DNA of 64,000 bases from Cinnamomum chago (Eukaryota; Streptophyta; Magnoliopsida; Laurales; Lauraceae): NCBI GenBank assembly GCA_038049695.1, contig CP142460.1, forward strand, positions 34,506,001-34,570,000, written 5' to 3'. Below, in pieces: positions 1 through 64,000 of this stretch (position 1 is its first letter; each line of letters starts with the position of its first letter). Made by a program: the position numbers and the translations under genes. The notes below the pieces were generated by a model. It ran no database searches. It was not told where the DNA came from and saw only the letters and a program-made list of their open reading frames with translations.

Positions 1-354
1 TAACTCAAGATCATGGGTGGCATAGTTCTTCTCGTGATCTTTCAACTGTCGGGATCCGTATGCAAAAACTTTTCCCTCTTGCATTAACACGCAACCAAGT
101 CCAACATTCGAAGCATCGATAAAAATGGTGAAACCGCTGCTTCCGGATGGTAAAGTAAGGACTGATGCTGTAGTCAATCTCTTCTTCAGCTCTTGGAAAG
201 TAGTTTCACACTGGTCTATCCACACATACGGTACATTCTTCCTTGTCAATTTCGTCAATGGTGACGCAATCGACGAAGATCCCTGCACAAACCTCCGGTA
301 GTAGCCCGCCAATCCCAAAAAACTTCTGATTTCTGTCACATTCTTCGGTCTTTC
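1..354 (-). pseudogene. pol: Element B pol fragment (RT end and RNase H start)
   Basis: This is the distal part of the pol gene of element B, read on the minus strand. In sense direction it begins in the RT connection region ([13 protein letters not shown]) and runs through the RNase H start ([17 protein letters not shown]) to ATHDLEL at the window edge. It aligns codon by codon with element A pol at about 17324-17680. The frame looks open but it is only a piece: the 5' half of the gene lies at 22493-23800, because element A inserted here. CTTTC at 350-354 is the target copy, repeated at 22493-22497. The integrase and 3' LTR of B must lie left of the window. The family and the split are clear; activity is excluded by stops in the other half. 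Confidence 0.9.
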
Positions 355-436
355 TGTAAGACCCCGACCCGAGTGAACCCGATTAGTGCTGATTAAGTTG
401 CGTTTTAGTGCTAAGCTTGATTAGTGTTCTTGGCTA
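355..436 (+). repeat. Element A 5' LTR, left part
   Basis: First 82 bp of the 5' LTR, starting TGTAAGACCCCG and nearly identical to 19491-19572 of the 3' LTR. It is cut off by S0 after GGCTA (432-436) and resumes at 7603. Confidence 0.93.
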
Positions 437-927
437 TGTTAGGAATTTTGTATTTGCAATTTGATGGATGCATTTGCATATTGGCATCATTTGAATTCAC
501 ACTCATGAATTGATTTAAAATTTCTTGAAATCTAGTTGTATACATGCATTGGTTTTTAGATTTGGAAAAGTTTTTAGTTTATGCATGTTTTGGTCATAAA
601 CTTAGATGCATTGAGTTTAGAACCCAAAACTCTTTTGAAAACCAAATTCCTTGTGCATTATATTTTGCAAATCATCTTGAGAATTTAGGTTTAAGATTTG
701 CTTACATTCATCTCTTTAAGAATCACTTTTGTATGCATTGTTTTTGGAAAAAGGAGTTTTTCAAATCATTTTAGGCTTTGTGTTTTCCATGTGTTTAAAC
801 ATCTTAGAATGTCTTAAAACATGTTATTTAAGCTTGTTTTAGTGGCCAAAAGGTCCCCTAAAGAAATACCTTTGAAATGGCAAAAGTTGCATTTTTTGCA
901 AAAAGGGGGTGTCCCGGTAGTGTCGCC

Positions 928-1064
928 GGTCGACCGAGACACAGGTCTCGGTCGACCGAGACAACTGGAAGTCATTTTTTCCAGAACCTGTTCTGTAGCT
1001 CCAACGGTCAGAAATTTGACCGTTGTGCTTTCTCGGTCGACCGAGACCTGTTTGCCGGTCGACC
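928..1064 (+). promoter_or_regulatory. Palindrome cluster GGTCGACC in S0 5' LTR
   Basis: GGTCGACC occurs at 928, 950, 1035 and 1057, two pairs each exactly 22 bp apart. Three of the four are part of a longer palindrome (CTCGGTCGACCGAG at 947 and 1032). Between the pairs lies an inverted repeat CAACGGTCA/TGACCGTTG around 1001-1024. The cluster ends about 30 bp before a TATA box. CpG-rich palindromes in this LTR position are, as I recall, known for Sireviruses; binding by a dimeric protein is inference. Confidence 0.75.
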
Positions 1065-1092
1065 GAGAACTAGCCGTTGGCAACTTTTTGGC

Positions 1093-1098
1093 TATAAA
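1093..1098 (+). promoter_or_regulatory. TATA box, S0 5' LTR
   Basis: TATAAA in the context GGCTATAAAGTCC, just after the palindrome cluster. Equivalent TATA sequences follow the cluster in S1, S2, S3 and E, which supports it as the LTR promoter. Confidence 0.75.
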
Positions 1099-1896
1099 GT
1101 CCATTCATTTCCAACCTTTTCAAAAGCTTGAAAAACTTGAACCTTTGAGACCATTTTGGAGCCATTGAAAGGGGATGAAGTTGGAAAGGCTAGGAGGTCT
1201 TTAGGAGAGCTAAAGCTTGGGATTAATGAGTTAAACCTCCAAGTAAGCTCTACCTTTATTAATCATAGTTATGTGCTTTGTTTAAACTATTGGTATATGA
1301 TATTTAGCATAATAACTATGATGTGTTGAATCCATTCTTGTTCTAATCTTTGGTCTAATTAAGATTGGATTCTTCACCTTTGTTTTCAATCCAAGTTGTT
1401 AACTTTATTAATCATGCTTAGACAAAATCTTTGTTTTTCTTTCATAGCATGAGTCTTTTACTTGGTTGAAACATTGTTTGTTGTTTTCATTCATTTAAGC
1501 ATTAGTAAAATTAATTTGGTTTTGAAAACAACATGCACATGCATCACATGTTCTAAATTAGTCATTTTCATACAACTTGTTAGTCCTTGATTTTCATGTC
1601 ATAAACAAGTTGAATTTCATACATGTGATTTGCATAAGACTTCAATCAAATCTTTTATGAGCTTTAAACTTTGAATTGCTTTAAGCAATATATTGAGTGA
1701 GCCTTCGTTTTAAACTTGATTGGAGTCATCACACACACACATCATGAACATATACTTTTGCATGCATAGAGTGTTTGTGTGAGTTTGTTTTAAACTTTCA
1801 TATTAGCCTATTCAAGAGGCAATTTCATTTGAGCTTAAATTGTAATCTCTTAGAGTGATCTTTTGGAAAGACATCTTCTTAGAGAAATCTCAATTT

Positions 1897-2068
1897 GTAA
1901 AGGTTATTGCTTAGCCTAAGAAAAGCATCTTGTAAGGTTATTGCTTAGCCTAAGAAAAGCATTTTGTAAAGGTTATTGCTTAGCCTAGAAAAGCACATTG
2001 AGAGGTTGTTGTTTAGCCTAGAAAAACAACATTGTATAGGTTATTGCTTAGCCTTTGAAAAAGCATAA
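1897..2068 (+). repeat. Tandem stem-loop array, S0 5' LTR
   Basis: Five imperfect units of roughly 32-38 bp built on GGTTATTGCTTAGCCT and AAAAGCA. Each unit can fold with TGCTT pairing AAGCA around an AGCCT loop. The fourth unit replaces the stem with GTTGTTT/AAACAAC, a change on both arms that keeps pairing. Confidence 0.8.
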
Positions 2069-2323
2069 ATAGTGGAAATCCGGTGGGGTGTTGGATGCAC
2101 AAGCCGGTAGTGGATGTAGGCACGTTGGCCGAACCACTATAAATATTGTGTTGTGGTGATTGCTATGTGGTGATTGTTTTTGTTTAGCTTCCGCATATTG
2201 TATGGTTAATCATCACATGTGACTAGTTTGCTTTAAAAAACTAAAATTGGTCTATATTGGTCACAATTGTAGCTCACCCTATTCACCCCCCCTCTAGGAT
2301 TAGGATCCTCGTGGACTTTCAAT

Positions 2324-2335
2324 TGGTATCAGAGC
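2324..2335 (+). other. Primer binding site, S0
   Basis: TGGTATCAGAGC, two bases after the 5' LTR end; the standard initiator-Met tRNA primer site of plant copia elements. Confidence 0.92.
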
Positions 2336-2437
2336 CAAGTGCTCTAATCCCTTAGGATCAAGTGTTTGGAACTCTTGATTAGGTGTAAAAACCTAGAGTT
2401 AAAACCCTAGAGTAGTGCTTTTTTGAAAATCATTAGA

Positions 2438-3787
2438 ATGGACTCCACTATGCTAGACTTTGTAGATTCTTCTAGACCCCTCATTCTTCCATCTTATGGA
2501 GATTCAAACATTGAATTTAAAGAATCTCAACTTGAATTAAAAGAAGAAGAATATGATGAACTTGAAGCCTATGAGGAATTGTACACATGGTCCTTAGAGG
2601 TTTCCAAGAAAAATAAAAGATTAAAAGAAGAATCTATAAGGCTAAACCAAGAATTAGACTCTTCTAAAAATGAACTTAGAGAAAAAGATGAATTTATAAA
2701 TTGTGTAGAATCTAAGTTCATGATCTCTTTAAATAATCTATCTAACATTCAAGATGAACTAAAAGAATTAAAGATGGATTATGATAATGTCAATAAGGAA
2801 AATTTAATTCTAAGAGATCAAATAAAAAGGCAAGACAAAGACTTTAACAATTTAGAAGCCAAGTTGATTAAAAGTAAGTTAAAAACCCAAGAGCTTGGAT
2901 CTAATGTTGTTAATGAACTAAAGCTTGAATTAAAACTTGCCAATGAAGAGCTAAGCAAATATAAGGAAATTGAAAATGAACTTTCAAAAGTCAAACATGA
3001 AAATTCAATCCTTATAAACAAAGTCACTCAACTTGAAGGATATAAACAAAAGTATGAGTACAAGTTTACCCAAAGTGAAGAAAGACTTGAAAAATTATTT
3101 AAATTGGGTAAACCTCATGGAGATAGGACGGGTATTGGATTTAATAGGAATATGTCTTATGACCCTAAATTCACCAACACTTTTGTGAAAGGTGAGTCCT
3201 CATTCTCTAGCACTCACACTTCTTTGCCCATGTCTAAATGTAATTATTGTGGCATTGAAGGACACTTTAGGTTTGAGTGCAAACTAAGAAGAAGCAATGT
3301 GTCTAATCCCATCTTTGAACCAAAGAAAGTAAAATCAAACTTGAAGGGTAAGACACTAAAAATCAAGAAAGACTCCAAAATGACTAAACAAGTTAAATCT
3401 CTTAAAATGGAGTCTCCTAAGATAGATTCTAAAAAGCTTAAACAAGTCAAACCAAGTTTGAAAGAATCTATTAACAAAAAGCTTCTCAACCTACCTCCCT
3501 TAAGTCAAAACATGAAAGAACTTTTGAAGAAAATTACAAAGTTAAATCTAAATTTCAAAAGTCAAAGAAAGGGAGAAAATAAGAAGAAAACTCACCAACA
3601 TCAAAAGACTAATCACCAATCTAAGCTAAATTTAGTGAAATCTAAATATCTTGGTGATAAGTTCAAATTGAAAATTTATCAAGTTAAATCTCCTTTAGTT
3701 GGTGAGAATTCCAAAATAGACCTCAAAGTTCAACCCTCCCAAGACCTTAGGTGGATTCCTAAAGTCATCTACTTAGACAAACCTTAG
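2438..3787 (+). CDS. gag: Gag protein of S0
   Basis: Capsid/nucleocapsid protein that would form virus-like particles and package element RNA. The frame is open for 450 codons. Residues about 15-230 are Glu/Lys-rich heptad-like sequence typical of a long coiled coil. A CCHC zinc knuckle (CNYCGIEGHFRFEC) lies near residue 267, followed by a Lys-rich tail and the terminal WIPK stretch that in full Sireviruses precedes protease. The stop directly after this means no pol is fused. I start at the ATG at 2438; five codons upstream, where the sister element E has an ATG, this copy has TTG (2423). Nearest relative in the window is the E gag (57640-59092). Gag identity is firm; expression is unknown. 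Confidence 0.88.
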   Translation: MDSTMLDFVDSSRPLILPSYGDSNIEFKESQLELKEEEYDELEAYEELYTWSLEVSKKNKRLKEESIRLNQELDSSKNELREKDEFINCVESKFMISLNNLSNIQDELKELKMDYDNVNKENLILRDQIKRQDKDFNNLEAKLIKSKLKTQELGSNVVNELKLELKLANEELSKYKEIENELSKVKHENSILINKVTQLEGYKQKYEYKFTQSEERLEKLFKLGKPHGDRTGIGFNRNMSYDPKFTNTFVKGESSFSSTHTSLPMSKCNYCGIEGHFRFECKLRRSNVSNPIFEPKKVKSNLKGKTLKIKKDSKMTKQVKSLKMESPKIDSKKLKQVKPSLKESINKKLLNLPPLSQNMKELLKKITKLNLNFKSQRKGENKKKTHQHQKTNHQSKLNLVKSKYLGDKFKLKIYQVKSPLVGENSKIDLKVQPSQDLRWIPKVIYLDKP

Positions 3788-5665
3788 GGTCTTGGACCTT
3801 CTTTGACCAACCTATTCTTTGTAAGTTAAATCTCTTTGTTGGTCATGTTGCATTTGCATTTTGTTCTCTCTTAGTTACATTTCTTAAGATGCATTGCTTA
3901 TTTATGATCAATTGATTTTGTTTTCATACACCATTCTAAGTTACACTTCATGGTTTTCAAAATCTCTTGATTATAATTTCATCATGTTTGATTTGCTTTT
4001 TGCACTCATATGCCTTGCATTGCATTTCTTTACATGATTAATTGATTGTGATGTTAAAAGCTTTCATAGCTAGATTTATTCATGATCAATTGTTGTTGAA
4101 TCATTTGTAAGACTTTTTGAACAAATGATTTGACTCAATTCAAGTTTTTCCATGGACTTCTAAGTTATACTTTTATATGGAGAACATTGTTTTGAAAAAT
4201 CAACTTGTATGTGTTTCAATTAAGTTATATCTTTTAAAATACAATGTTGAAAATTGATCTTCGAAATCATTCTTTCTATGCTCATTGTTGGATTTTGTTT
4301 TTCAAAATGATTTGAAGATTGTTTGAATGGAAATGCCTATAACATCATTAGTTATATTCATCCAAGCATGTTCCATGTTTTCATTTCCTTTTCTTTTGGT
4401 TTCATTATCTTAGAAATGGAAATGTATGTTGTTTGCATCCTTGCTTGTTTATTTACATTCTTTTTATATGCAAATGACTTTTGGTTCCATGTATGGTTGT
4501 GATCTTAGTAATATTTGTAGAAACCATACTTGAACCCAAATCCATCCTCTATGTCTTATAGTCATATCTATTTGGATGGTTATGATGTTGATTCATGTGA
4601 TTTCTCTAAGTGATTTAATCCTTTTACATGTTTCAACTTCATAAGTAGTGTTCTTAATCATATGAAACTCTTTGAAATCAATTCCTTGCATTTATGATGG
4701 TTGATGGATATCTTAGTAGTTGAATTCATATGATTTTGACACTTTGAAAATTGCATGCATTACCAAGTAATATCCTTTTGCATTGCAATTTGCCTTGTTC
4801 ATCACTATGCTTAATAGTTATACTTTTAAATCCATTTTAGAGTGATTGAGTTTATAGTCACATCCTTTAATCTCAATTGATATGTTTATTTCAATTGATA
4901 TCCATGATTGCTTTTCCCATTAGACCTTGCTCTCTTTTGGTAATTTGATCATATGAGCTTTATAGTTACATGAATCTAATCCTTTCCTTGAAGTTGACCC
5001 TCATTTGGTTGAACCATCTACTTCTTGAATCTAATAGTTATATCTTGTCAAAAGCTTGACAAAAGAATAGAATGGATTGAGGGGGAGTGTAAACCTTCAT
5101 AGGAAGTATTAGTTTTGATCAAATTGACCCTTGGATTTCCCTTGAGCCCTTAGAGATAACTTCCATACATGATAGCCTGTTATGAATTTCATTTTCGATT
5201 TCATTTGTTAACAGGTGCTACTAAAGGTATTCTTCTTGTCTCATGTGTGTAGGTACCTTTGCAATTTAATGTCAAAGGGGGAGAGAGAGTTCAAGTGTGA
5301 CTCAAGATCTCCTACTCTTCAAAGGGGGAGAGAGTTCGAGAGTTCAAGTACTCGAAGATCTCCTATCCATCAAAGGGGGAGAGTTGTCCAAGCTTCCGAA
5401 GGAAGAGAGAGGCATGATCAAAGGGGGAGAGCAATTAGAAGAAAGAAAGCTTGGAGCTAAAGGAGATGCTTGGATAAAGAGAGGAAAGAAGAAGAGATAG
5501 CTTGAAGAATGATCAAGCTCCAAGCATCAAGAAGATTGAAGATTGAAGCCCAAGAGCCCAAGCTAAGAGAAGAAGCATCCAAGAAGATTTCAAGACTTGT
5601 CAAGCTTAGGGGGAGCTAAAGACTAAGTGTGTAATTTCAATGATAGGTAAGTTGCCATCAAATTG
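3788..5665 (+). other. Non-coding internal region of S0
   Basis: About 1.9 kb, AT-rich, no credible reading frame, standing where pol would be. It contains a recurrent degenerate word close to TAGTTATATCTTT (for example near 4165, 4225, 4353, 4815, 5036) and, from 5078 on, polypurine copies. The same kind of region occurs in element E (55592-57639), so this is a family trait and not a one-off deletion. Confidence 0.8.
5078..5617 (+). repeat. Extra polypurine-tract-like repeats in S0
   Basis: CAAAGGGGGAGA or close variants at 5078 (TGAGGGGGAGT), 5273, 5320, 5371, 5419 and 5606 (TTAGGGGGAGCT), before the true tract at 5667. The four central copies are 47-51 bp apart. Element E has a matching series in the same order. 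Confidence 0.85.
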
Positions 5666-5666
5666 C

Positions 5667-5678
5667 AAAGGGGGAGAT
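5667..5678 (+). other. Polypurine tract, S0
   Basis: AAAGGGGGAGAT immediately before the 3' LTR; plus-strand DNA primer site for reverse transcription. Confidence 0.92.
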
Positions 5679-7597
5679 TGTTAGGAATTTTGTATTTGCA
5701 ATTTGATGGATGCATTTGCATATTGGCATCATTTGAATTCACACTCATGAATTGATTTAAAATTTCTTGAAATCTAGTTGTATACATGCATTGGTTTTTA
5801 GATTTGGAAAAGTTTTTAGTTTATGCATGTTTTGGTCATAAACTTAGATGCATTGAGTTTAGAACCCAAAACTCTTTTGAAAACCAAATTCCTTGTGCAT
5901 TATATTTTGCAAATCATCTTGAGAATTTAGGTTTAAGATTTGCTTACATTCATCTCTTTAAGAATCACTTTTGTATGCATTGTTTTTGGAAAAAGGAGTT
6001 TTTCAAATCAAGCTAGCGTTTGGTTCAAAGTTTCAAATCATTTTAGGCTTTGTGTTTTCCATGTGTTTAAACATCTTAGAATGTCTTAAAACATGTTATT
6101 TAAGCTTGTTTTAGTGGCCAAAAGGTCCCCCAAAGAAATACCTTTGAAATGGCAAAAGTTGCATTTTTTGCAAAAAGGGGGTGTCCCAGCAGTGTGGCCG
6201 GTCGACCGAGACACAGGTCTCGGTCGACCGAGACAACTGGAAGTCATTTTTTCCAGAACCTGTTCTGTAGCTCCAACGGTCAGAAATTTGACCGTTGTGC
6301 TTTCTCGGTCGACCGAGACCTGTTTGCCGGTCGACCGAGAACTAGCCGTTGGCAACTTTTTGGCTATAAAGTCCATTCATTTCCAACCTTTTCAAAAGCT
6401 TGAAAAACTTGAACCTTTGAGACCATTTTGGAGCCATTGAAAGGGGATGAAGTTGGAAAGGCTAGGAGGTCTTTAGGAGAGCTAAAGCTTGGGATTAATG
6501 AGTTAAACCTCCAAGTAAGCTCTACCTTTATTAATCATAGTTATGTGCTTTGTTTAAACTATTGGTATATGATATTTAGCATAATAACTATGATGTGTTG
6601 AATCCATTCTTGTTCTAATCTTTGGTCTAATTAAGATTGGATTCTTCACCTTTGTTTTCAATCCAAGTTGTTAACTTTATTAATCATGCTTAGACAAAAT
6701 CTTTGTTTTTCTTTCATAGCATGAGTCTTTTACTTGGTTGAAACATTGTTTGTTGTTTTCATTCATTTAAGCATTAGTAAAATTAATTTGGTTTTGAAAA
6801 CAACATGCACATGCATCACATGTTCTAAATTAGTCATTTTCATACAACTTGTTAGTCCTTGATTTTCATGTCATAAACAAGTTGAATTTCATACATGTGA
6901 TTTGCATAAGACTTCAATCAAATCTTTTATGAGCTTTAAACTTTGAATTGCTTTAAGCAATATATTGAGTGAGCCTTCGTTTTAAACTTGATTGGAGTCA
7001 TCACACACACACATCATGAACATATACTTTTGCATGCATAGAGTGTTTGTGTGAGTTTGTTTTAAACTTTCATATTAGCCTATTCAAGAGGCAATTTCAT
7101 TTGAGCTTAAATTGTAATCTCTTAGAGTGATCTTTTGGAAAGACATCTTCTTAGAGAAATCTCAATTTGTAAAGGTTATTGCTTAGCCTAAGAAAAGCAT
7201 CTTGTAAGGTTATTGCTTAGCCTAAGAAAAGCATTTTGTAAAGGTCATTGCTTAGCCTAGAAAAGCACATTGAGAGGTTGTTGTTTAGCCTAGAAAAACA
7301 ACATTGTATAGGTTATTGCTTAGCCTTTGAAAAAGCATAAATAGTGGAAATCCGGTGGGGTGTTGGATGCACAAGCCGGTAGTGGATGTAGGCACGTTGG
7401 CCGAACCACTATAAATATTGTGTTGTGGTGATTGCTATGTGGTGATTGTTTTTGTTTAGCTTCCGCATATTGTATGGTTAATCATCACATGTGACTAGTT
7501 TGCTTTAAAAAACTAAAATTGGTCTATATTGGTCACAATTGTAGCTCACCCTATTCACCCCCCCCCCCTCTAGGGTTAGGATCCTCATGGACTTTCA
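5679..7597 (+). repeat. S0 3' LTR
   Basis: 1919 bp, same layout as the 5' LTR: GGTCGACC cluster around 6200-6336, TATAAA at 6365-6370, stem-loop array about 7171-7340. It keeps the 30 bp missing from the 5' copy and has a longer C run near 7558. Confidence 0.93.
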
Positions 7598-8283
7598 GGC
7601 TAAGTTGGGTTTGAATTAGCCTTTGTTATAGTTTGGGGTATTTTGATTTCCTGGTGTTAGTGGGACCCTTTGGGGGTTTCTTTTTCATGACATTGCATAT
7701 GTTTGAGGACTAATCGGAGGTTTCTGCATTCGTGATTTTGATCCCGCTTTATTGGTATTGTTATTCCCTACAACTTTCATGTTGATCCCGAGTTCGCTTG
7801 AGATCCCGAAACCCGATTTCTTGGCCTTGAGGGCAAAACAGTCATTGCACACCAAATCTGTACCCAAAGCTTGATATTCCCGAAACCCGCGAAACATATA
7901 CTTTTTGGAAACTGGATATTTCGACGATCATTTCTTCCTTCTTCGTCGAATTCATCCGAGGTCCCGAATGTGATGATTTCAGCCATCCAAGTCCCTTTAG
8001 TAGTGGGACCCAATTCATTGTTAACAAAAGGGAAACCATTATCCCATTCACTTCATCTTTCTTGTTCCAGCACAACCTTTTGAACCTAGGGTTTTTCTTG
8101 CAACTTCTTCTTCTTCTCCTTGTTTCTTCATCCCCAATCCACCCCCAAGCTTTCACCAAGAGGAGATTAGAGGTCATCATCTTCTTCACCTCATTGAGAG
8201 CTCTCTTTCAATAGCTTTTGTGGGGAAGCCTCCATCTCCAAGACCTTCTTTGAGCTCACCATTACCATTAGAGGACCTTGCAA

Positions 8284-8289
8284 GTAAGT
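8284..8289 (+). promoter_or_regulatory. Splice-donor-like GTAAGT, element A 5' LTR
   Basis: GTAAGT about 764 bp into the LTR (nested element removed), about 250 bp after the expected TATA position. The same site is at LTR position 757-787 in B, C, F, H1 and the A 3' LTR (20254). Splicing itself is inference. Confidence 0.45.
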
Positions 8290-8878
8290 AATCCCTCCTC
8301 GTCTCCTAGATTAGTGTTCCTCTAGCTCTTGATAAGCTCCATTTGCATTATTGAAAGCTCTATCCTTTTCATTCCTTGTTTGACCCATTTTAGGGTTTTA
8401 TTTGGGGTTTTGCCTTGTAGCTTGGACCATGGTCTTGGAGACTTGTTAGAGCTTGATTTCATTGATTTGAAGACCTAAGGCAAGTAAATGATTCGGTGTT
8501 TTAAGTTTTAAATGGTTTGGTGAAACATTTATGGATTTTCATGTTTTCATTAATATGTTTATGGTTGAAATAAATGCTCTTGATGGAGAACCTTATGAAT
8601 GCATTTATGATCATATAGGAGTGTTGGTTCATAGCAATTAATGTTTCATTGTTTTGTCTTGAATATGTACATTGTGTGAAATGGTTTCCTCTTCTCTTTG
8701 CTTGTATGGGATGTGATATGGATGGAGGAGAATGGGATGGATGTAGTTGGGAATTTGAGGTCATTTGAATGGATATTTATACTCCTTATTTGATGTATGA
8801 AAGTGATTGAAATGAGATTGTAGAAGGAAGAGAAAGAGGACAGCTGAACTGGTCCGGAATCAATTTCTAGACAGTTCG

Positions 8879-9140
8879 TTCGAGCGACCATGACACTTCG
8901 CTCGAGCGACCTGTCCAGGAAAGGGTTCAGAGCATTCCAGTAGCTTGGTCGCTCGAGCGGACCCCTAGTCGCTCGAGCGGACATCCCAGAACTCATTCCA
9001 GAGAGTTGTTCGTTCGAACGCACTTAAATATTCGCTCGACTCAATGAGTTCGTTCGAGCGACCTCAAATTCGCTCGAGCGAACCCACCCAGACCACCATT
9101 CCAGCGAGCGACTCGCTCGAGCGAACCCTCCAGTTCGCTC
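8879..9140 (+). promoter_or_regulatory. Palindrome cluster TCGCTCGAGCGA, element A 5' LTR
   Basis: About ten copies of TCGCTCGAGCGA or one-base variants; spacings match the 3' LTR copy (mostly 18-22 bp). Several variants are TTCGAG or TTCGAA, the C-to-T decay expected of methylated CpG sites. Confidence 0.7.
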
Positions 9141-9873
9141 GAGCGATGCGGTTCGTCTGGCATGGACTATGTTTGGGACAATGTTCAATTGTTTCAATGG
9201 TTGGGTCTATTCTCTGGGAACCCCTCTATATCAAGGAGATTTATTAAGCATTGTATGAGGCCATTCGAGGAAGAAACCATATCACCAAGATTTCACTCGA
9301 AGTTTTGAAACTTCAAGGTGTATAAGGAGCCCGGAATGTCTTCTAACTCAAGGAGTACCAAGTCTTCATTATAATCGACATACGGGATCCCTATATACTA
9401 AATAGATCTTGAAACCAGTATTTTACCCGAAATTGCTATAGTTCATTGTTTCACCTCATTGCAAGATTTACCTTACATGATGTGTTTTCCCGAAGGCATG
9501 ATAGTTACACTAGTAACAGTGATTTGTTCCGAGATATATTACCCGACCTGGAACGAAAGTGTGCCCTTGTGCACCCCGTCCCACTCGTTTATATATTGTA
9601 CTCGATTTACTTGCATAAGTCTCGATTTGATATTTAACCTATGTGTCGGCATCACTAAGCTTGGATACCTTGTCGGTTTGATCCACTGACTTGGAGATCC
9701 CTCTCCCGTCCCGCCAGCTACAGTTTGGATCCAGATACCCGGTCATTTTCGTGGTCCCGTCCCGATACCCGGTTCGCTACCGTGGTCCTGTCCCGTATAT
9801 TTATATTGTATATATGATTTACGTTGATTCTCCTCATCTCGTATGACTGAGATCAACGTCCCGTGATACTATT

Positions 9874-9887
9874 GTCACTTTAGTGAC
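9874..9887 (+). other. Conserved hairpin GTCACTTTAGTGAC, element A 5' LTR
   Basis: A short perfect inverted repeat with a TTTA or TTCG-type centre that is kept in A, B, C and H LTRs (positions in the findings). Confidence 0.6.
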
Positions 9888-10112
9888 AGAGGACTTAGCT
9901 TTATGTGATTGCCATCTCGTGAGTTCCCGACCCCTTGGCTGCCTCATATGTTTTATCTTGTTTACATGTTTTCTAACAAATGATTTAGCTACTTTATGAG
10001 AGTTCTTGTTTAAACAGATGTCTATACTTTTCAGGTATTTCCCTTCTTATTTTATGTTGTTGTATCCCTTCACTCTCTTGCCAGACCGTCGTGTCTGATA
10101 CATTTGCTTTGG

Positions 10113-10211
10113 TACTCAGGTCCCGTTGCCGGTTTCCTTGAGGAGGAGCCTGAGGAGGCGGTAGGTGAGCCGCAACCTCTAGTCGAGTGGCGTACTAACG
10201 ATGTCATGTAG
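10113..10211 (+). other. Conserved 99-nt reading frame, element A 5' LTR
   Basis: Thirty-two codons plus TAG, starting YSGP after a splice-acceptor-like TACTCAG and containing LEEEPEEAVGEP. Length and frame are the same in the A 3' LTR, D and B. No start codon is obvious, so it could only be an exon or a chance frame. Confidence 0.4.
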
Positions 10212-10531
10212 ACATCGGGTTGCTAAGAGAGGCGTAACATTTTGAGGGAAGCCATTTAACCATTCATTGGGTTATTGCTTTGTTTATATTGGCCGTTGTT
10301 GGCCTCTAATTTTGGGGATTGTAATTAAATGATCTTTTGTTAAACTTTAACTATTTTTGGGAAACATGCTAATGTTCATTGCTCATCCTGATACAGTATT
10401 TCACACTTGATGTTAATGCTTTCATGACTAGAGATAGTCTGACTATTTGATTTGCTACACGCTTCCGCACTTAAAAGAAATGTTCATTGATGGTTGCGAT
10501 ATCCTCACCGCGGACACCTGTGGGAAATTAA

Positions 10532-10679
10532 CAGAGCGAGACGTGTTTCAAGCAATTAAAAGAAACTAGAAATCCTAAGGACGTGGCGAGGATCCGTTAG
10601 ATCTTTCGTTAGCTAGTATCGTGTGAGCAATGTGTGACCCTTTATGTTATTATGTGCTAACCAATTGTTTTGCAGCATC
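10532..10679 (+). other. Element A leader with damaged primer site
   Basis: Untranslated leader. Only CAGAGCGAGACG of the primer site region survives at its start; element B keeps the longer form TAGTATCAGAGC. Just before the gag ATG lies GCTAACC, a T-rich run and TTTTGCAG (10667-10675), which looks like a branch point and splice acceptor. Confidence 0.7.
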
Positions 10680-11460
10680 ATGCCTCCACGTAAGAGAACA
10701 GTGAATGGCATTCCTTCTGCCAGTAACAGTGATCACACCGGGCCAGTAGAAGAAGATATGGTTGAGAACAACCCACCAAACCAGTTTCAGGAAATGATGC
10801 AAGCCATGCTTGACCAACAACGTCAAGCTAATGAGAACCAGGCCAGATTGCAAGAACAGATGCTCAGGAGGGAAGAAGACCATGCTAAAGAGATGGCAGA
10901 AATGCAGAGGCAATTGTTTGAGGTCTTGCAGAGAAGACCAGATCCGGTTCAACCTCAGCCAGCAATCGTCATAAACCAAAGGCAACATGATCCCAATGCC
11001 TTGTTTGAGCGATTCAGGAAGAGAGCTCCGAAGGAATTCCTTGGGGAAGAGGACCCACTAGCTGCAGATGACTGGTTGGAACATACCGAGAACATCTTTG
11101 AGATCTTTCAGTGTACAGGAGGAGATAGAGTGAAGCTAGCATCATCCCTTTTTGTTGGCACAGCAGACAGATGGTGGAAAACAGTGAGGGAAGAATATAG
11201 AACCATGGCTGATGCAGAAGTGTGGGCAAACTTCAAGAGGCAGTTTCATGACAAATACGTACCCGCCCACGTCAAGAAGTAAAAGGATATAGAGTTTCAG
11301 CAGTTGGTGCAAGGGGGCATGACAGTCTTAGAATATCTCACCAAGTTCGAGAGATTGTCTAGATATGCCCCGGACTTGGTAGACACGGTGGAGAAGAAAA
11401 CCGCTAAATTCTTCGAGGGGCTTAATCCCTTCATTGAGAGAGATGCCACCGGAGTAGTAC
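10680..11460 (+). pseudogene. gag: Element A gag, N-terminal part (broken)
   Basis: Start of the gag-pol polyprotein, beginning MPPRKR at the ATG at 10680. It shows a Gln/Glu-rich helical stretch (about residues 30-85), then the retrotransposon gag domain (FRKRAPKEFLGEEDP, DDWLEHTENIFEIF, WWKTVREEY, KRQFHDKYVP). A TAA at 11280-11282 breaks the frame, which then continues unchanged (EYLTKFERLSRYAP, KTAKFFEGLNPFIERDA) until solo LTR C enters after GTAGTA-C at 11460. The matching element B gag is at 23801-25111. Capsid function belongs to the family; this copy cannot make it. Confidence 0.92.
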
Positions 11461-12947
11461 TGTCACGCCCCCAAAACCAGAACCTCGGGGGCGGGAGATG
11501 GGATTAAGCATAAATGTATTTTACTTCTCCCAAGATCCGCGTGTGTGAAGACAACACATTTTGAATATTTTGCGGAAGCATTTGTGGCGTTGCGACCCGA
11601 AGTCCGTGGCCATCGGATTCCGCGTCGCACTCAACCTTTAGCCCATAGCTATTATATCAAGAATCATATCAGACTGGAGTAATCATCACAATAATTTACA
11701 GAGCTGACAGTAACAGGATATTACATTCCCGAATATGTTCAAGTTACAATTATCAATGTACATTAATTAAGAATCCCAAGGAAAAGGGCTAACAAAAGCC
11801 ATACAACAATAAGCTATAAACTACTACCCAAATGTGACGTAGCTCCGATGTCAGACTCAATGTCTACATGACATAGCCGACAAGACAACCTGCAAGGCAT
11901 GGCTCCAAAGCCAACAAAACACTCAACTCGGGGCGAATAAATCTGAACCTGAGTACCAAAAGTAGTGGGTCAGACACGACGGTCTGGCAGGTGGATGAAA
12001 AGAATACAATATAGCGAATAATAATACAAATGATAAATCATGCTATTTGCTCAAAATGCCGCATATAATTAAACGGGTGAAAACTCAGGGATCTCGGATA
12101 AAACATGTATTCTTTTCAAACATGGTTAAAACAGGAAGATCTAATAAAGCATGTGTTCATTTACATCATCTATAAAAGCATAGATATTTGACAATCGGGT
12201 GTTCGTGGAAAACAAGTATGAATATGGAAGTTTGGCAAAACCACGTTCATTTAAACATATTTCAAAGCATGGATCTTCAACAGATCGGGCATTCCTTTAA
12301 AACAGGTATAACATAGGGATCTGGCAAAACGCGTGTCATTTAAAACATATTCTTAAGCATGGATGTTAAATAACTCGGGTAATCATTTGAAATAGGTATA
12401 AACATAGAACCTGACAAAACACGTGTCATTTAAAACATATTTCAAAACAGGGATATTTAACAAATCGGGTATTCATTTGAAATCGGTATAAACATAGTGA
12501 CCTAGCAGAACAAGTATCATTTAAAACAAAGCACGAATGTTTAGCAATACGGGTATTCACTTAAAACATGTATAAACATCGGGATCTAACAAAACGAGTG
12601 TCGTTTAAAACGCATTCCAAAGCATGGACATTTAATAACTCGGGTATTCATTTTAAAACATGTGTAATCATATAACTCTAGCAAAACCATCGATCGTTGG
12701 AACCATATGTAAAAGCATGGGTATTCACCCAACCGGCATTCATGTAAAACATGTACGTGTGCAAAGGACATAAAGCAATATAACAGTGACTGAATTTACA
12801 ATAGAGAGCATTAACACTTATCTAAATAACAACTTTCATAAAAGCAATGAATCATTTAACTGAAAACAAGTAAGCAATATAAACCATGTCGGGTGTCCAA
12901 GGAATCGGGAACTGGCAAGATGGCAATCACAAGAAGCTAAGTCCTCT

Positions 12948-12961
12948 GTCACCGAAGTGAC
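12948..12961 (-). other. Hairpin with TTCG centre in LTR C
   Basis: In sense GTCAC-TTCG-GTGAC; the equivalent of 9874-9887 in element A but with a TTCG loop. Confidence 0.6.
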
Positions 12962-14023
12962 AAGAGCGGGACGTTGGTCTCAGTCACACAAGGTGAGGAG
13001 ACTCAACGTAAATCATATATACAATATAAATACACGGGAACGGGACCACGGTAGCGAACCGGGTATCGGGACGGGACCACGGCAATAACCGGGTATCGGG
13101 ATCCAAACTGCAGCTGGCGGGACGGGAGAGGGATTTCCAAGTCGGTGGATCAAACCGACAAGGTATCCAAGCTTAGTGATGCCGACTCATAGGTCAAAAC
13201 CAATCGAGACATATGCAAGTAAATCATGTACAGTAAATAAACGGGTAACACGGGGGTGCTCAAGGGCACACTGTCACTTCATATCGGGAATACATCTCGG
13301 GACAAATAACTGTTACTAAAGTAACTTCAATGCTTTCGGGAAAACAAGTCATATAATGCAAATCTCGGGAAAAGAGGTGAAACAATGAACTATAACAATT
13401 TCGGGTAAAAATATCGGTTTCAAGATCTATTTAAGTGAATAGGGGTCCCGTATGTCGATTATAACAATTACTTGGTACTCCTTGAGTTTGAAGACATTCC
13501 GGGCTCCTTATGCACTTTTACTACTTTCAAAATCTTAACATGAGCTTATGGGTAGTACTAGGTGTTACAATAGCAAGAATCAAGATTATACACGGTCCAT
13601 CCTAGGCATGACATTAATCCGGAACATCGAGCAACCGATTCAGTCATCGAAAGGAATAGAATTAGCAATAACAAGGAAATAGACTTGTGTTTAGATATGA
13701 CGAAGATATCGCGTCGTTCCATCCCGTTCAAGATTGAAATGGATTAACTTTGATGTCACCGAACCCACCGGGAGGAGTGTCGGCTCAAGACATCCTCACT
13801 CATAGGCCAAACGGTCCAAAAAGGGTAAGGGTCCCACCTAAAACCAAGGATTAGTGTCTAAATCAACACCATTCTTTTCTTTCAGTCCCCTAGTCTTAGA
13901 GACCTTAGATTAGGGTATAATTGGTCTTAACACTAAGGTATACACCCCTAGGACTCATAGAAGGCCCAAAGGTTTCCAAAAAAAACCACAATATCAAATT
14001 TCACTGGACTCAATCTGAGTCCT

Positions 14024-14116
14024 CCGATCGATCGGCCGAAGGTCCGATCGATCGGCCCAAAAAGGCTTACAGTTACTGACAGTCCGATCGATCGGCCTGT
14101 AGGTCCGATCGATTGG
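14024..14116 (-). promoter_or_regulatory. Palindrome cluster CCGATCGATCGG in LTR C
   Basis: Copies start at 14024, 14044, 14084 and 14105 (last one with one mismatch), so spacings are 20, 40 and 21 bp. Position is about 1.38-1.47 kb into the LTR, as in F. Confidence 0.75.
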
Positions 14117-14727
14117 ACCTGGGTACAGCAGGTCCGGGAAAGCTGATTTTTCTTCCTCTTTGTTTCCTTTCCTTCCAACACATGATCAACCACAAAGAAC
14201 CATAAACAAGATGGTTTAAATACATGTTTTCAAGACAATATCATGAGCTAAAGAGCTCCTCATTTCAATTTCCTCTCTTTCCATTCTTTCCATTCTTTCC
14301 ATTCACAATTAATCACAAGGTGGAGAAAACTCATTCATGTGAAATCACTTGAAACCTTGACAATATGATGCATACATTTCCAAGAGATTAACAAGGGAGA
14401 AATAACTCATCAATAAGCACATCTTGAAATCAATATTAATCATATTAAAGACAACTATTAAAATCACCAAAACCATTAATGAATCAAGATTTTTATCACA
14501 AAACATGTTAATAAGCAAAACAATCCATTCATCCACTTGCCTTTGACTCAAATCAAGCAAATCAAGCTCCTAATCACCTCATAGGCTCAAGATCCACAAT
14601 CTCTACAAAAACCCCCAAAACAACCCAAAAATGGGTTAAACAATGAAATGACAATGAAACTTTCCAATAATCAAGGTGGAGCTTCTCTAAGGCTAGAAGA
14701 TTACAAATCTAGAAGATGGGAAGAATC

Positions 14728-14733
14728 ACTTAC
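14728..14733 (-). promoter_or_regulatory. Splice-donor-like GTAAGT, LTR C
   Basis: Sense GTAAGT at LTR position about 764, in the same relative place as in A, B, F and H1. Confidence 0.4.
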
Positions 14734-14989
14734 TTGGATGACCTTCAAATGAGAAGAACAAGCTCAAGGGAGGTCTCTAGGTTGGGAGATTTCTCTTCTA
14801 ATGGCATCCATGAAAAGCTTGCAAGGTGGAGAAGAGAATGGTGATCTCCATTTCTAGTTTGGTGCAAGATTTGTGTGGCTTGGAGATGAAGAAGCAAGAA
14901 GAAGAAGAAGTTACACAATGGGAAACCCTAGGCTCAGCTGGAACAATGGTGAATTGAGTGAATGAAGGAGAAGGGTCTCCTTTTATAAG

Positions 14990-14997
14990 CAAGTGAG
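14990..14997 (-). promoter_or_regulatory. TATA box, LTR C
   Basis: Sense TATAAAAG about 500 bp from the LTR start. F, H1 and B have the same at 499-514 bp. Confidence 0.65.
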
Positions 14998-15501
14998 AAT
15001 GGGTCCCACAACTTAAGGGACTTGGGTGGCTGAAATCATCTAATTCGGGACCTCGGATGGATTCGACGAAGAAGGAAGAAATGATCGTCGAAATATCTAG
15101 TTTCCAAAAAGTGTATGTTTCACGGATTTCGAGAATATCGAGTTTTGGGTACATATTTGGTGTGAAAAGACTGTTTTGCCCTCAAGGCCAAGAAATCGGT
15201 TTTTGGGTTCTCAAATGGATACGAGATCAACATGAAAGTTGTAGGATTCCTCAAGATGAATGCAACGGGCCAAAAACACGATACGAAACAAATCGGGAAA
15301 ATCTCACAAGAAAAACAAAGCCGAAAAGGGAACCCCCAAAGGGCCCCACAAGCTGCCAAAGCACTCAAAAGCCCAAAACTAGAAGAAAACTCAATCTAGC
15401 TCACAAACTCAACCCAACAAATACTAATCCCACTAAAAGAACTAATCCACAAATAAAACAACACTAATCCAAGAGATTAGGGGTCGGGTTCTCACAAGTA
15501 C

Positions 15502-16010
15502 CACCTGCTACTTTTGATGAGGCAGTGAAGAGGGCCTACAGGTTCGAGAACTTCCACAACAAGATCCTCAAAGTGCAAGGCAAGAGTCCAACCCAGCATC
15601 AGAGGAACCATCAGAATAAGAGGCAGAGGACTGGACCAAATCTGCAGAATCCAGTGGTCTGTATCCACTGTGGGAAGAACCATGCTAGTGCTGAGTGTCG
15701 TACTATTACGGGAGCGTGCTTCAGGTGTGGTTCGATGGACCATCGGATGAGGGATTGCCCTAGGCCAAACTGACAGAATCAGCAGCAACAGCAAGGGCCA
15801 CAACGTCCACCACCACCACCACAGCATGCATTGGTTGTCCAAAACCAGCCTAGGCCACTTCAGCAGCAAGCACCACAGCAACAACAGTTCAGACAGCAGC
15901 AGCAGCCACAACAGCAGGCCCGTCATCAGCAGGGACAGCAGCGTCCACCGCAGCAGAATAGGAATGCACCACATGGCAGGCCACAACAAGCTCAGAACAG
16001 GCCACAGCTT
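15502..16010 (+). pseudogene. gag: Element A gag, C-terminal part (zinc knuckles)
   Basis: Resumes the gag frame after solo LTR C (FDEAVKRAYRFENF). It encodes the nucleocapsid: CIHCGKNHASAEC, a slightly short first knuckle, then CFRCGSMDHRMRDC, a standard CCHC knuckle, near 15661-15762. TGA at 15771-15773 interrupts the frame. After it a long Gln/Pro-rich linker (15774-16010) leads into protease without frame change, so gag and pol were one polyprotein. RNA binding is the family role; the stop makes this copy defective. Confidence 0.9.
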
Positions 16011-19000
16011 CGAGGGAAAATTTACGGGGTCAATAGAGTGGATGCAGAGGCAGCGGGTAATGTAGTGGAAGGTACACTTCTTGTTTGTGGGATTAAAGCT
16101 ATGATTTTGTTTGACCCTGGCTCTACACATTCTTTTGTGTCCCATAAATTCTCTAAGTTGATTGATATGCATGCTAGAGAACTTGAGTTCATTTTGACTG
16201 TGGCAACCCCAGTAGGTAAACAAGTTCTTTGTAGAACATTTTACCCTAGTTGCACAGTTCAGATAGGAGAAGTGGTTTTAACCGCAGATCTCATTTCTTT
16301 GGAGATGTTTGATTATGATGTCATCCTAGGGATGGATTGGCTGGCAGGGTACCATGCACTATGGATTGTTTCCATAAGACCCTCACTTTTAAGTTGGTTG
16401 AGACACCAGCAGGAGTGTCGTTTCAGGGAGAGAGGAGGAATCCTTGTGCAGGGTTTGTTTCAGCGTTGAAGGCTGACAGACTTTTGAGAAGTGGTTGTGA
16501 GGCGTATTTAGCATTTATCACGGAGGATAAACGGTCCAAAGGGGTGGAGGAGATCCCAATTATTTGGGAATTCCCGGATGTTTTTCCGGAGGAGATTCCA
16601 AGTTTGCCACCCATGAGAGAGATTGATTTCACCATCGAGTTGTTACCGGGGACTGCCCCGATATCTATTGCACCATATAGAATGGCTCCAACGGAGTTGG
16701 GAGAGTTGAAGACTCAGTTGCAAGAATTGTTGACAAATGTTTTGTGAGACCGAGTGTTTCACCATGGGGAGCTCTAGTCTTGTTTGTTAAGAAGAAGGAT
16801 GGTTCGATGAGAATGTGTATTGATTACAGAAGATTGAATCAAATGACCATCAAGAACAAATAACCATTACCAAGAATAGATGAATTGTTTGACCAGTTGC
16901 AAGGTGCATCATACTTTTCAAAGATTGATTTAAGATCCGGTTACCATCAGCTGAGAGTCAGAGAATCAGATGTGTTGAAAACAGCTTTCCGGACAAGATA
17001 TGGTCACTATGAGTTTCTAGTGATGCCATTTGGGTTGACTAATGCACCGGCAGTGTTCATGGCGTTGATGAACAAGATTTTTGCAGAGTATCTAGATCAG
17101 TTTGTTGTAGTGGTCATAGATGATATTTTGGTGTACTCCAAGACTAGAGAAGAGCATGAAGAGCATTTGAGGATTGCATTGCAACTCTTGAGAGAGAATC
17201 AGCTGTATGCTAAGCCTAACAAGTGTGAATTTTGGCTAGACCAAGTAGCGTTTCTGGGGCACATTATCTCGAAAGAAGGATTGTCAGTGGATCCGTCCAA
17301 GATTGAAGCAGTAGTGAATTGGGAAAGACCGAAGAATGTGACAGAAATCAGGAGTTTTCTGGGATTGGCAAGTTATTATCGAAGGTTTGTGCAAGGTTTT
17401 TCGTCGATTGCGTCACCTTTGACGAAGTTGACAAGGAAAAATGCACCATATGTGTGGACAGAGCAGTGTGAAGAGAGTTTCCAAGAGCTAAAGAAGAGAT
17501 TGACTACAGCACCAGTCCTTACCTTGCCATCCGGGAGCGGCGGTTTTACCATTTTTACCGATGCTTCGAATGTTGGACTTGGTTGTGTGTTGATGCAGGA
17601 AGGAAAAGTGATTGCTTATGGATCTCGGCAGTTGAAAGATCACGAGAAGAACTATGCCACCCATGATTTGGAGTTAGCAGCGGTGGTGTTCGCGTTAAAA
17701 ATGTGGAGACATTACCTCTATGGAGAGCAGTTCGAAGTCCACTCCGACCACCGCAGCTTACAGTATCTGTTTTCGCAGAAGGATCTAAACATGAGGCAGA
17801 GAAGATGGATGGAATATATCAAGGACTATGATTTTCCAATCAAGTACCACCCGGGGAAGGCCAATGTAGTTGCAAATGCCTTGAGTAGGAAATCAGAAGG
17901 CTTGGCAAATCTTAGTGGCACTTGTATTTTTGAGCAATTTGAAGAGTTGAGTTTAGATCTTCAGCCACTGAGGAAGGGTGTTTTGTTGGCTAACATGTCA
18001 GTGTCAGAATCTTCTTTCATTCAGAAGATCAAGGATAGTCAGTTGCAAGATCCAGAGTTGGCCAAGATTTCAGAACATATAGCAGAACGTCCTGATTTTC
18101 GTATTGTGGATGGAGTTTTGTACTACCGTGACCGTTTGTGTGTGCCTAACATTGAAGATTTGAGGAATGATATCATGACCGAGGCTCATAGCACGAGGTA
18201 TTCTATGCATCCAGGCAGCACCAAGATGTATCAGAACTTGAAGGGCAGATTTTGGTGGAACAATATGAAAAGAGAGATTGCAGCGTTTGTCTCCCGCTGC
18301 ATGACTTGTGAGTTGATAAAAGCAGAGCATCACAGGCCTCCAGGGTTGTTACAGCCATTAGAGATCCCGGAGTGGAAATGGGAGCACATTACTATGGACT
18401 TTATTTCGGGATTACCGAGGACTAGCAGAGGCAACGATGCGATATGGGTCATTGTGGACCGTCTCACCAAGTCAGCGCATTTCCTTGCTATGAAGACAGG
18501 GAAGAAGATGCACATGCTACCTTTGGCAGAGTTGTTTGTTAGTGAGATCGTCAGTCGACACGGGCAGCCAGTTTCTATCACATCCGACAGAGACAGCAGA
18601 TTCGTCTCGAGGTTCTGGAAGACATTGCATGAGTCTATGGGTACGAGACTACAGTTTAGCACGGCTTATCACCCGCAGACCGATGGTCAGTCAGAGAGGA
18701 CGATTCAGATTCTTGAGGATATGCTACGTGCTTGTGTGTTAGATTTCAAGACTCAGTGGGATGAGACTCTACCGTTGTGTGAGTTCGCTTACAACAACAG
18801 CTACCATTCGAGCATTGGGATGGCTCCTTTTGAGGCTTTGTATGGCAGGAGGTGTAGGACACCTGTTTGTTGGGAAGAAGTCGGTACTCGCAGTTTCCAT
18901 GGACCGACTATTGTTAGTGAGACCAGCGACAAGATCAAGTTGATTCAAGAACGTCTGAAAGTGTCCCGGAGTAGACAGAAGAGCCATGCAGACTCTCATC

Positions 19001-19479
19001 GCAGGGATTTACAGTTCAAGGAAGGAGATAAGGTTTTCTTGAAAGTGTCACCTACAAGGGGAACATTGAGATTTGGACAGAAGGGCAAGCTATCACGGAG
19101 ATACATTGGACCATATGATATTGTGAGCAAGATCGGTGACGTGGCCTATAGATTGGCCTTACCACCTGAGCTATCTGGTGTACACAACGTCTTCCATGTG
19201 TCTATGTTGAAGAAGTATGTTCCCGATCCTTCGCATGTACTCCGGCATGAACCATTAGAGATCAGAGAGGATGCTACCTATGTTGAGAAACCAGTTGAGA
19301 TCATCGATACCAAGGAACAAGAGTTGAGGACTCGGACTATTCAGTGGGTGAAAGTATTGTGGGAGAATCATGGACCGGAAGAGGCAACGTGGGAATTACG
19401 AGATCAAGTGCAGAAGAAGTACCCACATCTTCTACCAGAGGTGAGTCTTACGTTTCATTTGGAGGACCAAATGCCCTAA
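16011..19479 (+). pseudogene. pol: Element A pol: protease, RT, RNase H, integrase, chromodomain (broken)
   Basis: Domains in order: aspartic protease (LFDPGSTHSFVS near 16110), RT (16600-17340), RNase H ([14 protein letters not shown]; 17540-17760), integrase with HHCC zinc site (about 18180-18310) and DDE core (D near 18397, D near 18585, E near 18695), a GPY module near 19108, and a C-terminal chromodomain ([11 protein letters not shown], to 19440). The chromodomain would steer integration to marked chromatin. Damage: 1-bp deletions near 16353 and 16731, TAA at 16861-16863, and VIDD where RT usually has FIDD or YIDD. From 16864 to the TAA at 19477 the frame is open for about 870 codons. 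Clearly once a complete chromovirus pol, now inactive. Confidence 0.95.
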
Positions 19480-19490
19480 GGGGTGGAGGA
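19478..19490 (+). other. Polypurine tract, element A
   Basis: AAGGGGTGGAGGA directly before the 3' LTR; it overlaps the pol stop codon. Confidence 0.88.
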
Positions 19491-20848
19491 TGTAAGACCC
19501 CGACTCGAGTGAACCCGATTAGTGCTGATTAAGTTGCGTTTTAGTGCTAAGCTTGATTAGTGTTCTTGGCTAAGTTGGGTTTGAATTAGCCTTTGTTATA
19601 GTTTGGGGTATTTTGATTTCCATGTGTTAGTGGGACCCTTTGGGGGTTTCCTTTTCATGACATTGCATATGTTTGAGGATTTATTGGAGGTTTCTGCATT
19701 CGTGATTTTGATCCCGCTTTATTGGTATTGTTATTCCCTACAACTTTCATGTTGATCCCGAGTTCGCTTGAGATCCCGAAACCCGATTTCTTGGCCTTGA
19801 GGGCAAAACAGTCATTGCACACCAAATCTGTACCCTAAGCTTGATATTCCCGAAACCCGCAAAACATATACTTTTTGGAAACTAGATATTTCGACGATCA
19901 TTTCTTCCTTCTTCGTCGAATTCATCCGAGGTCCCGAATGTGATGATTTCAGCCATCCAAGTCCCTTTAGTAGTGGGACCCAATTCATTGTTAACAAAAG
20001 GGAAACCATTATCCCATTCACTTCATCTTTCTTGTTCCAGCACAACCTTTTGAACCTAGGGTTTTTCTTGCAACTTCTTCTTCTTCTCCTTGTTTCTTCA
20101 TCCCCAATCCACCCCCAAGCTTTCACCAAGAGGAGATTAGAGGTCATCATCTTCTTCACCTCATTGAGAGCTCTCTTTCAATAGCTTTTGTGGGGAAGCC
20201 TCCATCTCCAAGACCTTCTTTGAGCTCACCATTACCATTAGAGGACCTTGCAAGTAAGTAATCCCTCCTCATCTCCTAGATTAGTGTTCCTCTAGCTCTT
20301 GATAAGCTCCATTTGCATTATTGAAAGCTCTATCCTTTTCATTCCTTGTTTGACCCATTTTAGGGTTTTATTTGGGGTTTTGCCTTGTAGCTTGGACCAT
20401 GGTCTTGGAGACTTGTTAGAGCTTGATTTCATTGATTTGAAGACCTAAGGCAAGTGAATGATTCGGTGTTTTAAGTTTTAAATGGTTTGGTGAAACATTT
20501 ATGGATTTTCATGTTTTCATTAATATGTTTATGGTTGAAATAAATGCTCTTGATGGAGAACCTTATGAATGCATTTATGATCATATAGGAGTGTTGGTTC
20601 ATAGCAATTAATGTTTCATTGTTTTGTCTTGAATATGTACATTGTGTGAAATGGTTTCCTCTTCTCTTTGCTTGTATGGGATGTGATATGGATGGAGGAG
20701 AATGGGATGGATGTAGTTGGGAATTTGAGGTCATTTGAATGGAGATTTATACTCCTTATTTGATGTATGAAAGTGATTGAAATGAGATTGTAGAAGGAAG
20801 AGAAAGAGGACAGCTGAACTGGTCCGGAATCAATTTCTAGACAGTTCG

Positions 20849-21113
20849 CTCGAGCGACCATGACACTTCGCTCGAGCGACCTGTCCAGGAAAGGGTTCGG
20901 AGCATCCCAGTAGCTTGGTCGCTCGAGCGGACCCCTGGTCGCTCGAGCGGACATCCCAGAACTCATTCCAGAGAGTTGTTCGTTCGAACGCACTTAAATA
21001 TTCGCTCGACCCAATGAGTTCGTTCGAGCGACCTCAAATTCGCTCGAGCGAACCCACCCAGACCACCATTCCAGCGAGCGACTCGCTCGAGCGAACCCTC
21101 CAGTTCGCTCGAG
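20849..21113 (+). promoter_or_regulatory. Palindrome cluster TCGCTCGAGCGA, element A 3' LTR
   Basis: CTCGAG cores or one-base variants start at 20849, 20871, 20922, 20942, 20983, 21005, 21023, 21043, 21086 and 21108. Neighbour spacings inside groups are 22, 20, 22, 18, 20 and 22 bp. Confidence 0.75.
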
Positions 21114-21983
21114 CGATGCGGTTCGTCTGGCATGGACTATGTTTGGGACAATGTTCAACTGTTTCAATGGTTGGGTCTATTCTCTGGGAACCCCTCTATA
21201 TCAAGGAGATTTATTAAGCATTGTATGAGGCCATTCGAGGAAGAAACCATATCACCAAGATTTCACTCGAAGTTTTGAAACTTCAAGGTGTATAAGGAGC
21301 CCGGAATGTCTTCTAACTCAAGGAGTACCAAGTCTTCATTATAATCGACATACGGGATCCCCATATACTAAATAGATCTTGAAACCAGTATTTTACCCGA
21401 AATTGCTATAGTTCATTGTTTCACCTCATTGCAAGATTTACCTTACATGATGTGTTTTCCCAAAGGCATGATAGTTACACTAGGAACGAAAGTGTGCCCT
21501 TGTGCACCCCGTCCCACTCGTTTATATATTGTACTCGATTTACTTGCATAAGTCTCGATTTGATATTTAACCTATGTGTCGGCATCACTAAGCTTGGATA
21601 CCTTGTCGGTTTGATCCACCGACTTGGAGATCCCTCTCCCGTCCCGCCAGCTACAGTTTGGATCCCGATACCCGGTCATTTCCGTGGTCCTGTCCCGATA
21701 CCCGGTTCGCTACCGTGGTCCCGTCCCATATATTTATATTGTATATATGATTTACGTTGATTCTCCTCATCTCGTATGACTGAGATCAACGTCCCGTGAT
21801 ACTATTGTCACTTTAGTGACAGAGGACTTAGCTTTATGTGATTGCCATCTCGTGAGTTCCCGACCCCTTGGCTGCCTCATATTTTATGTTGTTGTATCCC
21901 TTCAGGTATTTCCCTTATTATTTTATGTTGTTGTATCCCTTCACTCTCTTGCCAGACCGTCGTGTCTGATTCATTTGCTTTGG

Positions 21984-22082
21984 TACTCAGGTCCCGTTGC
22001 CGGTTTCCTTGAGGAGGAGCCTGAGGAGGCGGTAGGCGAGCCGCAACCTCTAGTCGAGTGGCGCGCTGACGATGTCATGTAG
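21984..22082 (+). other. Conserved 99-nt reading frame, element A 3' LTR
   Basis: Same frame as 10113-10211, ending DDVM and TAG; differs from the 5' copy in the codons before DDVM. Confidence 0.4.
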
Positions 22083-22492
22083 ACATCGGGTTGCTAAGAG
22101 AGGCGTAACATTTTGAGGGAAACTATTTAACCATTCATTGGGTTATTGCTTTGTTTATATTGGCCGTTGTTGGCCTCTAATTTTGGGGATTGTAATTAAA
22201 TGATCTTTTGTTAAACTTTAACTATTTTTGGGAAACATGCTAATGTTCATTGCTCATTCTGATACAGTATTTCACACTTGAGGTTAATGCTTTCATGACT
22301 AGAGATAGTCTGACTATTTGATTTGCTACACGCTTCCGCACTTAAAAGAAATGTTCATTGATGGTTGCGATATCCTCACCGCGGACACCTGTGGGAAATT
22401 AAATATGTGCATGTTGTTATTGTTGACCCTTCAGCCATTAATTACATTTAGTCCCGATCCTGGATTAGGACTCCCGGTCCGGGGTCGCGACT

Positions 22493-23800
22493 CTTTCCCA
22501 CTTCACTACTGCCTCAATCTTGGACGGATCTACTGATAATTCTTCTTTGGAAATAATGTGCCCCAAAAATGCGACTTGCTCTAGCCAGAATTCACACTTG
22601 TTGAGCTTCGCATACAGCTGGTTCTCTTTCAAGAGTTGCAATGCTATCCTCAAGTGCTTTTCATGTTCTTCTTTGGTCTTAGAGTACATCAAAATGTCAT
22701 CTTTGAATACTACCACAAACTAATCTAAGTACTACGCGAATATCTTGTTCATCAAGGCCATGAACACTGCTGGTGCATTGGTCAACCGAAATGGCGTCAC
22801 TAAGAACTCATAGTGGTCATATCTTGTCCGGAAAGCTATTTTCAACACATCTAATTCTCTGACTCTCAGTTGATGGTAACCGGATCTTAAATCAATCTTC
22901 GAAAAGTATGAAGCACCTTGTAACTGATCAAATAATTCATCTATCCTTGGTAACGGGTATTTGTTCTTGATGGTCACTTGATTCAATCCTCTGTAATCAA
23001 TGCACATTCTCATCGAACCATCTTTCTTTTTGACAAACAAGACTGGAGCTCCCCAAGGTGAAATGCTAGGTCTCACAAAACCTTTGTCCAATAATTCTTG
23101 CAATGAAGTTTTTAATTCTCCCAATTCTGTCGGAGCCATTCTATAAGGTGCAATCGAAATCGGAGCGGACCCTGGCAACAACTCAATGGTGAAGTCAATC
23201 TCTCTAATGGGTGGCAAACCTAGAATCTCCTCCGGAAAAACATCCGGGAATTCCCAAACAATTGGGATCTCCTCCACCCCTTGGGACCATTTATCCTCCG
23301 CGATAAATGCCAAATAGGCATCACATCCACTTTTCAAAAGTCTATCAGCTTTCAACGCTGAGAAGAACCCTGTACGAGGATTTCTCCTCTCTCCCTGAAA
23401 TAACACCCCTGCTGGTGTCTCATCTAACTTGAAAGTAACAGTTTTATGGAAACAATCCATTGTGGCATGGTACCCTGCCAACCAATCCATCCCTAGGATG
23501 ACATCATAATCATACATCTCCAATAAAATGAGATCTGCGGTTAAAACCACTTCTCATATCTGAACTGCACAACTAGGGTAAAAGGTTCTACAAATAACTT
23601 ATTTACCTACTGGAGTTGCCACAGTCAAAATGAACTCAAGTTCTCTATCATGCACATCAATCAACTTAGAAAATGTATGAGACAAAAATGAGTGTGTAGA
23701 GCCAGGGTCAAATAAAATCTTAACTTTAATCCCACAAACAAGGAGTGTACCCTCCACGACATTGCCTGTTGCCTCTGCATCAGCTCTATTAATCGTATAT
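22493..23800 (-). pseudogene. pol: Element B pol, proximal part (protease to RT)
   Basis: Minus-strand continuation of the fragment at 1-354. The best open stretch (22732-23550) spans the end of protease ([18 protein letters not shown]) through RT ([40 protein letters not shown]). TAG at 22732-22734 ends it; RT continues to the junction with element A, with FKDD in place of the catalytic FIDD/YIDD. Upstream (about 23551-23800) protease sequence is present but interrupted. Several disabling changes plus the 22-kb insertion make it a pseudogene. Confidence 0.92.
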
Positions 23801-25111
23801 ATTTGTCCTAGCTGTTGTGGCCTATTCTGAGCCTGTTGTGGCCTGCCTTGTTGGACGTTTTTGTTCTATTATGGTGCACGCTGATTTTTTATTCTGTCCC
23901 TGTTGATAACGACCCTGCTGCTGTTGCTGATGTGGTCTATGTTGTTGTTGCGGTGCCTGTTGCTGAAGTGCCCTTGCCTGATTCTGGACAACTATTGCAT
24001 TCTATGGTGGTGCTAGACGATGTGCCCCTTGCTGCTGCTGATTATGTCTGTTCTGTCTTGGACATTCCCTCATCTGGTGGTTCATGGAACCACATTTGAA
24101 GCATGCTCCTGTAAGTGTACGTCACTGTGTACTCTCATGGTTCTTCCCACAGTGGGTACAAACCAATGGGTTCTGAGCATTCTGTTCTGTTCTCTGCTTC
24201 TTTTTCTGATGATTATTCTGTTGGTAGTTCTACTGATGAGCTTGTCCTTTCCCTTGAACTCTAAGGATCTTATTGTGAAAGTTCTCAAACTTGTAGGCTC
24301 TCTTGACAGCTTCCTCGAAGGTGATAGGCGACACTACGCCCGTGGCGTCTCTCTCAATGATGGGGTTAAGTCCCTCCAGGTGCTTTGCAATCTTCTTCTC
24401 CACCGTGTCCACCAATTCCGGAGCATATCTAGACAATCTCTCGAACTTTGTGAGCTATTCGAGGGCTATCATGTTCCCTTGGACAATCTGCTAAAATTCC
24501 ACTGCCTTCTGTCTCTTGATGTGGATGGGTACATACTTGTCATGAAACTGCCTCTTGAAACTAACCCAAGCTACTGTATCTGCCATGGTCTTGTACTCAT
24601 CTCTAACTGCCTTCCACCATATGTTTTCTGCACCGTTAAAGAGAGATGTTGCAAGTTTTACTCTTTCTCCCCCGGTGCATTGGAAGATCTCAAAGATGTT
24701 CTCCGTATGCTCTAGCCAGTCATCTACAACTAATGGATCTTTTATGCCTAGAAAGTCATTCGGAGCTCTTTTCCAAAACCGTTTAAACAAAGCGTTCGGG
24801 TCATGTTGCCTCTGATTGATGACGATTGCGGGTTGAGCTTGAACCGATTCAGGCCTTCTCTGTAATACTTCTAACAGTTGCCTCTGCATTTCTGTCGGTT
24901 CCCTAGCATGGTCTTCCTCTCTTTTAAGCATTTGCTCTTGTAATCTAGCCTGGTTCTCATTGGCCTGACGTTGTTGGTCAAGCATTTCCTGCATCATCTG
25001 TTGGAATTGATTTCGCATATTGTTATCAATCATATCTTCCTCAACAGGTCATGTGTGATCACTGTTACTTGCGGAGGGATTGTCATTTATCGGTCTTTTA
25101 CGAGGTGGCAT
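23801..25111 (-). pseudogene. gag: Element B gag (broken)
   Basis: Begins MPPRKRPIND at the ATG at 25111 and parallels element A gag throughout: Gln-rich helix, FWKRAPNDFLG, DDWLEHTENIFEIF, KRQFHDKYVP, SRYAPELVDTVEK, FENFHNKILRVQG, then two knuckle remnants near 24070-24160 and a Gln-rich linker. In-frame stops include 25049-25051, 24491-24493, 24455-24457 and about 24230. One zinc-knuckle cysteine is replaced by a stop. No solo LTR is present here, so it shows the uninterrupted form of the codons around the C insertion in A. Confidence 0.9.
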
Positions 25112-25255
25112 GATGATGTAAAACAAGTTGTTAGCACATCATAATCAAATGAAGGGTCACACGTTGCTCACATGATACTAGCTAACGAAGAGTCTAACGA
25201 TCCTCGCCACGTCCTTAGGATTTCTAGTTTCTTTTAATTGCTTGAAACACGTCTC

Positions 25256-25267
25256 GCTCTGATACTA
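25256..25267 (-). other. Primer binding site, element B
   Basis: Sense TAGTATCAGAGC, one mismatch from the usual TGGTATCAGAGC, three bases from the LTR end. Confidence 0.8.
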
Positions 25268-25708
25268 GTCCATCGCGACCCCGGACCGCACCCACGGGGC
25301 CAATCCGGGATCGGGACTATTTTGTCACATATTTATTTAGGATGACAAGGTATTAAGTGTACACATTGATTTAATTTCCCACAGGTGTCCGCGGTGAGGA
25401 TATCACAACAACATGAATATTTCTTTTAATGCGGAAACGTGTAGCAAATCAAATTGATAATTCAAGTCATGAGATAAAAACACATTTCCCAAAAGAAATG
25501 ATCAAAAGTGCTTTCCCAAACTAAATATCAGAATGAGCAATGATCAAAAGTGCTTTCCCAAAAGAAAAGTTAAAGTTTATACAAAAGATCATTTAATTAC
25601 ATTTCCCAAAAATAGAGGCCAACAAAGGCCAATTTAAAGAAAATACCAATTCTCAAAGAATGGTTAAATGTTTCCCAAAATATTACGTCTCTCAAAGCAA
25701 TCAAATGT

Positions 25709-25807
25709 CTAAACGACATCATCAGCATGCCACTCAACTAGGCATTGCGGTTCACCGACAGCCTCCTCAAGCTCCTCCTCGGGATAGACAATGTCCGGAC
25801 CTGAGTA
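25709..25807 (-). other. Conserved 99-nt reading frame, element B LTR
   Basis: Open over the same 99 nt as in A and D, with EEAVGEPQ and LVEWHADDVV conserved and several third-position differences. Confidence 0.4.
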
Positions 25808-26031
25808 CCAAAGAGTGAGTCAAACACGACGGTTTGGCAAATGGGTGAAAAGACATGACAATATAATAATAAATGAATTTACCTTCAAAAGTAATAAAAC
25901 CCGTTTAAATAACAATTTCATATAAGAGATAAAACATTTATTCAAATACAAGTATGCGTTGTAAAACAAGTAAAGGTAACCAAGGAAACGGGAAACAAAC
26001 AAGATGGCAACTACACGAAGTTAAGTCCTCT

Positions 26032-26045
26032 ATCACCGAAGTGAC
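26032..26045 (-). other. Hairpin with TTCG centre in LTR B
   Basis: Sense GTCAC-TTCG-GTGAT, the equivalent of the element A hairpin with one G-U type change in the stem. Confidence 0.55.
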
Positions 26046-26428
26046 AGCATATCAACGCGTTGATCTCAGTCACACGAGGTAAGGAGAAACGATGAAATAT
26101 ATATATATACATATAATATCCATATACATATACAATAAACCATTGAAGTTTCAGGTTTAAGATTTGTTTGAAGTGAATAAGGATCCCGTATGTCTAAATC
26201 GGTAAAGACTTGGTACTCCTTGAGTTTGGGGACATTCCGGGGTCCTTATATACTTCTACTTTTCAAAAGTTCAAATGAAATCTTTGTGATGTGGTTTCCT
26301 TCCCAAACTGATGTCAAATCATAAGAACGGTTCTTCTCATTACAATAGGGCTCCCAACAAACCTCTCTCAATTATTTAAACATTTCATCCGTGCTCCCAA
26401 AACAGCCCCAGGTGAACAATACCCACCG

Positions 26429-26755
26429 CTCGAGCGGTTTGGAGGTTCGCTCGAGCGGTAAGCTCTCTGGAATGATTGTCTGGGTAGGTTCGCTCGAGCG
26501 GTAAGCTCTCTGGAATGATTGTCTGGGTAGGTTCGCTCGAGCGAAGTTTAGGTCACTCGAGCGAACTCATCCAGTATCAGGTTGGCTCGAGTGAAATTTC
26601 AGTTCGCTCGAACTAACCACTCTTTGGAAAGAGTTCTGGGAGGGTTCGCTCGAGCGTTGAAGGGTTCGCTCGAGCGAACTATCCACCGGAATGGTCCGAA
26701 CCCCTTTCTGGACACTTCGCTCGAGCGACCTATCAAGTCCGCTCGAGCTAACTGT
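26429..26755 (-). promoter_or_regulatory. Palindrome cluster TCGCTCGAGCGA, LTR B
   Basis: CTCGAG cores at 26429, 26450, 26493, 26536, 26556, 26586, 26607 (CTCGAA) and further to 26740. Spacings are 21, 43, 43, 20, 30 and 21 bp. A 43-bp unit (26446-26488) is duplicated in tandem (26489-26531). Confidence 0.75.
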
Positions 26756-27347
26756 CCAGAAACTGGTTCCGGGACAGTTCTTCTCCTCTCTTTCTCCTCC
26801 TTTTACAACCTCCTTTTAGCCGCTTGTGTACACCAAATGAGAAGCTCAAAACCCTATCCAAACCAACATCAAATCTCCAACAACATCCATTCCATCCTCC
26901 TCCAATAATATCATATCCCATCATAAAGAAAGAAGGGAAGGAAAACACTACACACAAGAGTGCATTTGAACTAAAAACAAGAGATAATTGAATGCCATGC
27001 ACCAATACATTTCTATGACATTAAATGCGCTATCAAGGCTCTTTCATGAGCATTTATTTCAAGTCAATGCAATAACTAAGCATGAGTGAAAAACAACAAA
27101 ATCAATCACATTCCTTATAAAACCATTGAAAACTCATAAAATCAAATCATCCACTTGCCTTAGGTCCAAGCTAATCAATAACAAGCTCTAACACTCCTCC
27201 AAGCCAAGAATCCAAGCTATGAACAAAAATCCCCAAAAACAAACCCTAATTGGGTCAAAACAAGAAATACAAAGGGAAACCTAACAATAATGAAAATGGA
27301 ACCTCTTCAAGGCCAAATGAACACAAATCTAAGAGATGGGGAGGGTT

Positions 27348-27353
27348 GCTTAC
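27348..27353 (-). promoter_or_regulatory. Splice-donor-like GTAAGC, LTR B
   Basis: Sense GTAAGC at LTR position about 757. Confidence 0.35.
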
Positions 27354-27597
27354 TTGTAGGTTCTCCAAATGGGTAAGGTGAGCTCAAAGAGAGTCTTGGA
27401 ATGAGAAGTTTTCTCCAAAAATTGCATCAATGGAAAGCTATGGTGATGAGGAAGAAGATGATGACAAGCATTACTCCAATAGCAAAGGTTTGGTAGTGGA
27501 TTGGGAGATGGAAAAACAAGAAGAAAAGAGCAAAGGGAAAATCCTAGCTTAGGATTGGAGTTGATCTAGGAAAGGGGAAAAGGAAGGGGAGTCCTCC

Positions 27598-27605
27598 TTA
27601 TATAC
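27598..27605 (-). promoter_or_regulatory. TATA box, LTR B
   Basis: Sense TATATAAGG about 505 bp from the LTR start. Confidence 0.6.
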
Positions 27606-28109
27606 AAGTTAAGAGTGGGCTCCACCACTTGAAACCTTTGTGGGCTGAAATCACGTTTATCAGGGATTCGAACGAATTCGACGAAGAAGAGAAAAGTGAT
27701 CGTCGAAATATCTACTTTCCAAAAAGTATATGTTTTACGGGTTTCAGGAATATCAAGTTTTGGATGCAGATTTGGTGTAAAAAGACTATTTTGCCCCCAA
27801 TGCTAGGAAAATCGGATTTCGGGGTCTAGAATGGGTGCGGGATCAACATAAAAGTTGTAGGGATTAACGAGATAAGTAAAGTGAGATTAAAATAATGAAA
27901 ATACGAATCTCGGATAAACCCTCAAGTAAATGCAAAGTCATAATAGGAACCCCCAAAGGGCCCCACTAGTCACAAAGGCACTCAAAAATTCCCCAAAGCT
28001 ATATCAAAAGCTATTTTATTCCCTACTTAACCAAAATACACTAAGCACTCTTAGAACTAAAACACGACTAAGTAACACTAATCGAGGTCACTTGGGACGG
28101 GGTCTTACA

Positions 28110-28738
28110 AATAGGTTTAAATATTTTTCCAATGGAAATTTAATTATCGTTATCTTGTTATATCCTTTCATGCACCTGCCAAACAGTTGTGTTTGACCCA
28201 CTCTTTGGTACTCATGTCCAGTTGTCGGTTATCTTGAGGAGGACCCTGAGGAGGCGGTCGGAGAACCGCAGCACTTAGTTGAGTGGCATGCTGATGATGT
28301 CGTCTAGACATTCGGTTACTCGAGTTGCGACACATTTTGGTGATCGTGGTTAACCATTCTTTTTGGGTTATTGTTTTGAGATGTATTGGCCTTTGTTAGC
28401 CTTTATTCTTTTGGGGAGTGAAAAACTAATTAATCTCTTGTATAAACTTTAACGTTACTTTCGGGAAAAATACTAATGATCATTGCTCATTCTGATACTT
28501 TGTTTATACATGTATTATCGTCTTATGACTAGAGTTGGATCGAATGTTGATTTACTACACGCTTCCGCACTTAAACAAATGTTATATTGATGTGATATCC
28601 TCACGGCGGACACCTATGGGAATTTTTATAGACCCGTGTACGCATTGTTGGTTATGGCATCGTCATTCCATCTATCTATTCCATCTTAATCAGTCCCGAT
28701 CCCGGATTAGGCTGTAGACCCAGTCCGGGGTTGCGACA
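28110..28738 (+). repeat. D: 3' part of a Tekay-like LTR
   Basis: Aligns with the last about 600 bp of the element A LTR (CCTGCCAAACAGTTGTGTTT, the 99-nt frame at 28209-28307, CACGCTTCCGC, GGGTTGCGACA at the end). The left part is beyond the window because element B inserted in it. No primer site follows the end, so this is a 3' LTR or a solo LTR. Confidence 0.85.
28209..28307 (+). other. Conserved 99-nt reading frame, LTR D
   Basis: Same length and frame as in A and B; YSCPVVGYLEEDPEEAV to HADDVV and TAG. Confidence 0.4.
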
Positions 28739-30274
28739 CCATCATACTTCGAAACCAATGGAACATCAAAAGGGATTCTAAGTTCATCATCTAAGTTCAT
28801 CATGTGATCCCCTACCAAAGTAAAGCAAACAAAGCTAATGAACATGTTTGATACATGTAGACAAGTACCAGACGATACAATTCAGAATCAAAAGCGATAG
28901 ACAATTCAAACCTAAGCTTAGCGTTAAACCCGAAGCATCATATAACCTACTCAGTCAACAAACGGGATTAGGGTTCACGATACCCGGATGAACAATCTTG
29001 TGCATAGATTTAAAAAAGGGATCCTGTTGTCCCGTACCGATCAAGATTGAGATAGGTTGAATCCCGATGCAACCGGAATAACCGTGAAGAGCGTCGGCTC
29101 AAAACATCCTTACACATAGTCAAATGAGTCCAAAAATGGTAGCCAGGGTCCCACCTAAGTCCATAAGTCCTAAAGTATCCGTGATATAAAAATACAACCA
29201 CAGTTATGTTTGAAATGATCATAACACCGGGTCACATTGAAGCTTTAGTAAGCATGAGCATGTATAGACAATTGACAATAAATAAATGTTTATAAATTAA
29301 TAAAGAAATGCAAAGTTGTCAGCCGGTGCTTAAAGAAATCATAAATACATGCTTTTGGTTTCTTTAATTATTTTTCCAACAAAAGTCCTCTCCTATTCAT
29401 ACTCATGATTTACATGAGGCCTCACCAAAACATGACCTGTGTTCTATGACATGGGTGGGTTTTGTAACATGGGTTCTGTCAAATTTGAAACATGGGAAGC
29501 TCTTCCCTACACCCATACAACTTACAATCAAATAACAAATGGGTCACACTCTCTCTATCCATACATTAGACAATCACCATTTCATCCAAAATAAACCCAT
29601 TCAAAATATAACATAACCTAGCAATTAATTTCCAATTTAACATACAATGAGCACAAGGGTGTCTAGAATTGAAATTAGATGCTAGAATCATAAAGAGGAG
29701 CAACATATAATAGCATAATATATATATATCCACTTGCCTTGGTGAGTGCACTCCAAAATAGGGGGAAAATAGAAAGCCGACTATTTGAACGCGAATTGGA
29801 GAAGAACCTTTCAAACCCAAAACAACCTACAAGAATGCATGCAAAGAGTAGTACATAGTTGTCCTAAACCATTTCTAAGCAAAGAGGGAAAAAGCCCTAA
29901 TTTCTACATGCTTAGGAGCTTACCTAGAGATGGAGAATTAATAAAATAATCTAAAGCGGGTTCAGGTCAGGTCAGGTTCTTGAGAGGTTTCGAGGGTCCG
30001 GATCAGGATGAGGTAGAAGGACAAAGTCCGAGAAATTAAGAAATCTATCCAATGGTACCAAAATCTCAAAAAGCAAAAAATACGAAAAAGCCCTCAGAAC
30101 TTTCCGAAAATTGTGACACACACCCTTACTGTACCCAAACGAACTTGAAATCATGTGAAACTTCGCATGCATGACTCACATGTCAAACCCGACTCGCTAA
30201 AACTCTAAACACACTTACTAACTAATCAAGCAATTAATTATAATTAATAGAAGATTAAGGGACAGGATATTACA
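28739..30274 (-). repeat. Element G 3' LTR (partial)
   Basis: Sense start TGTAATATCCTGTCCC at 30274, next to a polypurine tract. Its left part resembles the Tekay-like LTR scaffold in C (compare 13680-13860: GTCGGCTCA, AGGGTCCCACCTAA). LTR D interrupts or truncates it at 28739. The short reading frames inside are not credible. Confidence 0.75.
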
Positions 30275-30287
30275 TCATCCCCTCCTT
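30275..30287 (-). other. Polypurine tract, element G
   Basis: Sense AAGGAGGGGATGA immediately before the LTR start. Confidence 0.8.
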
Positions 30288-32714
30288 AGGATATTTGGTC
30301 TTCCAAATCCCTAACACATCTCTGGCACTAACTCTAGATACTTCTCCTTGACTTGATCTTTGAGTTCCCAAGTTGCTTCCCTTGGACTGTGATGCTCCCA
30401 CTATACCTTGACCCAATGAATGGTCCTTGTCCCGAAAACCTATTCCTTAGTGTCAATGATCTTCTTCGGTCGCTTGACAAATGTCACATCTGGTTGAACA
30501 TCCAAAGGCTCATGATGTAGCACGTGTGAAGAGTTTGGAATGTACTTCCTCAGCATGGAAATGTGAAAAACCTTATGAACTCTTGCTAACTCTGCTGGTA
30601 GTGTATTTCAATCTGTAAGCCACTTCACCAACGCGCATATCAATCTCAAATAGTCCAATGCATATTCGAGCCAATTTCCCTTTCTGACCGAATCTCACAG
30701 TTCCTCTAGTCGGTGAGACTTTGAGAAACACCTTGTCTCCAACATGAAACTCCAAATCCCTCATCTTGGGGTCTGCTAGCTCTTCTGACTGTCTCTTGCA
30801 ATCTTCAGCCAGTCAATGATCTGCTTCACCTTCTCACTGGTATCACTGATGATCTATGGCCCATGAGAACTTCAAATACTAGTCTATTCCCAACAAATCG
30901 GGGTCTTGCACTTCCATCCGTATAATGCCTTGAGCGGTGTCATCCCGATAATGGAGTGAAAACTGTTGTTGTAGGCAAATCACACAAAGGAAGACTCTTC
31001 TCCCAATCCTTCCCGAAATCTAGAACACATGCCCGCAACATGTCCTCCATAGTCTGGTTGGTTCTCTCAGATCGGTCTAAGGGTGATACACAGGGTTGAA
31101 GCTCAATGTAGTACCCAAAGCTGCTTGCAAACTAACCCAAAACCTGCCCACAAACCTTATATCTCTGTTTGAAACAATGGAATCTAGAATTCCATGTAAT
31201 TTGACTATGCTGTCGATGTACTTGTGTGTCAAGATATCCATGGATCCTCTCATCTTCATCGGAATGAAGTGTGTTGACTTGGTGAGTCTATCAACAATCA
31301 CCTAAATACTATCATTGTCCCTCGTGGGTGGCAACCCTCCAACGAAGTCCATAGTGATATGCTCCCACTTCCATTCCAGTGTCTTCAAGGGTTGGAGTAA
31401 CCCTGAAGGTTCTGATGCTCAACCTTCACTTGCTGACACACTAGACATCTTGAAACAAACCCTACTATGTCCTTCTTCATGTTGTTCCACAAGTAAGAAC
31501 TCCTCAAATTCTAGTACATTTTGGTGCTCCCATAGTGAATAGCATAACGAGAATGGTGTGGCTCAACTATAATCTCGTTCCTCAAATCATGTACACACCC
31601 GGTACACACAATCTGTCCTGGCAATACAACACTCCATCTATGAGTCTGAACTCTGGCCTGTCTACTATGCTGTCTATCAGTCTGACTAACTCTGGATCCT
31701 CTGTCTGGCTGCTCTTGATTCTGCTAAAAATCTCTGGTTCCCAAGTGTGAATGTTGGCAACCATGATTCCCTCACTCTGAGGCTGGAAATCTATGGCCAA
31801 ATCTCTGAATAACTCTGTCAAAGACCACTCTATCTGTAAACATCCGGCATTCGTTGTCTTTCTGCTCAATGCATCTGCAACCACATTTGCTTTCTCGGGA
31901 TGATACTTTATCGAAAAATCGTAGTCTTTAATGTACTCCATCCATCTGGTCTGCCTCATGTTCAAATCCTTCTGTCTAAATAGATACTGAAGACTCATGT
32001 GATCTGAGTGAACCTTGAATTTCTCTCCGTAAAGATAATGTCTCCACTTCTTCAGTGCCATAACCACTGCTATAAGCTCCAAATTATGGGTAGTGTATCT
32101 CTTTTCATGCTCTGTCAGCTGTCTGGACCCATAGGCCACTACTTTTCCTTCTTGCATAAGTACACATCCTAAACCAATGGCTGAAGCGTCTATAAAAATT
32201 GCAAACCCTCCAGTTCCTAAAGGTAAAGTATGGATAGGAGTTGTGGTCAATCTGGTTTTCAGCTCTTGAAAGTTTGCTTCACACTGTTCTGTCCACACAA
32301 AAGGAACATCCTTCCTTGTCAATTTGGTCATTAGGGCTGCTATACTGGAGAATCCCTTCACAAATCTTCTGTAATGCCTGCCAAACTGAGAAAACTCTTG
32401 ATCTCTGACACTGACTTCAGGCTCTGCCAACTAATTACTGCCTCAACCTTCGCTAGATCCACTGATAAACCTTCCTTAGAGATGATGTGTCCAAGAAAAG
32501 ACACTTGCTCAAGCCAAAACTCATACTTACTAAGCTTGGCATAGAGTTGATTCTCTCTTAGAATCTACAATGAACTCGTTAAATGCTTTGGATGCTCATC
32601 TCTGGACCACGAATAGACTAGAACATTGTCTATGAATACGACTATGAACTTGTCTAAGCATGGTGCAAAGACCCTGTTCATCAAAGCCATAAATACTCCC
32701 GGTGCGTTGGTCAA
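30288..32714 (-). pseudogene. pol: Element G pol: RT, RNase H, integrase, chromodomain (broken)
   Basis: Chromovirus pol on the minus strand, more diverged from A and B than they are from each other. Sense order: RT from [13 protein letters not shown] at 32714 with FIDN in place of FIDD (about 32630), RNase H ([21 protein letters not shown]; 31900-32200), integrase (DRLTKSTHFIP, SNRDIRFVGRFW; 31077-31301), GPY region 30573-30764, and a chromodomain (REATWELKDQV) near 30340-30480. Stops and frameshifts separate these pieces. The 5' part of the element is absent: RT is cut at 32714 by sequence X. Confidence 0.9.
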
Positions 32715-34180
32715 TGATGGGGGCCCGGCCTTTTGTCCTCTACCTCCGCCCCGGGGGCTTCCAGGGTCCGGCGGAGGAGGAAAAACGAGTCATCAATATT
32801 TTTTTGTACGGGTATGCCAGATTTTCTATTCTACTTGAAATTTGAAATGGTGATCCGAAGATTCACCTTCACAAGTAGAAATGAAATCAACTCTTTTTTC
32901 TAACTTTCCATTGCACATATACTTTAAGAAAAGGACACAAATTTTTTTTTAATGCCGTGAGAGGCGATTTTTCTTTGTTTGTCGTGAAAGGCGGTTTTGT
33001 ACCGTGAAAGGTGATTTACAAATCTCATCAACAATGAAAGACAAGAAATGTGATTTTTTTGTCCCTTTACAAAGAATACAAGATACAATAGAAAAGTGAG
33101 GAAAAGAATCTGACTTCTCAGGAGATTGCAGGGACTCGTTCAGATCGACGGTCGTAAGTCATGTATGGACTTCGCCATCGTCCTTCATATGAGAACGCAT
33201 GATGCTTTGATTCTTTGGCTTGGCATGGACCTCAGTTTTTTAGAGGATAAAGACCAAGGGAATGTCCTATATCCAAAAAAAAAATGAGTAAATGGGCTGA
33301 AGAGCCGTGTTTAGGCCATGTTGGACAGAAGAAGACCCCCCCCCAAGGGATTTCGATCACCTTATAGTGTTTCTTTTGCAGCAGAGTTTCTTCGAAGAAG
33401 GAAAGCTTACTTGTGCAGAGATTTCTTAGAGAATTCTTTGAGATTTTTCTTGGATTTTTCTGGACCTTTTCTTCTTGGAATGACCCCCCCTTTTATAGGC
33501 TTTTGGTGGCCATAAGGTGGGTTTATGAGCATTGATGGCATTGATGCTCCATGATGAGAGGAGTTACAAGTTTTAATTCTTTGATTTTGTAACTTCTTTT
33601 TCTTGGCTTATGATTGGCCGGTGGAGAATGATGGGCGTTTAATCGCCCTTAATCTCCTTGATGAGGGGAATTTCATGATTTTAATATCATGATTACTTGG
33701 ATTTGTAACTCCCATTTGCTTGATTTTGATTGGGCCATCCAAAATAATGGGTTAATGACCGCATTAAATTGTCATAAAACAGGTCAATTAACTACATTAA
33801 GTGATCGCCAGGGCATTTGAAGAGTCGCGGGCCGTGCCGCGTCTTTTGGAATTCTTCTTGTGACGATTACCGATGGATCCACATGTTGTTTGATGTCGGA
33901 TGGCGATGCAACTTCAGACATTGATTGATATGGCCGGTGACATCTGTCTTGTCGATTTCTCGATCGGTCGGACAGAAAGTATACTTTTTTGGTCAGCCGG
34001 TTGGCGATCTTGGAGCGATCAATGATGATTTCATGCTCTTGACGGCCGATCCGAAATTTTGATGAAGATCAATCGATTTCAAGCATGAAAAATCAGATTT
34101 TCGGAAAACTGCAGGGGCTGGAATTCCCGAAACGCGAAAAGAGTCAAAAAACGAGCCATCCGACGGAAATCCGGTGACCC
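32715..34180. other. X: unclassified GC-rich insertion or LTR-like piece
   Basis: Starts TGATGGGGGCCCGGCC inside the G RT gene. It contains a GC-rich block (32718-32786), three degenerate 27-bp repeats around CCGTGAAAGGCGATTTT (about 32953-33030), a CT/C-rich run near 33333 and several CCGGTGACC-type words near 34170. No reading frame looks real. The style resembles LTR and leader regions of Tat or Athila elements, but I could not find matching termini or a target duplication. Confidence 0.4.
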
Positions 34181-35161
34181 GGATTTCAATACAATAACCA
34201 TTGAAGTTTCAGGTAAAATATAGGGTTCAAGATTTATTTAAGGTGAATAGGGGTCCCGTATGTCGATTTAATAACAACTTGGTACTCTTTGAGTTTGGGG
34301 ACATTCCGACCTCCTTATACACCTTAGGATCCTCAAAATTTCGAATGAAATCTTTGTGATGTGGTTTCTTTCTCAAACGGATATCAAATAAAACGAATGG
34401 GTCTTCTCTTCACAATAGGGTTCCCAACAAACCTCTCTTAAACATTTAAGCATTACATTAGTGCTCCCAAAACAGTCCCAGGTGAACAATACCCATCGCT
34501 CGAGCGGACATGGAGTTCGCTCAAGCGGTGAGCTCTCTGGAATGGTTGTCAGGGTGGGTTCGCTCGAGCAAAGTTGAGGCCGCTCGAGCGTACTCACTTA
34601 GTATCAGGTTGGCTCGAGCAAAAATTCAATTCGCTCGAACTAACCACTCTCTAGAACGAGTTCTGAGAGGGCTCGCTCGAGTCATAAAGGGTCCTCTCTT
34701 TACTGGAATGGTTCGAACCCTTTTCTGGACACTTCACTCGAACGACCTGTCAAGTTCGCTCGAGCGAACTGTCCAAAAACTAGTTCTAGGACAGTTCTTC
34801 TCCTCCCTTTCTCTTCCTTCTACAACCCCTTTAAGCCTCATTTCTACATCAAATGGGAGGCTCAACACCCCCATTAAACTCCTCATAAACTTCCACCAAT
34901 AACAAATTCAATCATCTCCTTCTCAACCATATTCAATCACAAGAGAGAAGAGAAAATCCACAATCACAAGGAATCATTTAAGTCATAAACAAGCAATAAA
35001 TGAAAAGTCATAAATGTTAACATTTTCAAGAGTTAAACAAGCTACCAAGATACATTAACATTTATTTCAAAAATCAATGCAAGTCAAGAATAAATAGTGA
35101 AGTCATATGCATTTCTTATAAAACCATTGAAAACTCATAAAAATCAAATCATCCACTTGCC
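34181..35161 (-). repeat. Fragment of a B-type Tekay-like LTR
   Basis: Aligns with LTR B from about 26123 to 27160, including the palindrome cluster (34498-34765: CGCTCGAGCG and decayed variants such as CTCGAGCA). Both ends are abrupt: X on the left, the Tat-like element on the right. Confidence 0.85.
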
Positions 35162-35236
35162 CCAGATCTTGCCTCGGTTTTCCTCTGGCGAGGGACCGGC
35201 GGCAATTGCCTTGGCAATACTGGTGGTGGTGACAGG

Positions 35237-36979
35237 TGTTAGGGTTTTTGTATTTGCAATTTGATGGATGCATTAACATTTGAGCATCATTTGATTCACA
35301 CACTTGCATTGATTTAGAAAATCTTGAAATCTTGATTTTTACATGCATTGGTTTTTAGACTTGAAGAAATATTGATTTATGCATGATTTGTTTTTAATCA
35401 TGGATGTAATTAGTTTTGAAAAGGAGTTTTAGAAAATCAAGCAAGCCATTGGTTTTATAATTTCGAATCTTTTTCGAATTTTTATGTTTCATGTTTTAAA
35501 ACCCTTAGAATGATTTAAAACGTGTTTTTAAGCTTGATTTAATGGCCCAAAAAATTCCCAACCAAAAATACTTTGAAAAATGGATTTTAGGGAATTTTGG
35601 TCCCAGGCCCAGGTCGACCGAGTAAAAAGCCGTTGGCTCCTTTTTTTTTGAAACGGTCATTTTTATGACCGTTGAAGGCCAAGTCGACCGGGGGTATGGC
35701 AGGTCAACCGGGGAGACGCAGAAACTCAACTTTTGAGTATAAAATGAAGTTCATTCCTTTACCAAAGTTGGAGATTTTGAAGACTCTTTTGAGGTACTTT
35801 GAGACAAAGAAAAGGGGATGAACTAAGAGAGACCAAAGAGTCATTTGGAGAGCTAAAGCTTGGATTAATGAAGTTAAATCTCTAAGTAAGCTCTACCTCT
35901 CTTAATCATAGTTTATATGCTTTGTTTAAGTTATTGGTAAATGATTTTGAGCATGATAACTATGATGTGTTGAATCCATTCTTCTCTTAATCTTTGATCT
36001 AATTAAGATTGGATTCTTCACTTTGTTTTCAATTCAAGTTGTTTTTAAATCTTCCTTAATCATGCTTAGCCTAAATCTTTGATTTCTTTTATATAGCATG
36101 ATTCATTTTCTTGGTTGAAACATTACTTGTTGTTTTCATTCATTTAAACCTTAGTAAAATTTATTTGTTTTTGAAAACAACATTGCACATGCATCACATG
36201 TTCTAAGTTAGTCATCTTCATACAACTTGTGAAGCTCTTGATTTTCATGTCATTAACAAGTTGATTTTCATACATGTGATTTACATTAGACTTCAATCAA
36301 ATCTTTTATGAGCTTTAAACTTTGAATTGCTTTAAGCAATATATTAATTGAGCCTTCTTTTTAAACTTGATTGAAGTTATCACACACACACATCATGAGC
36401 ATACACATTTGCATTCATTTAGTGTTTGTGTGAGTTTGTTATTCACTTTCATACCCGCCTATTTTAGAGGCAAATACATTGAGCTTTAATTGTATCTCTT
36501 AGAGTGTTCTTTTGTGAAGACACCTTCTTAGAGAAATCTTCATTTGTAAAGGATATTGCTTAGCCTAAGAAAAGCATTGTGTAAAGGTTATTGGTTAGCC
36601 TAAGAAAAGCATCTTGTAAAGGTTATTGCTTAGCCCAAAAAAGCACATTATAAAGGTTGTTGTTTAGCCTAGAAAAACAACATTGTAAGGGTTATTGCTT
36701 AGCCTATTGAAAAGCATAAATAGTGGAAATCCGGTGGGGTGATTGGATCACAAGCCGGTAGTGGACGTAGGCATTGAGGCCGAACCACTATAAACCTTTG
36801 TGTTGTGGTGTATGCTTGTGGTGATTGTTTATATTAGCTTTCGCATCTTGTTTGATTAATCATCACATGTGACTAGTTTATGTTAAGGAATTAAAATTTG
36901 TCTTAATTGGTCACATTTTGTAGCTCACCCTATTCACCCACCCCCCCTCCCCTCTAGGGTTAGGATCCCAGGACTTTCA
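35237..36979 (+). mobile_element. S1: Sirevirus-like solo LTR
   Basis: 1743 bp, TGTTAGGGTTT...GGACTTTCA, flanked by ACAGG (35232-35236, 36980-36984). It has decayed GGTCGACC palindromes (35612, 35682, 35702), TATAAAA at 35738-35744 and the stem-loop array at about 36540-36720. Inserted in the Tat-like gag start. Confidence 0.93.
35738..35744 (+). promoter_or_regulatory. TATA box, S1
   Basis: TATAAAA about 30 bp after the last palindrome, as in S0. Confidence 0.7.
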
Positions 36980-37051
36980 ACAGGGTCCTTGATGATCCTT
37001 TGCCCTTTCTAGTTTTTGGAGGCATGGTGTTTGTGAATTTGATTTAATCCA

Positions 37052-37069
37052 TCCCCACAGGAGACGCCA
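37052..37069 (-). other. Primer binding site, Tat-like element
   Basis: Sense TGGCGTCTCCTGTGGGGA, two bases after the LTR end ...GCACA. Confidence 0.7.
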
Positions 37070-37093
37070 ATTGTGCGTGCCTAAATTGTTATG

Positions 37094-39292
37094 TGTAAAG
37101 TCCGGGGATCCGAACCCTAGAGGGAGGGTGAATAGGGTGAGCTTCAATTATGACCAATTTTAACCAAATTTAACTTCTTCAACTTAAACTAGTCACAAGT
37201 GATGATTACAAATAAAATGCGGAAGCTTAATAAAAACAATCACCACAAAGCAAACACCATCACACAAGGATTTATAGTGGTTCGGCCTCAATGCCTACAT
37301 CCACTACCGGCTTGTGATCCAACACCCCACCGGATTTCCACTATTTATGTTTTTCAATAGGCTAAGCAATAACCTTTACAATGATGTTTTTCAAGGCTCA
37401 ACATTAACCTTTACATTATGCTTTTCTTAGGCTAAGCAATAACCTCTTCAACCACAAGGTTGGTTATCTCTCTAATTAGTGTCTAACATACACTTGATGG
37501 AGATACAATTTATAGCTCTTAACAATGCCTCTTAATTAGGTGGATATGAAAGTGATAATCTAATACACACATACACTAAATGAATGCAAAGATGTATGGT
37601 CATGAGGTGTGTGTGTGATGTCCTCAATCAATTTGAAAATGAAAGCTCATAAATGTATGCCTAAGGCTTTTGAAAGTTTTAGCTCATAAAACATTTATGA
37701 TTGAGGAAATGTTAATCACATGTTAAAACTAACTTGTAAAAGATATACATTTGTATCCTAAACAAGTTGTGAAAATTCAAAGACCAAAACATGTGAAGCA
37801 TAGGGATGTCAATCAAATCAACAATGTAGCTCAAAACATAAAAAATAGATTTGATTGAAATTAGGGGACAAATCATATGTAATTATAAATGCAACTTGAA
37901 AATGATATACCTATCGAAGTAAGGCAAGTTGTGAAACTTTTAAAACAATAATACATATGATTTGTAAAGTTTGTTGAATCCAAAACATAAGATACATTTG
38001 AAAGAGATTTTCTTATGATGGAAAACAACAACCAAAGATTCAACCAAGTGTATGAATCATGTTACATATAATTTCAAAGATTCTTTCATTGACATGATCT
38101 ACTTAGATTTACCAAATAAAGTACTACTTGGATTGAATCAATGGTGATGCATCCAAAACAATAGATCAATGCAAAACATAAAACATGCTAAGGACACAAC
38201 ACATCATAGTTTAACATGCTACTAAAGATTTACCAAAGATAAAACAAAAACATGAAAACATATGATTTGTAAAGATGTTGAGTCCAAAACATAAGATAGT
38301 TTTGAAAGTGATTTTCTTATGTTGAAAAACAACAACCATAGATTCAACCAAGTATAGGAATCATGTTACATATAATTTCAAAGATTCTTTCATTAACATG
38401 ATCTACTTTGATTTACCAAAAATAAAGTACTACTTGGATTGAATCAAATGGTGATGTATCCAAAACAATAAATCAACTCAAAACATAAAACATGTTAAGG
38501 ACACAACACTTCATACATAGTTTATCATGCTACAAAAGATTTACCAAAAGTAAAACAAAGCATGAAAACATATGATTAAGGAAAGTAGAGCCTACTTGGT
38601 GATTTAACTTCATTAATCCAAGCTTTAGCTTTCCTAATGATCCCCTTCATCCCTTAGTTCATTTCCCTTTGATTTGCCTCAAAACCCCTCAAGGAGGGCC
38701 TTAAAATTCACAACTTTTGGCAAAGGAAAGAACTCATATTTATAGCCAAAATAGCCCAACGGCTAGTCCCCGGTCGACCTGATAACAGGGCCCGGTCGAC
38801 CTGACCTTCACAACGGCTATATTTCTGACTGTTGGAGCTTCAGAACCCAGTCGGCCTGCAGTGTGGCCGGTCGACCGGGTCCCCTGGGCTTGTCGACCGG
38901 CCACACTGCTGGTCGACCCCCTGGGACCAAAATTCCCAAAAATCTCACATTTCAAAGTATTTCTTGGGGGAACTTTTGGCCACTAAATCAAGCTTGAAAA
39001 ACATGTTTTAAAATATTCTAAGGGTTTTTAAAACATGAAACATAGAAAGCCTAAAATGATTTGAAAGATTTAAAACATAGGCTTGCTTGATTTCTAAAAC
39101 TCTTTTCAAAAACAAATGCATCCAAGTTTTAAAAGCAAATCATGCATGAATTGATACTGTTACAAATCTTAAAAGCAATGCATGAATAAATCAAGATTTC
39201 AAGTTTTTTTAAATCAATGCATATGTGTGTAAATCAAATGATGCTTGAATGATTATGCATCCATCAAATTGCAATCTACAAAATTTCTAACA
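37094..39292 (-). mobile_element. S2: Sirevirus-like solo LTR
   Basis: 2199 bp, sense TGTTAGAAATTTTG...GGACTTTACA, flanked by TTATG (37089-37093, 39293-39297). Palindromes GGTCGACC at 38772 and 38794 (22 bp apart), 38869 and 38891 (22), 38911; TATAAATA at 38737-38744; stem-loop array 37347-37460. It has a tandem duplication of about 310 bp (about 37975-38580) shared with S3. Confidence 0.92.
38737..38744 (-). promoter_or_regulatory. TATA box, S2
   Basis: Sense TATAAATA just downstream of the GGTCGACC cluster. Confidence 0.7.
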
Positions 39293-39968
39293 TTATGGAC
39301 TTGTTTAGATGGATGTAAAGCTTCTTGGGAAAGGTTGAATGCCTGAAACCTGAAAGGGAAGGAGAAAACAGAGGTCAGAGACCCTGGCCGAGCTCGGTGC
39401 AAGGCACTCCGATGCCTAAGTTAGTGCGGTCACTAGAAAAGGGTGAGTGAGCAGAGGGAAAGGCAGAATTTAGAGCATGTATCTATGCATACCTTTTCTG
39501 GATGCTCTTGGAATATATAGGTCGAGAGTCCTATGACACTCGTCCTAGTCTCTCGGAAGTAGAGTCTTACTCGGACAATGCCCCGATCTTTCAGGGATTG
39601 TGGATGTAACCACCAAATAAGGATAACTCCTTATCTCTTATCAGGTGCTTATCCTTACCTTTTGACACGTTCTGTAACGTGGTCGAGCCTTTATAGGAGT
39701 ACATTTGTAATTGACTAAGCGTCAGTGCTCGTCTCAGTTAACCGAACCGAACCAAAGATGATACCGAGGTCAGGTATGACCTTAACATTGACGCATTCTG
39801 GCACTATTGCCGAGATGCATAAAACCGAGACCAAGACATGCCTAGCTGGTACTTTTACCGAAACTAGGACAATCTCGGTATTATGAAAATGCCTCCACAC
39901 AATTCAGTTATCACAAAAGGAATCATCCATGATCCTGGGTCTCTCATGGTTTCTAACTTACATTGAAG

Positions 39969-40034
39969 TTTTGCAATGAAAAACTGCGGGCATCCATCAA
40001 GAACCTCCAAAAGTTGGGAGTTGAGATCCTTTGT
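39969..40034 (+). other. Possible orphan exon
   Basis: Twenty-two open codons (NEKLRASIKNLQKLGVEILC at the end) followed directly by GTAAGT at 40035. The upstream boundary AG at 39967-39968 is plausible. It does not look like transposon protein. Very short, so chance is quite possible. Confidence 0.25.
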
Positions 40035-40083
40035 GTAAGTCATTGCTGTTTGGACGGACCTTGTTACCGTTAATGTTTATACC

Positions 40084-40246
40084 TAGCAATAAAAGCCCGT
40101 CCTAAGCCCGGGCCAAAAAATAAAAATATACTCAAATTCAGTGTTTTCTTTAAGATGTTGTAATAAAAAGTAAATCAGTAATAAAGGCCCGTGCTAAGCC
40201 CGAGCCAAAAATAAAAAAATATATTCATATTTAGTGTTTTCAGGAG
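40084..40246 (+). repeat. Two direct repeats with GCCCG arms
   Basis: Units of about 70 bp start at 40084 and 40177: AATAAAAGCCCG...CTAAGCCCGGGCC followed by A/T-rich sequence and TTTAGTGTTTTC. The second unit differs at several positions. Confidence 0.7.
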
Positions 40247-40775
40247 AATAATATTGGTAAAATTAAATTAAAAGGTTAAATATAGTATCAATCATCAAGG
40301 GCCTGCTTTAAGTGTAGGATTTCATGTGCACACTGCTTGAACATGCCTGAACCTTATCTAGGCTTTATCGTGTGATGCCTTAAATCAATTGATACATATA
40401 ATCTTATGAAATCATTGGCAAGAAATCACTACCATAAATTCATTGTGGGGCCAAGTTTCACTTCGGTCAAAATTAAGCCTATAAGCTTTCTTAGCACTTA
40501 AAATTTTAAAAGAGGGACCCACTAATAAAGTTTTAATGTTCCATGAAGCAATGGCATAAATTTATTGTGAGGCCAAGTTTTACTTAAATCAGTTATAGTC
40601 ATTTTTTACCCTTCTCTAATTTATTGGAGATAAGAATAGTAAACGTGTATGTAGAGCTTGGTCTGAAGAGGAAACGTTGCATATATTTTTTTATTTAGGG
40701 CCAAAGTGATTTGGCGTTCCAAAAACTCTTACAATTATTATGCAAAAGAAATGAAAATGCATCAGAGGAGGTAGA

Positions 40776-40960
40776 GATGTAAAATGGGAAGGGCCGGCCC
40801 GTTTCGGCACGGCACTGCCCACTAGTCAACAACCCGCGACACTGCCCGTGCTGGGCCGAGGGAACGGGCACATCCGGCCCATTTCGGCACGGCCCGCTGT
40901 GAGCCGACCCATCCATAAGGGTCGGCCCTCCAGGCACGGTCCGCCAGGCCCATCACATAA
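40776..40960. mobile_element. Possible hAT-type miniature element
   Basis: A GC-rich island in AT-rich DNA beginning GATGTAAAATGGGAAGGGCC with repeated TTTCGGCACGGC (about 40803, 40880). Plant hAT-type miniature elements often begin this way. The inverted end match (ATGTGATGGGCC at the right end) is weak and I found no 8-bp duplication. Confidence 0.3.
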
Positions 40961-41243
40961 AAAATAAGGATTAAAAAAAACATGACACATATCAAATTTT
41001 TACATGTAAGAGATGATGATGGAGAGATCAAATCAAAATTCAAAAGCAGAAGAAAATAATATGAGACTCAGTTTCAGAGAAGAGAAGAGATCTACTAGGG
41101 TTTGGGACAGAAGAAATGGGGAAGAAGTATTATGATGGATTATTGGAGCATGGTCCAAGTCGGGTGTCATTGGGTGCATGGCGTCACCGGCGACCGTCAC
41201 GTTCCCTTAGCACGTAGGCCCAAATATGAGGATCAAAGGAAAC

Positions 41244-41412
41244 CTGAGCATCATTGGGGCTAATGTTAATGTGAAGAGATCAGTGTGTTGATCCACATCT
41301 AAGTAAGTTGATGGGAAGTTCTTAGCCATATTCTCCAATACATCTTTTTGTATAAGCTCTGGTTGTTTTGTAGCTTCTTCTCCTGAAGTTCCAAAAGAGG
41401 AAAAATTATTCT
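41244..41412 (-). other. Possible exon remnant (minus strand)
   Basis: An open frame of about 55 codons, containing SSFGTSGEEATKQPELIQK and FPSTYLDVDQHTDLFTLTL, preceded by CTCACAGTAG (acceptor-like) and followed by CAG|GTTTCC (donor-like). The frame stays open to 41207. It does not resemble transposon protein and I cannot name a family. Confidence 0.3.
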
Positions 41413-41489
41413 ACTGTGAGTATTCTTGATAGACCAAAATGAGAAGCACAATTTGTAAAGACAATGCACACTCCCACCATGCCACCACA

Positions 41490-43315
41490 TTTTATTTTAT
41501 TTTTTTGCTAATTGGTAAATTAGAATTGAAAAGAAAAGAAGGGCAAAGCCCCAAGGACAAGAGAAGAAAAAATACAACCAAAAGGAAGCAAACTAAACCA
41601 AAGGCGGCTACCTCTGAAAAAGGGAGGACCAAACCCAGCAAAAACCAAAACAGGAAAAGTTGGAAACCAACCAACAGAAAGAAAAAGAAAACATAACCTC
41701 TCCTCAAGGCTCAGAGAACAGAGCTGAAGCCAGCAACTGTTGCGCAAAGCAAAACAACAAGGCCACCACAACCACTAAAGGCAACATCATACACAGCAGC
41801 TGAAATCCGAACCACCCAGCTGGGCACAACTCCTTCGGCACGGCACGGCAAGAGGTACCAAAGCAAGGCCAGGCAGCTCAAAACACAGGAAAACAAGGCA
41901 ACAGACACCACAACAATGCATTGCCCAAATGGGAAGGAGGCTAATCTGAACCAGACCAGATTGCAGGAAAAAGGGAAAGCCAAGGGAGCTAAGTTATCCA
42001 ACCAAAGGAACACAGGATTGGGTGAGGAGGGAATTTCAAACCTCTGTCAGAGCTGAAAGTTCCTCTCAAGCCTTCCAAGAAGACCATTTGAGCTTTCATC
42101 GACGAAGGGGATTTACTGTGATGCTTTAGCTTCGTTCCGGATAAACCAAAGGGCATAGATAGCTTGGAAGAAAATGACTGCTGCTGATTTCCTTCCCTAG
42201 ACACCAACCCCCTGAGTTAAGGCAGCCTAGATGGAAGAAGCTAAAGGAGGAATAACTAGGGAGAAGCCTCCTTGACTGAGAAGCCAATTCCAAAACAGCT
42301 GAGCTAGACTGCAGGAGAAGAAAGATGAACATCTGATTCTCCAAAGCTGTGACAGGAGTAGCATCTAGAAGCCAAATGGCAACCTTTTTGCATGGCCATG
42401 AAGTCTGTGGGTATTTTCTAGAGGAGAAGGCGCCAGCTGAAGCAAGAGAGCCTAGGACTGATTAGATTGTTCCACACCAGCCTATACCAATCAACTTTTG
42501 CTATAGAAGACCTCAAGGAGTCCCAAGCAGATTTCAGAGTGAGAATCCCTGAAGAGTACCTTTCCAAGAAAGAAAGTCCGAAACCAAAGGATCTCTAGTT
42601 GAGATTAAGTTGGAATGCTGCAAAAGGAAGCCCTGCACTTCATCCGGGACAAAGGAAGGGAAGAGCCAAGAATTGCCTTGAATAAGGTCCGCTACTCGAT
42701 CTCTTTCTGAAAATTGGATTAGAGGAAACCTGAGAGCAATGGGATCATGATCAATCCAGTTGTCGAACCACGATAGAATGGAGAGGCCGTTCCCAAGAGT
42801 CCACGAGCTACCACATTGTAGGAAGGGGGCCAAGGACCTAATCTTTTTCCAAATGCAAGAGCCAGCCCTTGGATTACCTTAGAACCAGATAGGAGAACTC
42901 TTAAAGTACCTACTACGAAACCAGTTTTCCCAAAGGGAGACTGAGTTAATCGCAGACCAACCAAGTTTCATCATACAAGCATCATTGAAGACCTTCACCT
43001 TACGCAGCCCAAGACCTCCCTCAGATTTAGGCAGACAGACCACATCCCAAGTAACCAAATTGCTGCTCTTTTTTTCAGTGCTAGAAGACCATAGAAAGTT
43101 CCTCAGCAGATGATCTATCAGAAGACAAGTTTTGCTTGGGATAGGAATAACTAGGGAGATGTGAAGAGGAATAGATGATAGTACATGCTTGACCATTATC
43201 AGCCTCCCCACAAAAGAGAGGCTTTTTGCTTTCCATCCATCAAGCCTAGCTCTGATAGAATCTAAAAGCTGATTAAAATGGGAATGCCTAGAGGAACCGA
43301 AGAAGATAGGAACTC
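41490..43315 (-). pseudogene. L1-type LINE ORF2, C-terminal part (5' truncated)
   Basis: Non-LTR retrotransposon remnant. Sense order: thumb-like region after RT (FFGSSRHSHFNQLLDSIRAR, LSFVGRLIMVKHVLSSIP, NFLWS), WDVVCLPKSEGGLGLRK, then LGNGLSILSWFDNWID, and the zinc-binding reverse-transcriptase tail near 42300-42540 (VWNNLISPRLSCFSWRLLL). Stops occur at 42877-42879, 42534-42536 and later, with a frame change near 42530. About 600 bp of 3' sequence ends in a T-rich run at about 41490-41508, the complement of a poly(A) tail. Element H cuts the 5' side at 43315; the rest of the LINE is not in the window. Confidence 0.88.
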
Positions 43316-44456
43316 TGTCATGCCCCAAAACCAGAACCTCGGGGGCGCGAATGGGATTAAGGATAATTATATTTTTCTTTCTCCTAAGATCCGCATGTGT
43401 GAAGACAACACATTCCAACACACTCTGAATATTTTGCGGAAGCTTTCGTGGCATTGCGACCCAGAGTCTATCGCCATCGGATTCTGTGTCGCACTCAACC
43501 GTTAGCATATAGCTATTATATCATTAACCGTATCAGACTGGAGTAAACCATCACAACGAAATACAGAGCTGACAGTAACAGGATAAGCATTCCCACATAT
43601 GTTCAAGTTACAAATTATCAATGTGCATTAATTAAGAATCCCAAGAAAAAGCTAATAAAAGTCATACAATAATAAGCTAATAACCACTACCCATATGTGA
43701 CGCAACTCCGATGTCAAGCTCAATGTCTACATGACATAGCCGACAAAACAACCTGCAAATCATGGCTCCACAGCCAACAAAGGCACTCATCTCGGGATGA
43801 AGAAGTCTGGACCTGAGTACCAAAAGTAGTGAGTCAGACACGAGGGTCTGGCAGGTGGATGAAAAGATAATAAATGTGCTGAAAAATAAAACATATGATA
43901 ATTCATGTTATTTAATCAAAGGCTGCATATAATCAAAACGGGTGGGAAATCGTGGATCTCTGACAAAACATGTATTCATTTAAAGCATGAGTTAAACATG
44001 GAGATCTAACAGAATATATGTTCAATTAGATCATCTATAAAAGCATAGATATTTGACAATCGGGTTTTCCTTTAAAACATGTGTAAATATAGAGATCTGG
44101 CAAAACAAATGTTCATTTGAAGCATATGTAAAAGCATGGACATTTGACAAATCGGGTATTCATTAAAAGCGTGTGTAACCATAGGAATCTGGCAAAACAA
44201 ATGTTCATTTGAAACATATGTAAAGCATTGACATTTGACAAACCAGGTATTCATTAAAAGCGTGTGTAACCATAGAACGAGAAACAATGTAACAACAATT
44301 GAATTTACCTTGGAAAGTATTAAAATCTGTTTAAACAATAACTTTCATAAAAGAAATGAATCATTTACTGGAAAATGAATAAGCAATATAAAACATGTAA
44401 GGTATCCAAGGAATCGGGAACTAGCAAGATGGCAACCACACGAAGCTAAGTCCTCT

Positions 44457-44470
44457 ATCACTAAAGTGAC
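44457..44470 (-). other. Hairpin GTCACTTTAGTGAT in LTR H
   Basis: The H version of the conserved hairpin; also at 52085-52098 in the other LTR. Confidence 0.55.
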
Positions 44471-45503
44471 AGAGCAATAATTTGGCACTGATCTTAGTCA
44501 CTCGAGGTGGGGAGAAACAGTGGATCTTATAAATACATATACATATACTATACATGACCACAGTAGTGAGCCGGGCATCGGGAACCACAGTAGCAATCTG
44601 CGGTATCGGGACAAGACCACGGTAATAACCGGGTAGCGGGATCCAAACTGCAGCTGGCGGGACAAGAACGGGATCTCCAAGTCGGTGGATCAGACCAACG
44701 AGGTTATCCAAGCTTAGTGGTGCCGACTCATAGGTCAAATAACAAATCGAGACATGTACATGTACAAGTAAATCGAGTGCAAGTAAATAAATGGGCGGGG
44801 CAAGAATGCTCAAAGGCACAACTGTCATTTCACGTCGGGCAATACATTTCGGGACAATGTAAATTCAATGCTTTCGGGAAAATAAGTCATGTAATGTAAG
44901 TCTCGGGAATAAGGAAATACAATGAACTAATACACTTCCTGGTAAAATAGAGATTTCCTTCTTTGTTTAAGGTGAATAGGGGTCCCATATGTCGATTTCG
45001 ATATAGGCTTGGTACTCTTTGAATTTGAAGACATTCTGGGCTCCTTATACACTTTTGCAAATTCAAAACTTCAATGAATCTTTGTGACATGGTTTTCTTC
45101 TCAAACGTGTTAGGAATTTTCTAGATTGCAATTTGATGGATGCATTATCATTCAAAGCATCATTTGATTTACACACTTGCATTGGTTTTAAATAAACTTG
45201 AAATCTTGTTTTATTCATGCATTGCTTTTAAGATTTGTAAAAGTATTGATTTATGCATGATTTGTTTTTTCATCTTGGATGCATTTGTTTTAGAAAAGAG
45301 TTTTCAAGAAATCAAGCAAGCCTTTGTTTTAAAAGTTTTGAAACTTTTTAGGCTTTTTATGTCATGTTTTAAAAACCTTTAAAATCTTTAAAACATGTTT
45401 TCCAAGCTTGATTTAGTGGCCAAAAGGTCCCCCAAAGAAATAACTTTGAAAAGTGCAAAAGTTGGAAATTTTGCAAAAAGGGGGTTGTCCCGGCAGTGTC
45501 GTC

Positions 45504-45630
45504 GGTCGACCGAGAGGCAGGTCTCGGTCGACCGAGACAACTGCAGGCAAAAATTGCCTGGGAGCACCAACGGTCAGAAATATGACCGTTGTGTGTTCTC
45601 GGTCGACCGAGGCCTGTTTCTCGGTCGACC
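45504..45630 (+). promoter_or_regulatory. Palindrome cluster GGTCGACC, S3
   Basis: The clearest copy of the Sirevirus cluster: two pairs with 22-bp spacing around an inverted repeat, ending 28 bp before the TATA box. Confidence 0.78.
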
Positions 45631-45657
45631 GAGAACTAGCCGTTGGCCACTTTTTCC

Positions 45658-45665
45658 TATAAATA
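45658..45665 (+). promoter_or_regulatory. TATA box, S3
   Basis: TATAAATA directly after the cluster. Confidence 0.72.
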
Positions 45666-47466
45666 TGAGTTCTTTCCCTTGCCAAAAGTTGGGAATTTTT
45701 AACCCCTCCTTGAGAGGATTTGAGGCATATCAAAAGGGAAAAGAACCAAGGGATGAAGGGGATGATTAGGAAAGCTAAAGCTTGGATTAATGAAGTTAAA
45801 CCACCAAGTAGGCTCTTCCTTTCTTAATCATATGTTTGCATGCTCTTGTTTTATTTTTGGTAAATCATTTCTAGCATGTTAAACTATGTTTGTGTTGTGT
45901 CCTTAACATATTTTATGTTTTGAGTTGATTTATTGTTTTGGATATAACATCACATGATTCAATCCAAGTAGTACTTGAATTGGTAAATCAAAGTAGATCA
46001 TGTTAATGAAAAAACTTTGGTAAATCATATGTAACATGATCCATATACTTGGTTGAATCTTTGGTTGTTGTTTTCCATCATAAGAACATCTCTCTCAAAA
46101 CTAACTTATGTTTTGGATTCAACTTCTTTACAAATCATATGTTTTCATGTTTTGTTTTATCATTGGTAAATCTTTGTAACATGTTAATCTATGATTTGTT
46201 GTATCCTTAGCATATTCTATATTTTGAATAGATCTATTGTTTTGGATACATCACCATTGATTCATCAAAGTAGTACTTAACTTTGGAAAATCTAAGTAGA
46301 TCATGTTAATGAAATATGTAACATGATTCATATACTTTGTTGAATCTTTGGATGTTGTTCTTCCATCATAAGAAAATCTTTTTCAAATGTATCTTATGTT
46401 TTGGATTCAACATGTTTACAAATCATATGTGTATTATTGTTTTAATGCTTCACAACTTGCCTTACTTTGATTGGTAAATCTTTTTCAAGTTGTCTTTATA
46501 ATTACATATGATTTGTCCCCTAATTTCAATCAAATCTATTTTTATGTTTTGAGCTTCATTGATGATTTGATTGACATCCCTATGCATCACATGTTTAGAG
46601 CTAATCCATTTCATACAACTTGTGTAACTTTGATATCATTAACAAGTTGTTACTTTTAACATGTGATTGCATTGCTTCCTCAATCATAAATGTTTTTGAG
46701 CTAAAACTTTCAAAAGCCTTAGGCTTACATTTATGAACTTTCATTTTCAAAATGATTGAGGATCACACACACACACTTCATTTGTTTTCAACTTTGCATT
46801 CATAGTGTGAGTGTGTATTTGTATTTCACTTCCATATCCGCCTATTTAAGAGGCATTGTAATGAGCTAAATAGAATCTCCATCAAGTGTATGATAGACAC
46901 TAATTAGAGAGATAACCAACCTTGTGGTTGAAGAGGTTATTGCTTAGCCTATAAAAGCATAGTGTATAGGTTGATGTTAAGCCTTGAAAAACATCAATGT
47001 AAGGTTATTGCTTAGCCTTGGAAAGCATATTGTAAAGGTTATTGCTTAGCCTATTGAAAAGCATAAATAGTGGAAATCCGGTGGGGTGTTGGATCACAAG
47101 CCGGTAGTGGATGTAGGCATTGAGGCCGAACCACTATAAATACTTGTGTGATGGTGCTTGCTTTGTGGTGATTGTTTTCCTTAAGCTTCCGCATATTGTT
47201 TGATAATCATCACTTGTGACTAGTTTGTTTTAAAGAAGTTAAAAGTGTTAAAATTGGTCATAAAAGGAGCTCACCCTATTCACCCCCCCTCTAGGGTTCG
47301 GATCCCCATGGACTTACAAAACGGGCTTCCTACATATCTCCCGATGAACAATCCCCATCATTTCTAAAAGGGTTCACGATTGATTGGGATAAAAACCCCT
47401 TCCATTTCTCTTCATTTCTCTTAATTTCAGGGTTTCTGGGTGATTTCAGTCACCTAGCAGTCAGCT

Positions 47467-47740
47467 GGCGGTTAGCCGCCGCTGGGTTCGGCGGTTAGCC
47501 GCTGGCTGACCGCGCGACTGACCACGGTTGGCCTGACAAAGTGCAGCTCACTGGAAAAGTAACGAAAATGGTTCGGTTGGCTAGCGGTTCGCCGCCGATG
47601 GGTTCGACAGTTAGCCGCTGGCTAACCATGTGGCTGACCGCGCCTTTGGGGAAGAAATGAAGCTCTCTCAAAAAGTGACCGCGGCTGTGTGGTTATCTGG
47701 TTGTTAGCCGCCGGTCACCAGGCGGCTAGCCGACAGGAGA
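47467..47740 (-). promoter_or_regulatory. Palindrome cluster GCGGTTAGCCGC, LTR H
   Basis: Stem-type palindromes GCGG-TTAG-CCGC centred at about 47473, 47496, 47589 (with a TTCG centre) and 47612 (one arm decayed), spaced 23 bp within pairs, with GGCTGACC half-copies between. The other LTR has centres at 52995 and 53018, again 23 bp. Confidence 0.7.
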
Positions 47741-48531
47741 TCGCTAACTGACAGCCAGGTGCGGAAAAACCCTTCTGAGTTCAGATTTAAGCCCATTTCT
47801 CCCTTAAACCAGTTCCCTTCATTCTCATTCATCTTCATACAATAAAATGAGCTAAAAGCTCCTCCCATACACAATCAAAATTTCACAAACATCCATCCCA
47901 AACACCTCCATCTTTTTACAGTTAATCACCAAAGAGAGAAGAAACCCACTAATCTCAAGGATCCATTGAGCTATTAACAAGAAATATTGAAAACCATAAA
48001 CCAAGACATTAAATGATCTAAAAAGCTCCTCAAATGCATCATTCAACACTTCCATTCTCCCCATTTCAAATTTCTCCCTTTCCATTCCTTCCACTCACAA
48101 TCAAGCTCAAGGTAGCGAAAACTCATTTATGTGAAACCATTTGAAATCTTGACAACTTGATGCATACATTTCCAAGTATGAACAAGAGAGAAATAGACTC
48201 ATCAATAAGCACATTTCGAAATCAATATTAATCATAGCAAAAGACAAATATTAAAATCATCAAAACCATTAATGAAATCAAGCTTTTCTCACAAAACATG
48301 TCAATAATAAAAAAAATCCATTCATCCACTTGCCTTGGGTCCAAGCTAGCAAATCAAGCTTCTAATCACACTCTCAAGCTCAAGATCAACAATTTCTACA
48401 AAAAACCCCAAAATAAACCATTACGAACCCTAAAAATGGTAACTCAACAAAGAGAAGGAATGGGTTCAAATAAGCTAAGAAATAGAACCTAAGGGGATGC
48501 CATAGCTTAACAATAGAAGATGGAAAGAAGT

Positions 48532-48537
48532 CCTTAC
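48532..48537 (-). promoter_or_regulatory. Splice-donor-like GTAAGG, LTR H
   Basis: Sense GAG|GTAAGG at LTR position about 787, equivalent to GTAAGT in the other families. Confidence 0.4.
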
Positions 48538-48801
48538 CTCCAGGGCCATTAATCAACAAGAAGGAGCTTGAAATAGGGGTTGCCCAGCTGAGGTTTGTAC
48601 AATAATGGTGTCCATTGGAAACTAGAAGGATGGAGAAGAAGAAGTTGAGCTCCAATCTCCATTTTTGCAAGGTTTGGAGGTGGATTTTGTGAGAGGAAGC
48701 AAGAAGAAAAAGAAGAGAAGGGCAAAAGCCCTATGGAGCTAAAGCTCCTCCCCCCCTCAAGTGTGCTGGAATGAATGGGAGAGGAAAAGAGGGGCCGATC
48801 C

Positions 48802-48809
48802 CTTTTATA
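48802..48809 (-). promoter_or_regulatory. TATA box, LTR H
   Basis: Sense TATAAAAG about 514 bp from the LTR start. Confidence 0.65.
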
Positions 48810-49323
48810 AAAGGGTGGGTGTGGGCCCCACCATCACTTAAACTTGTCGGGATTCAAACATCAATTTCTGGGCCTCGGATGCGATCGGTGAAGAAGAGAA
48901 AAATGTTTCTAATAAAATCTAGTTTTCAAAACGTATAATTTTGGCATGGTTCTGAGATCTCGAAATTTGGGTCCAGATTCAATGTGAAAAGACCGATTTG
49001 CCCATAACATTAGGAAAGTAGGGTTTCGGGGTCTCGAATAGGGACGAAGTCAACACGAAAGTTGTAAAGATTAACAAAATAAGTCAAACGAGGCTAAAAC
49101 AAGAATTATCGGAAATTTCGATTAATCTCCCAATCACACGCAAAGTCACTAAAAGAACCCCCAAATGGTCCCACTAATCACAAAGGCACTCAAAATTCCC
49201 CAAAACTAGTGAAAACCCATTCTAGCTCACAAACTCAACCAAACAAACACTAATCCCACTTAAAGAAACTAATCGACAAATAAAACAACACTAATCCAGG
49301 AAATTAGGGGTCGGGTTATCACA

Positions 49324-49342
49324 TCCTCCCCCCCCCCCCCTT
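49324..49342 (-). other. Polypurine tract, H
   Basis: Sense AAGGGGGGGG...GGAGGA immediately before the 3' LTR. Confidence 0.85.
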
Positions 49343-50927
49343 AGAACATTTGGTCCTCCAATTGAACTAAACAAACTCAAGAACAAGTGGGGACATTAAT
49401 CCCACACTTCGAAAACAAAACCTCAAACGACTGCTCCAAATTGGTCCTCTCAGAAGCACTTAAACTCGTTGGATCATCCTTGTTGTAGAACTCTTCGATC
49501 AACTATCAACAATTGTCAGACATTCAAGTATAGATCCTTTCTGTAGTCAGCTGCTGAAATCTGACTTCCAATGCCTCGTATCTTGCTGGGTCTACTTCAC
49601 CACATGGCTGTACTTGTTGAAAATTCCCGCATAGTTTTCTGACAAAACTCATCAAATTCCAGAAATCTCTAACTCTTGAAATATTGCCTTGTCCTTCTAT
49701 CTGTCCTTGGCTTCGGAAAATTGGTGATGCTGAGTATTACCAAATGTCTCTTACTTTAGGCAATGTCGTCCAGTCCTCGATACTCTTTTGTCATCTCTGG
49801 CAAAGTTGTCGAAATTAAGTCTCCTGCCAATGCACAATCTTCGATGTGAATGACTTGGAAATCTGTCACTCCTTCATATGCCAAGTTGATTCAATCAAAT
49901 GTTTGAACAGTCCTCTGAACACTTCACTCATCTCTATCTACTCATTGAAAACACAAGGTTCATAACTCTGTAGGTTTCCAGCTCTGACTAGACCTGCTAA
50001 TACTTTAGCTATCATGCTACTCCACATGTCCAAACTTCGTGAGGTGTACTTCTGTCAAATTCATTCTTCTCTGAGTTTTTCAACTGTCATTGTCCATAAG
50101 TAATGACTCTCCTGCTCATATCTGTACTCTGCCCTAACTGATGTTCTACAAGTCGTTAAAATCCACAAAATCTCCTCTATCATGTGATCAGATAACAATC
50201 AATTCTACATATAACTCTATACACTGCTGCTGAAAACTAATTTCCTATGTTTTTAATCACCCTCTGATACACCCTGCTGAGTCGACTTCACCATCATAGC
50301 TGCAATTGTTAAACCTCCTCGAACAATTCTCCGTCACAAGCTCATTAATGCTTGAGAAATTTCTAACTTTTCACATCTTCTTGGAGCTGTACCACTGAAA
50401 ATCATCTCAAACCTCATAAAGTCCACCACTCATTCAGCTTATGGAGTCTTCTGACTTAGGAAAATAATCAAGTTTATCAAAAAATCCACACTTACTTGCC
50501 TGATGAATCCTCTGACGGTACACGATCAACTGTAAATGGGTCTTGATATGCTGCTCACATTCCTTGCTGACAAACAATTGGTCGCAAATTCCTTCTCTAG
50601 CTCCATCTGTGACATCGAAAAGCTGAAAATTCTTCCAAAGTCCTTCGAGAAACACAAGCTAAGTCCACAAAATTCCGACTCTCTGGCGCGAAAACAAGGA
50701 AAAGGTACTAAATGTAGGTGCGGAGACATTAAATTCTCCCCCACTAGAAAGAATTCGGTCCCTCAAATTCCCTAACAACAAGGACGAGAAAACGAGACAA
50801 AGATAGTCTCCCCCACTAGAAGAAAAACAGAAACAAACTCACAGAAACAATAACAAGACAAAAGAAAACAAGCCCTCACCACACGTCTTAAGGTTCCTAG
50901 AGTATTTTATTTCCTAGAAACCTGCCC
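49343..50927 (-). other. H internal region, non-coding
   Basis: About 1.6 kb without a credible reading frame on either strand. It contains scattered CTCCCCCACTAG and similar words near 50740-50820. I see no protease, RT or integrase motif. Confidence 0.75.
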
Positions 50928-50939
50928 GCTCTGATACCA
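50928..50939 (-). other. Primer binding site, H
   Basis: Sense TGGTATCAGAGC, a perfect initiator-Met type site, three bases from the LTR end. Confidence 0.9.
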
Positions 50940-50942
50940 GTC

Positions 50943-53032
50943 TGTCACGCCCCCAAACCGGAACCTCGGGGGCGCGAATGGGATTAAGGATAATTATATT
51001 TTTCTTTCTCCTAAGATCCGCGTGTGTGAAGACAACACATTCCAACACACTCTAAATATTTTGCAGAAGCTTTTGTGGCATTGCGACCCAGAGTCCGTGG
51101 CCATCTGATTCTATGTCGCACTCGACCGTTAGCATATAGCTATGATATCATGAACCGTATCAGACTGGAGTAAACCACCACAATGAAATACAGAGCTGAC
51201 AGTAACAGGATAAGCATTCCCACATATGTTCAAGTTACAAATTATCAATGTGCATTAATTAAGAATCCCAAGAAAAAGCTAATAGAAGCCATACAATAAT
51301 AAGCTAATAACCACTACCCAAATGTGACGCAACTCCGATGTCAAGTTCAATGTCTACATGACATAGCCGACAAAACAGCCTGCAAATCAGGGCTCCACAG
51401 CCAACAAAGGCACTCATCTCGGGATGAAGAAGTCTGAACCTGAGTACCAAAAGTAGTGGGTCAGACACGAGGGTCTGGCAGGTGAATGAAAAGATAATAA
51501 TTGTGCTGAAAAATAAAACATATGATAATTCATGTTATTTAATCAAAGGCTGCATATAATCAAAACGGGTGGGAAATCGTGGATCTCTGACAAAACATGT
51601 ATTCATTAAAAGCATGAGTTAAACATGGAGATCTAACAGAATATATGTTCAATTAGATCATCTATAAAAGCGTAGCTATTTGACAATCGGGTGTTCCTTT
51701 AAAACATGTGTAAATATAGAGATCTAGCAAAACAAATGTTCATTTGAAACATATGTAAAAGCATGGACATTTAACAAATCGGGTATTCATTACAAGCGTG
51801 TGTAACCATAGGAATCTGGCAAAGCAAATTTTCATTTGAAACATATGTAAATGCATGGACATTTGACAAACCAGGTATTCATTAAAAGCGTGTGTAACCA
51901 TAGAATGAGAAACATTGTAACAATAACTGAATTTACCTTGGAAAGCATTAAAACATGTTTAAACAATAACTTTCATAAAAGAAATGAATCAGTTACTGGA
52001 AAATGAATAAGCAATATAAAACATGTAAGGTATCCAAGGAATCGGGAACTAGCAAGATGGCAACCACACGAAGCTAAGTCCTTTATCACTAAAGTGACAG
52101 AGCAATAACTTGGCATTGATCTCAGTGACTCGAGGTGAGGAGAAACAGTGGATCTTATAAATACATATACATATACTGTACATGACCACGGTAGCGAGCC
52201 GAGCATCGGGAGCCACAGTAGCAATCTGTGGTATCGGGACAAGACCACGGTCATAACCGGGTAGCGGGATCCAAACTACAGCTGGCAGGACAAAAAGGGG
52301 ATCTCCAAGTCAGTGGATCAGACCAACGAGGTTATCCAACCTTAGTGGTGCCGACTCATAGGTCAAATAACAAATCGAGACATGTACAAGTAAATAAACA
52401 TGCGGGGCAAGAATGCTCAAAGGCACAACTGTCATTTCACGTCGGGCAATACATTTCGGGACAATGTAACTATTGCCAGTGTAACTTCAATGTTTTCGGG
52501 AAAACAAGTCATGTAATGTAAGTCTCGAGAATAAGGAAATACAATGAACTAATACACTTTCGGGTAAAATAGAGATTTCCTTCTTTGTTTAAGGTGAATA
52601 GGGGTCCCATATGTCAATTTCGATGTAGACTTGGTACTCTTCGAATTTGAAGGCATTCCGGGCTCCTTATACACTTTTGTGAATCCAAAACTTCAATGAA
52701 TCTTTGTGACATGGTTTTCTTCTCAAACGGGCTTCCTAAATATCTCTAGATGAACAATCCCCATCATTTCTAAAAGGGTTCACGAATGATTGGGATAGAA
52801 ACCCCTTCAATTTCTCTTCATTTCTCTTGATTCCAGGGTTTCTGGGTGATTTCAGTCACCTAGCGGTCAGCTTGCAGTTAGCCGCCGTTGGGTTCGGCTG
52901 TTAGCCGCTGGCTGACCGCGCGACTGAACGCGGTTGGCCTTACAAAGTGCAGCTTACTAGAAAAGTAACCGAAATGGTTCGGTTGGCTAGCGGTTAGCCG
53001 CCGATGGGTTCGGCGGTTAGCCAGCGTGTGGC
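50943..53032 (-). repeat. H 5' LTR, truncated
   Basis: Aligns with 43316-47640 of the other LTR without S3, then breaks off inside the palindrome cluster, where Y begins. The roughly 1.7 kb holding the promoter end of this LTR is missing. Confidence 0.88.
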
Positions 53033-53721
53033 TGTTAGTTTTATGGTCTCAATACCAGTACATGATGAATAAATTGATTAATTTCTTTATTTATCAATAT
53101 ATATTATTGCTTTCCTTTTATGAGATGAATGGTGTTTTATTACTTGTTTGCACATAACTAATACGAATGACATAATGGTTCATGAGATGAATCGGAGTCA
53201 ACAAGTATATTAGATGTAATACATGTGTATGGATGAGATCCACATACAAGAGACATGTATTGCAAATCTTATACTTAAATATCTTCACAACCAGTGATGA
53301 GATTGGGCATCTCATCTGACAAGGTTGCAGCACTTTGATCACTATGAGATAGTGTGATTTGTCTCGATCATCGGAATGTAAGATTCTGGATCATGGTGCT
53401 GGTACATTGAATGTATTGAAGGACCATGAGAAGCATCTTATGTACATTGTCTTTACTTTAAGGTCTGCTCTCATAATTCCCTAGCAATAAGCTCATAATC
53501 CTGAGACATTAATGAACTCAAGTTTCTATCTATTCATTTGCTTTGAGTCACCAATGAGTGAGGCCAATTGTAGGTCAACACCTCGGTGATTTGGGTACAT
53601 GGTAGTAGAGTTGTGGGAACATTCAACGGTCAAGATGGAATCTATCTTTAATATCCCCTTGTGCCAATTAATGGATTTATCATTGGTAAGTTCGCACCCA
53701 TTCCAATTAAGAGTTAATTGG

Positions 53722-55578
53722 TGAAAGTCTGTGATCCGAACCCTAGAGGGGGGGTGGATAGGGTGGGCTTCAATTATGACCAATTTTAACCAATTTTAAC
53801 TTCTTTAAATTAAATTAGTCACAAGTGGTGATTAAGTAAATAAATGTGGAAGCTTACAAAAACAATCACCACAAAGCATTCACCATCACACAAGGATTTA
53901 TAGTGGTTCGGCCTCAATGCCTACATCCACTACCGGCTTGTGATCCAATCACCCTACCGGATTTCCACTATTTATGCTTTTCAATAGGCTAAGCAATAAC
54001 CTTTACAATATGCTTTTCAAGGCTAACCAATAACCTCTACACTATGCTTTTCTTAGGCTAAGCAATAACCTCTTCAACCAAAAGGTTGGTTATCTCTCTA
54101 AGTAGTGTTTATAATACACTTGTTAGAGACACAACTAATAGCTCATTACAATGCCTCTTAATTAGGCGGATATGAAAGTGGAAATCTAATTCACATACAC
54201 ACACTATGAATGCAAAGATGAATGCACAATGTGTATGTATGATATTCTCAATCAATTTGAAAATGAAAGCTCATAAATGTATACCAAAGGCTTTTAAAAG
54301 TTTTAGCTCAAAAAGACATTTATGATTGAGGAAATAAAGCTAATCATATGTTAAAAATAACTTGTAAAAGATATACATATGTATTCTAAACAAGTTGTGA
54401 AATTCTAAGAACAAATTAAACATGTGATGCATAGGGATGTCTATCAAATTAACAATGTAGCTCAATATGTGTATGCTATAAGCATAAAACATAAAAATAG
54501 ATTTGATTGAAGTTAGGGGACAAATCATATGTAATTATAAATTCAACTTGAAAATGATATACCTATCAAAGCAAGGCAAGTTGCGAAACTTTAAAACAAA
54601 AGCACATATGATTTGTGAAGTTGTTGAATCCAAAACATAAGATAGATTTGACAGAGATTTTCTTATGATGAAAAACAACAACCAAAGATTCAACCAAGTA
54701 TAGGAATCATGTTACATAAAATTTTTAAGATGTTTTCATTAACATGATTTACTTAGATATACCAATTTAAGCACTACTTGGATTGAATCGAGGAGGTGAT
54801 GCATCCAAAACAATAAATCAATTCAAGACATATGCATGTTAAGGACACAACAAATCATAGTTTATCATGCTAGAAAAGATTTACCAATAATTAAGCAAAG
54901 CATGAAAACATATGATTAAGAAAAGTAAAGCTTACTTAGTGATTTAACTCAATGAAACCAAACTTTAGCTTTCCAAATGATCCATTTCATCCCTTAGCTC
55001 ATTCCCCTTTGATTGGCCTCAAAACACCTCAAGGAGTATCCCTTGGATCCCCATTTTTTCTTTAGGAATGAGCCACAATTTATACCCAAAAACATCCCAA
55101 CGGCTAGTCCCCGGTCGACCGGGTACTCAACGATCATAAATATAGCCGCTTGAAAAACTGCGTTTAGCGGGGGCCAAAGACCGCCGGTAAAAGTGGTTTT
55201 GGCCGCCGGTATAAGTCCTGTTTTCCCAAAAATGTGTTTTTTAAGTAGTTTTGGTTGGGAATTTTTGGGCCATTAAATCAAGCTTGAAAACATGTTTTAA
55301 ATCATTCTAATGGTTTTAAAACATGAAACATAAAAAGCCAAAAATGATTCGAAACTTTAAAACCAATGGCTTGCTTGAAAAAAAATTTCTTTTCAAATTT
55401 AAATGCATCCAACATCTAAAACCAAATATGCATGAAGCATGATTTCTAAAAGTCTTAAAACCAATGCATGTGAAAATCAAGATTTCAAGATATTCTAAAT
55501 CAATGCATGTGTGAAAATCCGAATGATGATTAAAATGTTAATGCATCCATCAAATTGCAAAACACAAAATACCTAACA
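53722..55578 (-). repeat. E 3' LTR
   Basis: 1857 bp. Only one clear GGTCGACC remains (55114-55121); where the others should be there are GCCGCCGGTA repeats (about 55190, 55212). TATAAATT at 55077-55084; stem-loop array 53965-54090. Confidence 0.92.
55077..55084 (-). promoter_or_regulatory. TATA box, E 3' LTR
   Basis: Sense TATAAATT in GGGTATAAATTGTGG; the 5' LTR copy is at 60533-60540. Confidence 0.68.
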
Positions 55579-55591
55579 ATCTCCCCCTTTG
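55579..55591 (-). other. Polypurine tract, E
   Basis: Sense CAAAGGGGGAGAT next to the 3' LTR, identical to S0. Confidence 0.92.
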
Positions 55592-57639
55592 CAATTTGAT
55601 GGCAACTCACTCACCACTAAATTTACACACTAAGTCTTCAGCTCCCCCTAAGCTAGATAAGTTTTGAAATCTCTTTCATGCTCCTTCTCTTAGCTTGGGC
55701 TCTATTTCTTTTTATTCATTCTTCTTGGTGCTTGGAGCTTGATCATTCTTCAAGCTTTCTTTTCATCTTTCTTTCTTTAGCCAATCATTTTCTTTAGCTC
55801 CCAAGCTTTTTTTCTTTTTTCAACTCTCCCCCTTTGACCATGCACTCTCTCCCTTTGGCAAGATATGCATTCTCTCCCCCTGTAGAAGATCATACAATAT
55901 CTCCCCTTAGGAAGTTTGGACATGCTCTCCCCCTTTAGACAACTTGATTGCTCTCTCCCCCTTTGACGTTAAATTGCAAAGGTACCTACACACATGAAAT
56001 AAGAAAAATACCTTTTAGTAGCACCTGTTAACAAAAGAAATCGAAAATGAAATACATAACAGGTTATCATGTATCGTTAGTAGTCTCTAAGGGTTCAAAG
56101 CCAATACAAAGGTGAATTTGATCAAAACTAATACTTCGTATGAAAGTTTATACTCCCCCTCAATCCATTCTCTCCTTTTGTCAAACTTTTGACAAAGATA
56201 TAACTATTTGGTTCAAGAAGAAGATGGTTTAACCAATTGAGGGTCAACTTCAAGGAAAAGATTAGACACGTTTAATTATAGAGCACAATATGATCAAATT
56301 ACCAAAAGAGAGCAAGGTCAAGGCGATCATGGATACCAATTGGAAAAACAAAGAATACCAATTGAGATTCAATGATAAGACTATAAAATCAATCACTCTA
56401 AAATGGAGTTATAAAGAATATAACTATTAAGATAAATCCAAATTAGAGTTATCCATGATGAAATGGGGTTTACTAAACATAGCATCAATAAATTTAACTA
56501 TGAAAATCATATGCTATGAAAGTTTTGAAATCATTTCATTCAAAAAAAAATATGACTATCATGTGCAAGATGAGTGAAATGAAATTCAAACATGAAGCCA
56601 ACCTCAACTAATAACCAACCAAGATTATGAATATATAAACATGGTGATCATGAGATTTACCTAAATGAGCAAGAGAGGTGGCAAACATTAAAATTTTGAT
56701 GCTAATGGAATGTGACATGGAATGAAAACATATAACTATCAAGTTCAATCCAATGTACACAAGGTCTATCACATACACAAGATAAGACATCAATTGGATA
56801 TGAAATCAATGGAAAATTATACCAAATGAAACCAATTGAATATGACAACATGATTAATAGCAAGGATGTGACAAACACAAAATTCCATCAAGCATCATAA
56901 AAGGATATTCATCACTTTTAAAGATATAACTATTGAGCATAGTGATGAACAAGAAAAATTGCAATGCAAGAGAATATAACTTGGTAATGCATGCAATTTT
57001 CAAAGTGTCAAAATCATATGAGTTCAACAACTAAGATATCCATCAAACATATAGATATACGAGGAATGGATTTCAAAAGAGTTTCATATGATCAAGAACA
57101 CTACTATGAAGTTGAAACATGTATAAGGATGACATCACTAAGAGAATACACATGAATCAACATCATAACCATCCATAAAAAAATGACTAGAAAGCATAAA
57201 GGATGGATTTGAGTTCTAGTATGGTATCTACAAATATAACTAAGATCACAACCATACATGGAACCAAATGACATTTGCATATTAAAAAGAATATAACTAA
57301 ATAAGCAAAGATGCAAATGGCTTATAACAACAATCAATCATGAATAATCTAGCTATGAAAGCTTTTGTAATCACAATCAATTGAACATCAATAGAAATGC
57401 AATGCAAGAGATATAACTCAATGTGAGCAAAAAGCAAATCTAACATGATGAAATTATAATCAAATGATTTTGAAAACCATGAAATGTAACTAGTATGGTG
57501 CATGAAAACAAAATCAATTGATCACAAATAAACATTGCATTTTAAGAAATGTAACTATATAGAAACAAAATGCAAATGTAACATGACCAACAATATGATT
57601 TAACTATAAAGGATAGGTTGGTCAATGAGGTTCAAGGCC
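55592..57639 (-). other. Non-coding internal region of E
   Basis: AT-rich, no credible frame. In sense order it has the TAGTTATATCTTT-like word repeatedly, then polypurine copies: TGAGGGGGAGT (about 56153), a cluster at 55825-55964, and TTAGGGGGAGCT (55642-55651). This is the same order as in S0. Confidence 0.8.
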
Positions 57640-59092
57640 TTAAGGTTTGTCTAAGTATCTAACTTTAGGAATCCACCTAAGGTCTTGAGAGGGTTTATCC
57701 TTGAGATCTAGTTTAAGAGTCCCACCAACTATAGGAGATTTGACTTGATAAATTTTCAATTTAAACTTATTACCATGATATTTAGATTTGACTAAATTTA
57801 GCTTAGATTGGTGATTAGTCTTTTGAGGTTGGTGAGTTTGTTTCTTAGGGGATTGATTCACTTTTCTTTTTTTCTTATTTTCTCCCTTTATTTGACTTTT
57901 GAATTTTAAATTTAACTTTGTTACTTTCTTCAAAAGTTCTTTCATGTGTTGATTTAAGGGACATAGGTTGAGAAGCTTTTTGTTCATAGATTCTTTTAAA
58001 CTTGGTTTAACTTGTTTAAACTTTTTAGAATATATCTTAGGAGACTCCATTTTAATTGATTTAACTTGTTTGATCTTTTTGGAGTCTTCCTTAATTTTTA
58101 GTGTCTTACCCTTCATAGAGTTTGATTCTACCTTTTTGGGTTCATGGATGGGTTTAGACACATGGCTTCTTCTTCTTAGTTTGCACTCAAACCTAAAATG
58201 CCCTTCAATGCCACAATAATTACATTTAGTTTTGGGCAAAGGAGGGTGAGTGCTAGAGAATGAGGTCACCTTTCACAAAAGTGTTGGTGAAGCTAGGGTC
58301 ATGTGAAATATTCCTATTGAATCCAAGACCCGTCCTATCTCTTTGAGATTTACGCAATTTAAATAACTTTTCAAATTTCTTTTCACCTTGGGTAAATTTG
58401 CACTCATACTTTTGTTTGTAGCTTTCAAGTTGAGTAACATGGTTTATAAGGATTGAATTTTCATTTTTAACTTTTAATAGTTCATTTTCAATTTCCTTAT
58501 ATTTGATTAGTTCTTCATGGGCAAGTTTTAAATCAAATTTAAGTTCATTAATAACATTAGATCCAAGTTCTAGAGTTTTTATCTTATTTTGAGAATTAGA
58601 TAAATTTTCCTTAGAAATGGTCAACTTGGATTCTAGGTTGTTAATGTTTTTGTCTTGCCTTTGTAATTGATCTCTTATATTTGAATTTTCCTTTTTAAGA
58701 TCATCATTTCCTATCTTTAATTCATTTAGATCTTCTTTAATATTAGATAGGTTATGCAAAGAGATCATAAACTTAGAGTTTAAGCAATGTATAACTTCTT
58801 CTTTTTCTCTAAGTTCATCTTTTAAAGAAACTAATTCTTTGTTTAGATTTTTAGATTCTTCTCTTAATTTTTTATTTTTCTTATCAAGCTGTAAGGACAA
58901 AGTATATAATTCCTCATAGGCTTGTTGAAGGTCATCTTCATTATAATCTTTTTCTTCTTCTTTTAAATCAAATTGAGAATCATTAATTTGAGGGTTTGAA
59001 TCTCCAATAGAAGGAAAAAGGAGGGGTCTAGAAGAATCTACACAAGAATCTAAACAATCTATCAAAGTGGAATCCATTCTAATGATTTTCAT
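57640..59092 (-). pseudogene. gag: Gag of E (frameshifted)
   Basis: Homologue of the S0 gag with the family start ATG present (MKIIRMDSTL at 59092). The N-terminal 279 codons (58253-59092) form the Glu/Lys-rich coiled coil. A 2-bp deletion near 58265, relative to S0 at about 3192, shifts the frame; the zinc knuckle CNYCGIEGHFRFEC and the Lys-rich tail to WIPKVRYLDKP continue in the second frame (57640-58269). So the coiled coil and the RNA-binding part can no longer be made as one protein. Apart from this the two gags align end to end, including the stop after LDKP. Confidence 0.88.
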
Positions 59093-59177
59093 GAAAGCAC
59101 AACACTAGGGTTTTGACTCTAGGTTTTTACACCTAATCAAGAGTTCCAAACCACTTGATCCTAATATAGAGCATGAG

Positions 59178-59189
59178 GCTCTGATACCA
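59178..59189 (-). other. Primer binding site, E
   Basis: Sense TGGTATCAGAGC, two bases after the 5' LTR. Confidence 0.92.
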
Positions 59190-59191
59190 AT

Positions 59192-61034
59192 TGAAAGTCC
59201 GTGATCCGAACCCTAGAGGGGGGGTGAATAGGGTGAGCTTCAATTATGACCAATTTTAACTTCTTTAAATTAAATTAGTCACAAGTGGTGATTAAGTAAA
59301 TAAATGCGGAAGCTTACAAAAACAATCACCACAAAGCATTCACCATCACACAAGGATTTATAGTGGTTCGGCCTCAATGCCTACATCCACTACCGGCTTG
59401 TGATCCAATCACCCTACCGGATTTCCACTATTTATGCTTTTCAATAAGCTAAGCAATAACCTTTACAATATGCTTTTCAAGGCTAACCAATAACCTCTAC
59501 ACTATGCTTTTCTTAGGCTAAGCAATAACCTTTTCAACCAAAAGGTTGGTTATCTCTCTAAGTAGTGTCTATAATACACTTGTTGGAGATACAACTAATA
59601 GCTCATTACAATGCCTCTTAATTAGGCGGATATGAAAGTGGAAATCTAATTCACACACACACACTATGAATGCAAAGATGAATGCACAATGTGTATGTAT
59701 GATATTCTCAATCAATTTGAAAATGAAAGATCATAAATGTATACCAAAGGCTTTTGAAAGTTTTAACTCAAAAAGACATTTATGATTGAGGAAATAATGC
59801 TAATCATATGTTAAAAATAACTTGTAAAAGATATACATATGTATTCTAAACAAGTTGTGAAATTCTAAGAACAAAACATGTGATGCATAGGGATGTCAAT
59901 CAAATTAACAATGTAGCTCAATATGTGTATGCTATAAGCATAAAACATAAAAATAGATTTGATTGAAGTTAGGGGACAAATCATATGTAATTATAAATTC
60001 AACTTGAAAATGATATACCTATCAAAGCAAGGCAAGTTGCGAAACTTTAAAACAAAAGCACATATGATTTGTGAAGTTGTTGAATCCAAAACATAAGATA
60101 GATTTGACAGAGATTTTCTTATGATGAAAAACAACAATCAAAGATTCAACCAAGTATAGGAATCATGTTACATAAAATTTTTAAGATGTTTTCATTAACA
60201 TGATTTACTTAGATATACCAATTTAAGCACTACTTGGATTGAATCGAGGAGGTGATGCATCCAAAACAATAAATCAATTCAAGACATATACATGTTAAGG
60301 ACACAACAAATCATAGTTTATCATGCTAGAAAAGATTTACCAATAATTAAGCAAAGCATGAAAACATATGATTAAGAAAAGTAAAGCTTACTTAGTGATT
60401 TAACTCAATGAAACCAAACTTTAGCTTTCCAAATGATCCATTTCATCCCTTAGCTCATTCCCCTTTGATTGGCCTCAAAACACCTCAAGGAGTATCCCTT
60501 GGATCCCCATTTTTTCTTTAGGAATGAGCCACAATTTATACCCAAAAACATCCCAACGGCTAGTCCCCGGTCGACCGGGTACTCAACGATCATAAATATA
60601 GCCGCTTGAAAAACTGCGTTTAGCGGGGGCCAAAGACCGCCGGTAAAAGTGGTTTTGGCCGCCGGTATAAGTCCTGTTTTCCCAAAAATGTGTTTTTTAA
60701 GTAGTTTTGGTTGGGAATTTTTGGGCCATTAAATCAAGCTTGAAAACATGTTTTAAATCATTCTAATGGTTTTAAAACATGAAACATAAAAAGCCAAAAA
60801 TGATTCAAAACTTTAAAACCAATGGCTTGCTTGAAAAAAAATTTCTTTTCAAATTTAAATGCATCCAACATCTAAAACCAAATATGCATGAAGCATGATT
60901 TCTAAAAGTCTTAAAACCAATGCATGTGAAAATCAAGATTTCAAGATATTCTAAATCAATGCATGTGTGAAAATCCGAATGATGATTAAAATGTTAATGC
61001 ATCCATCAAATTGCAAAACACAAAATACCGAACA
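59192..61034 (-). repeat. E 5' LTR
   Basis: 1843 bp, sense TGTTCGGTATTTTG...GGACTTTCA. Same features as the 3' LTR (GGTCGACC at about 60570; stem-loops 59430-59560). Confidence 0.92.
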
Positions 61035-61940
61035 ATTGGATCGGTACCAAATGATCACTATAATTAATTCGGGCTCAAGGATAATAAGATGTGGATCTAA
61101 TTTGGTGGACAGGTCCAATTGATCCATGGATATAGATGGAGGGGCCTACTTGTGGTAATTGGGAAGTTTAGGGTCTTCATTGTAATATATTCATAAGACT
61201 GGAGTTCAATTGCATTTATATAGTGAAGTTATTTGCAATTAACTGTGGGCCCGGATTACACATGAGATGTGGGGTCGCGTGTCCCAGTTGGAGCCAGCTT
61301 TCTAAGGAATCCCTAGTGGTCCCAACACTAGCCCAAGATATTAGAAAGATACTAATTGTAGTAGAACTCTAAAAGGAAATAGAAAGTTCCTATTTCTATT
61401 TGAAGTGAGACTTCTAATAGTGGTAATAGTGTGAGAACCCGACCCCTAATCTCTTGGATTAGTGTTGTTTTATTTGTGGATTAGTTCTTTTAGTGGGATT
61501 AGTATTTGTTGGGTTGAGTTTGTGAGCTAGAATGGGTTTTCTTCTAGTTTTGGGCTTTTGAGTGCTTTGGTAGCTTGTGGGGCCCTTTGGGGGTTCCCTT
61601 TTCTGCTTTGCTTTTACTTGTGAGATTTTCCTGATTTGTTTCGTATTGTGTTTTTGGCCCGTTGCATTCATCTTGAGGAATCCTACAACTTTCATGTTGG
61701 CCCCGTATACATTTGAGAACCCGAAACCCGATTTCTTGGCCTTGAGGGCAAAACAGTCTTTTCTCACCAAATCTGTACCCAAAACTCGATATTCTCAAAA
61801 TCCGTGAAACATATACTTTTTGGAAACTAAATATTTCGACGATCATTTCTTCCTTCTTCGTCGAATCCATCCGAGGTCCCGAATTAGATGATTTCAGCCA
61901 CCCAAGTTCTTTAAGTTGTGGGACCCAAACCTCACTTGTT

Positions 61941-61948
61941 TATAAAAG
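61941..61948 (+). promoter_or_regulatory. TATA box, LTR F
   Basis: TATAAAAG 511 bp from the LTR start, matching C, H and B. Confidence 0.65.
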
Positions 61949-62198
61949 GAGACCCTTCCCCTTCCTCTTCCATTTTTCATTGTTCCAGCACAACCCTTTT
62001 GAGTCTAGGGTTTTCTTGCTTTCTCCTCTTCTTCTTGCTTCTCCATCTTCAAGCCACACCTAGAGCTCATCAATCAAACAATAGAGATCATCATCTTCTT
62101 CCTCATCTTACAAGCTTTCCATTGGTATCATTTGTGAAGAGAACCCTCCATCACAAGGCTTCCATTGAGCTTACTCTTGCCATTAGAGGACCTTCCAA

Positions 62199-62204
62199 GT
62201 AAGT
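62199..62204 (+). promoter_or_regulatory. Splice-donor-like GTAAGT, LTR F
   Basis: GTAAGT at LTR position about 770. The roughly 250 bp between TATA and this site is CT-rich and has no ATG, like a spliced 5' leader. Confidence 0.42.
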
Positions 62205-62807
62205 GATTCTTCCCATCTCCTAGATTAGTGTTCCTCTAGCTCTTGAGAAGCTCCATTTGTATTATTGAAAGCTCTTTCATTTTCATTCTTTGTGTAACCC
62301 ATTTTAGGGTTGTTTTTGGGGTTTTTTTATTGTAGCTTGGAAGTGAGCTTAAGAAGGGATTAGGAGCTTGGTTTGTGAGATTGGAACCCAAGGCAAGTGG
62401 TTGATTGGATCGTTTTGATTATTAACATGTTTTGTGAAAAAATCTTGATTCATTAATGGTTTTGGTGATTTTAATAGTTGTCTTTAATATGATTAATATT
62501 GATTTCAAGATGTGCTTATTGATGAGTTATTTCTCCCTTGTTAATCTCTTGGAAATGTATGTATCATAGTGTCAAGATTTCAAATGGTTTCACATGAATG
62601 AGTTTTCTCCACTTTTGAGATTTATTGTGAATGGAAAGGATGGAAATGGAGGAACTTGAAATGAGGAGCTCTTTAGCTCATTTTAATGTCTTGGAAACAT
62701 GTGTTTAAGTCTCCTTATGTATAATTCTATGTGATTGATTATATGTTGGAAGGAAAGGAAACAAAAAGGAAAACAATCAAGTTCCCGGACCTGCACTGCG
62801 CCCAGGT

Positions 62808-62974
62808 CCGATCGATCGGACCTACAGGCCGATCGATCGGCCTGTCTTTTAACAGTAAGGCTTTTTGGGCCGATCGATCGGACCCTGTACATTTCTGGTA
62901 CATTTCAGTAAGGCTTTTTGGCCGATCGATCGGCCCAAAAAGCCTTACTGTTAAAAGACAGGCCGATCGATCGG
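62808..62974 (+). promoter_or_regulatory. Palindrome cluster and 53-bp inverted repeat, LTR F
   Basis: CCGATCGATCGG occurs exactly at 62808, 62829, 62870, 62922 and 62963, spaced 21, 41, 52 and 41 bp. The segments 62829-62881 and 62922-62974 are perfect inverted repeats of 53 bp with a 40-bp spacer. Confidence 0.85.
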
Positions 62975-64000
62975 ACCCTGTACATTTCAGTTTGAGTCCA
63001 GTGAAATTTGATACTTGTTTTTTTTGGAAACCTTTGGGCCTTCTATGAGTCCTAGGGGTGTATACCTTAGTGTTAAGACCAATTGTACCCTAATCTAAGG
63101 TCTCTAAGACTAGAGGACTAAAAGGAAAGAATGATGTTGATCTAGACACTAATTCTTGGTTTTAGGTGGTTCCTTGGTTACCCTTTTTGGACTGTTTGGC
63201 CTATGTGTGAGGATGTCTTGAGCCGACACTCCTCACGGTGGGTTCGGTGACTTCGAAGTTGATCCATTTCAATCTTGAACGGGATGGAACGACGCGATAT
63301 CTTCTTTATATCTAAACACAAGTCTATTTCCTTGGTTATCGCTAATTCTATTCCTTTCGATGACTGAGTAGGTTGCTCGATGTTTCCGGATTAATGTCAT
63401 GCCTAGGATGGACCGTTTATAATCTTGATTCTTGCTATTGTGACATCTAGTACTACCCATAAGCTCATTTTAAGTTTTGAAAGTAGTAAAAGTGCATAAG
63501 GAGCCCGGAATGTCTTCAAACTCAAGGAGTACCAAGTAATTATTATAATCGACAGAAGAATCCCTATTCACTTAAATAGATCTTGAAATCAATATTCTTC
63601 CCGAAATGGTATAGTGCATTATATTTCCTCATTTCCCGAGATTTGCATTACATGACTTGTTTCCCGAAAGCATTGAAGTTACTCTAGTAACAGTTACTTG
63701 TCCCGAAGTGCATTGCACCACATGATATGCTAGTGTGCCCTTGAGCACCCCCGTCTTGCCCGTATATCTATTGTACTTGATTTAATTGCATATGTCTCGA
63801 TTGTATTTGACCTATGAGTCGGCACCACTAAGCTTGGATAACCTTGTTGGTCTGATCCACCGACTTGGAGATCCCCCTCTTGTCCCGCCAGCTGCAGCTT
63901 GGATCCCACTACCCGGTTATTACCGTGGTCTTGTCCCGATACCGCAGATTGCTACTGTGGTCCCCGATGCCCGGCTCGCTACCGTGGTCATGTATAGTAT

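Follow-up and report, generated by a model that had tools for sequence, protein, structure and literature searches.

A single decamer, CG-X-TCGA-X'-CG (CGNTCGANCG), underlies all three CpG cores of the palindrome arrays found in Sirevirus-like and gypsy-type LTRs of the window, a 64,000-nt stretch of Cinnamomum chago contig CP142460.1 (positions 34,506,001 to 34,570,000). By a narrow measure of confidence, we favor the view that these arrays cluster a dyad-symmetric site with a cis-regulatory role, at which a dimeric protein, most likely one of host origin, would recognize the double-stranded DNA. The decamer occurs 51 times in the window, as compared to 0.05 times per shuffle (60 shuffles), and 48 of these matches are palindromic. 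When their positions are set against a self-comparison of the window, all 51 fall inside LTRs. Perfect 10-bp palindromes of any sequence number 147, versus 71.4 per shuffle in 60 shuffles. The symmetric base X is characteristic of the group, being mainly G in Sirevirus-like LTRs, C in gypsy-type LTRs A, B and D, and A in gypsy-type LTRs C and F. Dyad symmetry reaches past the core: once the duplicate LTRs of S0, A and S5 are set aside, the 51 matches become 37 sites, 27 of which are paired at offset 6, where column make-up predicts 17.2. The initial annotation had described differing, family-specific cores, yet three of the four it named are one motif with a single symmetric base changed. The existence of the arrays is upheld, and their definition is sharper here than it was there.

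Five Sirevirus-like lineages carry the motif. In the 5' LTR of S0 (array 927..1065, + strand), four CGGTCGACCG sites occur at 927, 949, 1034 and 1056, and the TATA box (1093..1098, +) lies 33 bp past the center of the last; a copy of the array is present in the 3' LTR (6199..6337, +). S3 (45503..45631, +) also has four CGGTCGACCG sites, and when folded its array forms a single nested inverted repeat. The array of S2 (38771..38919, -) consists of five sites that keep 6-8 of the 8 fixed letters, including one exact decamer at 38868, and S1 (35611..35710, +) has three decayed sites with 6-7 of 8. S5 has one CGGTCGACCG left (55112..55121, -), 33 bp from TATA, with its second LTR copy at 60568-60577. 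The distance from the last site to TATAAA is 32-33 bp in all five lineages, S1 being counted with a last site of 6 of 8 letters, and it is kept even where a single site is left. Between and after the S0 palindromes are three motifs with an AACGG core, at 1000 (+), 1017 (-) and 1071 (-), together spanning 1000..1081, which are MSA-like. A limited literature search showed nothing relevant on a retrotransposon LTR bearing MSA motifs.

That Sirevirus LTRs contain CpG palindromes was stated correctly in the initial annotation; they are in print as "RM boxes" (Bousios 2010, PMC2829016). As described in the portion of that paper drawn on here, an RM box is a palindromic repeated motif that has CGG-CCG at its core and sits in the LTR's upper half, within a CpG island and with TATA soon after. 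S0, S2, S3 and S5 have CGGTCGACCG, with its CGG-CCG, ahead of TATA, and S1 has decayed sites only. The CpG observed/expected ratio is 1.34 in the S0 array and 1.27 in that of S3, versus 0.21 and 0.17, respectively, elsewhere in the LTR, and the island is read from these two ratios. The grapevine Sirevirus RM consensus, as given in the same portion, is CGGTCGACCG, identical to the S0 and S3 site. Also named there as a defining feature is the terminal PPT AGGGGGAG, after which come AT and the TG that starts the LTR. S5 has AGGGGGAG and then ATTG, and S0 has AGGGGGAGAT and then TG at 5679. The 10 bases before S1, S2 and S3 hold no PPT, as expected of solo or 5' LTRs.

Among the gypsy-type LTRs, the 5' LTR of element A has an array (8877..9145, +) of nine sites that keep every one of the 8 fixed letters; most are CGCTCGAGCG (X=C), one has X=T and two are mixed. 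This array recurs in the 3' LTR (20847..21115, +). B (26427..26749, -) has ten sites with at least 7 of 8 letters and holds an exact 43-bp tandem duplication (26443-26528), and D (34497..34766, -) has seven sites at the same threshold, three of them exact. C, probably a solo LTR, carries four sites of the CGATCGATCG type (X=A), three exact (14025..14115, -), and F carries five CGATCGATCG sites (62809..62973, +) along with an inverted self-repeat at 62823-62982. LTR boundaries in these five are approximate, and the true start of element A lies to the left of the S0 insertion (TSD GGCTA). In F, a TATA-like box, TTTATAAAAGG (61941..61946, +), is found 872 bp before the first site, with equivalents in C, B and H; the box of A is degraded, and in D the region falls outside the LTR stretch examined. 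The gypsy-type arrays start approximately 860-875 bp after the sole conserved TATA-like box found, whereas those of the Sirevirus-like LTRs stand before TATA. Because X is C or A rather than G, the gypsy-type decamers lack CGG-CCG, and their arrays come after the TATA-like box; they resemble RM boxes but by definition are not RM boxes. An open reading frame of element A (16864..19479, +) encodes RT, RNase H, integrase and SH3_Tf2-1, and among A, B, C, D and F the Ty3/gypsy order of RT, RNase H and integrase is shown for this frame alone. The frame has no PF00385 (chromodomain) match at E 0.001, and PF00385 occurs in a few homologues among the matches listed. The putative Del/Tekay label of all five follows the earlier name and their long LTRs.

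The site positions first proposed were confirmed in part. Exact copies of the named core were recovered at all four positions in S0, all four in S3 and both in F, and at three of four in S2 and in C, where the remaining site agrees at 7/8 and 11/12 letters, respectively. In A and B, the sites lie 3 bp before the positions given, and the proposed core is complete (12/12) in 4/8 A sites and 1/4 B sites, with 9-11 of 12 letters in the others. The list was incomplete, omitting for instance B sites at 26491, 26647, 26667 and 26718 and F sites at 62871, 62923 and 62964. A further family, H, had been counted among the arrays. Three of its four listed sites are exact and the fourth agrees at 10/12, but the core, GCGGTTAGCCGC, is an imperfect palindrome (5 of 6 pairs, by eye) without the decamer motif. 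H consists of a doublet spaced 23 bp apart, present in both copies of a single LTR family, and was ruled out as an array member.

Site spacings follow one helical turn, approximately 10.4 bp. Among 27 adjacent intervals of up to 120 bp, taken from one LTR per element between sites complete at all 8 fixed letters, 12 measure 20-23 bp, and the other 15 are 40, 40, 41, 41, 41, 43, 43, 43, 51, 51, 52, 75, 84, 85 and 113 bp. The classes 20-22, 40-43, 51-52, 75 and 84-85 bp fit, and 113 bp is a miss. Multiples of one turn therefore replace the rule first proposed, of 20-23 bp or a multiple thereof. The best period for adjacent intervals is 10.3-10.5 bp; with 38 intervals, again from one LTR per element, z is 23.5 at 10.5 bp versus 14.0 at 21 bp. 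At 10.4 bp the register is coherent along whole arrays of up to 313 bp, in a test that eight arrays entered, each element represented by one LTR and S1 and S5 having too few sites, with a jitter-null p of about 0.0005 for B, F and S3 combined and likewise for A, F and S0. A scan of periods from 7 to 30 bp with B, F and S3 puts 10.4 at the top (z 12.75), with 7.1 (11.3) and 22.5 (10.2) close behind. Sirevirus arrays alone are fitted better by 10.7-10.8, and A by 10.25, than by 10.4. One C site that lies beyond the array, at position 2818 of the LTR, was kept in the adjacent-interval test and omitted from the whole-array test. The other perfect palindromes of the window (arm 4) exhibit no phasing, with z 1.3 over 100 intervals and 3 within 20-23 bp; intervals above 120 bp were dropped here and in the adjacent-interval test, and here also those below 15 bp. 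Since the phased sites have one skeleton and palindromes of other sequence are unphased, the notion that spacing obeys a rule whatever the motif sequence is unsupported.

Homologous LTRs provide a further view. Spacing changes between retained sites are 10, 11, 10 and 32 bp (p 0.014), although for these four a 21-bp period fits as well (p 0.008) as 10.5. Elsewhere a pure 21-bp rule is the weaker. Off-register, besides the 113-bp interval, are net indels of 13, 24, 51, 12 and 48 bp, some where sites were lost. When phasing is reduced to six interval classes, p is only 0.02; these classes, like the four spacing changes, were hand-picked from the interval lists. Only three array types of separate origin lie behind the phasing evidence.

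CpG observed/expected is 1.1-1.5 in seven arrays versus 0.17-0.73 in the remainder of those LTRs. Between the two LTRs of three elements, CpG transitions number 1/57 in arrays as opposed to 14/96 outside (p 0.010), while element A alone does not reach significance (p 0.17). CpG loss is slower in the arrays, on small counts, with array borders set by hand for the indel, CpG and LTR-pair counts.

How much of this is new differs between the two groups. The portion of PMC2829016 drawn on here compares Ty1/copia elements and calls RM boxes Sirevirus-specific and absent from classic elements, whereas the gypsy LTRs of the window have the decamer with X=C or A. It leaves the role of RM boxes open, no common binding factor having been found, and helical register is apparently undiscussed in it, since "helical" occurs once, in a reference title. 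Del/Tekay 5' CpG islands (Cruz et al. 2014, PMC4029996) are similar to ours in that, in the part consulted, they are CpG-rich blocks within the 5' half of a long gypsy LTR and vary in length; they occur in monocot groups and are absent from eudicot group I and monocot group II. The text of PMC4029996 has none of the words palindrom, tandem repeat, inverted repeat, helical or TCGA. Excerpts of PMC5311732 and PMC10760457 describe, after Bousios et al. 2016, a palindrome-rich, hairpin-capable cis region in maize Sireviruses, as here, but with a palindrome, CACCGGACNNNGTCCGGTG (quoted from PMC10760457), that differs from our decamer. According to the same excerpt of PMC10760457, Sireviruses make up 21% of the maize genome, and their palindrome is the top motif in structured Helitron regions, occurring in 10.7% of them; a single palindrome shared by unrelated classes of element thus has a precedent. 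Of the other papers, PMC6911290, in the part consulted, concerns palindromes at insertion sites and not arrays, and PMC3599292 and PMC9073684 have no word beginning palindrom. The initial annotation considered the chromovirus parallel to be new, and among the papers listed in a limited literature search no report of a gypsy-type counterpart or of helical register appeared. The Sirevirus half is known; within that search, the gypsy half and the register are apparently unreported.

RNA hairpins and template switching are live rivals. An RNA-level function, in which palindromes in the transcript form miRNA-like hairpins feeding small-RNA production, or serve RNA dimerization or packaging, is in our judgment unlikely. 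Folding is strong in all six array stretches tried (S0, S3, B, A, C and F; one of 136-150 bases each, only part of the array in A and B), with z from -5.9 to -14.9 and 0/200 shuffles as stable in each case; the S3 array RNA is close to one long nested stem, and the palindrome region of maize Sireviruses is a small-RNA hotspot (excerpts of PMC5311732 and PMC10760457, citing Bousios 2016). However, identical palindromes will fold well in any combination, and these z-scores are therefore not independent evidence, and RNA pairing predicts neither the fixed central TCGA nor a 10.4-bp, B-DNA spacing. An Rfam search of the window gave no match at the gathering score. Quite unlikely, in turn, is a neutral origin, by which palindromes prompt strand switching and duplication during reverse transcription and units are copied and inverted, their arms matching without selection. 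The F self-repeat and the B duplication are of the kind expected, as is the symmetry beyond the core at offset 6. Because folding turns the S3 and S0 arrays into nested inverted repeats, their two 22-bp spacings may be one event. A simple two-step duplication simulation attains the class-level p of 0.02 in 6.6% of runs. Nevertheless, duplication in 21-bp steps predicts a period of 21 at least as strong as 10.5, contrary to the z values above, and leaves unexplained both a decamer skeleton common to two superfamilies and the constant TATA distance.

We give very little weight to a chromatin signal, whether GC-rich units one turn apart that fix the rotational position of a nucleosome or the mark of an unmethylated island. 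The register over up to 313 bp and the low CpG decay would suit it, but A/T dinucleotides outside the cores are not in opposite phase (B, p 0.33; F, p 0.96), those of A (p 0.03) share the phase of the sites instead of lying half a turn off, and neither dyad symmetry nor a fixed TCGA center is required. Equally improbable is a common origin, in which LTR recombination carried the array from one lineage into the other and one-base drift followed. The skeleton is the same in both groups and heavy nesting gives contact; the maize palindrome in Helitrons (PMC10760457, in part) implies that such motifs can appear in other element classes. In the self-comparison, however, Sirevirus and gypsy arrays share no match of at least 150 bp (E 1e-5) around the motif, each lineage has its own X as a block, and the position relative to TATA differs.

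Recognition by a dimeric protein, the reading we prefer, accords with the dyad symmetry, the 10.4-bp register and the unphased state of other palindromes. The earlier proposal of dimer sites on one DNA face holds to that extent, protein binding being what we infer. Dimers bound whole turns apart would be aligned on one face and could act cooperatively. In Sirevirus LTRs, the array would be an upstream activating block whose last site and the TATA box are some three turns apart; in gypsy-type LTRs, its start some 860-875 bp past the TATA-like box would make it an intragenic enhancer or leader element. The change of X between lineages (G, C, A) might reflect a shift in which half-site is preferred, or recognition by separate members of a protein family. 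These features suggest a similar DNA-binding protein for both groups. More tentatively, a single host protein family may bind CGNTCGANCG, and two unrelated superfamilies may have converged on arrays in an obligatory register, perhaps because occupied arrays protect the LTR from CpG methylation, a possibility that we regard as doubtful. If true, convergent arrays would be a common cis-acting path to escape silencing. A skeleton common to an unrelated superfamily, together with a register rule, provides a single sequence to use as probe and a simple mutational contrast (half versus full turn), a means to find the binding protein and to test expression drive against a methylation block.

A search for decamer pairs in viral contigs returned 39 stretches, 16 of them with at least 5 motifs at a GC content of 0.58-0.73 and none of these below 0.5; since all 16 are GC-rich, we regard them as chance matches. 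A 312-aa piece of the A frame likewise found 16 stretches in viral contigs, of which 0 were confirmed. Among 120 homologues listed of 7964, one protein is at 91% identity to the A frame, and the highest match with a species name, from Persea americana, is at 72%. S0 is a short element whose longest frame, 458 aa and gag-like by eye, has no Pfam match; a protein search with the gag frame returned 4 matches.

The window is made up of nested plant LTR retrotransposons, delimited by self-comparison and inspection of LTR ends. Sirevirus-like (Ty1/copia) LTRs lie at 437-2321 and 5679-7597 (S0), 35237-36980 (S1), 37097-39292 (S2), 45108-47319 (S3), and 53722-55580 and 59192-61036 (S5). S0 and S5 carry a polypurine tract and attachment site of Sirevirus type, as defined in the accessible text of Bousios et al. 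2010 (PMC2829016). Gypsy-type LTRs, delimited likewise, belong to elements A, B, C, D, F and H. The frame of A encodes RT, RNase H, integrase and SH3_Tf2-1 domains, and the top named match by identity among the best 120 of 7964 is from Persea americana (72%). The 5' LTR of A holds the inserted S0, flanked by a GGCTA target duplication. S0 (437-7597) is short, with about 3.4 kb between its LTRs; its longest frame, without a Pfam match, resembles gag on visual inspection (zinc knuckle), and the element is probably non-autonomous.

Clusters of palindromic sites in these LTRs, hereafter arrays, are a real and specific feature. The commonest palindromic 10-mers of the whole window, CGCTCGAGCG (23 occurrences), CGGTCGACCG (15) and CGATCGATCG (8), all fit one decamer, CG-X-TCGA-X'-CG, with eight fixed letters and a variable symmetric X, which replaces the three separate family cores of the initial annotation; the fourth and fifth commonest occur five times each. 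The decamer has 51 occurrences in the window, of which 48 are palindromic; 60 dinucleotide-preserving shuffles gave a mean of 0.05 and never more than 1. Every occurrence falls inside a named LTR. The broader pattern CG..CG..CG occurs 53 times versus 0.53 in shuffles. Across 37 sites (one LTR per element), X is most often C (16 sites), followed by G (10) and A (8); one site has T and two are mixed. H, previously counted as an array member, is left out because its GCGGTTAGCCGC is an imperfect palindrome lacking the motif. The H LTRs (47468-47502 and 52990-53024) instead carry a 23-bp doublet of GCGGTTAGCCGC, in two copies, unrelated to the main motif.

Sites within arrays are probably in helical register, that is, spaced by whole turns of B-DNA. 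Local best sites matching at least 7 of the 8 fixed letters, from one LTR per element, give 38 spacings between neighbours (cut-off 120 bp) of 20-22, 40-43, 51-52, 75, 85 and 103 bp, with a best common period of 10.4 bp. Spacing thus follows multiples of one turn rather than the initially claimed 20-23 bp or a multiple, the Rayleigh z being 23.5 at 10.5 bp versus 14.0 at 21 bp. Sites with all eight letters yield 27 intervals, adding 84 and 113 bp, the latter off register. As controls, other perfect palindromes of the window gave z 1.3 for 100 adjacent intervals, 3 of them within 20-23 bp (arm 4), and z 0.1 for 13 intervals (arm 5). Phase is kept along whole arrays at 10.4 bp, with coherence R of 0.84 over the 10 sites and 313 bp of B, 0.97 for F, 0.89 for D and 0.83 for C; A has a lower R of 0.67 and is better described by 10.25 bp. 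The Sirevirus arrays contribute weakly, since each has three or four sites, R of 0.48-0.67 and a fit at 10.7-10.8 bp. Against a null in which each interval was jittered by up to 5 bp and the period left free within 10.2-10.8, the combined sets B+F+S3 and A+F+S0 each reach p 0.0005 and B+F reaches 0.0002; S3 and S0 taken alone give 0.0037 and 0.010, respectively. In a 7-30 bp scan of B+F+S3, 10.4 bp ranked top (12.75), with 7.1 (11.3) and 22.5 (10.2) also high.

The arrays are related by descent within three sets: A with B and D, C with F, and the S elements among themselves. Merging intervals into six classes gives p 0.02 at 10.5 bp and 0.54 at 21 bp, or 0.009 with the TATA distance included; simulated random intervals give 0.009 at 10.5 and 0.026 with the period free in 10-11. 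In our best model, the arrays would bind a dimeric DNA-binding factor on one helix face. Neutral duplication is a rival account, and a simple simulation of it attains the class-level phasing value in 6.6% of runs. Spacing changes between kept sites of homologous LTRs are 10 bp (S0 versus S3 or S2), 11 bp (A versus B), 10 bp (B versus D) and 32 bp (C versus F); these four fit both 10.5 (p 0.014) and 21 bp (p 0.008), but once the inserted 41- and 43-bp units are included, agreement persists for 10.5 (p 0.002) and is lost for 21 (p 0.52). In a hand count of pairwise net indels of at least 8 bp over 11 overlapping LTR pairs, 8 of 13 within arrays lie within 1 bp of whole turns versus 6 of 26 outside, where indels up to 120 bp were included; the array exceptions are 13, 24, 51, 12 and 48 bp. 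The other rival, RNA hairpins as published for maize Sireviruses, draws on folding: all six array stretches folded are far more stable than shuffles (z -5.9 to -14.9), and those of S3 and S0 form nested inverted repeats. The arrays were probably shaped by strand switching at palindromes. An inverted self-repeat lies inside the F array (62823-62982), some stretches of which are missing from its relative C, and possibly records such switching during reverse transcription.

In the arrays of seven elements (S0, S3, A, B, C, D and F), the CpG observed/expected ratio lies between 1.1 and 1.5, compared with 0.17-0.73 elsewhere in those LTRs. Between paired LTRs (S0, A and S5), CpG transitions affect 1 of 57 array positions; outside the arrays, the figure is 14 of 96 (p 0.010 for all three elements, 0.17 for A by itself). 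Both observations would fit low methylation of the arrays, although counts are small.

The Sirevirus half of this finding is already known, as the initial annotation noted: the accessible text of Bousios et al. 2010 (PMC2829016) describes palindromic RM boxes in 13 Sireviruses, within CpG islands just upstream of TATA, and its Vitis consensus, CGGTCGACCG, is identical in S0 and S3. Monocot Del LTRs have CpG islands (Cruz et al. 2014, PMC4029996), and the accessible text of that paper contains no occurrence of "palindrom". A precedent for one palindrome across unrelated element classes comes from maize, where the available portion of a 2023 study (PMC10760457) places a Sirevirus palindrome in Helitrons too. 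No gypsy counterpart or helical spacing was found among the top-ranked matches of a limited literature search, thin in subscription journals, and to that extent the decamer skeleton common to copia and gypsy LTRs, and its register, appear new.

Array placement differs between the two groups, unless the true gypsy start site lies elsewhere, being before TATA in Sirevirus and after a TATA-like box in gypsy LTRs. The last site lies 32-33 bp upstream of TATAAA in all five Sirevirus lineages, including S5, whose single surviving site is the TATA-proximal one. B, C and F have a conserved TATA-like box at about LTR position 510-523, also found in H and degraded in A, and their arrays start 859, 876 and 872 bp beyond it, respectively.

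The MSA consensus, YCYAACGGYYA, is the target of MYB3R cell-cycle factors. MSA-like motifs occur in Sirevirus U3 regions (1000-1081, 6272-6353, 35666-35676, 38755-38819, 45566-45647, 55096-55106 and 60552-60562), which suggests, from motif matches, that expression of these elements may be tied to cell division. With at most one mismatch there are 15 in the window, 14 of them in these regions, versus 2.1 per shuffle (maximum 7, 60 shuffles). One adjoins TATA in S0, S2, S3 and S5, and S0 and S3 have an inverted pair between palindromes. S0 (945-962) and S3 (45521-45538) also contain 18-bp palindromes, GTCTCGGTCGACCGAGAC, with inverted GTCTC and GAGAC 8 bp apart, which we take to resemble a paired auxin response element.
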